Shown here piece by piece: positions 1-34,588 of a DNA stretch of 34,588 bases. Origin of the DNA: a virus; IMG/VR virus record IMGVR_UViG_3300042389_000458, positions 1 to 34,588 of that record; one strand, given 5' to 3'. The notes beneath the pieces are model-generated. The model was not told the origin of the DNA and ran no database searches. It worked only from the letters and a program-made list of their open reading frames with translations. Position 1 is the stretch's first letter, and each line of letters starts with the position of its first letter. The translations under genes and the position numbers were made by a program.

Positions 1-45
1 CACCGGCACACCGCCGGAGTCTTACCAATATGTATGGAGGGAAGC

Positions 46-408
46 ATGAACTACGACCTGAATATTTGGGACAGGGTTGGCTATGAGACCAACTACCAAG
101 AGGAGGGGTGGACTATTTCGGTCTACTCGATTCCTAGCCAGGGCGCTCACTACGGCTCCGGCGACCATGTCGCAAACCTTGACCTAGACAAGCAAGATGC
201 TGAGATGCTCACGCTGGGCAAGAGGCAACGCGATGGCGGTGACTATTGCGAAGACCCCGACTTCTGGATTGACTTGGAGTCCTTCTTCGTGACCTACAAG
301 AACATTCCTATCATGGTGAAGGCGTTTCTAACCAGCCTGTATGACAAGAGGGAGGAAAACGATGAGTTGCTATCTGTGTGGCAGGAACTCGGCTCCGGTA
401 AGGGTTGA
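46..408 (+). CDS. Hypothetical early protein, 120 aa
   Basis: I do not recognise this gene. The chosen ATG at 46 lies behind a GGAGG ribosome-binding site at 36-40; the in-frame ATG at 34 would lie on top of that site, so the shorter start is better. The product is acidic and rich in Asp, Glu, Tyr and Trp, without signal peptide or membrane segment. It is the first gene visible in a run of tightly overlapping small early genes, and its last 47 bases overlap the next gene in another frame. It is probably cytoplasmic; no function is assigned. Confidence 0.75.
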   Translation: MNYDLNIWDRVGYETNYQEEGWTISVYSIPSQGAHYGSGDHVANLDLDKQDAEMLTLGKRQRDGGDYCEDPDFWIDLESFFVTYKNIPIMVKAFLTSLYDKREENDELLSVWQELGSGKG

Positions 409-616
409 GCGCCAGGGCCAGCCTGATGAGGTCTATCAGGTCTGTAGTGTGTGCGATGAGCGTGGAGTGTATTGCTTCACTTGCGATGTTCCACTAGGCG
501 ACCGAGACGAGAAGTACGAGTTAGACGGTAACTGGGGTGTTCCTTCGGGGGACTTCGAGTGCGAGCGTTGCGCTGAAACGCGGTTCGAGTTCTATGCGGA
601 AAGCATGGTGTTCTGA
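362..616 (+). CDS. Small four-CxxC zinc-binding protein, 84 aa
   Basis: The product carries four CxxC pairs (CYLC near residue 3, CSVC, CFTC, CERC), enough for two zinc sites of the zinc-ribbon or treble-clef type. The start at 362 is chosen because GGGAGG at 349-354 precedes it at normal spacing; the in-frame ATG at 341 has no such site. It overlaps the upstream gene by 47 bases, and its TGA overlaps the ATG of the next gene (TGATG), which implies translational coupling. Zinc binding is inferred from the cysteines; a nucleic-acid or protein-binding role is a guess. Confidence 0.75.
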   Translation: MSCYLCGRNSAPVRVERQGQPDEVYQVCSVCDERGVYCFTCDVPLGDRDEKYELDGNWGVPSGDFECERCAETRFEFYAESMVF

Positions 617-777
617 TGAAGGAGTGGGATGGCGGTGTGTTCAGGTGTGAAACCTGCGACAACCTATTCCTGTGGAGGGACTACGACAACGATGCGCGTA
701 TGTGTGTATATTGTGCTTTGATCGATTTGATTGAGAATGGAGAACAGAATGGTAAATCAGACATTGACGGCCAATAA
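616..777 (+). CDS. Tiny two-CxxC zinc-ribbon-like protein, 53 aa
   Basis: This short ORF starts at the ATG in the TGATG junction with the preceding gene and ends at TAA 775-777. It has C11xxC14 and C30xxC33, the spacing of a single small zinc ribbon, with aromatic residues between (FLW, DY). It is the second Cys-pair protein in a row and looks like a minimal relative of its neighbour. It overlaps the following gene by 29 bases. Reality is supported by tight coupling and the cysteine pattern; function unknown. Confidence 0.6.
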   Translation: MKEWDGGVFRCETCDNLFLWRDYDNDARMCVYCALIDLIENGEQNGKSDIDGQ

Positions 778-1009
778 GGCAGTCATAAATAAAGTTCCAG
801 TAGATTCGCTGGAGAAGTTGTATCACATCTTCGATGAGTTGGCGTGCTCGCACGAATACTCGCGAGAGCATGGAGAACTCCACATTACGGTGGGCGATTC
901 CTTTATGCTGTCGTTTCACGCTGACCCTGTAGAGATGCGTGAGATTGCGGAGAGTGAATATTGGGCTAACGATGCTGAGGGTGTCGCGGAAGGACATTGG
1001 AGAGAATAA
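749..1009 (+). CDS. Hypothetical protein, 86 aa
   Basis: Unrecognised. The ATG at 749 is preceded by GGAGA at 739-743. An in-frame TTG at 731 exists, but using it would put that site inside the gene. The protein is acidic, contains no cysteine pairs except one Cys in LACSHEY, and has no membrane segment. Its TAA at 1007-1009 abuts the ATG of the next gene, so the two are probably coupled. Nothing in the sequence indicates a function. Confidence 0.65.
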   Translation: MVNQTLTANKAVINKVPVDSLEKLYHIFDELACSHEYSREHGELHITVGDSFMLSFHADPVEMREIAESEYWANDAEGVAEGHWRE

Positions 1010-1531
1010 ATGAGCGCTCGACTAGATGCAGTATCAAAAACAAAACAGGCATACATGATGGCTAAGACAACTCTGGAGCAAAGGCTCCGCGAGCAAATGA
1101 GAGAAGAGTTGGCGAACCTGCAAACCCAGTTAGACATCGCCATCAGATATGCGGTGGATTCTGGAGAATCCAAGGCCGATATCCTTCGAGCCTTGGGGAC
1201 AACCAGTTACAACACTGTTTACGAATCACTTTCTCGCACTAGCGGGGTTGCTGAGGTTGTTGGAAATGATCCATTGGATGGTACCTACCAACTTGATGGT
1301 GACATTCTGCATGTTGTTTATGACAGCCACGGGCCTAGTCAATACTCTGGGTACGCTGACTTCCAAATCAAGTCTCTTGACACTGGTAGAATAATGCTCC
1401 TAAGCCTGTCTCCACTTTATAGCGAGGACTATTCGGTACGGAATGATGTTGTCGCCTCTCTGGACCAAAAGACAGAGGGATTTTATTTCGATGAAGTTTG
1501 CGAATGGCTCAAATCAAAGGATTATGCGTGA
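1010..1531 (+). CDS. Hypothetical protein with coiled coil and HTH-like segment, 173 aa
   Basis: ATG at 1010 follows GGAGAG at 999-1004 and abuts the previous stop. Residues about 8-45 are highly charged and heptad-like (EQRLREQMREELANLQTQ), suggesting a short coiled coil. Residues about 52-75 (ESKADILRALGTTSYNTVYE) have the look of a helix-turn-helix, with ALGTTS as the turn and a second helix after it. A DNA-binding dimer is possible but unproven. Its stop overlaps the GTG of the next gene (GTGA), typical of an operon. Confidence 0.65.
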   Translation: MSARLDAVSKTKQAYMMAKTTLEQRLREQMREELANLQTQLDIAIRYAVDSGESKADILRALGTTSYNTVYESLSRTSGVAEVVGNDPLDGTYQLDGDILHVVYDSHGPSQYSGYADFQIKSLDTGRIMLLSLSPLYSEDYSVRNDVVASLDQKTEGFYFDEVCEWLKSKDYA

Positions 1532-1824
1532 ACAAGAGAACCATCGAAAAGGCGATAAACGATTATGTGCGCAAGGAAACAGAGGGTAAATCTTTTCCTA
1601 CGGGATGGGTTATTGTCGCTTCTCTGGCTCCACCAAATGGTGACACCGGACAGTCCGATACTTATTTGACACTTTCGTCAGATGGACTGCCGGTTCACAC
1701 CATGATGGGACTTATGGAACTGGCCCAGGCGGATGCTCGCAACATTTCGATACTTTCGATATTGAGTCACTCGATCAAAAATATTATTGGAGGGAAAAAT
1801 GGAGAGGATTACCCCAACTCCTGA
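1528..1824 (+). CDS. Hypothetical protein, 98 aa
   Basis: The GTG at 1528 overlaps the upstream TGA by four bases (GTGA) and has AAAGGA just before it, so it is preferred over the TTG at 1498. The product contains a GWVIVASL strand and a helical C-terminal half rich in Ile and Ser. I do not recognise a family. The gene overlaps the following helicase by 26 bases in another frame, fitting the compressed early operon. Confidence 0.6.
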   Translation: MNKRTIEKAINDYVRKETEGKSFPTGWVIVASLAPPNGDTGQSDTYLTLSSDGLPVHTMMGLMELAQADARNISILSILSHSIKNIIGGKNGEDYPNS

Positions 1825-3169
1825 GCAGGAGGAAGCCATTGTAAAGATGGTCTGGGAAAGTTCTGGAGCCGTTCTAAACGCATCAACTATGGGAGCCGGT
1901 AAAACGGTTAAGGGTGTTGAGGTTGTTCGCAGGCGCGGTGACAAGATTGTTTTATTGATTGCACCACTGGGCACGAGGTTGGGATGGAAAACGACCTTTG
2001 AGCGCCAGGGAGTTACGCTGCCTTTTCGTTGGCTAAACTCCACGAAGGAGGGCAAGATTAATTTTGCTCTCTGGATGGAGGGGGTCGATGGTATTTATTT
2101 TGTGGGCACTGAATACTTTGTTCGCCTTGGCTGGAAGGGCAGGGCGCGCACAAATGTTTGGGCTAAGAAGCCGGACATTGTTTTGTTTGATGAGGCGCAC
2201 AGGTCACAGAATCGCCACAGTAAAACTTACAAGACACTGAAGCAGATAAAAGCACCCATGAAAATATCCATGTCGGGAACTCCCACTGGAAATAGTTTTG
2301 GTGGTGCCTATGCGGTGACAAAGTGGCTATGGCCCGACACCATTGAGAACTCTTTTTATGTGTGGCGCGATAGGTGGTGCGAAACCGAATATGACTATTT
2401 CGATCCATCGGGAAAAAAGGTTATCGGCGAAAAGAATCCTGGGGCTTTTTTTAACGCTCTTCCCTGCTACATTCGCCTGGAGTCTGAGTTAGATGTAGAC
2501 CTAGTGGAGGAGCAAGTTCTTGTTGAGTTATCTTCTACGCAACGAAGAGCCTACGACAAACTTGAGAAAGACATGATTTTGTGGGTGGAAGAGAATCCAC
2601 TGATTGTGGAGTTTCCCGTCACACTGCGCACTAGGTTGCGCCAAGCCACACTCGGAATGTTTTCGGTAACAGACGAGGGTGAGGTTATCTTTAAGAATGA
2701 TTGCAAGTCCACAAAGATTGAGGCACTCGAAGATATCCTGAAGAATAGAATCGATGACGAGTCCGCTTTGATATTGACCGATTCTAAAAAGTTCGCGAAT
2801 GTTATATGTGCAAGGATTCCAGGTTGTGTTCCCTGGCATGGCGATATTTCTCAGGCGCAGAGACAAAAATACAAGGAGCAGTTCATATCCGGAGAGGCGA
2901 AATATGTGGTGGCGGTCATATCTGCCATTGCTGAGGGCGTGGATGGATTGCAACACGCTACCCGTAACATCGTGTGGGCTTCGCGTTCAGACAATAGAAT
3001 ATTAAATGAGCAAGCGATGAAACGAGTTCATCGTCAGGGTCAGATACGCCAGGTCCGTTCATTCGACATTGTTGCCCTAGAAACTTACGACTCTGGGGTT
3101 ATCAGTGCTCAACTCCAAAAAGCGTTAGAGATGAATAGGACATTAAAAAGTGAGCAACAGTTTCAGTAA
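1799..3169 (+). CDS. SNF2/superfamily 2 DNA helicase-translocase
   Basis: A 456-residue SF2 ATPase. Seen: Walker A MGAGKT at residues 31-36, motif Ia region VLLIAPLGTR near 51-60, DEAH box at 131-134, motif III SGTPTGN at 159-165, and motif VI RVHRQGQ near 409-415. RxHRxGQ is characteristic of SNF2-type proteins. Proteins of this family use ATP to move along duplex DNA; phage versions are linked to replication or recombination. It is shorter than chromatin remodellers and carries only the two-lobe motor. ATG at 1799 has GGAGGG at 1789-1794. The methyltransferase-like gene overlaps its 3' end by 20 bases, so they are probably co-expressed. Confidence 0.9.
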   Translation: MERITPTPEQEEAIVKMVWESSGAVLNASTMGAGKTVKGVEVVRRRGDKIVLLIAPLGTRLGWKTTFERQGVTLPFRWLNSTKEGKINFALWMEGVDGIYFVGTEYFVRLGWKGRARTNVWAKKPDIVLFDEAHRSQNRHSKTYKTLKQIKAPMKISMSGTPTGNSFGGAYAVTKWLWPDTIENSFYVWRDRWCETEYDYFDPSGKKVIGEKNPGAFFNALPCYIRLESELDVDLVEEQVLVELSSTQRRAYDKLEKDMILWVEENPLIVEFPVTLRTRLRQATLGMFSVTDEGEVIFKNDCKSTKIEALEDILKNRIDDESALILTDSKKFANVICARIPGCVPWHGDISQAQRQKYKEQFISGEAKYVVAVISAIAEGVDGLQHATRNIVWASRSDNRILNEQAMKRVHRQGQIRQVRSFDIVALETYDSGVISAQLQKALEMNRTLKSEQQFQ

Positions 3170-3677
3170 AGAGCTTATGTATTCGGCTGGATCGAATGAT
3201 GAGTGCTACACTCCCCCATATGGAGTGGAGCCAATTCTAAAATACATACCCAGCGGCGTTACTGTTTGGTGCCCTTTTGATAAAGATGATTCGGAATTTG
3301 TAAAACAAATATCAAAAACAAACGATGTTGTTCATTCTCACATCGAAGATGGTTTAGATTTTTATGAATACGAACCGGACAAGTGGGATGTCATTATTTC
3401 AAATCCACCGTTTACCAAAAAAAGACAAATATTCGAAAGAGCCCTTTCTTTCAACAAACCGTTCGCTTTGGTAATGTCAAACACTTGGCTAAATGATTCA
3501 GCGCCAAAACAATTGTTCAAGGAAAAAGAACTTCAACTTCTTATGTTTGATAAAAGAATGAGATTCAATCTACCCAATGGTCAGCAAAACAATAAGATAA
3601 CTTTTAGCAGTAGTTATTACTGTTGGAATTTTTTGCCCAAACAAATAATTATGGAACAGCTCAAGGTAGAAAAGTGA
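3150..3677 (+). CDS. Adenine-N6 DNA methyltransferase-like protein
   Basis: A 175-residue protein with catalytic motif IV NPPF at residues 85-88, the (D/N/S)PP(Y/F) signature of amino-methyltransferases, preceded by WDVIIS. The YTPPY near residue 20 resembles the N terminus of phage adenine methyltransferases. A classical FxGxG SAM loop is not evident: WCPFDKDDSEF (40-50) occupies that place, so activity is uncertain. GTG at 3150 overlaps the helicase; an ATG at 3177 is an alternative start. The gene is visibly richer in A and T than its neighbours, which suggests separate acquisition. Roles could be self-protection from host restriction or DNA marking. Confidence 0.7.
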   Translation: MSNSFSKELMYSAGSNDECYTPPYGVEPILKYIPSGVTVWCPFDKDDSEFVKQISKTNDVVHSHIEDGLDFYEYEPDKWDVIISNPPFTKKRQIFERALSFNKPFALVMSNTWLNDSAPKQLFKEKELQLLMFDKRMRFNLPNGQQNNKITFSSSYYCWNFLPKQIIMEQLKVEK

Positions 3678-4042
3678 CAAACTCATGGGAGGAAAAGAAT
3701 GACAGGGCGTTACAGAAAGATATAACGCGCGGTTCCGGTAACTTCCCGAGCCTAAACTACCTAAAGCTCACTAAGCGTCAGCAGGTAGCGATGACACCAC
3801 TAGAGGTGGCATTAGATAACAAGAGCCCGAACTGTAAAAACAATCCGGGGGAATACATTGATTACCACGAAGATTACGAGCCAACGGCGGAGAGAGCGTA
3901 TGAGATGTGCAAGGGTTGCCCCATGCTGGTCGAGTGTGCTAGATTCGCTAATGCCTACAGACCACCAATAGGTGTGTGGGGAGGGCAAGTATGGAAAGAA
4001 GGAAAGGTAGTTCCAAGTGAGTACAATAACCAAGGAGGATAA
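3674..4042 (+). CDS. WhiB-family iron-sulfur transcription regulator (first copy)
   Basis: Seen: four cysteines in WhiB spacing (C54-x24-C79-x2-C82-x5-C88) followed by GVWGG at residues 100-104. WhiB proteins hold a [4Fe-4S] cluster and usually bind the primary sigma factor; actinophages carry copies that can act as dominant regulators. Start GTG 3674 overlaps the preceding TGA (GTGA). A shorter product from ATG 3791 would still contain all four cysteines. A strong GGGAGG at 3687-3692 lies inside the gene and serves an eight-codon ORF in another frame (3699-3725), so the true start deserves care. Confidence 0.85.
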   Translation: MTNSWEEKNDRALQKDITRGSGNFPSLNYLKLTKRQQVAMTPLEVALDNKSPNCKNNPGEYIDYHEDYEPTAERAYEMCKGCPMLVECARFANAYRPPIGVWGGQVWKEGKVVPSEYNNQGG

Positions 4043-4043
4043 A

Positions 4044-4703
4044 GTGTCAGTACCAAAGATATACAACGCGATCGCAAACATCCAGGCAGGCGTGGGCAAC
4101 GTGCCCAAGGCCGGTATCGGTCCAGCATCGCAGGGTTCTTATAAGTATGTAAAGAACGATGACATTCTCGAGGCCATCAGTAAGTTGATGATTGAGAACA
4201 AAGTCATCACCCGTCCAGTGATTACCAACCACCAACTGGTAACGCGCGAGATCGGTGCGAACCGTTTCGTTGCGATGACTGTTGTAACGCTTGACGTTAC
4301 ATATATCTCGGTCGAGGATGGTTCCGAGTTCACCGTTAGTGTTACTGCTGAGGGTGCGGACAATGGTGACAAGGGTGGTCGCAAGGCCGTCACGCAGGCG
4401 CAGAAGATTGCGAACCTGCTTACATTTAACATCGCAACCGGAGAGCCCGACCCCGATGGTGTCGAGGTTGTGCCAACCTCTTCGGATTCAACTCCGGTAC
4501 AGAAGCGCATTGCTACTGCCAGCGCGAACGGACCGACCAAGTTGTACAACGAGATCAAAGCGTTCCTCGGTGCCACCAGTATGCCAGGTTCGGTTGCCAA
4601 TGCTATCGGTAACAGAATCTCCGGTGGAAATGCCGACTGGATGAAGGATGAGAATGTTCTCGCCGAGGTGCTGAAGGCTCTGAAAAATGGCGAACTCGAA
4701 TAA
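4044..4703 (+). CDS. ERF-family single-strand annealing recombinase
   Basis: A 219-residue protein. The central pattern (YKYVKNDDILEAI near the N terminus, then ADNGDKGGRKAVTQAQKIAN about residues 108-127) is typical of ERF annealases, which pair complementary single strands during phage recombination and genome circularisation. GTG at 4044 has a near-perfect AAGGAGG at 4032-4038, so it is preferred over GTG 4017. The C-terminal part, after a linker rich in Thr, Ser and Pro, is variable in the family. It is followed by a PD-(D/E)XK nuclease and an SSB, the expected partners for recombination. Confidence 0.85.
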   Translation: MSVPKIYNAIANIQAGVGNVPKAGIGPASQGSYKYVKNDDILEAISKLMIENKVITRPVITNHQLVTREIGANRFVAMTVVTLDVTYISVEDGSEFTVSVTAEGADNGDKGGRKAVTQAQKIANLLTFNIATGEPDPDGVEVVPTSSDSTPVQKRIATASANGPTKLYNEIKAFLGATSMPGSVANAIGNRISGGNADWMKDENVLAEVLKALKNGELE

Positions 4704-4893
4704 CTACGAGATCGACTGGTCTAAGGTTCCAGAGGTCGCAAAGCAAGGAGAATACTCCTGGAAGGCCGGAGAGTGGTGGTTCGGGGAGGAAGACCTCGAG
4801 GCACCACTTGAGGAACTGGAAGACAGCATCTACTCGCACATAGCGTGGTATCTATTCGCAAAGGAGCAACAAAGTGGCGGAACCGAAGCTTAG
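4687..4893 (+). CDS. Hypothetical acidic protein, 68 aa
   Basis: A small, strongly acidic protein rich in Trp and Glu, lying between the annealase and the nuclease and overlapping both (17 and 20 bases). ATG at 4687 has only weak upstream purines, so it may rely on coupling. Its place in the recombination cassette suggests an accessory role, but no family is recognised. Confidence 0.6.
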   Translation: MANSNNYEIDWSKVPEVAKQGEYSWKAGEWWFGEEDLEAPLEELEDSIYSHIAWYLFAKEQQSGGTEA

Positions 4894-5725
4894 AGTCCGA
4901 TCTTCCGGGCATGGTGGCTCCGGGTACAAGCACCCCTTAACGGGGCAGGTTGTGCCCGGTGTAACTACCGTGCTCAAAAAGTTGGACAAGCCCGGTGTCC
5001 TTCAGTGGGCTGTCGACAACACTTCCGCTTACGCGGTGGCAAACATCGATGCACTAATGAACCGCACCGAGGAACAAGGCTTTGGCTTTCTTCGCTGGTA
5101 CTGGAAGCGCGATCCATTGGCTTCTGACGACCAGGACATCCGCAACTATTCCGCTGGTGTCTTGAACGACGCTGCGGAACTCGGCACGATGGTTCACGAT
5201 TGGATTGCTGCCGAACACGATGACAGTCCATATCCCGATGTAACTCTTGCTTCACCATACTTCTGGGAAATGATTGCTCAATGGGATGCCTGGAAGTCCG
5301 AGCACGACATCAAGCCGATCCTGACCGAAACCACACTCTGGTCACACCAGTATGGTTACGCAGGCACGGCTGACGGTCTGTGGGAGATCGATGGGGTTCG
5401 CACCCTTATCGATGTCAAGACATCCAGGAACGTCTGGGACGAACACTTCATGCAGTTGTCTGCGTTGGGTGCGTGCGATGCGATGCTTATCGAATCTGAT
5501 AACTCGTGGTCCGAAGTTGAAGTCCCAGGCTTTAGTCAGTATGCTCTGTTACACATCAGACCAACTGACACCAAGAAGAACGGCGAACATATGGAACCGT
5601 TCTGTAGGCTTGAAGTTGTAGACATGGAGGAGATTCCGCTACACTTCGAGGCATTCCTGGGACTGCTTGCAGTCTCGGATGCTCAAAACAAAGTGCGAGA
5701 GCACAGAAAAGGAGGAAGGTCATGA
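4874..5725 (+). CDS. PD-(D/E)XK nuclease of the RecB/Cas4-like type
   Basis: A 283-residue protein. Seen: a GTMVH motif with H108, then E152, GTADGL with D167, and IDVKTS with D180 and K182. That order (His, Glu, Asp, Asp-x-Lys) matches RecB-like exonucleases, which phages pair with an annealase to resect DNA ends. GTG at 4874 has GGAG at 4863-4866. There is no four-cysteine iron-sulfur cluster as in true Cas4. The gene ends in an ATGA overlap with the SSB gene and starts inside the upstream small gene. Role inferred: 5'-to-3' or 3'-to-5' resection feeding the ERF protein. Confidence 0.85.
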   Translation: MAEPKLRVRSSGHGGSGYKHPLTGQVVPGVTTVLKKLDKPGVLQWAVDNTSAYAVANIDALMNRTEEQGFGFLRWYWKRDPLASDDQDIRNYSAGVLNDAAELGTMVHDWIAAEHDDSPYPDVTLASPYFWEMIAQWDAWKSEHDIKPILTETTLWSHQYGYAGTADGLWEIDGVRTLIDVKTSRNVWDEHFMQLSALGACDAMLIESDNSWSEVEVPGFSQYALLHIRPTDTKKNGEHMEPFCRLEVVDMEEIPLHFEAFLGLLAVSDAQNKVREHRKGGRS

Positions 5726-6066
5726 GTCAAATCAAGGCTACCTTTACCGGGAACATTGTCGCCGACCCGGAGCGACGTGAAGCAGGGGGGGCACCGCTCT
5801 TGGAGTTCCCTCTGTATGTCAACCACACCAAGAAGGACAAGGACTCGGGAGAGTATGTCAAGACTGGTGACGTGTCCAAGGTTCGCGTGACTCTGTGGCG
5901 CGATCTGGCTGGCACTGACATTCAGAAGGGTGACCTCGTTGAGGTTGTCGCCACACTGGTCGAGAAGGAGTTCGACAAGAAGGACGGCACTCAGGGTCGC
6001 TCACTACAGACCGACTATGTTGAGTCTGTGGTCGTCAAGCACCGCAAAGAGGTCGAAGCCTTCTAG
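5722..6066 (+). CDS. ssb: Single-stranded DNA-binding protein, OB fold
   Basis: A 114-residue protein starting ATFTGNIVADPERR, with later strands VSKVRVTLWRDLAG and GDLVEVVATL, matching the SSB OB-fold pattern. It is shorter than bacterial SSB and lacks a glycine-rich tail with the acidic C-terminal tip; it ends in EVEAF. It starts in an ATGA overlap with the nuclease, behind AGGAGG at 5711-5716. SSB coats exposed strands for replication and for ERF-mediated annealing. Confidence 0.85.
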   Translation: MSQIKATFTGNIVADPERREAGGAPLLEFPLYVNHTKKDKDSGEYVKTGDVSKVRVTLWRDLAGTDIQKGDLVEVVATLVEKEFDKKDGTQGRSLQTDYVESVVVKHRKEVEAF

Positions 6067-6100
6067 CAGTGCCGAGGGGTGCGACTCGACAACGCACACA

Positions 6101-6172
6101 TGACCGCTAGCTCAATGGCAGAGCAGGAAGCTGTTAACTTCAAGGTTCCAGGTTCGAGTCCTGGGCGGTCAG
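6101..6172 (+). tRNA. tRNA-Asn, anticodon GTT
   Basis: A full cloverleaf can be drawn: acceptor 6101-6107 with 6165-6171 (seven pairs), D arm 6110-6113 with 6121-6124, anticodon arm 6126-6130 with 6138-6142 (outermost pair G-A mismatched), anticodon GTT at 6133-6135, T arm 6148-6152 with 6160-6164 around TTCGAGT. The discriminator is G6172 and no CCA is encoded. It lies between SSB and the second WhiB gene, in the direction of the operon, so it is probably processed from the same transcript. Confidence 0.93.
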
Positions 6173-6185
6173 CGGAAGGGAACAA

Positions 6186-6482
6186 ATGAATACAACGGAA
6201 AAATCAAGAAATCTGTACAGAGAACTAACTGACAGCATTGTCGAAATCGGTGGGGTACCGTGCGAGAATGCGCCAGATATGTTCTTCATCGATCATTCCG
6301 ATAAATTAATTCGGGAAAAGATCAGAGCAACCAGAGTGCTATGCGGTGGTTGTCCACTTAAAAATCTATGTCTAGAGTATGCTTTGGAGGCGAACGAACA
6401 AGATGGTATATGGGGCGGTCTTACACGACCAGAACGTAATTTACTCCAAAGAGGTAGGGTTATCCGTGAAAGAGTTTATTGA
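6186..6482 (+). CDS. WhiB-family iron-sulfur transcription regulator (second copy)
   Basis: A 98-residue WhiB protein with C26, then C53xxC56 and C62, followed by GIWGGLTRPER from residue 74. The cysteines ligate a [4Fe-4S] cluster in this family and the Gly-Trp turn contacts sigma. It has AAGGGA before its ATG, 14 bases after the tRNA. It has a longer basic C terminus (RNLLQRGRVIRERVY) than the first copy, which could bind DNA. It overlaps the primase-helicase gene by 17 bases. Confidence 0.9.
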   Translation: MNTTEKSRNLYRELTDSIVEIGGVPCENAPDMFFIDHSDKLIREKIRATRVLCGGCPLKNLCLEYALEANEQDGIWGGLTRPERNLLQRGRVIRERVY

Positions 6483-8691
6483 AAGAGTCCTGGGGTCAGC
6501 CCCGGGCAACGCCTTCATTAGTCGCGCCAGTGGCAAGACCTCTAGCGGTAAACTTAATATAAATATTCACAAAACATTTAAGTACCCCGAACAACTTCAG
6601 GAGATGATTACTTATGCAGAACAATACGCCAAAGAGGATGTCTACCTTTCGCCTTTGCTGTATGGCGATAAGAGAAACGATAAGGGCAGTATCGCTCGTA
6701 CTCCGGAGAACGCCCTAACATCACAAACCATCTACATGGACTCCGACCTTTGTGCGCCGGAGAAGTTTCGACTGATGCCCAGCATTCACGTCGTCACGTC
6801 CAAGGGTCGCGGTCATGACTACTGGGTTCTCGACAAGCCTGTAGATGCCAAGCGGGCCGCCGAGATTGCCCATAAGATTACAACAGCCCACCGCGAGGAC
6901 GGCTGTGACCCTTCGGGCTGGTCGGCGAACAAGGTGTTGCGCCTGCCCAATACTGTAAACACGGGTCACGGGTTCCCAGAGTCCGTGCTCGCTGAAATCT
7001 CTGGCACGGTTTATACCATTGAGGAGATGGAGAACGCTTACGAACACATCGATGTTTATGAGCGCCCCATCATGGGCCGGGTTACGGATGCTGTGGAGAT
7101 TGTGGAGCCCAGCGATCTGCCAGATTATACGGATGCCCTGAATAAAGTTCCAGCAGATGTTTTAGAGCTGGCGCTTCAGGAGCCAATCCTCGGTCCAGAG
7201 GGCAACCGCTCAGAGATGCGCTATCGCTTGCTGTGTGAGCTGTTCCGACTAGGTGACCTTATCACCGATGACGAGGCGCTTACTATTGCCTGGAACGCAC
7301 CGGCCTCTCGCAAGTGGTCGCTCGAGGACCCTCGTGGCTTCAACGGCTTGCTAGCCGAAGCCAACAAAGCTTGGCTCGATGTCCAATGGGAAACCGGTAT
7401 GACTCAGGAGCCACCAGAGGAAAGCAGTACCGCCAAGTCTGCGGTGTCACTGCTGACCGATGACGAGCGTTCGATGTCGAACGGTTACTCGTGCTGGGTC
7501 GATCGCTATGTGGGATGGTGCGAAACCAAGTTGGCTAAGCAGAATCCACCCTACGATCGAATGAATGGCTGGCTAATCTTGTCTGCTTCGTTTTCGGACG
7601 TGGCATTCATTCCACGCAAGAATGGCCCAGAGGGGCTCAATCTGTACACGATGACCCTCGGAGAAACTACTACCGGTAAGTCGCAGGCGCTTAAGTTAAT
7701 GCGCACTGTATTAGATGATGTTTTCATGGAAGACAAATTTTATAATCTGGGCGGTAACGCCAGCCCCAACGCTCTGGGCGAGAAGCTTCAGGAGCGCGAT
7801 GGCAAGGTGTCCTTGTTCAGCAAGGATGAGGCGCACGGATTGTTCAAGCAGTGGGGAAACCAGGACTGGACAACCGGCATGATGGAGGACCTCGCTTTGC
7901 TGTATGACGGCATTGTGCCGCCGATGTTGCGCGTGGGTAAAAAAGAAATTGAGCGAGTTGCTAAGACTCATTTTTTGATGCACCTGATGGGCACCCCGGA
8001 GGAGATTACACGATCTCTGAACCGCGAGATGTTCAAGTCTGGATTTCTTGCGCGTTTTGTTTGGTGTATCGGTGAGCCAAGAACGCTAACAAAAGATGCT
8101 TTCTTTGAAGAGGACTCAGATGGCACTGAAATCAAACTAGGATTTGAGCCAATGGCTCGCCAGTGGTCGGCCGAGTTTGCCGATGCCAAACGGCGACTTC
8201 GCGGAACCACGCCGAACGGCTACATTCCCATCCGCATTACTAAGCAGGGCGCTGACAGGATGACCAAGGCCAAGTGGGACCTGGTGAACCTTATCAAAAA
8301 GTCTGACCAAAACTGGGACATTATCAATCCATCGCTAGTCCGCATGGGTATTACTATTCGGAAGTGCGCATCTTTATTGGCGTTGTCGGATGGAAAAGAT
8401 GAAGCGCAGGAGATTCACGTCATCAAAGCAATCTCATATGCCGAAGAGTGGGTCAAGAATCTATTCATCGTGGCGGAGCAGATTAGCGCCTCGGACTTCG
8501 AGCGCAACTGTGACCTCGTTGAGCAATTTGTCAAAGAGAGGGATAATAAGGTAAAGTTAGAGTTTGTTAATCGTAGGTTCAAAGCGTGGAGGGTACGCGA
8601 CCTGCAAGAATCAATCAACGCCCTGGTATCCCAGGGTCGTATTCGTGAGCTTTCTGGGAAGGAAGGTAAATGGCTAGAGCTAAACAGATAG
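6466..8691 (+). CDS. Fused primase-polymerase and replicative helicase (DUF3987-like)
   Basis: About 741 residues. The N-terminal part looks like an archaeo-eukaryotic-type primase: acidic pair YMDSD at 90-94 (D92, D94), SKGRGHDYW with H117, then NKVLRLPNTVN. The C-terminal half is an ATPase: Walker A GETTTGKS at 399-406 and a Walker B-like FSKDEAH with D454-E455. This order resembles phage primase-helicases with a DUF3987-type motor that prime and unwind at the fork. GTG at 6466 is chosen because it opens a sensible N terminus just inside the WhiB 3' end; an upstream in-frame ATG at 6379 would lie wholly within WhiB. Confidence 0.82.
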   Translation: MKEFIERVLGSAPGNAFISRASGKTSSGKLNINIHKTFKYPEQLQEMITYAEQYAKEDVYLSPLLYGDKRNDKGSIARTPENALTSQTIYMDSDLCAPEKFRLMPSIHVVTSKGRGHDYWVLDKPVDAKRAAEIAHKITTAHREDGCDPSGWSANKVLRLPNTVNTGHGFPESVLAEISGTVYTIEEMENAYEHIDVYERPIMGRVTDAVEIVEPSDLPDYTDALNKVPADVLELALQEPILGPEGNRSEMRYRLLCELFRLGDLITDDEALTIAWNAPASRKWSLEDPRGFNGLLAEANKAWLDVQWETGMTQEPPEESSTAKSAVSLLTDDERSMSNGYSCWVDRYVGWCETKLAKQNPPYDRMNGWLILSASFSDVAFIPRKNGPEGLNLYTMTLGETTTGKSQALKLMRTVLDDVFMEDKFYNLGGNASPNALGEKLQERDGKVSLFSKDEAHGLFKQWGNQDWTTGMMEDLALLYDGIVPPMLRVGKKEIERVAKTHFLMHLMGTPEEITRSLNREMFKSGFLARFVWCIGEPRTLTKDAFFEEDSDGTEIKLGFEPMARQWSAEFADAKRRLRGTTPNGYIPIRITKQGADRMTKAKWDLVNLIKKSDQNWDIINPSLVRMGITIRKCASLLALSDGKDEAQEIHVIKAISYAEEWVKNLFIVAEQISASDFERNCDLVEQFVKERDNKVKLEFVNRRFKAWRVRDLQESINALVSQGRIRELSGKEGKWLELNR

Positions 8692-9467
8692 ATAAAGCAA
8701 TCGCACTATTGGAGGACAAGGAGTTTTGTGTTCTGACGGGCGCAGGCATGAGCACCGATTCGGGCATTCCCGACTATCGTGGCTTGGGCACAGCGCCTCG
8801 CAAGCCACTTGACTATGGGCCGTTCATCAAGGATGAAGAGTACCGCAAGGACTTCTGGATCGAGGGCTACCGCGACTGGAAGGAGTTCAGTCAAGCACAG
8901 CCCAATTCCGGTCACATATTCGTTGGCGAGCTTCAGAACGCTGGGTTCATTAATGGTGTCATTACCCAGAACGTGGATGACCTTCACTGGACTGACGAGA
9001 ACCAGGTTGTGGCAGAACTGCACGGTAACATGTACGGCACGGTGTGTTTGATGTGTAAATCATACTTCGCCACCGACCTTGTGGTGCAGAGAATGGAGCT
9101 GGCTAACCCCAGCCTTATCACCGGCACTGTCGATCGTGAGAACTTCTGGACTCCAAAATGTGAGGCTTGTGGTGGAATACTCAAGCCGAGCGTAGTGTTC
9201 TTTGGAGAGAATCTTCCGGCCGACCAGTTTGGTCTGGCTGCGGAGATTGCGCACGATGCGCAGGCGATGGTTATCGCTGGAACCTCGCTCAATGTGAGCA
9301 CACCAATGACGTTCGTGCACATGATGAAGGAGGCCGGCAAGCCGATTATCATTATCAACAAGGGGGCGACCCAAGTTGATAAGCTCGCTGACGTGAAACT
9401 CAACATGAACATCGCGGAGGCTTTTGGTGTGATTGCCAGCAAACTTATGGCTCCGGTGTATATATAA
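8670..9467 (+). CDS. Sir2-family NAD-dependent protein (sirtuin)
   Basis: A 265-residue sirtuin that looks complete. Seen: GAGMSTDSGIPDYR at 24-37 (NAD loop), TQNVDDLH at 99-106, catalytic His in LHG at 118, zinc cysteines C126/C129 and C164/C167, VVFFGENLP at 175-183 and GTSLNVS near 208. Family members use NAD to remove acyl groups from lysine; others only hydrolyse NAD. All catalytic residues are kept. ATG at 8670 has AAGGAAGG in front and overlaps the primase-helicase by 22 bases, so it belongs to the replication operon. Possible roles are altering host proteins or countering NAD-based immunity; neither is shown. Confidence 0.92.
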   Translation: MARAKQIDKAIALLEDKEFCVLTGAGMSTDSGIPDYRGLGTAPRKPLDYGPFIKDEEYRKDFWIEGYRDWKEFSQAQPNSGHIFVGELQNAGFINGVITQNVDDLHWTDENQVVAELHGNMYGTVCLMCKSYFATDLVVQRMELANPSLITGTVDRENFWTPKCEACGGILKPSVVFFGENLPADQFGLAAEIAHDAQAMVIAGTSLNVSTPMTFVHMMKEAGKPIIIINKGATQVDKLADVKLNMNIAEAFGVIASKLMAPVYI

Positions 9468-9468
9468 T
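9463..9468 (+). promoter_or_regulatory. TATAAT -10 box for leaderless transcript of the 9475 gene
   Basis: TATAAT, then six bases (GGATAC), then ATG at 9475. The box overlaps the sirtuin stop codon. No -35 box at 16-18 bases and no ribosome-binding site are seen, so the transcript would begin at the start codon. Confidence 0.65.
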
Positions 9469-9474
9469 GGATAC

Positions 9475-9792
9475 ATGGCTGATTACAAGGTACCTGCTGG
9501 CGCAATTTCAGCAGCTAAGAGAGCTCTTAAGTGGATTGCGGATGGCAAAGCCGGCAAGGGCTTTACTTCTGTGGGCCGAGGGCGTGCGCGACAACTTGCT
9601 CAGGGCGGGTCCGTGGGCAGAGATACTGTGGTTAAGATGCGTGCTTACTTTGCCCGACACGAAGTGGACAAGAAGGCTGAAGGTTTCTACGGTTCGCAAG
9701 AGGGCTACCCGTCTCCAGGTCGCGTCGCATGGGACGCATGGGGTGGGGATGCCGGGAGGTCATGGGTAAATGGCCTCTCACTCGACGACTGA
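9475..9792 (+). CDS. Conserved small phage protein, 105 aa
   Basis: The protein has an N-terminal SAAKRALKWIADGKAG segment, then YFARHEVDKK and a GYPSPGRVAWDAWGGDAGRSW block. I recall this pattern as a widespread stand-alone or N-terminal module in phages and some bacteria, without a firm function. ATG at 9475 sits six bases after TATAAT and lacks a Shine-Dalgarno, so translation is probably leaderless. A competing frame from ATG 9467 is rejected because it lacks the recognisable blocks. It overlaps the next gene by 23 bases. Confidence 0.75.
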   Translation: MADYKVPAGAISAAKRALKWIADGKAGKGFTSVGRGRARQLAQGGSVGRDTVVKMRAYFARHEVDKKAEGFYGSQEGYPSPGRVAWDAWGGDAGRSWVNGLSLDD

Positions 9793-10120
9793 GCCCCTAA
9801 TTATAGCGGTTTACCCCTCTAAGCCCGCAGGAGCCGATCTGGAGGTTTTCAAGGCCGCCAAAGCATCTATGGGTATCGAACGGCTGATACAGCCTGTACG
9901 GGGCGTACAGGGATCGCCTTTTCGAATAATTGCTCTTCGAGAGCGCCCAGACTTCATTTGCGACTACGCTTTTGTAAAAGAGCCCTCACAAAAATCCATT
10001 CAAGCTGCGCTAGAGTGGGCGCTCGGTGAGCACGAGGACTCTCGCGCTGTTACAATAGTTTCAACACTAGAAAAAATATTTAAGGGTGAGGTGAGGGAAA
10101 TTGCCATTTCAGAAAATTAG
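9770..10120 (+). CDS. Hypothetical protein, 116 aa
   Basis: Unrecognised. ATG at 9770 follows GGGAGGT at 9754-9760 with nine-base spacing. The protein opens with IIAVYPSKPAGADLEVF, an alternating beta-strand and helix layout suggesting a small alpha/beta fold. No catalytic motif is evident. It overlaps the preceding gene by 23 bases and the membrane-protein gene by 20, so all three are probably made together. Confidence 0.65.
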   Translation: MASHSTTEPLIIAVYPSKPAGADLEVFKAAKASMGIERLIQPVRGVQGSPFRIIALRERPDFICDYAFVKEPSQKSIQAALEWALGEHEDSRAVTIVSTLEKIFKGEVREIAISEN

Positions 10121-10655
10121 TGCGAGGGCGGTAAACACGCCATCGGTTCCTGGGCCATTTGACAATGAGCTCGATATCTTGCGTCGCAAGAGGTACGAAG
10201 CGCAGGAAGAGAAACGCGCACCGCGTATTCAGATCGACCAGGTAATCACGCTCAACTCGTGGCTGGTCTGTGTGCTGGTTGCGTTTGTGGCTTCCGCTAT
10301 CGTGTCGTTCAACGGCATTACATCAGTAGCCGAGTTCGTAGGATTGTCTGTGACCTGGATGGCCTACCTGTTCTTCTTTTTCATCGAGCTTATGTACCTG
10401 TTGTTTTTGGTTGCGTATCTTCTTTTGGAGTCGCGCGAAAACGAAAACTCAAACGGGGCTTTGGCTGGAATGATATTCTTCGCAACTATTGCCGTGCTGG
10501 CTAACGGATTCCACACCTTCGATTACTGGGCATGGAACTTCGCCGATCCACGGGCTTGGGCTGGTGTCGTGCTTTCGATATCGGCACCTATTGCAATCAT
10601 TAGCGCCAGCAAGATGGCTAGCCGCGTGATTTTCGCAAGGCCGATACTTGATTAA
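10101..10655 (+). CDS. Four-helix membrane protein, 184 aa
   Basis: Starts with TTG at 10101, behind GAGGG. After a cytoplasmic-looking charged N terminus (about 50 residues) there are four hydrophobic stretches: LVCVLVAFVASAIVSF, a long YLFFFFIELMYLLFLVAYLLL, GMIFFATIAVLANGF, and GVVLSISAPIAIISAS. This predicts an integral inner-membrane protein. It lies in the early block, away from the lysis genes, so it is more likely involved in host takeover, exclusion or membrane anchoring than in lysis. No family is recognised. Confidence 0.75.
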   Translation: MPFQKISARAVNTPSVPGPFDNELDILRRKRYEAQEEKRAPRIQIDQVITLNSWLVCVLVAFVASAIVSFNGITSVAEFVGLSVTWMAYLFFFFIELMYLLFLVAYLLLESRENENSNGALAGMIFFATIAVLANGFHTFDYWAWNFADPRAWAGVVLSISAPIAIISASKMASRVIFARPILD

Positions 10656-10965
10656 CGAAACTGTCGAGGTCCTCGAGCCGTGGCAGGAGGTCTCCTTGAG
10701 TGAGGTTTCCGGCAGAACTCACATGGGTCAGATGGCTAAGCTTGGATTAACCCACGGCTGGGTTGTCAAGCTCGCCAAGACTAAATCGCGCACGGTAAAA
10801 ACGCGAACCGGAAAGTCTGTCATTGAGGAACACTTCTGGCTTGGAGGGGCTAAGCCATCGTTCGATAAGCCCGAAAAGGTTTTTCTCATCAACAAGATTT
10901 ACATGAAGAAGAACATGCAGGAATGCGACCTGCCAGAGCTCAAGAAGTTCATTCTCGAAAATTAG
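10648..10965 (+). CDS. Hypothetical basic protein, 105 aa
   Basis: TTG start at 10648, overlapping the end of the membrane-protein gene by eight bases, with AAGG upstream. The product has a Lys/Arg-rich middle (KLAKTKSRTVKTRTGKS) that could contact nucleic acid, and a helical C terminus. I do not recognise a family. The start codon is less certain because no ATG or GTG is available nearby. Confidence 0.6.
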   Translation: MINETVEVLEPWQEVSLSEVSGRTHMGQMAKLGLTHGWVVKLAKTKSRTVKTRTGKSVIEEHFWLGGAKPSFDKPEKVFLINKIYMKKNMQECDLPELKKFILEN

Positions 10966-10968
10966 ATG

Positions 10969-10974
10969 TAAGAT
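10969..10974 (+). promoter_or_regulatory. TAAGAT -10 box for leaderless resolvase transcript
   Basis: TAAGAT, six bases (ACTGCC), then ATG at 10981. TG directly precedes the box. No Shine-Dalgarno lies before the ATG. The box sits in the 15-base gap after the previous gene. Confidence 0.6.
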
Positions 10975-10980
10975 ACTGCC

Positions 10981-11499
10981 ATGAACATTAATTACGTCAT
11001 GGCTATTGATCCGGGTCGCGCCACCGGCGTTGCCATCGGTAGATTATCAATCACCATGCCGATGGAAGTTATCTTCACCGGAATCATTCGTGGTGGGACT
11101 TACGGTTTTGCTGACTGGCTACACAACACTAACGACGGCAAGAGCATCATCGAAAACGATTGCTCATACAATTTCCCCGACGAATATGATGATCTCGACT
11201 ACCACATGGACGTGGTGTGCGAAAACTTCAAGCCACGCGGTGGAAACTTTATTCCCGACCTAGAGCCACTGCGGATCGAGGGGGTCGTCATGGATCACTT
11301 CGGTAGTGTCGTTCAGTGGCACACTCCGGCAGATAAGTCAATGGTGACTGACGATTTCCTAAAGGAACACGGCTTGTGGTTGACAGGAAAAGATGTTGAC
11401 CACGAGGACGCGCGAGACGCAAACGATGCAATGATCCATTTATTCGTGCACGCAATGCGCATCAGACACATCCCAACACTGGAAACATACTGGAGGTAA
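10981..11499 (+). CDS. RuvC-like Holliday junction resolvase (RNase H fold)
   Basis: A 172-residue protein opening with VMAIDPGRATGVAIG, the first acidic strand of RuvC-like nucleases (D9). Later acidic candidates are in VVMDHFG and the C-terminal DHEDARDANDAMIHL, where helix residues complete the metal site. Such enzymes cut four-way junctions or branched DNA before packaging. ATG at 10981 sits six bases after a -10 box and has no ribosome-binding site. It follows the recombination genes functionally although separated from them by several kilobases. Confidence 0.75.
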   Translation: MNINYVMAIDPGRATGVAIGRLSITMPMEVIFTGIIRGGTYGFADWLHNTNDGKSIIENDCSYNFPDEYDDLDYHMDVVCENFKPRGGNFIPDLEPLRIEGVVMDHFGSVVQWHTPADKSMVTDDFLKEHGLWLTGKDVDHEDARDANDAMIHLFVHAMRIRHIPTLETYWR

Positions 11500-11500
11500 C

Positions 11501-11677
11501 ATGGCACCGTACTACATCACTGATGAAAAGGAATCCTGCTCGGGCTGGGCTGTCGTAAAAGGCGACGGAGAAGAAGTGGCGTGTCACGAGAATAAAAGTC
11601 GAGCCATCGATAATATGGTGGCATTGAGCATAGCCGAAGGCATTGAGCCAGGAGGAGAGTGGGAAAGCAATGACTAA
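11501..11677 (+). CDS. Small conserved phage protein with YYIT...GWAVV fold, 58 aa
   Basis: The product starts MAPYYITDEKESCSGWAVV and continues with HENKSRAIDNMVALSIAEG. I recall this compact pattern from many actinophage proteins, sometimes fused to a head maturation protease; here it stands alone. ATG at 11501 follows TGGAGG at 11491-11496. Its stop overlaps the next gene by eight bases. The function is unknown. Confidence 0.65.
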   Translation: MAPYYITDEKESCSGWAVVKGDGEEVACHENKSRAIDNMVALSIAEGIEPGGEWESND

Positions 11678-11864
11678 AAGAATTGAAGAAGCTTGGACCG
11701 AGTACCAGTTCGGCAAGATGATCGACCCCGTGCACAGATACGAGCACGATGACAGGGCGATCTTCGTTGCTGGTTGGGAAGCGGCCCAAAAGAAACCGAC
11801 CACAGCTCAAAAGGAGTCGGTCTGGGTTACTGTCCCTATCGCGCCGGACATTGACCCTGAGTAA
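11670..11864 (+). CDS. Hypothetical protein, 64 aa
   Basis: ATG at 11670 follows GGGA at 11661-11664 and overlaps the previous gene by eight bases. The product is a small charged protein with an EEAWTEYQFGKM helix, FVAGWEAAQKK and a Pro-rich end. Proteins with AxxxGWxAA are common in phages, but no function is known to me. It is the last gene of the plus-strand block, just before the terminator. Confidence 0.65.
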   Translation: MTKRIEEAWTEYQFGKMIDPVHRYEHDDRAIFVAGWEAAQKKPTTAQKESVWVTVPIAPDIDPE

Positions 11865-11879
11865 CCAAACAGGGAAACG

Positions 11880-11909
11880 AAAAGGCCCGGGGTAATTCCC
11901 GGGCCTTTT
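11880..11909. terminator. Bidirectional rho-independent terminator
   Basis: A perfect 12-bp inverted repeat, AAAAGGCCCGGG (11880-11891) and CCCGGGCCTTTT (11898-11909), with a six-base loop. Read on plus it ends in a T run after the early block; read on minus the A run becomes T after the holin gene. It separates convergent transcription units. Confidence 0.92.
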
Positions 11910-11939
11910 CTTTTAGAGTGGACCACCAGCCTTTCCGTT

Positions 11940-12149
11940 TTACTCGGACATGGGCTTTCTATCGTACTGAAGTACTGACGTAAGAAGTGACATGAGTGCC
12001 GCGAGTGCCGCGACACCCAGGGTTTGCGCAAAGTCAATATCAACAATTGATAAAGCTGCGCTTGCAGTAATAACACCGAGCATTGTCTGCGCAAAAGTTT
12101 TTAACGCGCGCTCGGTAGCATAAGCATGAAACATTTTGATCTTATTCAT
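11940..12149 (-). CDS. r1t-type phage holin
   Basis: A 69-residue protein with ATERALKTFAQTMLGVITASAA, then DFAQTLGVAALAALMSLLTSVL, the pattern of the r1t holin family: a short amphipathic N terminus followed by two membrane helices and a charged tail (QYDRKPMSE). Holins form lesions in the cell membrane that time lysis. ATG at 12149 has AAAGGAAGAG upstream; longer in-frame starts would run into the upstream gene. It overlaps that gene by eight bases and is the last gene before the bidirectional terminator. Confidence 0.85.
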   Translation of the reverse strand: MNKIKMFHAYATERALKTFAQTMLGVITASAALSIVDIDFAQTLGVAALAALMSLLTSVLQYDRKPMSE

Positions 12150-12381
12150 TAGTGTTCTCTTCCTTTGAGTTGTATAGAGATTTGTCTTCCCATACTGCAC
12201 CAAATATATAACTGGTAAGTATGAGCGAAATTAATGCTACACCGCCGGTGACCAAATCTCCAACATTCGAACCGTTTCCGGTTAGAGAAACTACGGTGCT
12301 ACCAATTAACATGATTGCTCCAATAACAAACGATGCGAATATATAGCGCCTGCGATTTTTCCAACTTGGTTTGGTCATCAT
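12142..12381 (-). CDS. Two-helix membrane protein next to holin, 79 aa
   Basis: After a basic N terminus (KPSWKNRRR) there are two hydrophobic segments, IFASFVIGAIMLIGSTVV and VTGGVALISLILTSYIFGAVW, then a hydrophilic tail. This suggests an accessory lysis or holin-like protein. The start is chosen at the double ATG (12381), four bases after the stop of a tiny upstream ORF; a GTG at 12426 in frame is possible and would add 15 residues, but it overlaps that ORF. No clear Shine-Dalgarno is seen, consistent with reinitiation. Confidence 0.7.
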   Translation of the reverse strand: MMTKPSWKNRRRYIFASFVIGAIMLIGSTVVSLTGNGSNVGDLVTGGVALISLILTSYIFGAVWEDKSLYNSKEENTNE

Positions 12382-12385
12382 GCGT

Positions 12386-12451
12386 TTAAGCCATTTCAGG
12401 TAAGCATTTACTGCATTTCGGATCACAGTCGCAACACCCCACTACTGACAT
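12386..12451 (-). CDS. Tiny Cys-rich ORF, 21 aa
   Basis: ATG at 12451 overlaps the preceding 26-codon ORF by ten bases, and its TAA falls four bases before the membrane-protein ATG. The 21-residue product has five cysteines in the order CCDC, then CSKC, and ends LPEMA, a pattern that could bind one zinc ion. No RBS is obvious; coupling is assumed. Reality is not certain because of the length. Confidence 0.42.
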   Translation of the reverse strand: MSVVGCCDCDPKCSKCLPEMA

Positions 12452-12522
12452 GATTCGCAATTCAACGCCTCCATTGGGTCGATCGGGCAAGAGTATCCAT
12501 CTACAAAGTCAATTTCATCCAT
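12442..12522 (-). CDS. Tiny leaderless ORF with three cysteines, 26 aa
   Basis: ATG at 12522 lies exactly six bases from a TGC-TAAAAT extended -10 box, which makes it the apparent first gene of the holin transcript. The acidic 26-residue product begins MDEIDFVDGY and carries one Cys mid-way and a CESC pair at the end. It resembles tiny acidic Cys-containing phage proteins I recall, but no function is known. The promoter geometry is the main evidence. Confidence 0.5.
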   Translation of the reverse strand: MDEIDFVDGYSCPIDPMEALNCESCQ

Positions 12523-12528
12523 TATTCC

Positions 12529-12537
12529 ATTTTAGCA
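12529..12537 (-). promoter_or_regulatory. TGC-TAAAAT extended -10, start of holin transcript
   Basis: On the minus strand TGC-TAAAAT (box 12529-12534) is followed by GGAATA and ATG at 12522. It drives the lysis-side minus-strand group and lies back to back with a plus-strand promoter at 12565-12573. Confidence 0.65.
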
Positions 12538-12564
12538 TTTCGACCACTGGTTGAGACTTTCTTG

Positions 12565-12573
12565 TGATAGGCT
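12565..12573 (+). promoter_or_regulatory. TGA-TAGGCT extended -10 for the exonuclease gene
   Basis: TGA-TAGGCT (box 12568-12573), seven bases, then GTG at 12581. There is no Shine-Dalgarno. The divergent minus-strand promoter lies 28 bases away. Confidence 0.55.
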
Positions 12574-12580
12574 CACGCTT

Positions 12581-13312
12581 GTGAAGATACTGTATCTCGA
12601 TCTAGAAACCAGTCCCATCACGGCTCACACCTGGGGATTGTGGCAACAAAACATTTCGTTGAAGCAGATATTGCAGTCAACGGAAGTCATGTGCTTTGGC
12701 GCTAGGTGGCACGGTCAGAAGAAAGTTATCTTCAAATCGGTACACCACGACGGCAAGAAAGCCATGCTCAAAGAGCTGCACGCCATTATGGACGAAGCGG
12801 ACGCTATCGTAGGCTGGAACTCCAAGTCCTTTGATCACAAGCACATCCGCCGCGAGTTCCTCGAGGCTGGCATGGCACCGCCATCGCCAACCAAAGACAT
12901 CGACCTGATGCTGGAGTGTCGCAAGTACTTCCGCTTCCCGAGCTACAAACTGGACTACGTTGCCCAGAAGCTTGGCGTTGGTGCCAAGGTTGAGCACAGC
13001 GGATTCGAACTCTGGATCAAGTGCATGGCTGGCAACGAGAAGGCTTGGCGCGAGATGAAGAAGTACCAGATTCAGGACGTCAACCTGCTGGTCGATCTTT
13101 ACGAGAAGCTTTTGCCCTGGCTCAAGATTCCAAGTGTCGCGGCACATGACTTTATCGATAACGGTTGCACAAACTGTGGCTCGACCAACATTCACTCACG
13201 CGGGCTCAACGCCACGGACTCCGGCACTTACCGCAGATTCCAGTGTATGGACTGCAAGGCATGGATGCGTGGTGCTAAGAAAGAAACTTCTACCTTAATG
13301 AGGAAGATTTGA
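12581..13312 (+). CDS. DnaQ-like 3'-5' exonuclease with C-terminal zinc ribbon
   Basis: A 243-residue protein. Seen: KILYLDLETSP at the N terminus (D7, E9), VGWNSKSFDHKHI with a second Asp, and YQIQDVNLL as the last acidic motif, in the order of DEDD exonucleases (also found as the proofreading domain of B-family polymerases). The C-terminal 45 residues hold CTNC and CMDC, a zinc ribbon. Such enzymes trim 3' ends in replication or repair. GTG at 12581 is seven bases after a -10 box. It and the next gene form a plus-strand island inside the minus-strand lysis region. Confidence 0.82.
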   Translation: MKILYLDLETSPITAHTWGLWQQNISLKQILQSTEVMCFGARWHGQKKVIFKSVHHDGKKAMLKELHAIMDEADAIVGWNSKSFDHKHIRREFLEAGMAPPSPTKDIDLMLECRKYFRFPSYKLDYVAQKLGVGAKVEHSGFELWIKCMAGNEKAWREMKKYQIQDVNLLVDLYEKLLPWLKIPSVAAHDFIDNGCTNCGSTNIHSRGLNATDSGTYRRFQCMDCKAWMRGAKKETSTLMRKI

Positions 13313-13551
13313 GCATCAAAACATACGATGCCCTCCAGGAAGCCATCACGGCTCACGTCGCGGACGAACTAGACGTCGGTGTAGTCGTGATAAAGGACTG
13401 GGTTTTGGTTGCCTCACCGAGCGATCTACAGGACGTGGAGGGCCTAGAGAAGATTGTGGTGCACCGCTCCGACCAGACCACATTGTATGCCGTTACGGGC
13501 CTACTACAGTGGGGCATGGAGACAATAGGTTCCGCCGACTTCTTTGACTAG
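13309..13551 (+). CDS. Hypothetical protein, 80 aa
   Basis: TTG start at 13309, overlapping the exonuclease TGA (TTGA) and preceded by AGGAAG at 13301-13306. The product is a small alpha/beta-like protein containing DVGVVVIKDWVLVASPSDL. I recognise no family. It ends with TAG in a CTAG palindrome that also supplies the stop of the convergent XhlA-like gene, so the two overlap by four bases tail to tail. Confidence 0.65.
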   Translation: MSIKTYDALQEAITAHVADELDVGVVVIKDWVLVASPSDLQDVEGLEKIVVHRSDQTTLYAVTGLLQWGMETIGSADFFD

Positions 13552-13811
13552 CCAATCAGCTTAATAATCAGTGGCATTCCGGCAGCGACAAAGCCAGCGA
13601 CGGCCATGATTTGCCAGACGCGCATTTCTACCTTGCGGATTCGTGCCTCGTGATCGGCAACAATCCTTGCGGTCTCGCGTTCGTGCTCCTCGAGCCTTTG
13701 GGTTGTGGTAGGTAGATTCTCAGCTAGTCTCTCGATTAGCGACTTCATCTCCTGGACCTGTGTGTACACGTCCTTCAATGTAATCCTTAATGATGGTTCG
13801 GTTTCGGCCAT
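13548..13811 (-). CDS. XhlA-like membrane-anchored lysis protein
   Basis: An 87-residue protein: a long charged helix with heptads (VQEMKSLIERLAENL through HEARIRKVEMRV) and one C-terminal membrane segment WQIMAVAGFVAAGMPLIIKL. That layout matches XhlA/hemolysin-type phage proteins, which sit at the membrane and cooperate with holin and endolysin. Its ATG overlaps the endolysin stop as TAATG, so it is probably translated by reinitiation. A related alternative is a spanin-like or anti-holin role. Confidence 0.78.
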   Translation of the reverse strand: MAETEPSLRITLKDVYTQVQEMKSLIERLAENLPTTTQRLEEHERETARIVADHEARIRKVEMRVWQIMAVAGFVAAGMPLIIKLIG

Positions 13812-14539
13812 TAGTAGGTACCTGCGTTGAGAGCCCGCTGAATTGCGGAGACTGTGACCGGACCCCAGTTGCCATCGGGCTTTGCGCCAACGTGTTTTTG
13901 GACGGCCTTGCGAGTTGCTTCATCGAGGATGCCGGTCTTGGGCGTACCAACCGACTGCTGGATTGCACGGTGTGTCATCGGTCCGGGCTTGCCGTCGATG
14001 ATTCCGGTGTATCCATGGTCCCTAAGAACCTCTTGCCAAGCTTTCCACGTTTCGTTATTAAGTCGGCCAGTAACTTTGACCGTATTATGAGAAGCCGTAG
14101 GCGTGGAGTTGGCATTGAGGTAGGGTATGGGATCGACGTGGCCAGCACTTTGGCTGGTTCTCACCTCGAAGTGTAGGTGGTTTCCGGTTGACAAGCCGGT
14201 GGTTCCGCTGCGGTAGATGACATCTCCGGGAACTACGCGCTGACCAATCTTGAGCGGGCTCTTGTATGCGCCGTGGAAGTATGCTGTATAGCAATCCGAT
14301 GCGTGCTGAATGATGACCACGTTGCCACCAGACTGACGCCTCTTTTGCAGCGGGCTTAGCGATGCCCAGTCGGGAGAAACGTGGACAACCTTGCCCTCGC
14401 CAGCAACGAGCACATCGAAGACGCCGCCGTAGTCAATGCCACGGTGGAACGTGCGCTTCTTGGTAATGGGATGTACGCGCCAGCCAAAGCCGCTGCGCAT
14501 CTGCTGACCCGGTGCGGGATTGGAAAGGCGATATAGCAT
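13811..14539 (-). CDS. Endolysin: M23 metallopeptidase plus peptidoglycan-binding repeats
   Basis: A 242-residue enzyme. Residues about 10-140 form a LytM/M23 peptidase with HRGID (H32, D36), YFHG (H89) and HLHFEV (H121, H123), the zinc-binding and catalytic residues that cut peptide cross-links. After a Ser/Thr linker, residues about 153-242 contain two peptidoglycan-binding-like repeats (DGKPGPMTHRAIQQ and DGNWGPVTVSAIQR). No signal peptide is present, so export depends on the holin. Its ATG is six bases after a TGA-TAAAAT box whose TGA is also the stop of the glycosyltransferase upstream. Confidence 0.92.
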   Translation of the reverse strand: MLYRLSNPAPGQQMRSGFGWRVHPITKKRTFHRGIDYGGVFDVLVAGEGKVVHVSPDWASLSPLQKRRQSGGNVVIIQHASDCYTAYFHGAYKSPLKIGQRVVPGDVIYRSGTTGLSTGNHLHFEVRTSQSAGHVDPIPYLNANSTPTASHNTVKVTGRLNNETWKAWQEVLRDHGYTGIIDGKPGPMTHRAIQQSVGTPKTGILDEATRKAVQKHVGAKPDGNWGPVTVSAIQRALNAGTY

Positions 14540-14545
14540 ATACCT

Positions 14546-14554
14546 ATTTTATCA
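14546..14554 (-). promoter_or_regulatory. TGA-TAAAAT extended -10 for endolysin
   Basis: Minus-strand TGA-TAAAAT (box 14546-14551), then AGGTAT, then ATG 14539. The TGA is the stop codon of the upstream gene. The AGGT in the gap might aid translation, but spacing is too short for a normal site. Confidence 0.65.
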
Positions 14555-15307
14555 GAGCAAATGGGCATACTTGGCGTAGATTACCGGCACGAGTTCCTGG
14601 ATGCGTGCGTTCTGTTTTCTTTGCGCCGTGTGGGAGCCAATATGCTGCTTGTATAGCAGCTTGGGAATGTGCTGAAAGTCTCCGTTGAGGAAGGTGCGGA
14701 TGATGAGATCGTAGTCATCGCACACCTCGAGGGCGACATCGTGCCCACCAAGCATTCGATAGAATTCTGCGTTCCACACGCGAACATGATTCGGCACGCC
14801 GACGATGTGCTTCATGGACTCGTTGGTCATGGTTGGGATTGAGAGCTGCCAAAGGTTGTGTTCCTCGTTCCATCTATCTACGCCGAATCCCAGTCCCCAT
14901 CCCTCTGGGTAGCGACCGCTAGTTCCGTCCGCAAATACCTCCGCCCAGTCAGAGAAACAAAAGTCGAACCCCTTGTCCATTGTTGTAACTATTTCCTGGA
15001 GCGCATCTGGTGTCAGCTCGTCATCGTGATCTAGCTCAACCAGGTAGTCGCCCTGGGCTGACATAAACGCAACGCGCTTGACTTGACCGATTACCCCAGA
15101 GTGCAGCAGGCCGGACCATACCGTAAGTTTGTAGCGCTCGTCGGACTGGTAGCCGTAGAGCTGTCGCGCTACCTCTGGATTAGTGGAGTCATCATAGACA
15201 ACCCACTCCCAGTCGGTGAAAGTCTGGGCCTTCAGCGATGCCCAGGTGCGTGCGAGAACGTCTTTGGGCGTGTTGTACGTCGGCGTTATTACTGATATCT
15301 TCGGCAT
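14552..15307 (-). CDS. Family 2-type glycosyltransferase (GT-A fold)
   Basis: A 251-residue protein with PKISVITPTYNTP at the N terminus, WVVYDDST near 35-42, and ELDHDDEL at about 91-98 as the metal/nucleotide-sugar site (D93, D95). This is the classic GT2 layout; C-terminal residues resemble acceptor-binding regions. It transfers a sugar, but donor and acceptor cannot be read. ATG at 15307 is selected because ISVITPTYN should be near the N terminus and a TAGACT box lies seven bases upstream. It lies between the collagen-like fibre gene and endolysin, so fibre or cell-wall decoration is possible. Confidence 0.85.
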   Translation of the reverse strand: MPKISVITPTYNTPKDVLARTWASLKAQTFTDWEWVVYDDSTNPEVARQLYGYQSDERYKLTVWSGLLHSGVIGQVKRVAFMSAQGDYLVELDHDDELTPDALQEIVTTMDKGFDFCFSDWAEVFADGTSGRYPEGWGLGFGVDRWNEEHNLWQLSIPTMTNESMKHIVGVPNHVRVWNAEFYRMLGGHDVALEVCDDYDLIIRTFLNGDFQHIPKLLYKQHIGSHTAQRKQNARIQELVPVIYAKYAHLL

Positions 15308-15314
15308 GGCCGAT

Positions 15315-15323
15315 AGTCTATCA
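15315..15323 (-). promoter_or_regulatory. TGA-TAGACT extended -10 for glycosyltransferase
   Basis: Minus-strand TGA-TAGACT (box 15315-15320), seven bases, ATG 15307. The TGA is the stop codon of the collagen-like gene. No Shine-Dalgarno is seen. Confidence 0.6.
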
Positions 15324-16553
15324 GTGCGAGAAGCTCCATGTGCTGTGTTCTGGAGCGACTGGTACAAACGCCGAGCCGTTATATATCTTTAAAGACAGTG
15401 TGACAGTATCGTACCAAAGCTGACCGCTTGTTGGCGTGGATGGTTGCGTTCCGGAAACCGTCACCCCAGGTCCAATTGGTCCCTGTGGTCCCTGCGATCC
15501 GGTAGCTCCCTGTGGTCCGGTGGCCCCTTGTGGCCCCTCTGCGCCCTGGGGACCCTGGGCTCCGGTAGCGCCCTGTGGTCCACCATCTCCTTGAGGCCCC
15601 TGGGGTCCCTGAGTGCCAGCAACACCCCGGGGTCCTTGAGGTCCCGTGGCACCTTGAGCCCCAGTTTCCCCTTGCGGTCCAGTAGCGCCCTGCGCGCCAG
15701 CGGGACCCTGCGCGCCAGTAGCGCCTTGGGGGCCCTGGGCACCAGTCGCGCCTTGCGGGCCAGTGGCTCCTTGAGAACCAGCCTCACCCTGGGCTCCCGT
15801 TGCACCCTGGGCTCCGGTCGCACCTTGAGGCCCCTGAGGTCCAGTAGCACCTTGGGGTCCGGGAACAGTAGAAGCGGCCCCCTGCGGTCCCTGGCTTCCC
15901 TGTGGTCCAGTAGCCCCCTGTGGTCCCGGAACAGTAGATTGTGGACCCTGTGGCCCCTGAGAACCTTGTGGTCCAGTTGCTCCCTGTGGACCAGTTGCAC
16001 CTTGTGATCCAGTAGCGCCTTGTGGTCCCTGCGCACCAGTAGTTCCTTGTGGCCCAGTAGCGCCCTGAGTACCCTGCGGTCCTGTTGCGCCCTGACTACC
16101 GGTTGCCCCCTGAGCTCCAGTTGCCCCAGTAGCGCCAGTAGAACCTTGCGGTCCAGTAGAACCCTGGGGTCCCTGTGGTCCCGGAACAGTAGACGCCGCC
16201 CCCTGCGCGCCTTGCGAGCCCTGTGCGCCAACCGCACCCTGCGGACCTTGTGATCCCTGCGGTCCCGGCACGGTAGAGGCTGCGCCCTGAGCCCCTTGTG
16301 GCCCCTGGGAGCCCTGTGGTCCCTGCGAGCCCTGTGGCCCCGGTACCGTGGATTGCGCACCCTGTGGGCCTTGCGATCCCTGTGGACCCAAAGCACCCTG
16401 TGGGCCAACGGCACCCTGCACGCCTTGCGGTCCGCGCAGGTTGGAAATCTCAACCCTGGTTACGGATATTTCCGTCTCAATAACATTGACAATCTCGTCG
16501 GCTTCGATTGTGGTTTCGCTAGTGATTACCTCGACTACGCTCTCGCCACTCAC
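15321..16553 (-). CDS. Collagen-like tail fibre protein, 410 aa
   Basis: Residues about 41-362 are an almost unbroken run of Gly-X-Y triplets, mostly GPQ, GAT, GAQ and GSQ, which in collagen-like proteins fold as a trimeric triple helix. The first 40 residues are Ile/Val/Glu-rich (attachment part) and the last ~50 ([21 protein letters not shown]) form a small cap domain common in fibres. GTG at 16553 has AGAGGT upstream. No lysine was noticed inside the repeats; Ser and Thr are frequent. It is probably a long slender virion fibre or stalk. Confidence 0.88.
15468..16433 (-). repeat. Gly-X-Y coding repeat (about 107 triplets)
   Basis: Nine-base-periodic coding repeat inside the collagen-like gene. 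Codon-level repetition is strong (CCxCARGGx blocks) but varies, so it is not a simple tandem array. It creates long open frames on both strands that are not genes. Confidence 0.85.
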
Positions 16554-16894
16554 TTCGTCACCTCTGGGGATACGATAAATAATCCCTCTAGGAGTCTTGT
16601 CACCTCTCCACTGCTAGAAACCAATTCGAGGTCGTAGCGATAAGTTCCACCGGGAATCAAAGATGTGGCAGTTGCATTCATTGCAATATTGATTTGACCA
16701 GTAGAAGTCAGTGTAATTCCGCTGCCAGTGGTAAGGCTAATCACCGGCGGGTTAGAGTTATAGTCTTTGCGAACCTGCATCCGCGCCGTGTATGTGCTGA
16801 GATTGACGGCGGCACCATCAATCTTCCAGACAAACTGCTGGTCGAATGTAGCGCCCTGGTACATTGTGATTCGGTACGTTCCGGGCTTTTCCAT
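16550..16894 (-). CDS. Phage baseplate/fibre-associated structural protein, 114 aa
   Basis: Beta-rich protein with [33 protein letters not shown] and [21 protein letters not shown], ending in VSPEVTK. I recall this layout as a common small phage protein encoded beside fibre genes; it resembles the N-terminal domain of lactococcal BppU-type baseplate proteins. It probably links a fibre to the tail tip. Its ATG is six bases after a TGG-TACAAT box. Its end overlaps the collagen-like gene start by four bases, so both share a transcript. Confidence 0.7.
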
Positions 16895-16900
16895 TCTTCT

Positions 16901-16909
16901 ATTGTACCA
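16901..16909 (-). promoter_or_regulatory. TGG-TACAAT extended -10 for fibre genes
   Basis: Minus-strand TGG-TACAAT (box 16901-16906), then AGAAGA, then ATG 16894. It drives the small structural protein and the collagen-like fibre. Confidence 0.68.
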
Positions 16910-16930
16910 ATGGAATTGAGTGCGTAACTA

Positions 16931-17362
16931 TTAGAAGACTACCCACTCGTTGGTAGCGCGCTTGCGAAGTGCCTTTTGGGCGTACTGGGCAACGGTTCCC
17001 GCGTTGCGCACGGTAACACCAACAGCGCCGGAAATTGTTACGTTATCTGAAGACATGTTATAAACGTACAAGAGTGTGCCAATCGGGAATAAAACATCCG
17101 CATTGGCCGGAACGGTAAGGGTTGCCGCACCGGTCTTGTTCATCGCCACAACCTTGCCGGCGTCAACAAGAGCTAGCGTGTAATCCGCTGACTTTTCGCC
17201 GGTTTCAACAAGCTCGGAATTGGCCTCAATAATTTCGTCGCGAATATCATCTAGCGCGTCCTGCACGGACTCGGCAAGGTCCTGGAATACAGCGTTTAGC
17301 GGCGCAATGGGATCACTAGCGTCGGGATAAGCGATGCCATCGGGACTGGTAGTTGACGCCAT
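16931..17362 (-). CDS. Probable minor tail/fibre protein, 143 aa
   Basis: Short N-terminal helical part (PIAPLNAVFQDLAESVQDAL) followed by a beta domain (GKVVAMNKTGAATLTVPANA through GTLLYVYNMSSDNVTISGA), a pattern I recognise from phage fibre head domains that end with a W-V-V-F strand. It may trimerise through the helix. ATG at 17362 follows AAGGAG with seven-base spacing, so unlike several neighbours it uses a normal ribosome-binding site, behind its own extended -10. Confidence 0.7.
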   Translation of the reverse strand: MASTTSPDGIAYPDASDPIAPLNAVFQDLAESVQDALDDIRDEIIEANSELVETGEKSADYTLALVDAGKVVAMNKTGAATLTVPANADVLFPIGTLLYVYNMSSDNVTISGAVGVTVRNAGTVAQYAQKALRKRATNEWVVF

Positions 17363-17389
17363 GAAAAACTCCTTATGTGTTCTGTGTCA

Positions 17390-17398
17390 AGTATAGCA
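17390..17398 (-). promoter_or_regulatory. TGC-TATACT extended -10 with Shine-Dalgarno leader
   Basis: Minus-strand TGC-TATACT (box 17390-17395), then a ~20-base leader containing AAGGAG, then ATG 17362. Same promoter type as the leaderless ones, but with a conventional leader. Confidence 0.6.
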
Positions 17399-17403
17399 AA
17401 TGC

Positions 17404-17988
17404 CTAGGATACGGCGTGCGCTAGCAACTTGAAGCGCTCCACGGTAATGTTTGTAGTCGCATCAATGTTCGCGGCCAGCATCGTTATCTCATCATCCGGG
17501 GCGAGTCTCATCATATACTGGGTCATGGCCTTACCCACTTGACCGGTACCACCGCCGAACGAACGGCACTCTGTTGCGTCGATAGCCACGCCGTTCAGCG
17601 CGAGCTTTAGTCCAATGGCGTTGTTGTTACCACCCTTGCCGTCGTAGGTGGCTATGACCACCACCGTGCGAGTCTGATCGGTGTCGTTCTTGAAGCCCGT
17701 AACATTAGGCGCACCAGAGGTCACCATGTTGAAGCTTACGTCCGCATCCAAGGTGCCCGCCAAGTTCATCGGAACATACACGCCAGCCGTACTGATTGTT
17801 ACCGTGCCAGATGTTTGCCTCGTAAGCAGGCCCCGCATTGGCTGCGGAATAGCAATGTTTAGCTGGCGTATTGCATTCTGCGTATCAAGATCGTACTGGT
17901 CGCGCTTGCGGAAAAACTCGCGAATGCTGTTGGTTACCCATCTGCCCCAGGGCTGTGAGTTCGGCGGAAGATAAGACTCTGGAATCAT
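17404..17988 (-). CDS. Minor tail protein, 194 aa
   Basis: Starts MIPESYLPPNSQPWGRWV, followed by a helix IREFFRKRDQYDLDTQNAIRQLN and a beta-rich C-terminal domain rich in Thr, Val and Gly. This N terminus is common in phage tail-tip proteins encoded after the large tail hub protein. ATG at 17988 overlaps the upstream gene as ATGA and has GGTGAG upstream. It probably forms part of the tail tip or an adaptor for fibres; the family is not identified. Confidence 0.68.
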   Translation of the reverse strand: MIPESYLPPNSQPWGRWVTNSIREFFRKRDQYDLDTQNAIRQLNIAIPQPMRGLLTRQTSGTVTISTAGVYVPMNLAGTLDADVSFNMVTSGAPNVTGFKNDTDQTRTVVVIATYDGKGGNNNAIGLKLALNGVAIDATECRSFGGGTGQVGKAMTQYMMRLAPDDEITMLAANIDATTNITVERFKLLAHAVS

Positions 17989-19748
17989 AGTACTCTCACC
18001 TTTTGTCGCAGAGGAACGAGGGCGTAGTCCCTAAAGTTGGTTCCTTCGAATATTTCGTTAAAGTCCTCAAAGGTTTTTTGAACAAAGTCCTGAGTAATCA
18101 CATCGGCCCACAGCTCGTCGAGACCATTCCACGCCGCTGGTAAGTCTTTCCACTGTGGTGTTCTGAAGATTGCAACCAGGTCGCTAAACAGTGTGTCGTA
18201 TTCCGCGTCAATAGAAATAACATCGGGCGTAATGTTGACCGTTCGCACGCGGTAAACGGCATCGTGAAGTTGCACCCTGGCACCAGAAATCTCTCCGAAG
18301 CCTTGTGGCACGGTGTTCAAAATCTGCGTGGTGAACTGATCAAAGGTTATTGCCGCGTAGTCAACGTTGAATGCGGTGAACGAGTACTCGGGGGTTACGC
18401 TGGAATTGTATTGCTGGAAAGTGGGGTAGAACTCTGGCTGAATGCCACCCTCGAGGCGGGGGAAAGTTCTTGAGCTTGTGCTGAATGTTTGCCTTGGCAG
18501 CGCATATAACCTGCGGGCGAATAGGGCATATTTCTTTGCCTGCGCCAGCGTGCTAATCGCCGGGTTGTCAATTTCTGTACCCTTTTCATTTGGCGTATCG
18601 ACAAGTGATAAGCCAGTCTTATCGGTGTAGAGCGCCCTACTAAATGTGGTGCCGTCGCCAATAACGCGGAGAGTGGAGTAGCTCGTTGATCCATCACTCA
18701 CCGAAATGGAATATGGTGATAGCTCGGGAAAGTCCGGACCGGTAATAGTGATCTTTAGCCTGTTTCCGGACCCCAGTATCTCGAACGCCATATTGCCACC
18801 GAAGTTATTCCACTGCGCGGCGGGTACTGGCAAGCCATCGTTACCCGAGACTGAATACACGGAGTCCGGTCCGTCATAGTCCTTCGCTACGAGGTCTTGC
18901 GCGACCGGTTGCTTCACGCTCGTGAGGTAGAACTCGAGTTCTACTTCGAACTCTACAGTCTCGTTCGCCTCGACCTGGTAGACGGTAACCTCTGGAGTCC
19001 AGCCACCCTTGGGTAAAACGAGGAAGTCCGTTTCTTGAGAGTAGTTGTAGTATGCAACATCGAACTCTCTGGCTAGTTCAATATCCTGAATTTGCCACGC
19101 TTCGTCAATAATGTTGGTTGCGTCGATTGTACGCTCACGGGTTGGTCGCACGACAATAAGGTTCTGAATAACAGTAACCTCGAAGTTGTGGGCCGACGCT
19201 AGTTGCTTAGTAAACACCCAAAGATCGCCCTCGTATCCCGGAGAGTCAATTACGGTGGCTGGTAGTGCTGGGTCGTAGACTACGCCCTCGGACATTCCTA
19301 CTAAGCCAAAAAGGTAGTCCATTACGTCTTCAACGGTTCCGCGCTGAGCCTCTGCAACTCTTGTTACGTTTAAGAATGCGAGCTTACTGCGACCACCCAT
19401 TGTGATGACTTCGTTGCTGGCACTAACGTTTTCGATTGAACCGATTACCGCACCGTGCAGACGGTCGCGCAGAAAGAACTCGTCCTTGTACAAGAACATT
19501 CCGGAGTCGCTGGATTCGACAACATCGATACTGACATCGCCGATAGCACCAGACTCGTCACCCGGAACGAGAGGAGTAGAGCCCTCGGAGTATGAGTAGG
19601 AGATTACGTTTGACGGCGCACCCATAAACCGGCCACTGCCGGAGGTGCGAGCGAAGATTTCCCCGCCGGGATCGTTAAGTAGGTTGCCTACATTCTCCCA
19701 GGTTTCACCGAGGAGTTCCCATTGTTCAGGTAGAAGATACCAGAACAT
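17985..19748 (-). CDS. Large minor tail protein, probable tail hub/tip
   Basis: A 587-residue protein, mostly beta, with MFWYLLPEQWELLGETWENV at the start and Trp-rich ends. Its position right after the distal-tail and fibre genes, its length, and alternating strands (GSIENVSASNEVITMGGRSK, VRTVNITPDVISIDAEYD) suit a tail hub of the siphovirus gp27-like or Tal class. No lysozyme or peptidase motif is visible. Its ATG shares one base with the upstream TAA (TAATG). Function is inferred from position. Confidence 0.7.
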   Translation of the reverse strand: MFWYLLPEQWELLGETWENVGNLLNDPGGEIFARTSGSGRFMGAPSNVISYSYSEGSTPLVPGDESGAIGDVSIDVVESSDSGMFLYKDEFFLRDRLHGAVIGSIENVSASNEVITMGGRSKLAFLNVTRVAEAQRGTVEDVMDYLFGLVGMSEGVVYDPALPATVIDSPGYEGDLWVFTKQLASAHNFEVTVIQNLIVVRPTRERTIDATNIIDEAWQIQDIELAREFDVAYYNYSQETDFLVLPKGGWTPEVTVYQVEANETVEFEVELEFYLTSVKQPVAQDLVAKDYDGPDSVYSVSGNDGLPVPAAQWNNFGGNMAFEILGSGNRLKITITGPDFPELSPYSISVSDGSTSYSTLRVIGDGTTFSRALYTDKTGLSLVDTPNEKGTEIDNPAISTLAQAKKYALFARRLYALPRQTFSTSSRTFPRLEGGIQPEFYPTFQQYNSSVTPEYSFTAFNVDYAAITFDQFTTQILNTVPQGFGEISGARVQLHDAVYRVRTVNITPDVISIDAEYDTLFSDLVAIFRTPQWKDLPAAWNGLDELWADVITQDFVQKTFEDFNEIFEGTNFRDYALVPLRQKVRVL

Positions 19749-20026
19749 TATCCGTTTTCGGGTTCAGGAATCTCCGGTGCAATCCATTCGCCATCAACAT
19801 AAGTCCAGCCAATACCAAGACCGGGCTGAGGGTCAAGACCCGTCACATCAACAGCAATACAGCCAGTCAGAGTAATGAAGTTTTCGTTGAAGTCATCTTC
19901 AGGGTCGGGCACAACACAGGTGCCGTCATAGGTCGCAATCCATTCGGCAACATCCTCGGACCTAAAGCACAGGGCATTTTTGGGCTCAGTGTCTTTGACA
20001 AGAAGAACGATACTCATTGTTGACAT
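19748..20026 (-). CDS. Hypothetical small tail-region protein, 92 aa
   Basis: An acidic protein ending PQPGLGIGWTYVDGEWIAPEIPEPENG; the GWTYVDGEW motif is common in small phage proteins encoded near fibres, where it may aid fibre assembly or form a binding domain. ATG at 20026 follows TTAGGAG. Its TAA overlaps the next ATG (TAATG). No enzymatic motif is present. Confidence 0.65.
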   Translation of the reverse strand: MSTMSIVLLVKDTEPKNALCFRSEDVAEWIATYDGTCVVPDPEDDFNENFITLTGCIAVDVTGLDPQPGLGIGWTYVDGEWIAPEIPEPENG

Positions 20027-20037
20027 TTTTCTATCTC

Positions 20038-20802
20038 CTAAGCCGCAACATATTCGACAATAATGCTACCGGCACCACCAGCACCACCAGCTGTATCACC
20101 AGTTCCAGCAGTACCGCCAGCGCCGACAGTAACACTCACTGTGCTAATTCCCGTCAGGTCAATATAGGCCACGGTAATAGCACCGCCCAGGCCGTCTTTG
20201 CCGTATTTGCCAGCACTTTCCCTGTGCCCGCCTCGCCCGATATTAGCGGAAACCAAACCAGCGCCAGCGCTCACACCCACAACATTGCTGGACCCCCTCG
20301 CGCCACCAACGCCACCAGCAGCAGAAGGATTACTGCCAGCACTAAAAGTTGTTGTGCCACCATTACCACCGGCAACGTCAGTACCACCAGCGCCACCGCC
20401 ACCGCCACCGCCACCAATGACAGTTACCCTAACCCAGTTGTTATTACCAAGCGCCGGCACCGTCCAAGTACTAGCACCAGTAGTGGTAATTACATCCCGA
20501 GCCGTAAACGCCGCAAGACCATTAGCAAGTTTTGCGCGAGTAACGTTAGCGTTTAAAATCTTGGCCGTAGTAACAGCGTCCGACGCAATACCAGCCGCGT
20601 CAACCTGACCGTTCACCCACGCGGTACCGTTCCACTCCAGAATCTGTCCCGTGGTGGGGCTGGGGGCGGTAACATCGGCTAGATCGTTGAGGTCCAGTCC
20701 CTCGATTGTGTCAGCGGTGGTGTTCCAGATTGCCGGAAAGGTGCGGGGGTCCGCACCGTTGGCCGGGGTTAGTCCACCGGAAAGTCTTGTAATGCTAACC
20801 AT
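20038..20802 (-). CDS. Glycine-rich tail fibre/receptor-binding tip protein, 254 aa
   Basis: The N-terminal half has WNTTADTIEGLDLNDLADV and GQILEWNGTAWVNG, typical of fibre attachment repeats. The C-terminal half is Gly-rich (a run of eight Gly at about residue 130, then GGAGGTDVAGGNGG, GGAGGAGS), resembling polyglycine-helix host-recognition tips and actinophage Gly-rich minor tail proteins. It is a strong candidate for a receptor-binding protein. Its ATG overlaps the previous stop as TAATG, so it is coupled to the upstream distal tail gene. Confidence 0.75.
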   Translation of the reverse strand: MVSITRLSGGLTPANGADPRTFPAIWNTTADTIEGLDLNDLADVTAPSPTTGQILEWNGTAWVNGQVDAAGIASDAVTTAKILNANVTRAKLANGLAAFTARDVITTTGASTWTVPALGNNNWVRVTVIGGGGGGGGAGGTDVAGGNGGTTTFSAGSNPSAAGGVGGARGSSNVVGVSAGAGLVSANIGRGGHRESAGKYGKDGLGGAITVAYIDLTGISTVSVTVGAGGTAGTGDTAGGAGGAGSIIVEYVAA

Positions 20803-21650
20803 TAATCAGTCCATCCATAATATTCAGCGAGTTCTGCAACTACGCCTACTTTATCTAGTGCCGCAGAATACGGGGTGTATGTCGGCTGAGAAACAAACTG
20901 CAAACCCGAGTTTCCTTGGCCGGAAATAAAGCCACCGGTCTCTGGTGTTACACCTGTTTCTAACACTTGTACCATTATACCTGATAGCACCAAAGTACCA
21001 GCGCCCCCAAGCGACAAGAAGAAACCATTGTGGCTTCCGGAGCTGATTGTGTGATTAAACCTAGAGTCATCGGTCACGTCCATAAGCGTCAGGATGACAG
21101 GATTGTCCGAAGTGGATGCGTTGATAGTCGGTGTTGCCACAACGGTTCCACCGCTACCGTCCTCGCCATAGACACCGATGTGTGCAGTGTAGCCAGATGG
21201 AATAGGAATCCACACCCTGCGTGTGACGCCGGTCTCCACCTCGTACAGAATGGACTCGGTCGGGAAGTTCAAGTTGTTTGTCGGGGTTACGATACCCTCA
21301 CCGCGCTCGGCGTTGTTCAGGGGCAAGCCGTCATACAATCCCTGCGATGGGGTTGCCCACCACTGGGGCATAACATTGCGATCTGCGCTTATCGGGTCGT
21401 GCACATAAAAGGGGCCAGCGCCATATATGCCATCAGCCAAATCCAGAATATTGCGCGCCTCGTCACGATCTACGGAGTTCCACGACATTGTGTACACCTT
21501 GTGCCCAGCCACAGAACGACGCACGGAAGAACCACCATTGAGGAAGTCCACCTTGCTAAAGTATCCCTGCTTCGAGGACGGCATATTCACAGAGGGAGCG
21601 CGAACCTCAATCATCTTGTTGCGCGTACCCATGTAAAAACAGCTGCTCAT
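20802..21650 (-). CDS. Distal-tail-like minor tail protein, 282 aa
   Basis: First gene after the tape measure, the usual place of the distal tail protein. N-terminal beta strands (KMIEVRAPSVNM, HKVYTMSWNSVDRDEARNILDLADGI) and FYVHDP resemble distal tail ring domains; the middle contains a jelly-roll-like stretch rich in Thr, Gly and Val that could bind carbohydrate. ATG at 21650 overlaps the tape measure TAA (TAATG). Function is assigned from position and weak pattern. Confidence 0.7.
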   Translation of the reverse strand: MSSCFYMGTRNKMIEVRAPSVNMPSSKQGYFSKVDFLNGGSSVRRSVAGHKVYTMSWNSVDRDEARNILDLADGIYGAGPFYVHDPISADRNVMPQWWATPSQGLYDGLPLNNAERGEGIVTPTNNLNFPTESILYEVETGVTRRVWIPIPSGYTAHIGVYGEDGSGGTVVATPTINASTSDNPVILTLMDVTDDSRFNHTISSGSHNGFFLSLGGAGTLVLSGIMVQVLETGVTPETGGFISGQGNSGLQFVSQPTYTPYSAALDKVGVVAELAEYYGWTD

Positions 21651-24600
21651 TAGTCGCTACCCCTTCGGGCCTGTTGGAAGTTGTTTTGGTTTGTAGCCTC
21701 GGCAACAACTCTACCATTCAGGCGCAATTGTACGTTGCCGGCGTTCTCCAAAAGCTTTCGGTCGAATGGCGACAGCTCTACCATCACCGTGCCGTCTCCG
21801 CCACCCATCGGTCCCGAGAAGCCACCCATAGCAAAACTGCGCACACCGTTCTGTAGTTGCGCGAGGAAGCTAGCGTCAGGCATACCGGTGGACTGGTTGA
21901 CGTACTGCTTGGGTACGACATACTCGCCACGGTGGACGATACCGGCGGGGTCGTACTTGCCGCCGCGACCCGTAAAGCCGCCGTTTGCGAAAATGCCCAG
22001 ATTAATATCGTTAAGAAGTGGTAGATCGGGGTCAGAGAGGGTGAAGTCTGGAGTGATTGTCGGGTTGTCTTCGCCCAGCGTGGTATTTAACTCTCTTGCT
22101 TTGTTGATCGTTTTTTGCAGACCAGACCTTAGTTCACTCAAAGCCTGTAGTGCGGGGTCAACATTGGCCTTAACCGTGATGTTCCGCTCGACTTTAGAAA
22201 TAGCAGTTTGCACGTCATCAAACGCAGCAGCGTATTCGAGAACAACGGCCTCCTGGAAACCCAGCTCCGTGGCCTGCTGAATAAACTCTTGACGCGCTTG
22301 CTCGGTGGCGGTTGTTAATTCTTCCTGGGTCGCACCAGACTCCGCCAGGGCGATAATATAATCCTGGTAATTCCCCACAAGCCCAAGAAGCGCTTGGCGA
22401 TTCTGTATGCTCGTTGGACCGGTTCCGGTTGCCGAGGTTGCTCCGCTAGCCGACTCCTGCGCTTCGGCCAATTCTCTATCGGCCTCTTCTTGCTTACGAT
22501 TCAGTTCGGCAAGCTCTGCGCGTAATTTTTCTGCACGAAGTTGGTCATCATAAGCCTCGGCAACTGAAAGGAAGTACTCTTTGATTGAACGATCAGCCGC
22601 AAGGTTCTGTTGGTTTGCCTGAAGTTCTTCGAGAGAATTGCCGGCCTCCTCGACCTGTTCGGTGAATTTCAACCAGGCTTGCGTAATATCATCTAAGGCT
22701 GATTGGCGTCCAAAGCGAATATCAAAAGCCCTCTTAAAAATACCGCCCAAATCAGAGGCGTAATCAAGTAGTGTTCTTGTTTCTTCTTCGATCTCTTGCA
22801 CGGCTTCGGCGGCACCACCGGCCTCTTTTCGAACATTGCTATAACCCCTGGCCAAATCATTTGCATATTCCGCAGAGTTGCCGGTATTTTTGTTTATATC
22901 CTGAATGGTTTTCAGTGAGGCTTCCAGCGCCTCTTGCTGGGCTCGATTTTCCGCTAGGGCTTGGCCACGAGCCCGTCCACCGCCGCCACGAGCCGAAACC
23001 CGAGCAAGGGCTATGGATGCCCTAATAGAGTTCTCCGCCTGCTTCAGAGACTCCATCTGCGCCTGAACGGCAGTATTGTATGTTGCAATAATTGATTCTT
23101 GGAGAAGACCTAATTGCTCCTCGGATGCGTATCCACCGTCAACAATCGCCTGGAACAATCCAGACAAAGCTGCCGTAGCTTGATCTGGAGTTTCGGCAGT
23201 TGCCAAAACGGCAAAGATTGCATTTTGCATTTCTTGAGAATTTGCAACAACATCAGCCGAGTTCTCGGCAAATGCAGCACCAAGTTCACTAACCGCATCC
23301 GATGCTTCGTTTTGTGCGTTGATGGGTGCATAAATTGCCTTGATGGCACTTGTCAAAGAATCTGAATAGCTTTCCCAATCATCTTCAGTTGCCGTTACTG
23401 CGTCGCCGGTTGCTATCGACTCTAAGGCGGTCTCGGATAGGGCTCCTTGGAGTTGAGCATTCTTGGAAATTAATTCGTTCAAGACGGGTATTCCGCCTTC
23501 TTGGGCAGAATTTAATGCGTCAATATATTGAGCAAAGAGTTCGGGATTGCTACTTTCAAGTGTTGCAATAACGGAATCAATTGCGGGTCCAAATTGATTT
23601 GCATAAACATTGGCAGCAGCCTCACCATCGGTGGTTAGAATTGTCATAAATTCTACAAAATCAAAACCAGCATTAGCGAGAAGATCAACTAAAGCGGGGC
23701 TGGCGAAAATTTTCTCAAGAGCTCCGCCAACCCTTTGCTCAGCCACACCAGAAAACTCAACCTGTTCCGCTAGCCCAAGACTGAAAATTTGACGAATGGA
23801 GTTTACGCTATCTTGTACAAACTGATCGCTAAAAAATGATGTTCCAAAAAGTCCCTCTTCGCCGGGTTTAAAGTTAATCAAGTCCTGCGCAAACTGGCGA
23901 CGCAACAATTCGCGAGTGTTTTCACCAATGGCTACTGTTTGACGATCAAGCGCACCGGTTGTTTCATCAATAATTGTATTAAGCTGATCTCCGTCTCCGG
24001 CAGCGTTGAAAATAATCTTGGCGTAATCAGAAACTTCATTTTTTGTTTCATTCACATCAAGAGTTAAAAGTTTGAAATTCTGGCGCTGCTCTGCGTTAGC
24101 CCTGTTATAGGCTTCGGTATCGGCAACCAGGGCTTGCTGAAATTCACCAAAATTATCAATCTCGTCCGCCACACCATTAATCTCCTCGCCCCAGATTCCA
24201 AAAGCCTTACCGATTTCATAAACAACCTGGCTACCGACAAGAAGTGCACCGATCCAACCGGCAGCACTGAGCGCTTTTGTGGCAATTGTTGCCGCTTTTG
24301 ACTGTTTCGTTAGGTTCACAAGTGCGCCGCGAAGATTGTTGTTTGCGCCAGCGTTTACCCCGGCTGCTGTAGTGTTTTGATTTATGGCAATAGTGTCAGC
24401 ATTCATTGCCGCAGCGCTTTCGAGGGTTACAATTTGTTGAGCCTCTTGTACTGAAATATTTTGTGCCGTTACCACACTGTTAATTCTGGTCGAGACAGTC
24501 AAATCATCAAGAGCGATTCCCACCAGACCAAGAGCAGTTCTTGTTTCGATAGATGCCGTGGCGGCACCAAGGAAACCACCGGCGAGGCGCGCTGCGCCGG

Positions 24601-26752
24601 CCAGGAACAAACTAATAACGCCGGCAAGGGCCGTAAACGCGGCAACCAATCCCAAAATGAAACGACCGGCTGGATTATCAACCAGCCTGTCGATAAACTT
24701 TAAAAGCCCAATAAGCCCATCGAGCAGCAAACTTAGGGGACCCGTTGCCCCAGAAACATTTTCAACCAAAGCGCCAAAAGTGTTAGATAGCAGTTTCAAC
24801 TTCTCCGCAGTAGTCGAAGAAATTATGGAATACTGATCCTGCAACTCGGTGCCTTCGATAAAGCCAAGATTTGCAATTGCAATCTGTTTCTCGACTTCCT
24901 CAACGCTTTGCGCAAGCTTAAGCAATGTTGGAACGTCACGCACGGACGTAATCCCGATCTGTGCAAGTGAGGCCTGTGCGCCCTGTCCCTCTTCGTTCAA
25001 ACCACGCAGCAGTCGAATAACTATTTCGGCTCCGCTACCCTCACCCCAAGCCTGCTGAAACTCGGCAGCACTATAGCCGGAAATTCGAGCAAACGCATCT
25101 AGTTGAGCTCCACCCTCAGCGGCCGCTTGCTGAACCTCGGTAAACAAACGGGTAAATGTACCACGCGAAAGTTCCGGCCTCGTGCCAACCGATGCAAGAG
25201 CGGCCGAGAGTCCAATAAGTTCCGAAGCGCTAAAACCAGCAACATTAGCGATCGAAGCAATCTGAGTTGAAATATTAATAATTTCAGACTCAGTAGCAAC
25301 CGCGTTCACACCAACTTTAAGAATAGAAGAACCGAGCTGTTCGAATCTACCGTTGACACCAAAAATAAGTTGATCCAAGCGACCAAACGCGGTAGCCGCA
25401 GCCTCGACTGTGACATCTGTTGTGGCGGCGAATCTTGCAACCGAAGAAGTGAACTCATCGACAACACTGTTAGCAATGTTTAGCTGACCGGCAAGGGTTG
25501 CAATCTGGGCGAGATCAGCAAAGGCAACGGGGATTTCCGTGCTCAAATCCACGAGACTCTTGCGAAGACTTTCGGCCTCAGCGCCAGCAACGCCAGTGGT
25601 ACGCTGAACATCCGCAAAAGCTCTTTCGTAATCAATTCCAAACTTAAGTGCAGCACCACCGGCGGCTAAAAGGCTAGCGCCAAAAATACCCAAGTTGTTT
25701 GATATGTCATACGTTGCATAACGCAAACGCGGAAGGTGCGAAGCAAGATTGACGATATTTTGATCAAAGTCTCTGGCATTATCAATAAGCGCATTTGGGA
25801 AAAAGTTCTGGAAGGTTGTTCTTACAGCGCCAACTTCAACGCTCTGTCTAATTGCGCGCTGGATAGAATCTCTAACCTGCTGAAGCTCCTGAAGCTGCTG
25901 GGTCGGAAAAATATCCTGAGCCCTAATTTCATTGAAGCCAAGATTGCGAAGACTTCTGTTGGCCTCTTTGGCATATGAATCAAAATCACTAAGACTTCGT
26001 TGCAAAGCACGGCTAAGTTGATTCGACTTAACAATGTTTTCATCAACTTGCTGTTCGAGAAGTTTCAACTCTTTAACTGCGCCCTGGTCTCCAGACCTCG
26101 CCGCTGGGCCAATCTCCCTCAAGCGTCTTTGCAGTTCAGCGGTCTCGTTTTGCGCAGCAATCGCACCATTGCGAAGCGAGTCGAAGTTTGCAACATTTTC
26201 CAGCGCACGCAGTTCAGAAGGAATCTCGGTAAGAGGGGAGAGTATCTTTCTAAGGTCGCTGTCGGCCAGTGACTTTAAAGTTATGTCAAGAGTTTTAATT
26301 GCTTTAGACGCATAAGCAACCTCGGCGGTTACGTTGGCAATGCCTCTTCCCTTGCCAACAAACTCCTCCAAAGTTAGATTAGACTCGCGAAGCCTCTTGT
26401 TCAAATCTACTATCTGAGTAGATGAAAGCTGATTCAGGCTGTCCAGCTTGAGTTTGCTGATTGCCTCAAATCCTGGCTGCTCAAAAGCTTTAGCTATTTC
26501 TTGAACGCTAGAGCGAGCCTTCGTGGCCGCCTTGTCAATATCCGCTATTGCGGTTGCGGCTTGTCCAGCCTGCTTGGCAACTTTTTCAGTGGACTGACCA
26601 TATTTGTTCTGCGTTGAAACTAGGTCTTGGAATACGTCGGCAAGATCGGCAACATTGGTCTCAAGAGTTTTAAGGTTCTTGATTATTTTTTGAACAACGG
26701 TCGAGACATTATCTACGATGCTCGCATTAATTTGAAGTTCTTCGTTGGCCAA
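21650..26752 (-). CDS. Tape measure protein, about 1700 aa
   Basis: The largest gene. N-terminal ~350 residues are coiled-coil; about 370-700 match the TP901/PhageMin_Tail pattern (YERAFADVQRTTG, LDQLIFGVNGRFEQLGSSILKVG, AAALASVGTRPELSRGTFTRL). Two hydrophobic regions near 700-735 (FILGLVAAFTALAGVISLFL) and 820-850 follow, then a long helical C-terminal part. It sets tail length and leaves during DNA injection; by the usual rule of about 0.15 nm per residue, the tail would be near 250 nm. TTG at 26752 has GAGGTG at correct spacing. Confidence 0.93.
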   Translation of the reverse strand: MANEELQINASIVDNVSTVVQKIIKNLKTLETNVADLADVFQDLVSTQNKYGQSTEKVAKQAGQAATAIADIDKAATKARSSVQEIAKAFEQPGFEAISKLKLDSLNQLSSTQIVDLNKRLRESNLTLEEFVGKGRGIANVTAEVAYASKAIKTLDITLKSLADSDLRKILSPLTEIPSELRALENVANFDSLRNGAIAAQNETAELQRRLREIGPAARSGDQGAVKELKLLEQQVDENIVKSNQLSRALQRSLSDFDSYAKEANRSLRNLGFNEIRAQDIFPTQQLQELQQVRDSIQRAIRQSVEVGAVRTTFQNFFPNALIDNARDFDQNIVNLASHLPRLRYATYDISNNLGIFGASLLAAGGAALKFGIDYERAFADVQRTTGVAGAEAESLRKSLVDLSTEIPVAFADLAQIATLAGQLNIANSVVDEFTSSVARFAATTDVTVEAAATAFGRLDQLIFGVNGRFEQLGSSILKVGVNAVATESEIINISTQIASIANVAGFSASELIGLSAALASVGTRPELSRGTFTRLFTEVQQAAAEGGAQLDAFARISGYSAAEFQQAWGEGSGAEIVIRLLRGLNEEGQGAQASLAQIGITSVRDVPTLLKLAQSVEEVEKQIAIANLGFIEGTELQDQYSIISSTTAEKLKLLSNTFGALVENVSGATGPLSLLLDGLIGLLKFIDRLVDNPAGRFILGLVAAFTALAGVISLFLAGAARLAGGFLGAATASIETRTALGLVGIALDDLTVSTRINSVVTAQNISVQEAQQIVTLESAAAMNADTIAINQNTTAAGVNAGANNNLRGALVNLTKQSKAATIATKALSAAGWIGALLVGSQVVYEIGKAFGIWGEEINGVADEIDNFGEFQQALVADTEAYNRANAEQRQNFKLLTLDVNETKNEVSDYAKIIFNAAGDGDQLNTIIDETTGALDRQTVAIGENTRELLRRQFAQDLINFKPGEEGLFGTSFFSDQFVQDSVNSIRQIFSLGLAEQVEFSGVAEQRVGGALEKIFASPALVDLLANAGFDFVEFMTILTTDGEAAANVYANQFGPAIDSVIATLESSNPELFAQYIDALNSAQEGGIPVLNELISKNAQLQGALSETALESIATGDAVTATEDDWESYSDSLTSAIKAIYAPINAQNEASDAVSELGAAFAENSADVVANSQEMQNAIFAVLATAETPDQATAALSGLFQAIVDGGYASEEQLGLLQESIIATYNTAVQAQMESLKQAENSIRASIALARVSARGGGGRARGQALAENRAQQEALEASLKTIQDINKNTGNSAEYANDLARGYSNVRKEAGGAAEAVQEIEEETRTLLDYASDLGGIFKRAFDIRFGRQSALDDITQAWLKFTEQVEEAGNSLEELQANQQNLAADRSIKEYFLSVAEAYDDQLRAEKLRAELAELNRKQEEADRELAEAQESASGATSATGTGPTSIQNRQALLGLVGNYQDYIIALAESGATQEELTTATEQARQEFIQQATELGFQEAVVLEYAAAFDDVQTAISKVERNITVKANVDPALQALSELRSGLQKTINKARELNTTLGEDNPTITPDFTLSDPDLPLLNDINLGIFANGGFTGRGGKYDPAGIVHRGEYVVPKQYVNQSTGMPDASFLAQLQNGVRSFAMGGFSGPMGGGDGTVMVELSPFDRKLLENAGNVQLRLNGRVVAEATNQNNFQQARRGSD

Positions 26753-26797
26753 AACACACCTCAAGTAGGGTTACGGTTATATAACTATTCTACCCCA

Positions 26798-27256
26798 CTA
26801 CTTATTTCTGCCCTGCAAAATATTCGCTTCATGGTTTCGCATTGGTCTTTGTTTGATGGTTCCCTTTTTTGCTTCCTGCTCCTCGGACCACTCTTTTCTG
26901 GTCGGCAAGTCTCCATCATCCATAACTCTTGGCTCGGCGATGTAATATTTGCCATGAGATTTAGACTTCTTCTTGCCGTCAGCCTCTTGCGCCCTCTCGA
27001 TAGCGGCTCGAGACTTAGAAGTCCTAGCCTTCGCGTCAAATGTCACACGATCGGATTCGTCCCACCACACTGGAATCCCGTCGCGATACCAATCCTCAAG
27101 AATGTAATGGGCCTTGATGAGCTTGAAATCCCATTCATTCCACTCCCGATGCTTGACATCGTTGAAGATTACCGCAAGTGGTGGCTGTCCCGACTTTACC
27201 GCAGCCTTTAAAAGGGTCCTAAACCAGGCGTGATCGTCCCAGGTTAGGACTTCGCT
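26798..27256 (-). CDS. Tail assembly chaperone, -1 frameshift extension (GT-type)
   Basis: An open frame of 152 sense codons without its own start, entered by a -1 slip at 27256-27262. It begins SEVLTWDDHAWFRTLLKAAV and includes YILEDWYRDGIPVWWDESDR, then a Lys-rich tail. Tail assembly chaperones of siphoviruses are made as a short form and a frameshifted long form (here 216 + 152 = 368 residues) that coat the tape measure while the tube grows. Its stop lies 45 bases before the tape measure start, the expected order. Without the frameshift, nearly 450 bases would appear empty. Confidence 0.88.
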   Translation of the reverse strand, partial: SEVLTWDDHAWFRTLLKAAVKSGQPPLAVIFNDVKHREWNEWDFKLIKAHYILEDWYRDGIPVWWDESDRVTFDAKARTSKSRAAIERAQEADGKKKSKSHGKYYIAEPRVMDDGDLPTRKEWSEEQEAKKGTIKQRPMRNHEANILQGRNK

Positions 27257-27262
27257 AAAAAA
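27216..27262 (-). promoter_or_regulatory. Programmed -1 ribosomal frameshift signal
   Basis: Minus-strand heptamer T-TTT-TTA at 27262-27256 in the correct frame (GAT TTT TTA), a five-base spacer, then a hairpin pairing GTCCTAA (27250-27244) with TTAGGAC (27222-27216); two further pairs form after a one-base bulge. Slippery site, spacing and stem match classical -1 sites. Confidence 0.9.
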
Positions 27263-27903
27263 TCCTCATCCACCGTCATCATGAAAAGAGCGCTACTTAC
27301 GCGAATCTTTTCAATAGATTCACTCACCTTGGAAATCGAAGCAAGTGGAAGATTCCTTCTCAGCTCAACAGCATCATCAAAAGTAATTGACTCCTGCTCT
27401 GAACCATCTGGAGCAACGATCTTAGTGATGTGAGCCTGCCAGAGCCGGTCAGTAAAGTATCTGTCGCGTTCCTTGTTTTCGATCTCTACTTTTTCTTGCG
27501 CTCCGCTAAATGGGTTTCTGCTTTTTTCATACTCATAAGGAAACTTTTCCAAAACGGAATCGAAAATATCTTGACGATCACCTTCAGAGATACCGCGAAT
27601 GTGAAAGACATACTTACTGCCACCCATTTCCGATATCATCTTTTCTTTTTGCTCTAGAATTTCCTCACGACGCTTGAGAATGTCATCTGTTTCTTTTTTG
27701 TTCAAAGATTTCTTATCGAGCGATTCACTAGTCTTCGAAATGAGGCCATCTAGTTGCGAGATCGTATAAGCGATATCTTCATCAATAAAAACGTCAACCT
27801 GGGTGGTTGGATATGTTCTACCGCGAACAACATCTGCGATATTAAAAACACCGCGCTGCTTAAGCTTATCCACGGGCTCTAGGATTTCTTTTTCTTCGGA
27901 CAA
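27244..27903 (-). CDS. Tail assembly chaperone, short form (G-type)
   Basis: A 219-residue acidic/basic helical protein (VDVFIDEDIAYTISQLDGL, KKETDDILKRREEILEQKEKM) ending shortly after the slippery heptamer. Position before the tape measure and the frameshift site identify it as the chaperone short form. It starts with TTG at 27903, supported by a very strong AAGGAGG just upstream; no better start exists. An extended -10 box lies about 30 bases upstream and a terminator just before that, so it opens a new transcription unit. Confidence 0.87.
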   Translation of the reverse strand: MSEEKEILEPVDKLKQRGVFNIADVVRGRTYPTTQVDVFIDEDIAYTISQLDGLISKTSESLDKKSLNKKETDDILKRREEILEQKEKMISEMGGSKYVFHIRGISEGDRQDIFDSVLEKFPYEYEKSRNPFSGAQEKVEIENKERDRYFTDRLWQAHITKIVAPDGSEQESITFDDAVELRRNLPLASISKVSESIEKIRVSSALFMMTVDEDFLAKS

Positions 27904-27930
27904 CTTTCCTCCTTGGTTGGATACAGAGAA

Positions 27931-27939
27931 ATACTATCA
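27931..27939 (-). promoter_or_regulatory. TGA-TAGTAT extended -10 for tail assembly genes
   Basis: Minus-strand TGA-TAGTAT (box 27931-27936), then a ~20-base leader with AAGGAGG, then TTG 27903. It lies between a terminator and the chaperone gene. Confidence 0.6.
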
Positions 27940-27947
27940 CGGCAAAG

Positions 27948-27971
27948 AAAAAACCCCCGCCGAAACGGGGG
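27948..27971 (-). terminator. Rho-independent terminator after the tail tube genes
   Basis: Minus-strand stem CCCCCG (27971-27966) and CGGGGG (27959-27954), loop TTTCGG, followed by six T. It ends the tail tube transcript 21 bases after the 27993 gene and just upstream of the next promoter. Confidence 0.85.
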
Positions 27972-27992
27972 CTCCTTCCTGTCCTAAGGTAG

Positions 27993-28739
27993 TTAGGAAA
28001 CTGTTACCGCACAAGTGTCGGTCTGTCCGTTGGGAGCAGTAGCCGTGATTGTGGCAGAACCAGCAGCAACCGCAGTTACGACACCGGCGCGAACCGTTGC
28101 CTTAGCGGTGTTGCTAGAGGTCCACTCGAGGCCGTTGGTGTAGTTGCGCCCACCCCAAGTTGCCTTGAGTACGCCGACATTGCCAGCACTCAGAGCAAGG
28201 GTTGCGGCAACCCCGCCGACGTTTCCGCCACCGACGACCGTGCGAACCGCAAAGTCACCCTGGGGGAGCATGGTGACCGTGTAACGGAATGCTTCCTCAC
28301 CGGTGATGGACTCTGCGTAGCCATCGGTCATAACCTTGAAGACGTGAACAAGCTCGCCATTAGCGGCCAGGGGGTTGGTCCGCTCGCCATCAATGCGCAT
28401 GACAACATAGCCCAAGGTGCGGGGTGCGTCTAGTGCATCGTAAGCCTGCGAGTAGGTGCTCGTAGCGTCATCGAAGTTGCGTGGGTAGTAAAGGGAAAGT
28501 GATCCACCAAAGTTGGTGTAACCACGATCGATGACCTTACCGATAGCCGTGATGGCTGGGTCATCGATCTGGTTGGAAGCCTCGAGGTTGAAGTCGAAGT
28601 CGTTCCAGGAAATAGCGTCCGAGATGTCCAACGATGCGTTGATCTCGGCAGCGGTAGGCACCTTGTAGTTGGCAAATGCGTTAGGCAGAGCCCACCATAC
28701 TCGGATGTTACCGCTTGCGGGAACTTTGATATCAGTCAT
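27993..28739 (-). CDS. Tail tube-like protein with C-terminal Ig-like domain
   Basis: A 248-residue protein. The N-terminal ~170 residues resemble the neighbouring gene product (shared A-x-P-x-AFA, PT-x-AE-(I/L)-N) and end in VTMLPQGDFAVRTVV, a tail tube-like layout. Residues about 178-248 form a bacterial Ig-like group 2 domain (ALSAGNVGVLKATW, GLEWTSSNTAKATV, GVVTAVAAGSATITAT). Such domains on tube proteins project from the tail surface and may bind sugars on cells. Its ATG overlaps the previous stop as TAATG. Confidence 0.82.
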   Translation of the reverse strand: MTDIKVPASGNIRVWWALPNAFANYKVPTAAEINASLDISDAISWNDFDFNLEASNQIDDPAITAIGKVIDRGYTNFGGSLSLYYPRNFDDATSTYSQAYDALDAPRTLGYVVMRIDGERTNPLAANGELVHVFKVMTDGYAESITGEEAFRYTVTMLPQGDFAVRTVVGGGNVGGVAATLALSAGNVGVLKATWGGRNYTNGLEWTSSNTAKATVRAGVVTAVAAGSATITATAPNGQTDTCAVTVS

Positions 28740-29281
28740 TAGGAGCCAGTCACCTCGTAGTTCCAGTTCACGAAGTCGTTGTTAAGGAACGACTGGCTAA
28801 TGCGCAGGTTTTCACCGTTGCCGCCAATGTCGATACCGAAGTCAGTCTTAACGCCGACCATCTTGATGCGGTCATCGACAGCAAAAACGCTGTCGCTGTC
28901 TTTTCCGACACGGAGAATAGCGATGTATTCAACGTCGGGGAATGCAAGGAGGTCGAACGCTTCGTTGTAAACGCCAACAGCAGCGGTGTCAGCGTCACGG
29001 AATGCTTCCATGACCACCTCTGGGTTGAAGAACGTTGGGGTCGAAACGTTACCGGCGTCGCAGAAAGTCAGCGAGTCGTCGGTGTCCGAGTCTCCGAGCG
29101 TGAAAGTTGTTCCATCTTCGTTCAGCGCGCAGGTTATGTTGTGAACCAGTCCGTCAGCGTTAGTGCTAGCGTTGTACCAGTCGTTCAACTCGGCAACCGT
29201 CGGAGCTGTGCGATCCGCGAATGCCTCCGGGCGAGCGAGGAGGAACGTAATATTCTCACGATAGAGTCTTACGTTAGCCAT
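28739..29281 (-). CDS. Tail tube-like protein, 180 aa (paralogue of 27993 gene)
   Basis: The N terminus NITFLLARPEAFADRTAPTVAELN parallels NIRVWWALPNAFANYKVPTAAEIN-type sequence in the next gene, indicating a tandem duplication. It lacks the Ig-like domain. One of the pair should be the major tail tube subunit; the other may be a minor or decorated version. ATG at 29281 has GAGGAAG upstream and overlaps a TAA that lies in frame with the small upstream gene beyond its amber codon. Confidence 0.78.
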   Translation of the reverse strand: MANVRLYRENITFLLARPEAFADRTAPTVAELNDWYNASTNADGLVHNITCALNEDGTTFTLGDSDTDDSLTFCDAGNVSTPTFFNPEVVMEAFRDADTAAVGVYNEAFDLLAFPDVEYIAILRVGKDSDSVFAVDDRIKMVGVKTDFGIDIGGNGENLRISQSFLNNDFVNWNYEVTGS

Positions 29282-29370
29282 TAGTTGTCTTCCTCAATAG
29301 AGTTTTTTTCTTTGGTTACTTGCTTTCGCCCTGGAACTTCTTCTAGGGCAACATCCTTGGAAACCACTTC

Positions 29371-29577
29371 CTAGGAAATCTTTTTCTTGCTCTTTTTGTA
29401 CAAGGGCATAGTTGGTTGAACCTTTTCTTCAACGGTTCCGCCGTGGTACATTTCGGCAATATAGGGCTTGGTCCCGTTTTCAACGGGAACGAGATATTTA
29501 CTGAACTGTGGGTGCAAAAGCATTTTTGGAGACACGTCAGCGATCTGCCCGGATACAGTATTCATCGCAAGTACCAT
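29371..29577 (-). CDS. Small Lys-tailed structural-region protein, amber-interrupted
   Basis: A 68-residue product (MVLAMNTVSGQIADVSPKML..., ending KKSKKKIS) stops at TAG 29371-29373. The same frame then stays open for 29 more codons, rich in Lys, Glu and Val, to a TAA at 29283-29281 that overlaps the next ATG (TAATG) exactly as at most other junctions here. The natural length may therefore be 98 codons, reached by readthrough or before a recent nonsense mutation. I recall related small phage proteins with charged tails located before the tube gene. Its ATG is six bases after TGG-TAAACT. Confidence 0.7.
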   Translation of the reverse strand: MVLAMNTVSGQIADVSPKMLLHPQFSKYLVPVENGTKPYIAEMYHGGTVEEKVQPTMPLYKKSKKKIS

Positions 29578-29583
29578 GTATCT

Positions 29584-29592
29584 AGTTTACCA
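29584..29592 (-). promoter_or_regulatory. TGG-TAAACT extended -10 for tube gene group
   Basis: Minus-strand TGG-TAAACT (box 29584-29589), then AGATAC, then ATG 29577. No ribosome-binding site is present. It would drive the small protein and both tube-like genes up to the terminator at 27948. Confidence 0.65.
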
Positions 29593-29596
29593 CCGT

Positions 29597-30052
29597 TTAC
29601 AGCGTGATATTAGCGTCAGGGTTTGAGGAGTTAAATCTAAAAGATAAAGTACCCGACGCTATATATAAATGGGGTTTGCTGTTTGCGTCTTTTACCGCGA
29701 AAGTTCTAATTCCAGAGGATGGCGTTAGTGCGGACCCCTCAATCTTCCATCCGATGAGTTTGTCCATGAACATATTCGAAACGTTGCGCGCAATTTTAGG
29801 TGTTGGGGCAACCGCCGCAAGACTAAAGTTTGAACGGTACTCATCGTGCCTAACTCCAGCAAAAGAGGCTTCGGTGCCACTCCGGGAAAGACCACCCCAC
29901 TGGACGACAACAAAAGGTTTTACATTATTTTTGATCTTCAGAAGATATTCATCGTCAAGAATGATGTCATCGATAATGTCGTAAGCCGGAAATTCCGATT
30001 CAATATGAGCAAGAATTTCATCTTGCAAATAAACTAAATTGATTCCATCCAT
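29597..30052 (-). CDS. Tail terminator/completion-like protein, 151 aa
   Basis: Contains ILDDEYLLKIKNNVKPFVVVQWGG, then FSLAAVAPTPKIARNVSNMFMDKLIGW, and ends LSFRFNSSN, a pattern of alternating helices and strands typical of tail terminators that cap the tube. Position between the HK97-gp10-like gene and the tube genes fits. ATG at 30052 sits in TGATG with the upstream stop; a GTG three bases earlier is equally possible. Confidence 0.72.
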   Translation of the reverse strand: MDGINLVYLQDEILAHIESEFPAYDIIDDIILDDEYLLKIKNNVKPFVVVQWGGLSRSGTEASFAGVRHDEYRSNFSLAAVAPTPKIARNVSNMFMDKLIGWKIEGSALTPSSGIRTFAVKDANSKPHLYIASGTLSFRFNSSNPDANITL

Positions 30053-30600
30053 CACAAAGTACCGTTCAATCTCTTCGTAATTCTCGTCTTGTATTTCTTG
30101 AGAAGGCGTGGCATTTCATCATTGATTTCGGCCTCTGCCGCCTCTAATGCCATAATACCAGGGGTGTCAATAAAGTCCTGACCCCGAATATTCCTGTGAT
30201 AAACCTTTGGTGCGCCGCGCCTGGTCTGCAAAACGCCATCAACATAACTTGCCGCCCATTGATTTTCAAAGCCTTCTTCCTGAAAAAGAAAGTACTCTTG
30301 ATAATTGTGTAGGTAGCCAATAACAGACCTGGTCTGTCTCTGGCCAGACTCTATTCGATAATCAATAGATTCAATCAGGGCACCGCTTCGAATACGGCCC
30401 GGACCGTCATTAACGCCAACTTGTTGAGCGGCCAAAGAAAAATCAGTTCCACTATTGACAACCTTGAAGCGCATTGTTTGAGCGCCAATCTGGCCAATCT
30501 CGTCGGCCATATTCTCGGCTTCTTCCTGAACCAACTCGGGCGCGGCTTCGAGCCTATCTATAAGCTTTCTAAAGCCGGAGACAACAAAATACTTAGTCAC
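30052..30600 (-). CDS. HK97 gp10-like tail completion protein, 182 aa
   Basis: Layout of gp10-like neck proteins: a long N-terminal helix (FRKLIDRLEAAPELVQEEAENMADEIGQ), then GALIESIDYRIESGQ, a strand VIGYLHNYQEYFLFQEEGFE, and a C-terminal amphipathic helix. The YxxFQEEG motif is typical of this family. It joins head-tail connector and tube. GTG at 30600 is six bases after the preceding TAA region and has no strong Shine-Dalgarno, so it probably depends on coupling. Confidence 0.75.
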   Translation of the reverse strand: MTKYFVVSGFRKLIDRLEAAPELVQEEAENMADEIGQIGAQTMRFKVVNSGTDFSLAAQQVGVNDGPGRIRSGALIESIDYRIESGQRQTRSVIGYLHNYQEYFLFQEEGFENQWAASYVDGVLQTRRGAPKVYHRNIRGQDFIDTPGIMALEAAEAEINDEMPRLLKKYKTRITKRLNGTL

Positions 30601-30605
30601 GAGGC

Positions 30606-31061
30606 TTATGAACCAATAGTGTCGGAAATTGATTTTGTGTCAACGGAACAATAAATAGTGGTGTTCCAGCCGTAAGAAGAATTAATAACCGAGTCTATAG
30701 ATAACTCAAGTTCCTCTAGGAATACATTTTCTCCACCGCCAACAATCCGAATGGACATACCCGAGCGAATGTAATCATCGGTGTTGTCGTAAGGAATCTG
30801 AACAACCAAAGACCGCATAGAGGGATCATAAATATCACCATTGGGATAGGATGATCTTTTTAGCGGTTGAATTCTGGCTTTACCGGACCAGATTAGCGTG
30901 GCGGCATCTCCGGCATAAGAATTTGTCTCAATGTCCCAAGCAAGGTTTCCCGTATTGGGATCAACAATCTCAATCTGAGCGTTATACCAAAATGCCACAG
31001 TTTTGCGCATTGCATCAGCGATGCCAGAGAAGTTAATTGGATTGGTGCTAGATACTGGCAC
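30606..31061 (-). CDS. Head-tail stopper-like protein, 151 aa
   Basis: Mostly beta: VAFWYNAQIEIVDPNTGNLAWD, LIWSGKARIQPLKRSS, SLVVQIPYDNTDDYIRSGMSIRIV, a small barrel like stopper proteins that close the connector until DNA release. It is in the canonical order connector, stopper, gp10-like, terminator. GTG at 31061 shares a base with the previous TAG (TAGTG), paralleling the TAATG junctions; in-frame TTG/GTG codons a few residues earlier are alternatives. Confidence 0.72.
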   Translation of the reverse strand: MPVSSTNPINFSGIADAMRKTVAFWYNAQIEIVDPNTGNLAWDIETNSYAGDAATLIWSGKARIQPLKRSSYPNGDIYDPSMRSLVVQIPYDNTDDYIRSGMSIRIVGGGENVFLEELELSIDSVINSSYGWNTTIYCSVDTKSISDTIGS

Positions 31062-31474
31062 TAGTTCCACCAAGTAAGATCGCCATAGGGACGTTCCGCA
31101 AAGTCCGTGTAGTGATCCTCCTCAACATACATTGCAATCATGTTGAAGTACTCGGAGGATTCATCGGCCAGGGCCTCCTCGCGAAGCTGCGCCGCCAGCT
31201 TACGCAACGACTCCGCAATCCTGTCGCCGTTAACAGTTAGATCATCTGAGGTCCAGGACTTCAGGAGCAATGCTTGTGACATGGAGATCGTCTCTAAGCA
31301 GCGTGCGGCGGCGAGCTTTACGTTATCGCCATACATTGTAAGGAAGGCAGCGATTTCATCGTCACCAAAGTACATGTACTCACCGGAGTCATCGGCTTGT
31401 GTGTCACCCAAAAGCGCGCGAACCTTACCGATGTCGGTGTTGTAGTCAACAGGAGATGCTCCCAAATTAGCCAT
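31061..31474 (-). CDS. Head-tail connector (adaptor) protein, 137 aa
   Basis: Predominantly helical: DIGKVRALLGDTQADDSGEY, FGDDEIAAFLTMYGDNVKLAAARCLETI, then DRIAESLRKLAAQLREEAL. The phrase VRxLLGDT followed by DDEIxAFL is typical of gp6/gp15-like adaptors that dock on the portal. ATG at 31474 is six bases after TAAAAT and lacks a ribosome-binding site. It begins the head-tail joining group; portal and capsid genes are expected off the right side. Confidence 0.85.
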   Translation of the reverse strand: MANLGASPVDYNTDIGKVRALLGDTQADDSGEYMYFGDDEIAAFLTMYGDNVKLAAARCLETISMSQALLLKSWTSDDLTVNGDRIAESLRKLAAQLREEALADESSEYFNMIAMYVEEDHYTDFAERPYGDLTWWN

Positions 31475-31480
31475 ACAATC

Positions 31481-31486
31481 ATTTTA
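31481..31486 (-). promoter_or_regulatory. TAAAAT -10 box for head-tail connector group
   Basis: Minus-strand TAAAAT, six bases (GATTGT), ATG 31474. It lies immediately after a long hairpin terminator. TGn is not exact here. Confidence 0.6.
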
Positions 31487-31496
31487 CCTCATAAAA

Positions 31497-31552
31497 GAAC
31501 CCCGACCCGGAGCTGGAGGGGGAAGGGGGGTAAGCTCGACGGGTCGGGGTTC
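31497..31552 (-). terminator. Long hairpin, likely minus-strand terminator
   Basis: A perfect 13-bp inverted repeat, GAACCCCGACCCG (31497-31509) and its complement (31540-31552), extended by GAGCT/AGCTC, with a purine-rich apical loop of G runs. Read on minus it is followed by TTTTAT; read on plus no T run follows. Together with 31553-31600 it fills the divergent gap; no other gene is supported there. Confidence 0.72.
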
Positions 31553-31600
31553 GTCCAGCAGGAGGGAAGCTGGTAGTACTAAGTTATCACAGAAATGAAG

Positions 31601-31606
31601 TATCAT
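31601..31606 (+). promoter_or_regulatory. TATCAT -10 box for plus-strand glycosyltransferase
   Basis: TATCAT, six bases (TTGGGT), then GTG at 31613. If correct, the ATG at 31595 lies upstream of the transcript and the protein starts at GTG. Confidence 0.5.
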
Positions 31607-31612
31607 TTGGGT

Positions 31613-32269
31613 GTGTCTAGACTTGCCGTTGTTCTCACTCTGTATGACAGGCTTGAGTATTTGGACAGGCAAATATCAGAACTCGGCGCTCAGAACAATC
31701 AGGATTTTGACCTGTATATATGCAACAACAGCGGGCAAGAGATATCTTTCCCCGGGGCTCGTATCTACAACTACTCCAATAAATATAAAATGTACGGCAG
31801 GTTCTATCTGATTAGGGACCACATCGCAAATGCCGAGTACGACATGGTGCTGCTTGTGGATGACGACGAGGTGTTTCCACCGGGCCTAATAGAAGAATGT
31901 TACAGGCAGTTTGACGAGGAGATTGTAAAATCCTTCTGGGGCTTCCAGACCTACCAGGATTATTGGATAAGAGATAGGCTGCGTGGGGACAGGAAAGGCG
32001 ATTACGCTGGCACTGGTGGCCTCTTGAGCCCTATTGCCCTGTGGCGGATACCCGAGGTTTACGAGGCACCCGAAGAATATTGGATCATAGATGATCTCTG
32101 GTTGTCTTATTGCATATTAAAACATACCGACTACTTAATTATGGGCCTGAACGTACCCATTACGTTTTATCCAGATGAATCCAAGAAGGCAACCTATTTG
32201 TCAATCAAGCCGCTGAAGTCAGCGTTTCACAAGGAATATATTATGCCTTACCGCAGAGCCAGCGGATAG
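31613..32269 (+). CDS. GT-A type glycosyltransferase, 218 aa
   Basis: N-terminal RLAVVLTLYDRLEYL strand-helix and LLVDDDEVFP at about 81-89 (D83-E86) mark a GT-A nucleotide-sugar transferase. Later YAGTGGLLSP and WIIDDLWLSY are reminiscent of the acceptor/metal part of such enzymes. GTG at 31613 is preferred for its -10 geometry; ATG 31595 in frame adds six residues. It is the only plus-strand gene in the right cluster and its 3' end overlaps the convergent GT4-like gene by 29 bases. Target probably a virion or cell-surface glycan. Confidence 0.78.
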   Translation: MSRLAVVLTLYDRLEYLDRQISELGAQNNQDFDLYICNNSGQEISFPGARIYNYSNKYKMYGRFYLIRDHIANAEYDMVLLVDDDEVFPPGLIEECYRQFDEEIVKSFWGFQTYQDYWIRDRLRGDRKGDYAGTGGLLSPIALWRIPEVYEAPEEYWIIDDLWLSYCILKHTDYLIMGLNVPITFYPDESKKATYLSIKPLKSAFHKEYIMPYRRASG

Positions 32270-33185
32270 CGTTGTGCAGTTCCCCAACTTGTCTGGAGAA
32301 CTCTTTCGATAAATTTAACGCACGAAGTTCGGCCTTTTGGGAATACTTCTCGTAGGTCCCTTGATCATCTAGCGACTCTATCAATCTGATAAAAGACTTC
32401 GCATCGTCCGGCTCGGCAAACATTCCGGCATCCGCAACAGATTCCACAAGGCCGGGAGTTCTCGAGGCGACCACTGGTATTCCGGAAGCCATTGCTTCAA
32501 CCGCAACCCTGCCCCAGCTTTCATACTTTGAGGGCATGAAGAATATTTTAGTTTGCGCGTAAATTGACTTCATGTTACCGGTGTTCTCTACAACACGAAC
32601 GTTCGCCAACCTTTTGACTATTTGATTTCCGTAACCACCCTTGACCGCCAGAAACTCTCGATCACTAAGAATCTCCGCAACTCGCCAAAACATATCCACC
32701 CCCTTGATATCAATCAAATTGATAAATGTAATCTTGTTGGCTTCTGGGCGCTCTGTTTTATAGAAATCAATGTTTGTGTGCGGGTTGATAATCATTTTAT
32801 TTAGATTGTTAATTCTTATTCCGTCATACACCCACTTGGAATTGGCAACAATAAGATTGGAGTTGCTTGCATTTAATCTAAAAAGTTTTACGGCCTTGTC
32901 GTTATGGATAAAATGAACAATCGGCTTATTGATTGACTTGGCGTGCTCTATGGCGTGCTTAGTATCGTGATTTTGCGTAAACACAATATCCGCATCGAAT
33001 TGATAAACCTGCGAGTACTTAATAATGCGTATTCCGTCAACGAGCTTATGCGGAGGATTCGGTTGGGCAACCATTACCTCGTGCCCAAGTTCCCGCAGTG
33101 CCAGGAGCGTTTCATGTAACATTAACTCTGCACCAGCTCGGGTGGATGGCGGATATAGATTTACATAGGCAAGAATTTTAGCCAT
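32241..33185 (-). CDS. GT4-type glycosyltransferase (GT-B fold), 314 aa
   Basis: Two-domain GT-B layout: N-terminal KILAYVNLYPPSTRAGAE with a Gly loop, ELGHEVMVAQP; C-terminal domain with FFMPSKYESWGRVAVEAMAS carrying the E-x7-E motif (E222, E230), then GIPVVASRTPGLVESV. These bind the nucleotide sugar. Retaining transferase activity is typical of the family. ATG at 33185 overlaps the stop of the upstream glycosyltransferase by eight bases, so both are translated from one message. Donor and acceptor unknown. Confidence 0.87.
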   Translation of the reverse strand: MAKILAYVNLYPPSTRAGAELMLHETLLALRELGHEVMVAQPNPPHKLVDGIRIIKYSQVYQFDADIVFTQNHDTKHAIEHAKSINKPIVHFIHNDKAVKLFRLNASNSNLIVANSKWVYDGIRINNLNKMIINPHTNIDFYKTERPEANKITFINLIDIKGVDMFWRVAEILSDREFLAVKGGYGNQIVKRLANVRVVENTGNMKSIYAQTKIFFMPSKYESWGRVAVEAMASGIPVVASRTPGLVESVADAGMFAEPDDAKSFIRLIESLDDQGTYEKYSQKAELRALNLSKEFSRQVGELHNAIRWLCGKA

Positions 33186-33909
33186 GCGCCCAACCGCGCA
33201 ATCCCGGCAAAGATTTCAACAATTGCTCATCCCTAAATCCTATGTGCGTAATGTAAGCGTCATATGGATTCTCCGCCCAGAATCCAACTGTAGCGCTAGC
33301 ATCGCGCTTCAGTAGTTGTATACCAAAATCATACTCGTGACTCGAGGTGTTGGGGTATTTATTATCCAATATGCTCCTATGGAACACCGATGGGTTGTGC
33401 GACCAGAAATAGAAGTGCCCTCTTGTTTCGTACCAGCGCTCGCGTTTCTCTGCGAGTTGTGCTTTATTGTCATTCAAATGGTGAAGGAGCAGACTGCCGG
33501 CATCCAGATCGAGACGATGGTATTCGGAGTGCCAAACCGTGCGGGGGACACGCATCTGCGCGATATGTGGATTATTGCATAACTCATATATTATGCTCTG
33601 AACATCTAGTGGCCTGAACAGCATCCAGTCTTCTTCGATCCCCAGGAAGTAATCAACGTCAAGCTCGCGCAGCGTGTCGAATATTTTCTGTACGGCCACG
33701 GCTTGACCGGCCACCCCACTCGATATGGGGACAACGGTAAAGTCTTGCCCGTAATTATCGATCAGCCACTTAACGTGCTCCGGGTCCCCGGAGTCATCGA
33801 AGATGTAACTATACTTCGGCTTATCGATCAGATTGGCCAACCACGAAGCTATCGTTCGTTCGATATATCCCCGTCTACCGTTCCCTAAAATATACCAAGC
33901 GTAATCCAT
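33178..33909 (-). CDS. Glycosyltransferase-like protein, 243 aa
   Basis: YSYIFDDSGDPEHV near 34-46 and DYFLGIEEDWMLF near 86-98 resemble the two metal/donor motifs of GT-A enzymes (EED at 92-94 in place of DxD). GHFYFWSHNPSVFHRSIL is similar to the acceptor side of phage and LPS transferases. ATG at 33909 lies six bases after TAAAAT, which overlaps the stop of the previous gene. It is the first gene of a two-gene unit with the GT4-type enzyme. Confidence 0.72.
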   Translation of the reverse strand: MDYAWYILGNGRRGYIERTIASWLANLIDKPKYSYIFDDSGDPEHVKWLIDNYGQDFTVVPISSGVAGQAVAVQKIFDTLRELDVDYFLGIEEDWMLFRPLDVQSIIYELCNNPHIAQMRVPRTVWHSEYHRLDLDAGSLLLHHLNDNKAQLAEKRERWYETRGHFYFWSHNPSVFHRSILDNKYPNTSSHEYDFGIQLLKRDASATVGFWAENPYDAYITHIGFRDEQLLKSLPGLRGWAHG

Positions 33910-33913
33910 GCTT

Positions 33914-34540
33914 CTATTTTAGTGCAAACACTCCGGACTTGTTAGTGGCATTTGGACCCGGAAGGGTAAAGTTTGTTTCCTTTTCGTTTATGCCATCTTG
34001 ATACACCATGGGATCGGTCAGCCCGTAAACCTCAAAGTACTTTACAAGCTCGGCATTTGCCTTATCGACTGGCTCCGATATCGACACAAGAAAATTATAC
34101 GACTTCATAAGTAGTTTTGCGTAATCTCTATTGAAGTAAACAATGCCGTGCGTAGACAGCATGTTGTAAACGCGATAGAGTTCCCTGGTGTGTGGCTCAA
34201 TAGATATGCGCCTGTGCCCAGTCCCGTTGTAAATACCCCATCTAGATATTCCGACATAGAGGGCATCAGCGGTCTCCGGAACATCTATTGTGGTGTTTGG
34301 GTTCTTGATAAAGATGTCATCTTCAAATATTGCAAATGGACCACTTGTTGCCTCGAGCGCAGTCGCAATGGCCTTTATGTGCGCCATTGCGCAGCCAACA
34401 ATCTTGCCCAAGCCCTCGATGCCGGGAATTCTCGTAACACTTTCGAATCCAAGAACGGCCAGAACCGATTCTGTCGATTCTCTTTTCTCAACATCGGCAT
34501 CCATGTTTATGTAGAACGCCGGAATCTTATTTATCTCCAC
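33914..34540 (-). CDS. GT25-like glycosyltransferase, 208 aa
   Basis: The start IPAFYINMDADVEKRESTESVLAVLGF, then RIPGIEG, VGCAMAHIKAI and FAIFEDDIFI (EDD at 73-75) follow the GT25 pattern: strand-INxD, a Cys-x-x-x-His helix, and a metal-binding EDD. GT25 includes LPS galactosyltransferases and collagen galactosyltransferases. GTG at 34540 sits six bases after TATTCT; no Shine-Dalgarno is seen, so leaderless initiation is likely. A longer reading frame runs through the hairpin upstream and is rejected. Confidence 0.78.
   Translation of the reverse strand: MEINKIPAFYINMDADVEKRESTESVLAVLGFESVTRIPGIEGLGKIVGCAMAHIKAIATALEATSGPFAIFEDDIFIKNPNTTIDVPETADALYVGISRWGIYNGTGHRRISIEPHTRELYRVYNMLSTHGIVYFNRDYAKLLMKSYNFLVSISEPVDKANAELVKYFEVYGLTDPMVYQDGINEKETNFTLPGPNATNKSGVFALK
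33916..33921 (-). promoter_or_regulatory. TAAAAT -10 box for two glycosyltransferase genes
   Basis: Minus-strand TAAAAT, then AGAAGC, then ATG 33909. The first base of the box region touches the TAG stop of the upstream gene. Confidence 0.62.
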
Positions 34541-34546
34541 CAGTAA

Positions 34547-34552
34547 AGAATA
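34547..34552 (-). promoter_or_regulatory. TATTCT -10 box for GT25-like gene
   Basis: Minus-strand TATTCT with TG directly before it, six bases (TTACTG), then GTG 34540. It lies just downstream of a strong hairpin. Confidence 0.6.
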
Positions 34553-34561
34553 CAACACAAA

Positions 34562-34583
34562 GGCCCCCGGTTTCCCGGGGGCC
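34562..34583 (-). terminator. Hairpin terminator at the right edge
   Basis: Perfect 9-bp stem GGCCCCCGG (34562-34570) with CCGGGGGCC (34575-34583), loop TTTC. Read on minus it is followed by a T-rich stretch. It likely ends a unit from off the right edge before the GT25 promoter. Confidence 0.75.
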
Positions 34584-34588
34584 AAAGT

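Follow-up and report, generated by a model that had tools for sequence, protein, structure and literature searches.

Candidate leaderless promoters and a conserved RNA element in the late region of an environmental virus genome

In phages, leaderless expression is best known for individual repressor genes, and the middle and late mRNAs of the Thermus phage P23-45 are largely leaderless. A review describes extended -10 middle and late promoters of this phage together with gp39, a sigma-region-4 factor (PMC7403470). According to one paper, phage transcripts are often leaderless (PMC5312081), and Zheng et al., 2011 put leaderless genes at more than 20% in Actinobacteria (PMC3160421). A second relevant system is the B11 sRNA of M. 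abscessus. A reporter with a G-tract in its 5' UTR remains repressed when one loop of B11 is mutated, but not when both are; among the ESX-related genes that B11 represses, most have complementary sequence in their ribosome-binding site or are situated downstream of a gene that has it (PMC10470900).

In this study, we analysed a window of 34,588 nucleotides, positions 1 to 34,588 of the IMG/VR virus record IMGVR_UViG_3300042389_000458. The host is probably a water-dwelling actinobacterium, and we infer Microbacteriaceae as its family. We propose that the host primary RNA polymerase would recognise promoters without a -35 element and often with an extended -10 (TGnTAnnnT or GGTAAAAT), placed about 7 bases upstream of a start point that would coincide with the start codon's first base, so that the mRNAs would have no 5' leader and would be translated by the leaderless route. 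In this scheme the polymerase, the start points, the leaderless translation and the timing are deduced from sequence.

Box geometry and gap specificity

The sequence-only reading had listed twelve starts with TAnnnT before ATG or GTG. All twelve were recovered, with a gap of six bases (N6) at ten and of seven (N7) at 12581 and 15307. The six starts that it had credited with an exact TGn are the same as ours (12522, 12581, 14539, 15307, 16894 and 29577). Thus TGn lies directly 5' of the box at 6/12 window sites; the counts are 35/80 at the N6 sites of the family, against 18/196 at control gaps, and 16/18 at the promoters of the RNA described below. The commonest N6 boxes in relatives were TAAAAT (21/80) and TAAACT (17/80). 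The mark by which TA-led genes are recognised, a TANNNT some 12 bases ahead of the start, was found at 12/12 sites, with a peak at N6. The absence of -35 boxes also held. The best TTGACA match averaged 3.4 mismatches at the 12 sites versus 3.2 at 3,000 random places, so no enrichment was seen, and 79 N6 sites of relatives averaged 3.5 (one exact match) versus 3.2.

A comparison of N6 and N7 with other gaps, proposed with the original list, was made by counting every candidate start of the 50 genes called in the window equally at all gaps. Frequencies were unequal: N6 gave 9 matches and N7 gave 3, against a mean of 0.95 across 22 control gaps (Poisson P 8e-7 and 0.07), in line with the claim that the sites exceed chance. 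These 12 matches comprise 11 of the listed sites plus 13769 (N7); the ORF at 12522 fell outside the size limit of the gene caller and was therefore absent from the test. The N6 peak recurred in 29 related loci with 340 distinct genes (N6 80, N7 20, control mean 8.9).

These counts bear on whether an earlier reader merely picked fitting start codons from chance matches. Alternative in-frame starts do exist for 31613, 15307 and 34540, and the box at 9475 is not conserved. Moreover, when the whole window is scanned regardless of called genes, the result is noisier than in the gene-based test: for TAnnnT plus ATG/GTG, N6 was the top of 26 gaps with 36 matches, closely followed by N14 (33) and N5 (31), and the restriction to strong boxes (TAnnAT) and ORFs of at least 50 codons gave 9 at N6 versus at most 3 at other gaps. 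However, the gap test, with equal freedom at each gap, peaks at N6, and at 31474 and 29577 both box and gap persist in orthologues. Together these refute chance for the whole set, for which we regard it as very improbable; it may still account for single sites such as 9475.

The statement that most sites have no ribosome-binding site was borne out, as 10/11 starts in the gene table have no Shine-Dalgarno (SD)-like string. The exception, 31474, matches solely via a GAGG that overlaps its -10 box. In the window, SD-like strings occur at 1/11 boxed starts versus 23/36 other genes (Fisher P 0.002), and in both the window genes and the rows of a 26-residue ORF (below) boxes and SD-like strings tend to be mutually exclusive. 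A pyrimidine occupies position -1 in 69/78 N6 genes versus 20/77 SD genes (P 6e-16), a pattern that would fit an initiator of pyrimidine-purine type at the start codon. The N6 peak, the conservation at 31474 and 29577 and the -1 pyrimidine back the reading of leaderless promoters made from the letters, and because of them we consider it very probable that the sites in the window and its relatives are leaderless promoters without a -35 element, often apparently of the extended -10 type.

The claim that most sites open a gene group was only partly right. At seven starts a co-directional gene ends 4-36 bases upstream, and there translation could also be coupled on a read-through mRNA. The promoters could then be real, with mRNAs that carry a leader from a start point elsewhere or with genes mainly coupled to the upstream one; in the cultured phage Jojan60 the box lies about 27 bases before the annotated start. 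Against this stand the sharp gap of 6-7 bases, the -1 pyrimidine, the missing SD-like string at 10/11 starts and a terminator-like hairpin between the RNA and g43, and we hold such leadered or coupled expression to be quite unlikely.

Conservation of the sites among relatives

Two late sites are conserved throughout the family:

31481..31486, minus strand: -10 box TAAAAT, 6 bases from ATG 31474 (g43); box and N6 in 20/20 rows (window plus 19)
31061..31474, minus strand: g43, a gene in the head-tail connector region, predicted to be leaderless (phrog_18316 of unknown function, 4e-24; neighbours)
29584..29589, minus strand: -10 box TAAACT, TGG before, 6 bases from ATG 29577 (g39); N6 in 17/19 rows, N7 in one, N5 in one
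29371..29577, minus strand: g39, 68 aa, predicted leaderless, directly before the tail-tube genes (ORF and orthologues)

Promoter conservation in related phages had been suggested as a check, and here it settles these two sites. Box and gap are kept at 31474 in 19/19 orthologues and the box at 29577 is kept at N5-8 in 18/18, with varying surrounding letters at both. In relatives, the g43 position directly follows the capsid gene and the RNA element. g39 had no match in Pfam or PHROG searches, nor did the tail region in a megablast against phage records. The two sites would act as fixed late promoters, 31474 before the connector block and 29577 before the tail-tube block, with others at several less conserved points:

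33916..33921, minus strand: -10 box TAAAAT, N6, ATG 33909 (g46); kept in 2/2 orthologues
34547..34552, minus strand: -10 box TATTCT, N6, GTG 34540 (g47); kept in 2/2 orthologues (at least 40% identity)
31601..31606, plus strand: -10 box TATCAT, N6, GTG 31613 (g44); 3/4 orthologues
14546..14551, minus strand: -10 box TAAAAT, TGA before, N6, ATG 14539 (g25); 6/29 orthologues
10969..10974, plus strand: -10 box TAAGAT, N6, ATG 10981 (g21); 3/5 orthologues (at least 40% identity)
12529..12534, minus strand: -10 box TAAAAT, TGC before, N6, ATG 12522; 9/29 upstream sequences in relatives
12442..12522, minus strand: 26-residue ORF ending CESCQ, divergent from g23
12568..12573, plus strand: -10 box TAGGCT, TGA before, N7, GTG 12581 (g23, exonuclease); 4/49 orthologues
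16901..16906, minus strand: -10 box TACAAT, TGG before, N6, ATG 16894 (g28); basis, the window sequence
15315..15320, minus strand: -10 box TAGACT, TGA before, N7, ATG 15307 (g26, glycosyltransferase 2); basis, the window sequence
9463..9468, plus strand: -10 box TATAAT, N6, ATG 9475 (g17), early region; 0/8 orthologues keep the box

g46 matches phrog_3047 (galactosyl transferase). The 34540 box also occurs in the relative L014 at 35% identity; a GC-rich terminator-like hairpin can be seen preceding this site. At 31613, with an alternative in-frame ATG at 31595, the box is present in four of six aligned rows (TAAAAT-N7-ATG in L014) and absent from two; g44 is glycosyltransferase-like, with a score below the Pfam cut-off. 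The 12522 site lies upstream of a holin-like gene (11940-12149) and heads a conserved 26-residue protein, matched in 54 of 119 loci searched, some of them parts of one contig. Among 29 distinct upstream sequences of this ORF in relatives, 9 have TGn-TAAAAT-N6 with no SD-like string, one more has N5, and in 16 an SD-like string is present but the box is missing.

Several sites count against the leaderless-promoter reading, as the boxes at 9475, 12581 and partly 14539 are lost in most orthologues. SD-like strings occur in 4/8 orthologues of g17, in 35/49 of g23 (at least three of the four boxes there are at N8) and in 10/29 of g25, an M23 peptidase endolysin. For 16894 and 15307, the orthologue search found none with a matching start; both, like 9475, lack comparative support.

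A predicted small RNA upstream of g43

The sequence-only reading missed an RNA element with the same promoter geometry:

31493..31574, minus strand: predicted small RNA of about 82 nt with two hairpins (covariance model, compensatory changes, fold; ends predicted)
31581..31589, minus strand: extended -10 belonging to the small RNA (TGA-TAACTT), 6 bases upstream of the predicted first base A31574

The loop of hairpin 1 is UUCCCUCCU, and hairpin 2 has a C-rich loop and ends in a T-run terminator. The structure, obtained with RNAalifold from the alignment, has compensatory changes in 11/20 pairs, a number reached by 0/500 shuffles, and folds at -40.7 kcal/mol (z -7.2). The covariance model matches the window with 91.8 bits, the window being one of the model's 16 sequences. 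The hairpin 1 loop contains CCUCC, an anti-Shine-Dalgarno motif, and its letters CCTCCT are invariant across the 16 aligned rows. TAnnnT lies 5-8 bases before the first hairpin in 18/18 distinct rows, with TGn in 16/18. This box would mark a start point without reliance on any start codon, and the RNA, whose expression we likewise infer, would apparently be made from the same promoter type as the leaderless genes, just upstream of 31474.

Rfam scans of the window and ten relative loci gave no family match for the RNA. The lin-4 and anti-hemB lines scored below their cut-offs; for 6C (RF01066), nothing exceeded the gathering threshold in the same sequences, and F6 (RF01791) reached 18.4 bits versus a cut-off of 46, so the RNA is not a member by Rfam score. 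At the sensitivity of our model, no host copy was found among 199 genomes of the family of genome G001. Three matches were obtained there: one is G001's own phage contig, and two weak ones (34.5 and 32.2 bits) were set aside as terminator-like hairpins whose surroundings look unlike those of a phage.

The C-rich hairpins might also be no small RNA but simply an insulator, or a double terminator, behind the capsid operon. Hairpin 2 and its T-run make a good intrinsic terminator, another terminator-like hairpin precedes the pair in many relatives, and no Rfam family matches. However, a separate extended -10 stands before hairpin 1 in those 16 of 18 distinct rows, and hairpin 1, with no T-run, keeps its CCTCCT loop invariant, whereas stem 2 varies with compensation. 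We regard the terminator explanation as possible but doubtful.

A further reading, which we think rather unlikely, is that a late 6C-like sRNA would pair through its CCUCC loops with host and early-phage ribosome-binding sites and lower SD-led translation, sparing key late leaderless mRNAs. If true, leaderless promoters and the anti-SD RNA would be two halves of one translational switch, in many Microbacteriaceae phages. In its favour are the invariance of the loop, comparable loops in two cultured phages, CN1A and Jojan60, a like loop nested within a longer hairpin in Hubbs and Wolfstar, and the weak pairing of the loop with the starts of 11 leaderless genes (median -2.8 kcal/mol) relative to 21 other plus-strand (-7.2) and 15 other minus-strand starts (-6.9 kcal/mol). 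The weak pairing is largely due to these starts having no SD. Against the switch, late SD genes pair with the loop about as well as early ones, and g36-g38, which are late, have SD-like strings in 33/34 orthologue rows. The best single match, g07 (-15.3 kcal/mol), is not kept in relatives, whose ribosome-binding sites do not follow the loop, and was rejected as a conserved target.

Cultured relatives and comparison with known systems

Among cultured phages, some that infect Clavibacter or Microbacterium have elements like the small RNA following their capsid genes. The box geometry precedes the g43-position genes of CMP1, Molivia, Anansi and Nonagon. In CN1A it is found at the homologous start, and the start annotated for the g43-like gene lies 99 bases further downstream. 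In Hubbs, the gene that follows the capsid gene has an annotated ATG overlapping the -10 box; gene starts in both phages may need correction. Six of the cultured relatives compared (Yappy, Kukla, TripleJ, LuckyBarnes, BV113 and MinS1) have SD-led g43 genes, and six loci from phages of Arthrobacter, Glutamicibacter and Brevibacterium lacked the N6 peak, with a single N6 site among 50 genes. A relative is carried in a Microbacteriaceae MAG, where N6 sites numbered 7 in 99 genes versus 80 in 340 phage genes (Fisher P 0.0002), in a small sample (115,670 bases of about 2.3 Mb) of an unchecked bin.

The sequence-only reading considered it unusual for a late phage region to consist of many leaderless cassettes. 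Several such sites are present and two are fixed in the family; however, like features are known elsewhere, and the region is mixed, because other late genes (g27, g29, g30, g32, g34, g36-g38) carry SD-like strings. Altogether, two late promoters of leaderless type appear to be held in place across an environmental phage family. Leaderless translation during infection becomes testable with cultured Microbacterium phages that share this layout. The conserved C-loop RNA may be a phage-encoded regulator; in this phylum, RNAs of that type act as repressors at ribosome-binding sites. The phage also encodes two WhiB-like proteins, a kind of protein that contacts sigma region 4.

Like the 6C/B11 sRNA of actinobacteria (PMC10470900), the phage RNA has two hairpins with C-rich loops; unlike it, the phage RNA is phage-borne, tied to the capsid/connector junction and has CCUCC in the loop of hairpin 1. 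F6 of M. tuberculosis shares a C-rich loop and matches the phage RNA weakly by its model. As for the promoters, the paper on actinobacterial TA-led genes (PMC3160421) describes the same TANNNT about 12 bases upstream with no SD. Here, in contrast, the genes belong to a phage and the sites are partly fixed at late positions, with AT-rich boxes and frequent TGn. P23-45 (PMC7403470), in a different phylum, has a middle and late extended -10 class with no need of a -35 element, which the present sites would resemble. The predicted promoters described here are a strong case of a known kind, that of actinobacterial TANNNT genes and of the extended -10 class of P23-45.

Box-to-start geometry and probable host

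The virus record has 34,588 bases with a G+C content of 50% and codes for tail proteins, an M23 endolysin, glycosyltransferases and two WhiB-like proteins:

3623-4042 and 6186-6482, + strand: a pair of WhiB-like regulators (Pfam PF02467), both in the early region

The minor tail protein matches 43 phage records, including phages of Microbacterium (32), Clavibacter (4) and Curtobacterium (3). Moreover, when bacterial and archaeal genomes were scanned, the single match was a contig with one relative in an uncultured Microbacteriaceae MAG. On these two grounds, the host is probably a member of the Microbacteriaceae. The early region also holds a Sir2-type NAD-dependent deacetylase gene (8670-9467, + strand; phrog_2162, 3e-20). 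A collagen-like protein with GPQGxxG repeats is encoded at 15321-16553 (- strand), adjoining a glycosyltransferase gene.

The sequence-only reading had proposed that twelve genes carry a -10 box, TAnnnT, six or seven bases (N6 or N7) before ATG or GTG. All twelve boxes are literally in the sequence, ten at N6 and two at N7, and six are preceded by an exact TGn, as claimed. The reported absence of -35 boxes holds as well, the best -35 match averaging 3.4 mismatches versus 3.2 at random places. So that starts could not be picked to fit, genes were called by hexamer score, and each in-frame ATG or GTG close to a gene start was then examined for TAnnnT at all gaps from 0 to 25. Among the 50 genes of the window, we found 9 boxes at N6 and 3 at N7, against a mean of 0.95 over 22 control gaps. 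The relatives, 29 loci with a g43 gene from 28 contigs, reduced to 340 distinct genes, gave 80 at N6 and 20 at N7 (control mean, 8.9). Hence, the motif search recovers an N6 peak in both sets. P values from these tests are overstated, since related phages contribute non-independent rows for the same gene; the peak position is unaffected. Scanning the window without gene calling was noisier: N6 ranked top with 36, yet N14 reached 33. In loci of cultured phages, the N6 and N7 counts were 5 and 3 for Microbacterium (35 genes), 3 and 2 for Curtobacterium (28 genes), 2 and 1 for Clavibacter (18 genes), and 1 and 0 for Arthrobacter, Glutamicibacter and Brevibacterium together (50 genes).

Conservation of single sites

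We compared each site, named by its gene and start codon, with orthologues of at least 40% identity and distinct upstream sequence, accepting a box at N5-8.

Orthologues with a box at N5-8
g43 (31474): 19/19
g39 (29577): 18/18
g46 (33909): 2/2
g47 (34540): 2/2
g44 (31613): 3/4
g21 (10981): 3/5
g25 (14539): 6/29
g23 (12581): 4/49
g17 (9475): 0/8
g26 (15307) and g28 (16894): no orthologues to compare

Judged gene by gene, the proposed list is mixed: some sites are fixed, some lineage-specific and some unsupported. Downstream of the conserved 29577 promoter, two tail-tube genes lie in tandem at 27993-29281 (- strand; PF25595), the second with a Big_2 domain.

The twelfth site precedes a 26-codon ORF (12442-12522, - strand) with matches in 54 of 119 loci. 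Its conserved protein ends in C(D/E)SCQ, and the ORF is divergent from an exonuclease gene. Among 29 distinct upstream sequences, nine have TGn-TAAAAT-N6 without a string resembling a Shine-Dalgarno (SD) sequence, one has an N5 box, and 16 have an SD-like string without a box. From these counts, relatives seem to start the protein from either a box or an SD-like string, but not both. At 12522-12581, two leaderless-type promoters diverge about 60 bases apart, one toward a holin-like gene and the other toward the exonuclease gene.

A predicted small RNA before g43

The fixed g43 site lies next to a predicted small RNA.

31574-31493, - strand: conserved, predicted small RNA with two hairpins, a C-loop and a terminator, between capsid and connector genes in relatives (31493-31589 with its extended -10 promoter)

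In many relatives, the capsid gene is followed by a terminator-like hairpin, then an extended -10, hairpins 1 and 2 (the latter with a T-run), the next -10 box and finally the g43 ATG. The capsid gene was identified from its position and from phrog_133, a head-and-packaging family (4/4 tested), and a major capsid protein is annotated at that place in cultured phages such as Yappy. In the window, g44-g47 lie upstream of the RNA, as in the relative L012, where the capsid gene precedes them.

In a 16-row alignment, 98.7% of pair cells are paired, 11 of 20 pairs show compensatory changes, and none of 500 shuffles scored as high on all five measures. The window copy has a predicted fold of -40.7 kcal/mol (z -7.2). 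No letter of the hairpin 1 loop, CCTCCT, varies across the aligned rows. A model of the RNA gave 29 matches in 83 sources, every one beside g43 (27 came from the 29 g43 loci, the others from the window and the locus L120), the sequences that built it matching by construction. In the two unmatched loci, L036 and L037, the RNA has diverged and its loop reads CCTCCTCC. A wider comparison took in 221 distinct sites where a hairpin follows an extended -10: 20 have CCTCC in the loop and none GGAGG, but 17 of the 20 are this one locus in the window and relatives. The two-hairpin C-loop RNA has no match in Rfam, and among the open-licence papers listed in literature searches, a weak test, none reported the element.

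Among cultured phages, CN1A and Jojan60 have the box and then the CCTCC-loop hairpin downstream of the capsid gene, and CMP1 a weaker form. After the capsid gene, Hubbs and Wolfstar have a longer terminator-like hairpin with CTCCTCCTCC in its inner loop. The terminator before g43 in Anansi and Molivia has TTCCTCC in its loop, and Nonagon has a CTCCTGTA loop upstream of the capsid protease. Inspection by eye found no such element before g43 in Kukla, TripleJ, LuckyBarnes, BV113 and MinS1, whose g43 genes are SD-led; that of Yappy is also SD-led, its preceding small ORF having an N5 box. Two public starts may be wrong: the g43-like gene of the Clavibacter phage CN1A (L122 4001-4100) is annotated 99 bases past the homologous start, and the annotated ATG of the post-capsid gene in the Microbacterium phage Hubbs (L165 8523) overlaps the -10 box. 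The recorded host of Jojan60 (L129), Stenotrophomonas, is perhaps worth checking, as its genes and promoter/RNA layout resemble those of Microbacteriaceae phages.

Transcription start and known systems

Three pieces of indirect evidence make the start codon the probable transcription start. One is the box gap of 6-7. Another is base -1: 69 of 78 N6 genes have T or C there, versus 20 of 77 SD genes, as expected of a pyrimidine-purine initiator. Finally, hairpin 1 of the small RNA starts 5-8 bases past its own box in 18/18 distinct rows, so this type of promoter can also be recognised where there is no start codon.

The boxes, lacking a -35, would most likely be used by the host RNA polymerase. 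The review PMC7403470 describes an extended -10 class that can do without sigma region 4 touching a -35, and a Thermus phage P23-45 protein, gp39, that favours this class. That the WhiB proteins of the window play a gp39-like part would be guesswork. Actinobacteria commonly have leaderless genes, according to PMC3160421. As described in PMC10470900, the small RNA B11/6C represses targets via C-rich loops, mostly at ribosome-binding sites, and the predicted RNA of the window and its relatives resembles it. Both leaderless TANNNT genes and phage promoters of the extended -10 class are kinds already known; among the papers listed on leaderless genes with a phage, actinobacterial or mycobacteriophage scope, none studied this phage group.

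Promoters and RNA could be joined in one reading, in which the predicted RNA would, through its CCUCC loop, act against SD sequences and leaderless late mRNAs would escape it, although we consider this unlikely. A general anti-SD shut-off is countered by late genes that retain SD-like strings.

Follow-up and report, generated by a model that had tools for sequence, protein, structure and literature searches.

An in-frame amber codon in a small tail-module gene of an uncultured bacterial virus, most likely an ordinary mutation or base error

Two C-terminal forms of one protein are produced in the tail module of the siphophage SPP1, where a +1 frameshift at CCCUAA gives rise to the tail tube proteins gp17.1 and gp17.1* (in a ratio of about 3:1), the extension being an FN3-like domain of 87 residues (PMC6316719). 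Recoding in the same module is also a feature of the lambda gpG/gpGT-type chaperone, by means of a -1 frameshift, and a further way of passing a stop codon, the reassignment of TAG, is known in crAss-like phages (PMC9523058). As regards gene order, the closest described counterparts of the locus reported here are small actinophage genes that lie between tail terminator and tail tube genes and fall within the same size class: gp46 of Clavibacter phage CN1A, which joins the tube gene through a TAATG overlap, and Lifes gp34 and Jacko gp45 of Microbacterium phages; none of the three carries an internal stop.

The DNA analysed here (the window, 34,588 bases) is virus record IMGVR_UViG_3300042389_000458, which derives from an uncultured bacterial virus and is possibly a fragment. 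Its tail module contains the following features:

29597..30055, minus strand: upstream neighbour (phrog_14948), by gene order in the place where Microbacterium phages have their annotated tail terminator
29371..29577, minus strand: small tail-module ORF of 68 codons, with its start ATG at 29577, ending in an amber codon
29371..29373, minus strand: the in-frame TAG, unique to the window in comparison with 34 relatives
29284..29370, minus strand: extension in the same frame, 29 sense codons equivalent to the variable C-terminal tail in uninterrupted relatives
28739..29281, minus strand: tail tube protein 1 (Pfam PF25595, Phage_TTP_16, E 2.6e-18; phrog_2491, major tail protein)
27993..28739, minus strand: tail tube protein 2 (PF25595, E 1.8e-38; C-terminal Big_2 Ig-like domain PF02368, E 1.9e-6)

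The extension closes with TAA at 29283-29281, the final A of which is the first base of the next ATG (TAATG), so that the full frame comprises 98 codons with the amber at codon 69. A first-pass annotation of the sequence had given the TAG, the 29 codons and the TAATG at 29281 exactly, leaving the minus strand unstated, and the other overlapping junctions that it reported (13811, 19748, 20802, 21650, 28739 and, as TAGTG, 31061) agree with the ORF list. The small protein resembles CN1A gp46 both in its N-terminal sequence (48% over about 50 residues, E 2e-4) and in its place before the tube gene; with Lifes gp34 and Jacko gp45 it shares only position and general shape. Searched with the small protein, Pfam and PHROGs returned no family, and nothing significant came from a fold search (best E 3.9). 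The two tail tube proteins (27993-29281, minus strand) are adjacent paralogues of one Pfam family, and the same pair is present in CN1A; tube protein 1 bears a short insertion (WYNASTNAD region) that is absent from most relatives, one of which (L026) has a longer insertion there that differs in sequence. Further along the module, a tail assembly chaperone homologue (27244-27903, minus strand, phrog_15960) is followed by a second ORF and then by the tape measure gene (region 26798-27903). A chaperone ORF and a second ORF ahead of the tape measure gene constitute the usual setting of a lambda G/GT-type frameshift, which concerns another gene and differs from the in-frame stop considered here.

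In IMG/VR, queries with the small protein, its alignment, the tube protein and the tube-protein alignment recovered 37 contigs bearing a related tube gene (CN1A included), 34 of which carry, immediately upstream of it, an uninterrupted small ORF of 59-96 codons. In every one of these 34 the ORF reaches, or just enters, the start of the tube gene (mostly through TAATG), and in none was an in-frame stop found. The 34 include near-identical members and amount to about two dozen distinct sequences, the four or five most distant being matched mainly by position; outside this set stand L102, which is without the usual junction, and L108 and L116, which are without a visible small ORF. In the close relatives the gene is a single ORF of 74-96 codons overlapping the tube gene start, and the final codons, which spell SIEEDN in the window, have their counterpart there (IEEEN or similar). 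On one contig (L029:2860-3030, the same contig as L063 and L102) the TAATG junction is absent and the small-gene frame overruns the usual tube gene start, in what looks like a short deletion or an assembly fault.

An uninterrupted homologous ORF with the same endpoint in 34/34 relatives that have the small gene is what a fresh nonsense change would leave behind, and it bears out this half of the first-pass annotation, which had offered both readthrough and recent nonsense mutation. Relatives that stop at the same place with unrelated sequence beyond, one of the two outcomes that it had named as refuting, were not observed among the 34. We thus regard as very probable a nonsense change specific to this lineage, or a base error, that cuts a variable tail. 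The frame downstream of the amber is the remainder of the gene, as shown by the homologues that reach the same TAATG junction and by the coding-like composition of the extension. The length of the open stretch is by itself weak evidence, 21% of dinucleotide shuffles being equally open over 29 codons. The codon and amino-acid composition of the extension is coding-like and is matched by no off-frame stretch of the window genes (by 0.2% of off-frame stretches when the final six codons are excluded). In its choice among synonymous codons the extension does not look like coding sequence, in a test that has no discriminating power given that the translated tails of relatives score alike. The proposal that the extension continues the Lys/Glu-rich character of the preceding tail is only partly right, as the charge differs (+5 in the tail before the amber, -3 in the extension).

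A coding-like extension would fit either continued translation or recent mutation, which brings into consideration a lineage-specific programmed readthrough of the amber, yielding mostly the 68-residue form together with a fixed fraction of a form extended to 98 residues, up to the tube gene start. In its favour count the post-amber frame that is open to the exact junction with a coding-like composition, the existence of two-form tail tube proteins by another route (SPP1, PMC6316719) and the G that follows the TAG, a base that an E. coli study (PMC11126739) found to reduce the accuracy of termination. We consider TAG followed by G a mildly leaky context, but in the reporters of that study TAG readthrough averaged about 0.02-0.03% when the cells were at 37 C and stayed below 1% at 18-25 C; some background readthrough is likely. 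Against a programmed function, a conserved stop followed by a conserved open extension was found in 0/34 relatives, whose genes encode the long form only; the tails that readthrough would add are unconserved in sequence among relatives; and the RNA downstream of the stop is only a little more stably folded than shuffles (fold z -1.65, with 13/200 shuffles as stable). The readthrough half of the first-pass annotation accordingly found no positive support, the amber being unconserved, TAG an ordinary stop here, the downstream RNA structure unremarkable and a suppressor tRNA not found in the window; a programmed function has no support, and we judge it very improbable. Were it nonetheless true, a leaky amber would have been recently gained, giving two C-terminal forms in a functional parallel to the frameshifted tube protein of SPP1, albeit through a stop codon in frame, in a small gene other than that of the tube protein, and with a tail of 29 codons. 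The 10-base palindrome to which attention had been drawn at the amber (TTCCTAGGAA, 29368-29377) does occur in the window just once (0.02 expected), and no function attaches to it, any picked 10-mer being similarly rare. Shifting of frame at the stop was rejected as well: in the +1 frame a stop follows after about 10 codons, and although the -1 frame stays open for about 28, the tail that it would encode is unrelated, rich in cysteine and arginine, and has no counterpart in the relatives.

Reassignment of TAG to an amino acid in this phage (of the code 15 type) has its precedent in the crAss-like phages (PMC9523058). It conflicts with stop usage in the window, where 11/37 other genes end in TAG (in one case the TAG overlaps the following start codon as TAGTG) and the conserved genes show no other convincing in-frame TAG, and with its tRNA content, no suppressor tRNA having been found and tRNA-Asn being the sole tRNA detected in a record that may be a fragment. 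On these two grounds the reassignment is refuted as far as the window goes, and we hold it to be barely conceivable.

The first-pass annotation had also argued that translational coupling to the tube genes would matter at this position. The junction itself bears on the argument:

29281..29298, minus strand: end of the frame, ATTGAGGAAGACAACTAA(TG), with a probable Shine-Dalgarno GAGGAAG in the last codons and the TAATG overlap

The junction reads ATTGAGGAAGAxAACTAATG in most relatives, and substitutions in the encoded residues (Glu to Lys, Glu to Asp) mostly leave the purine-rich core, GAGGA/AAGGA, in place across the junction list. From this pattern the purine motif looks like the ribosome-binding site of the tube gene, situated inside the small gene and intact in the window. 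Two consequences follow: the conservation of the last codons is no proof that the extension is translated, because an apparent Shine-Dalgarno sits there, and the tube gene, having its own apparent Shine-Dalgarno, need not rely on ribosomes arriving from upstream, which weakens the coupling argument. The same apparent site speaks against a split gene, in which ribosomes terminating at the TAG would restart at the GTG one codon on (TAG GAA GTG, in frame and reachable by a terminating ribosome), so that a peptide of 28 residues would be made and the tube gene would stay coupled through termination and reinitiation. Such an arrangement was seen in none of the 34 relatives compared, and the lysine/glutamate-rich peptide would be one without a known role; we judge it very improbable as well.

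With truncation as the preferred reading, the consequences for the protein can be outlined. The conserved domain (about residues 1-52 in the alignment) is intact in the window, and beyond it the relatives vary in both sequence and length. For the 68-residue form, the model from AlphaFold2 is confident over about residues 1-30 (block means 87-90), with residues 1-31 predicted to form a small beta-beta-alpha-beta core, and falls below a pLDDT of 50 in the lysine-rich tail (residues 54-68); the lost C-terminal tail is probably disordered. A lineage-specific nonsense change would thus truncate this small tail-module gene in its C-terminal tail, leaving a 68-residue protein that would keep the conserved N-terminal domain, lose the variable tail and presumably still work. 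As the tails of the relatives range in net charge from -12 to +2 and are in the main acidic, the amber leaves a basic end (+5) where most relatives have an acidic one, and it is possible that this basic end affects function. Loss of the tail appears tolerable because short natural homologues with similar lysine-rich ends exist, one of them (L112) having 68 residues and ending in DKKAKK and the CN1A homologue having 69-72 residues (depending on the start) and ending in KKSEKN. The tube gene, with its own apparent Shine-Dalgarno, would still be expressed, its translation probably little affected.

Within the preferred reading, we consider that the amber is probably a true mutation in the phage population, and that a base-calling or assembly error at 29371-29373 in an intact phage gene is unlikely, although it deserves serious weight. 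An error would account for a stop that is unique in comparison with 34 relatives, in a virus record that comes without isolate data; moreover, the stop sits in a short imperfect tandem repeat:

29349..29378, minus strand: two adjacent 15-nt units, TTTCCTAGGAAGTGG and TTTCCAAGGATGTTG, 12/15 identical and in codon register

The amber lies inside the first unit, and the aligned place in the second is a sense codon. A repeat of this quality was reached by 2/1000 local shuffles, with about 0.6 such positions expected per whole-window shuffle, and a link between the origin of the amber and the 15-nt duplication is only suggestive from the sequence. Opposed to an error are the affected stretch, which tolerates change and makes a real mutation plausible without special pleading, and the state of the remaining conserved genes of the window, none of which is clearly broken, so that the contig does not seem rich in errors. 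No near-identical phage was found by exact-match search, and genome contigs and plasmids likewise gave none.

Taken together, the stop is most likely an ordinary mutation or base error and not a new decoding mechanism. We argue that the locus holds a caution, in that an open frame running past a stop to a tidy overlapping junction mimics recoding, and comparison with relatives reveals plain truncation or a base error in an apparently dispensable tail. A genuine amber would suggest that this uncharacterised small protein of the tail module tolerates shortening of its tail, and that the tube gene is independent of strict stop-start coupling.

In the search of the window for other interrupted conserved genes no clear case was found, the few further matches being, by our reading, gene starts, divergent fibre genes and antisense frames; a frameshift suspected at about 11667 turned out to be an ordinary boundary between two small genes. 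At the end of the window (31595-34585), four ORFs (31595-32269 on the plus strand; 32241-33185, 33178-33909 and 33914-34585 on the minus strand) resemble glycosyltransferases by eye.
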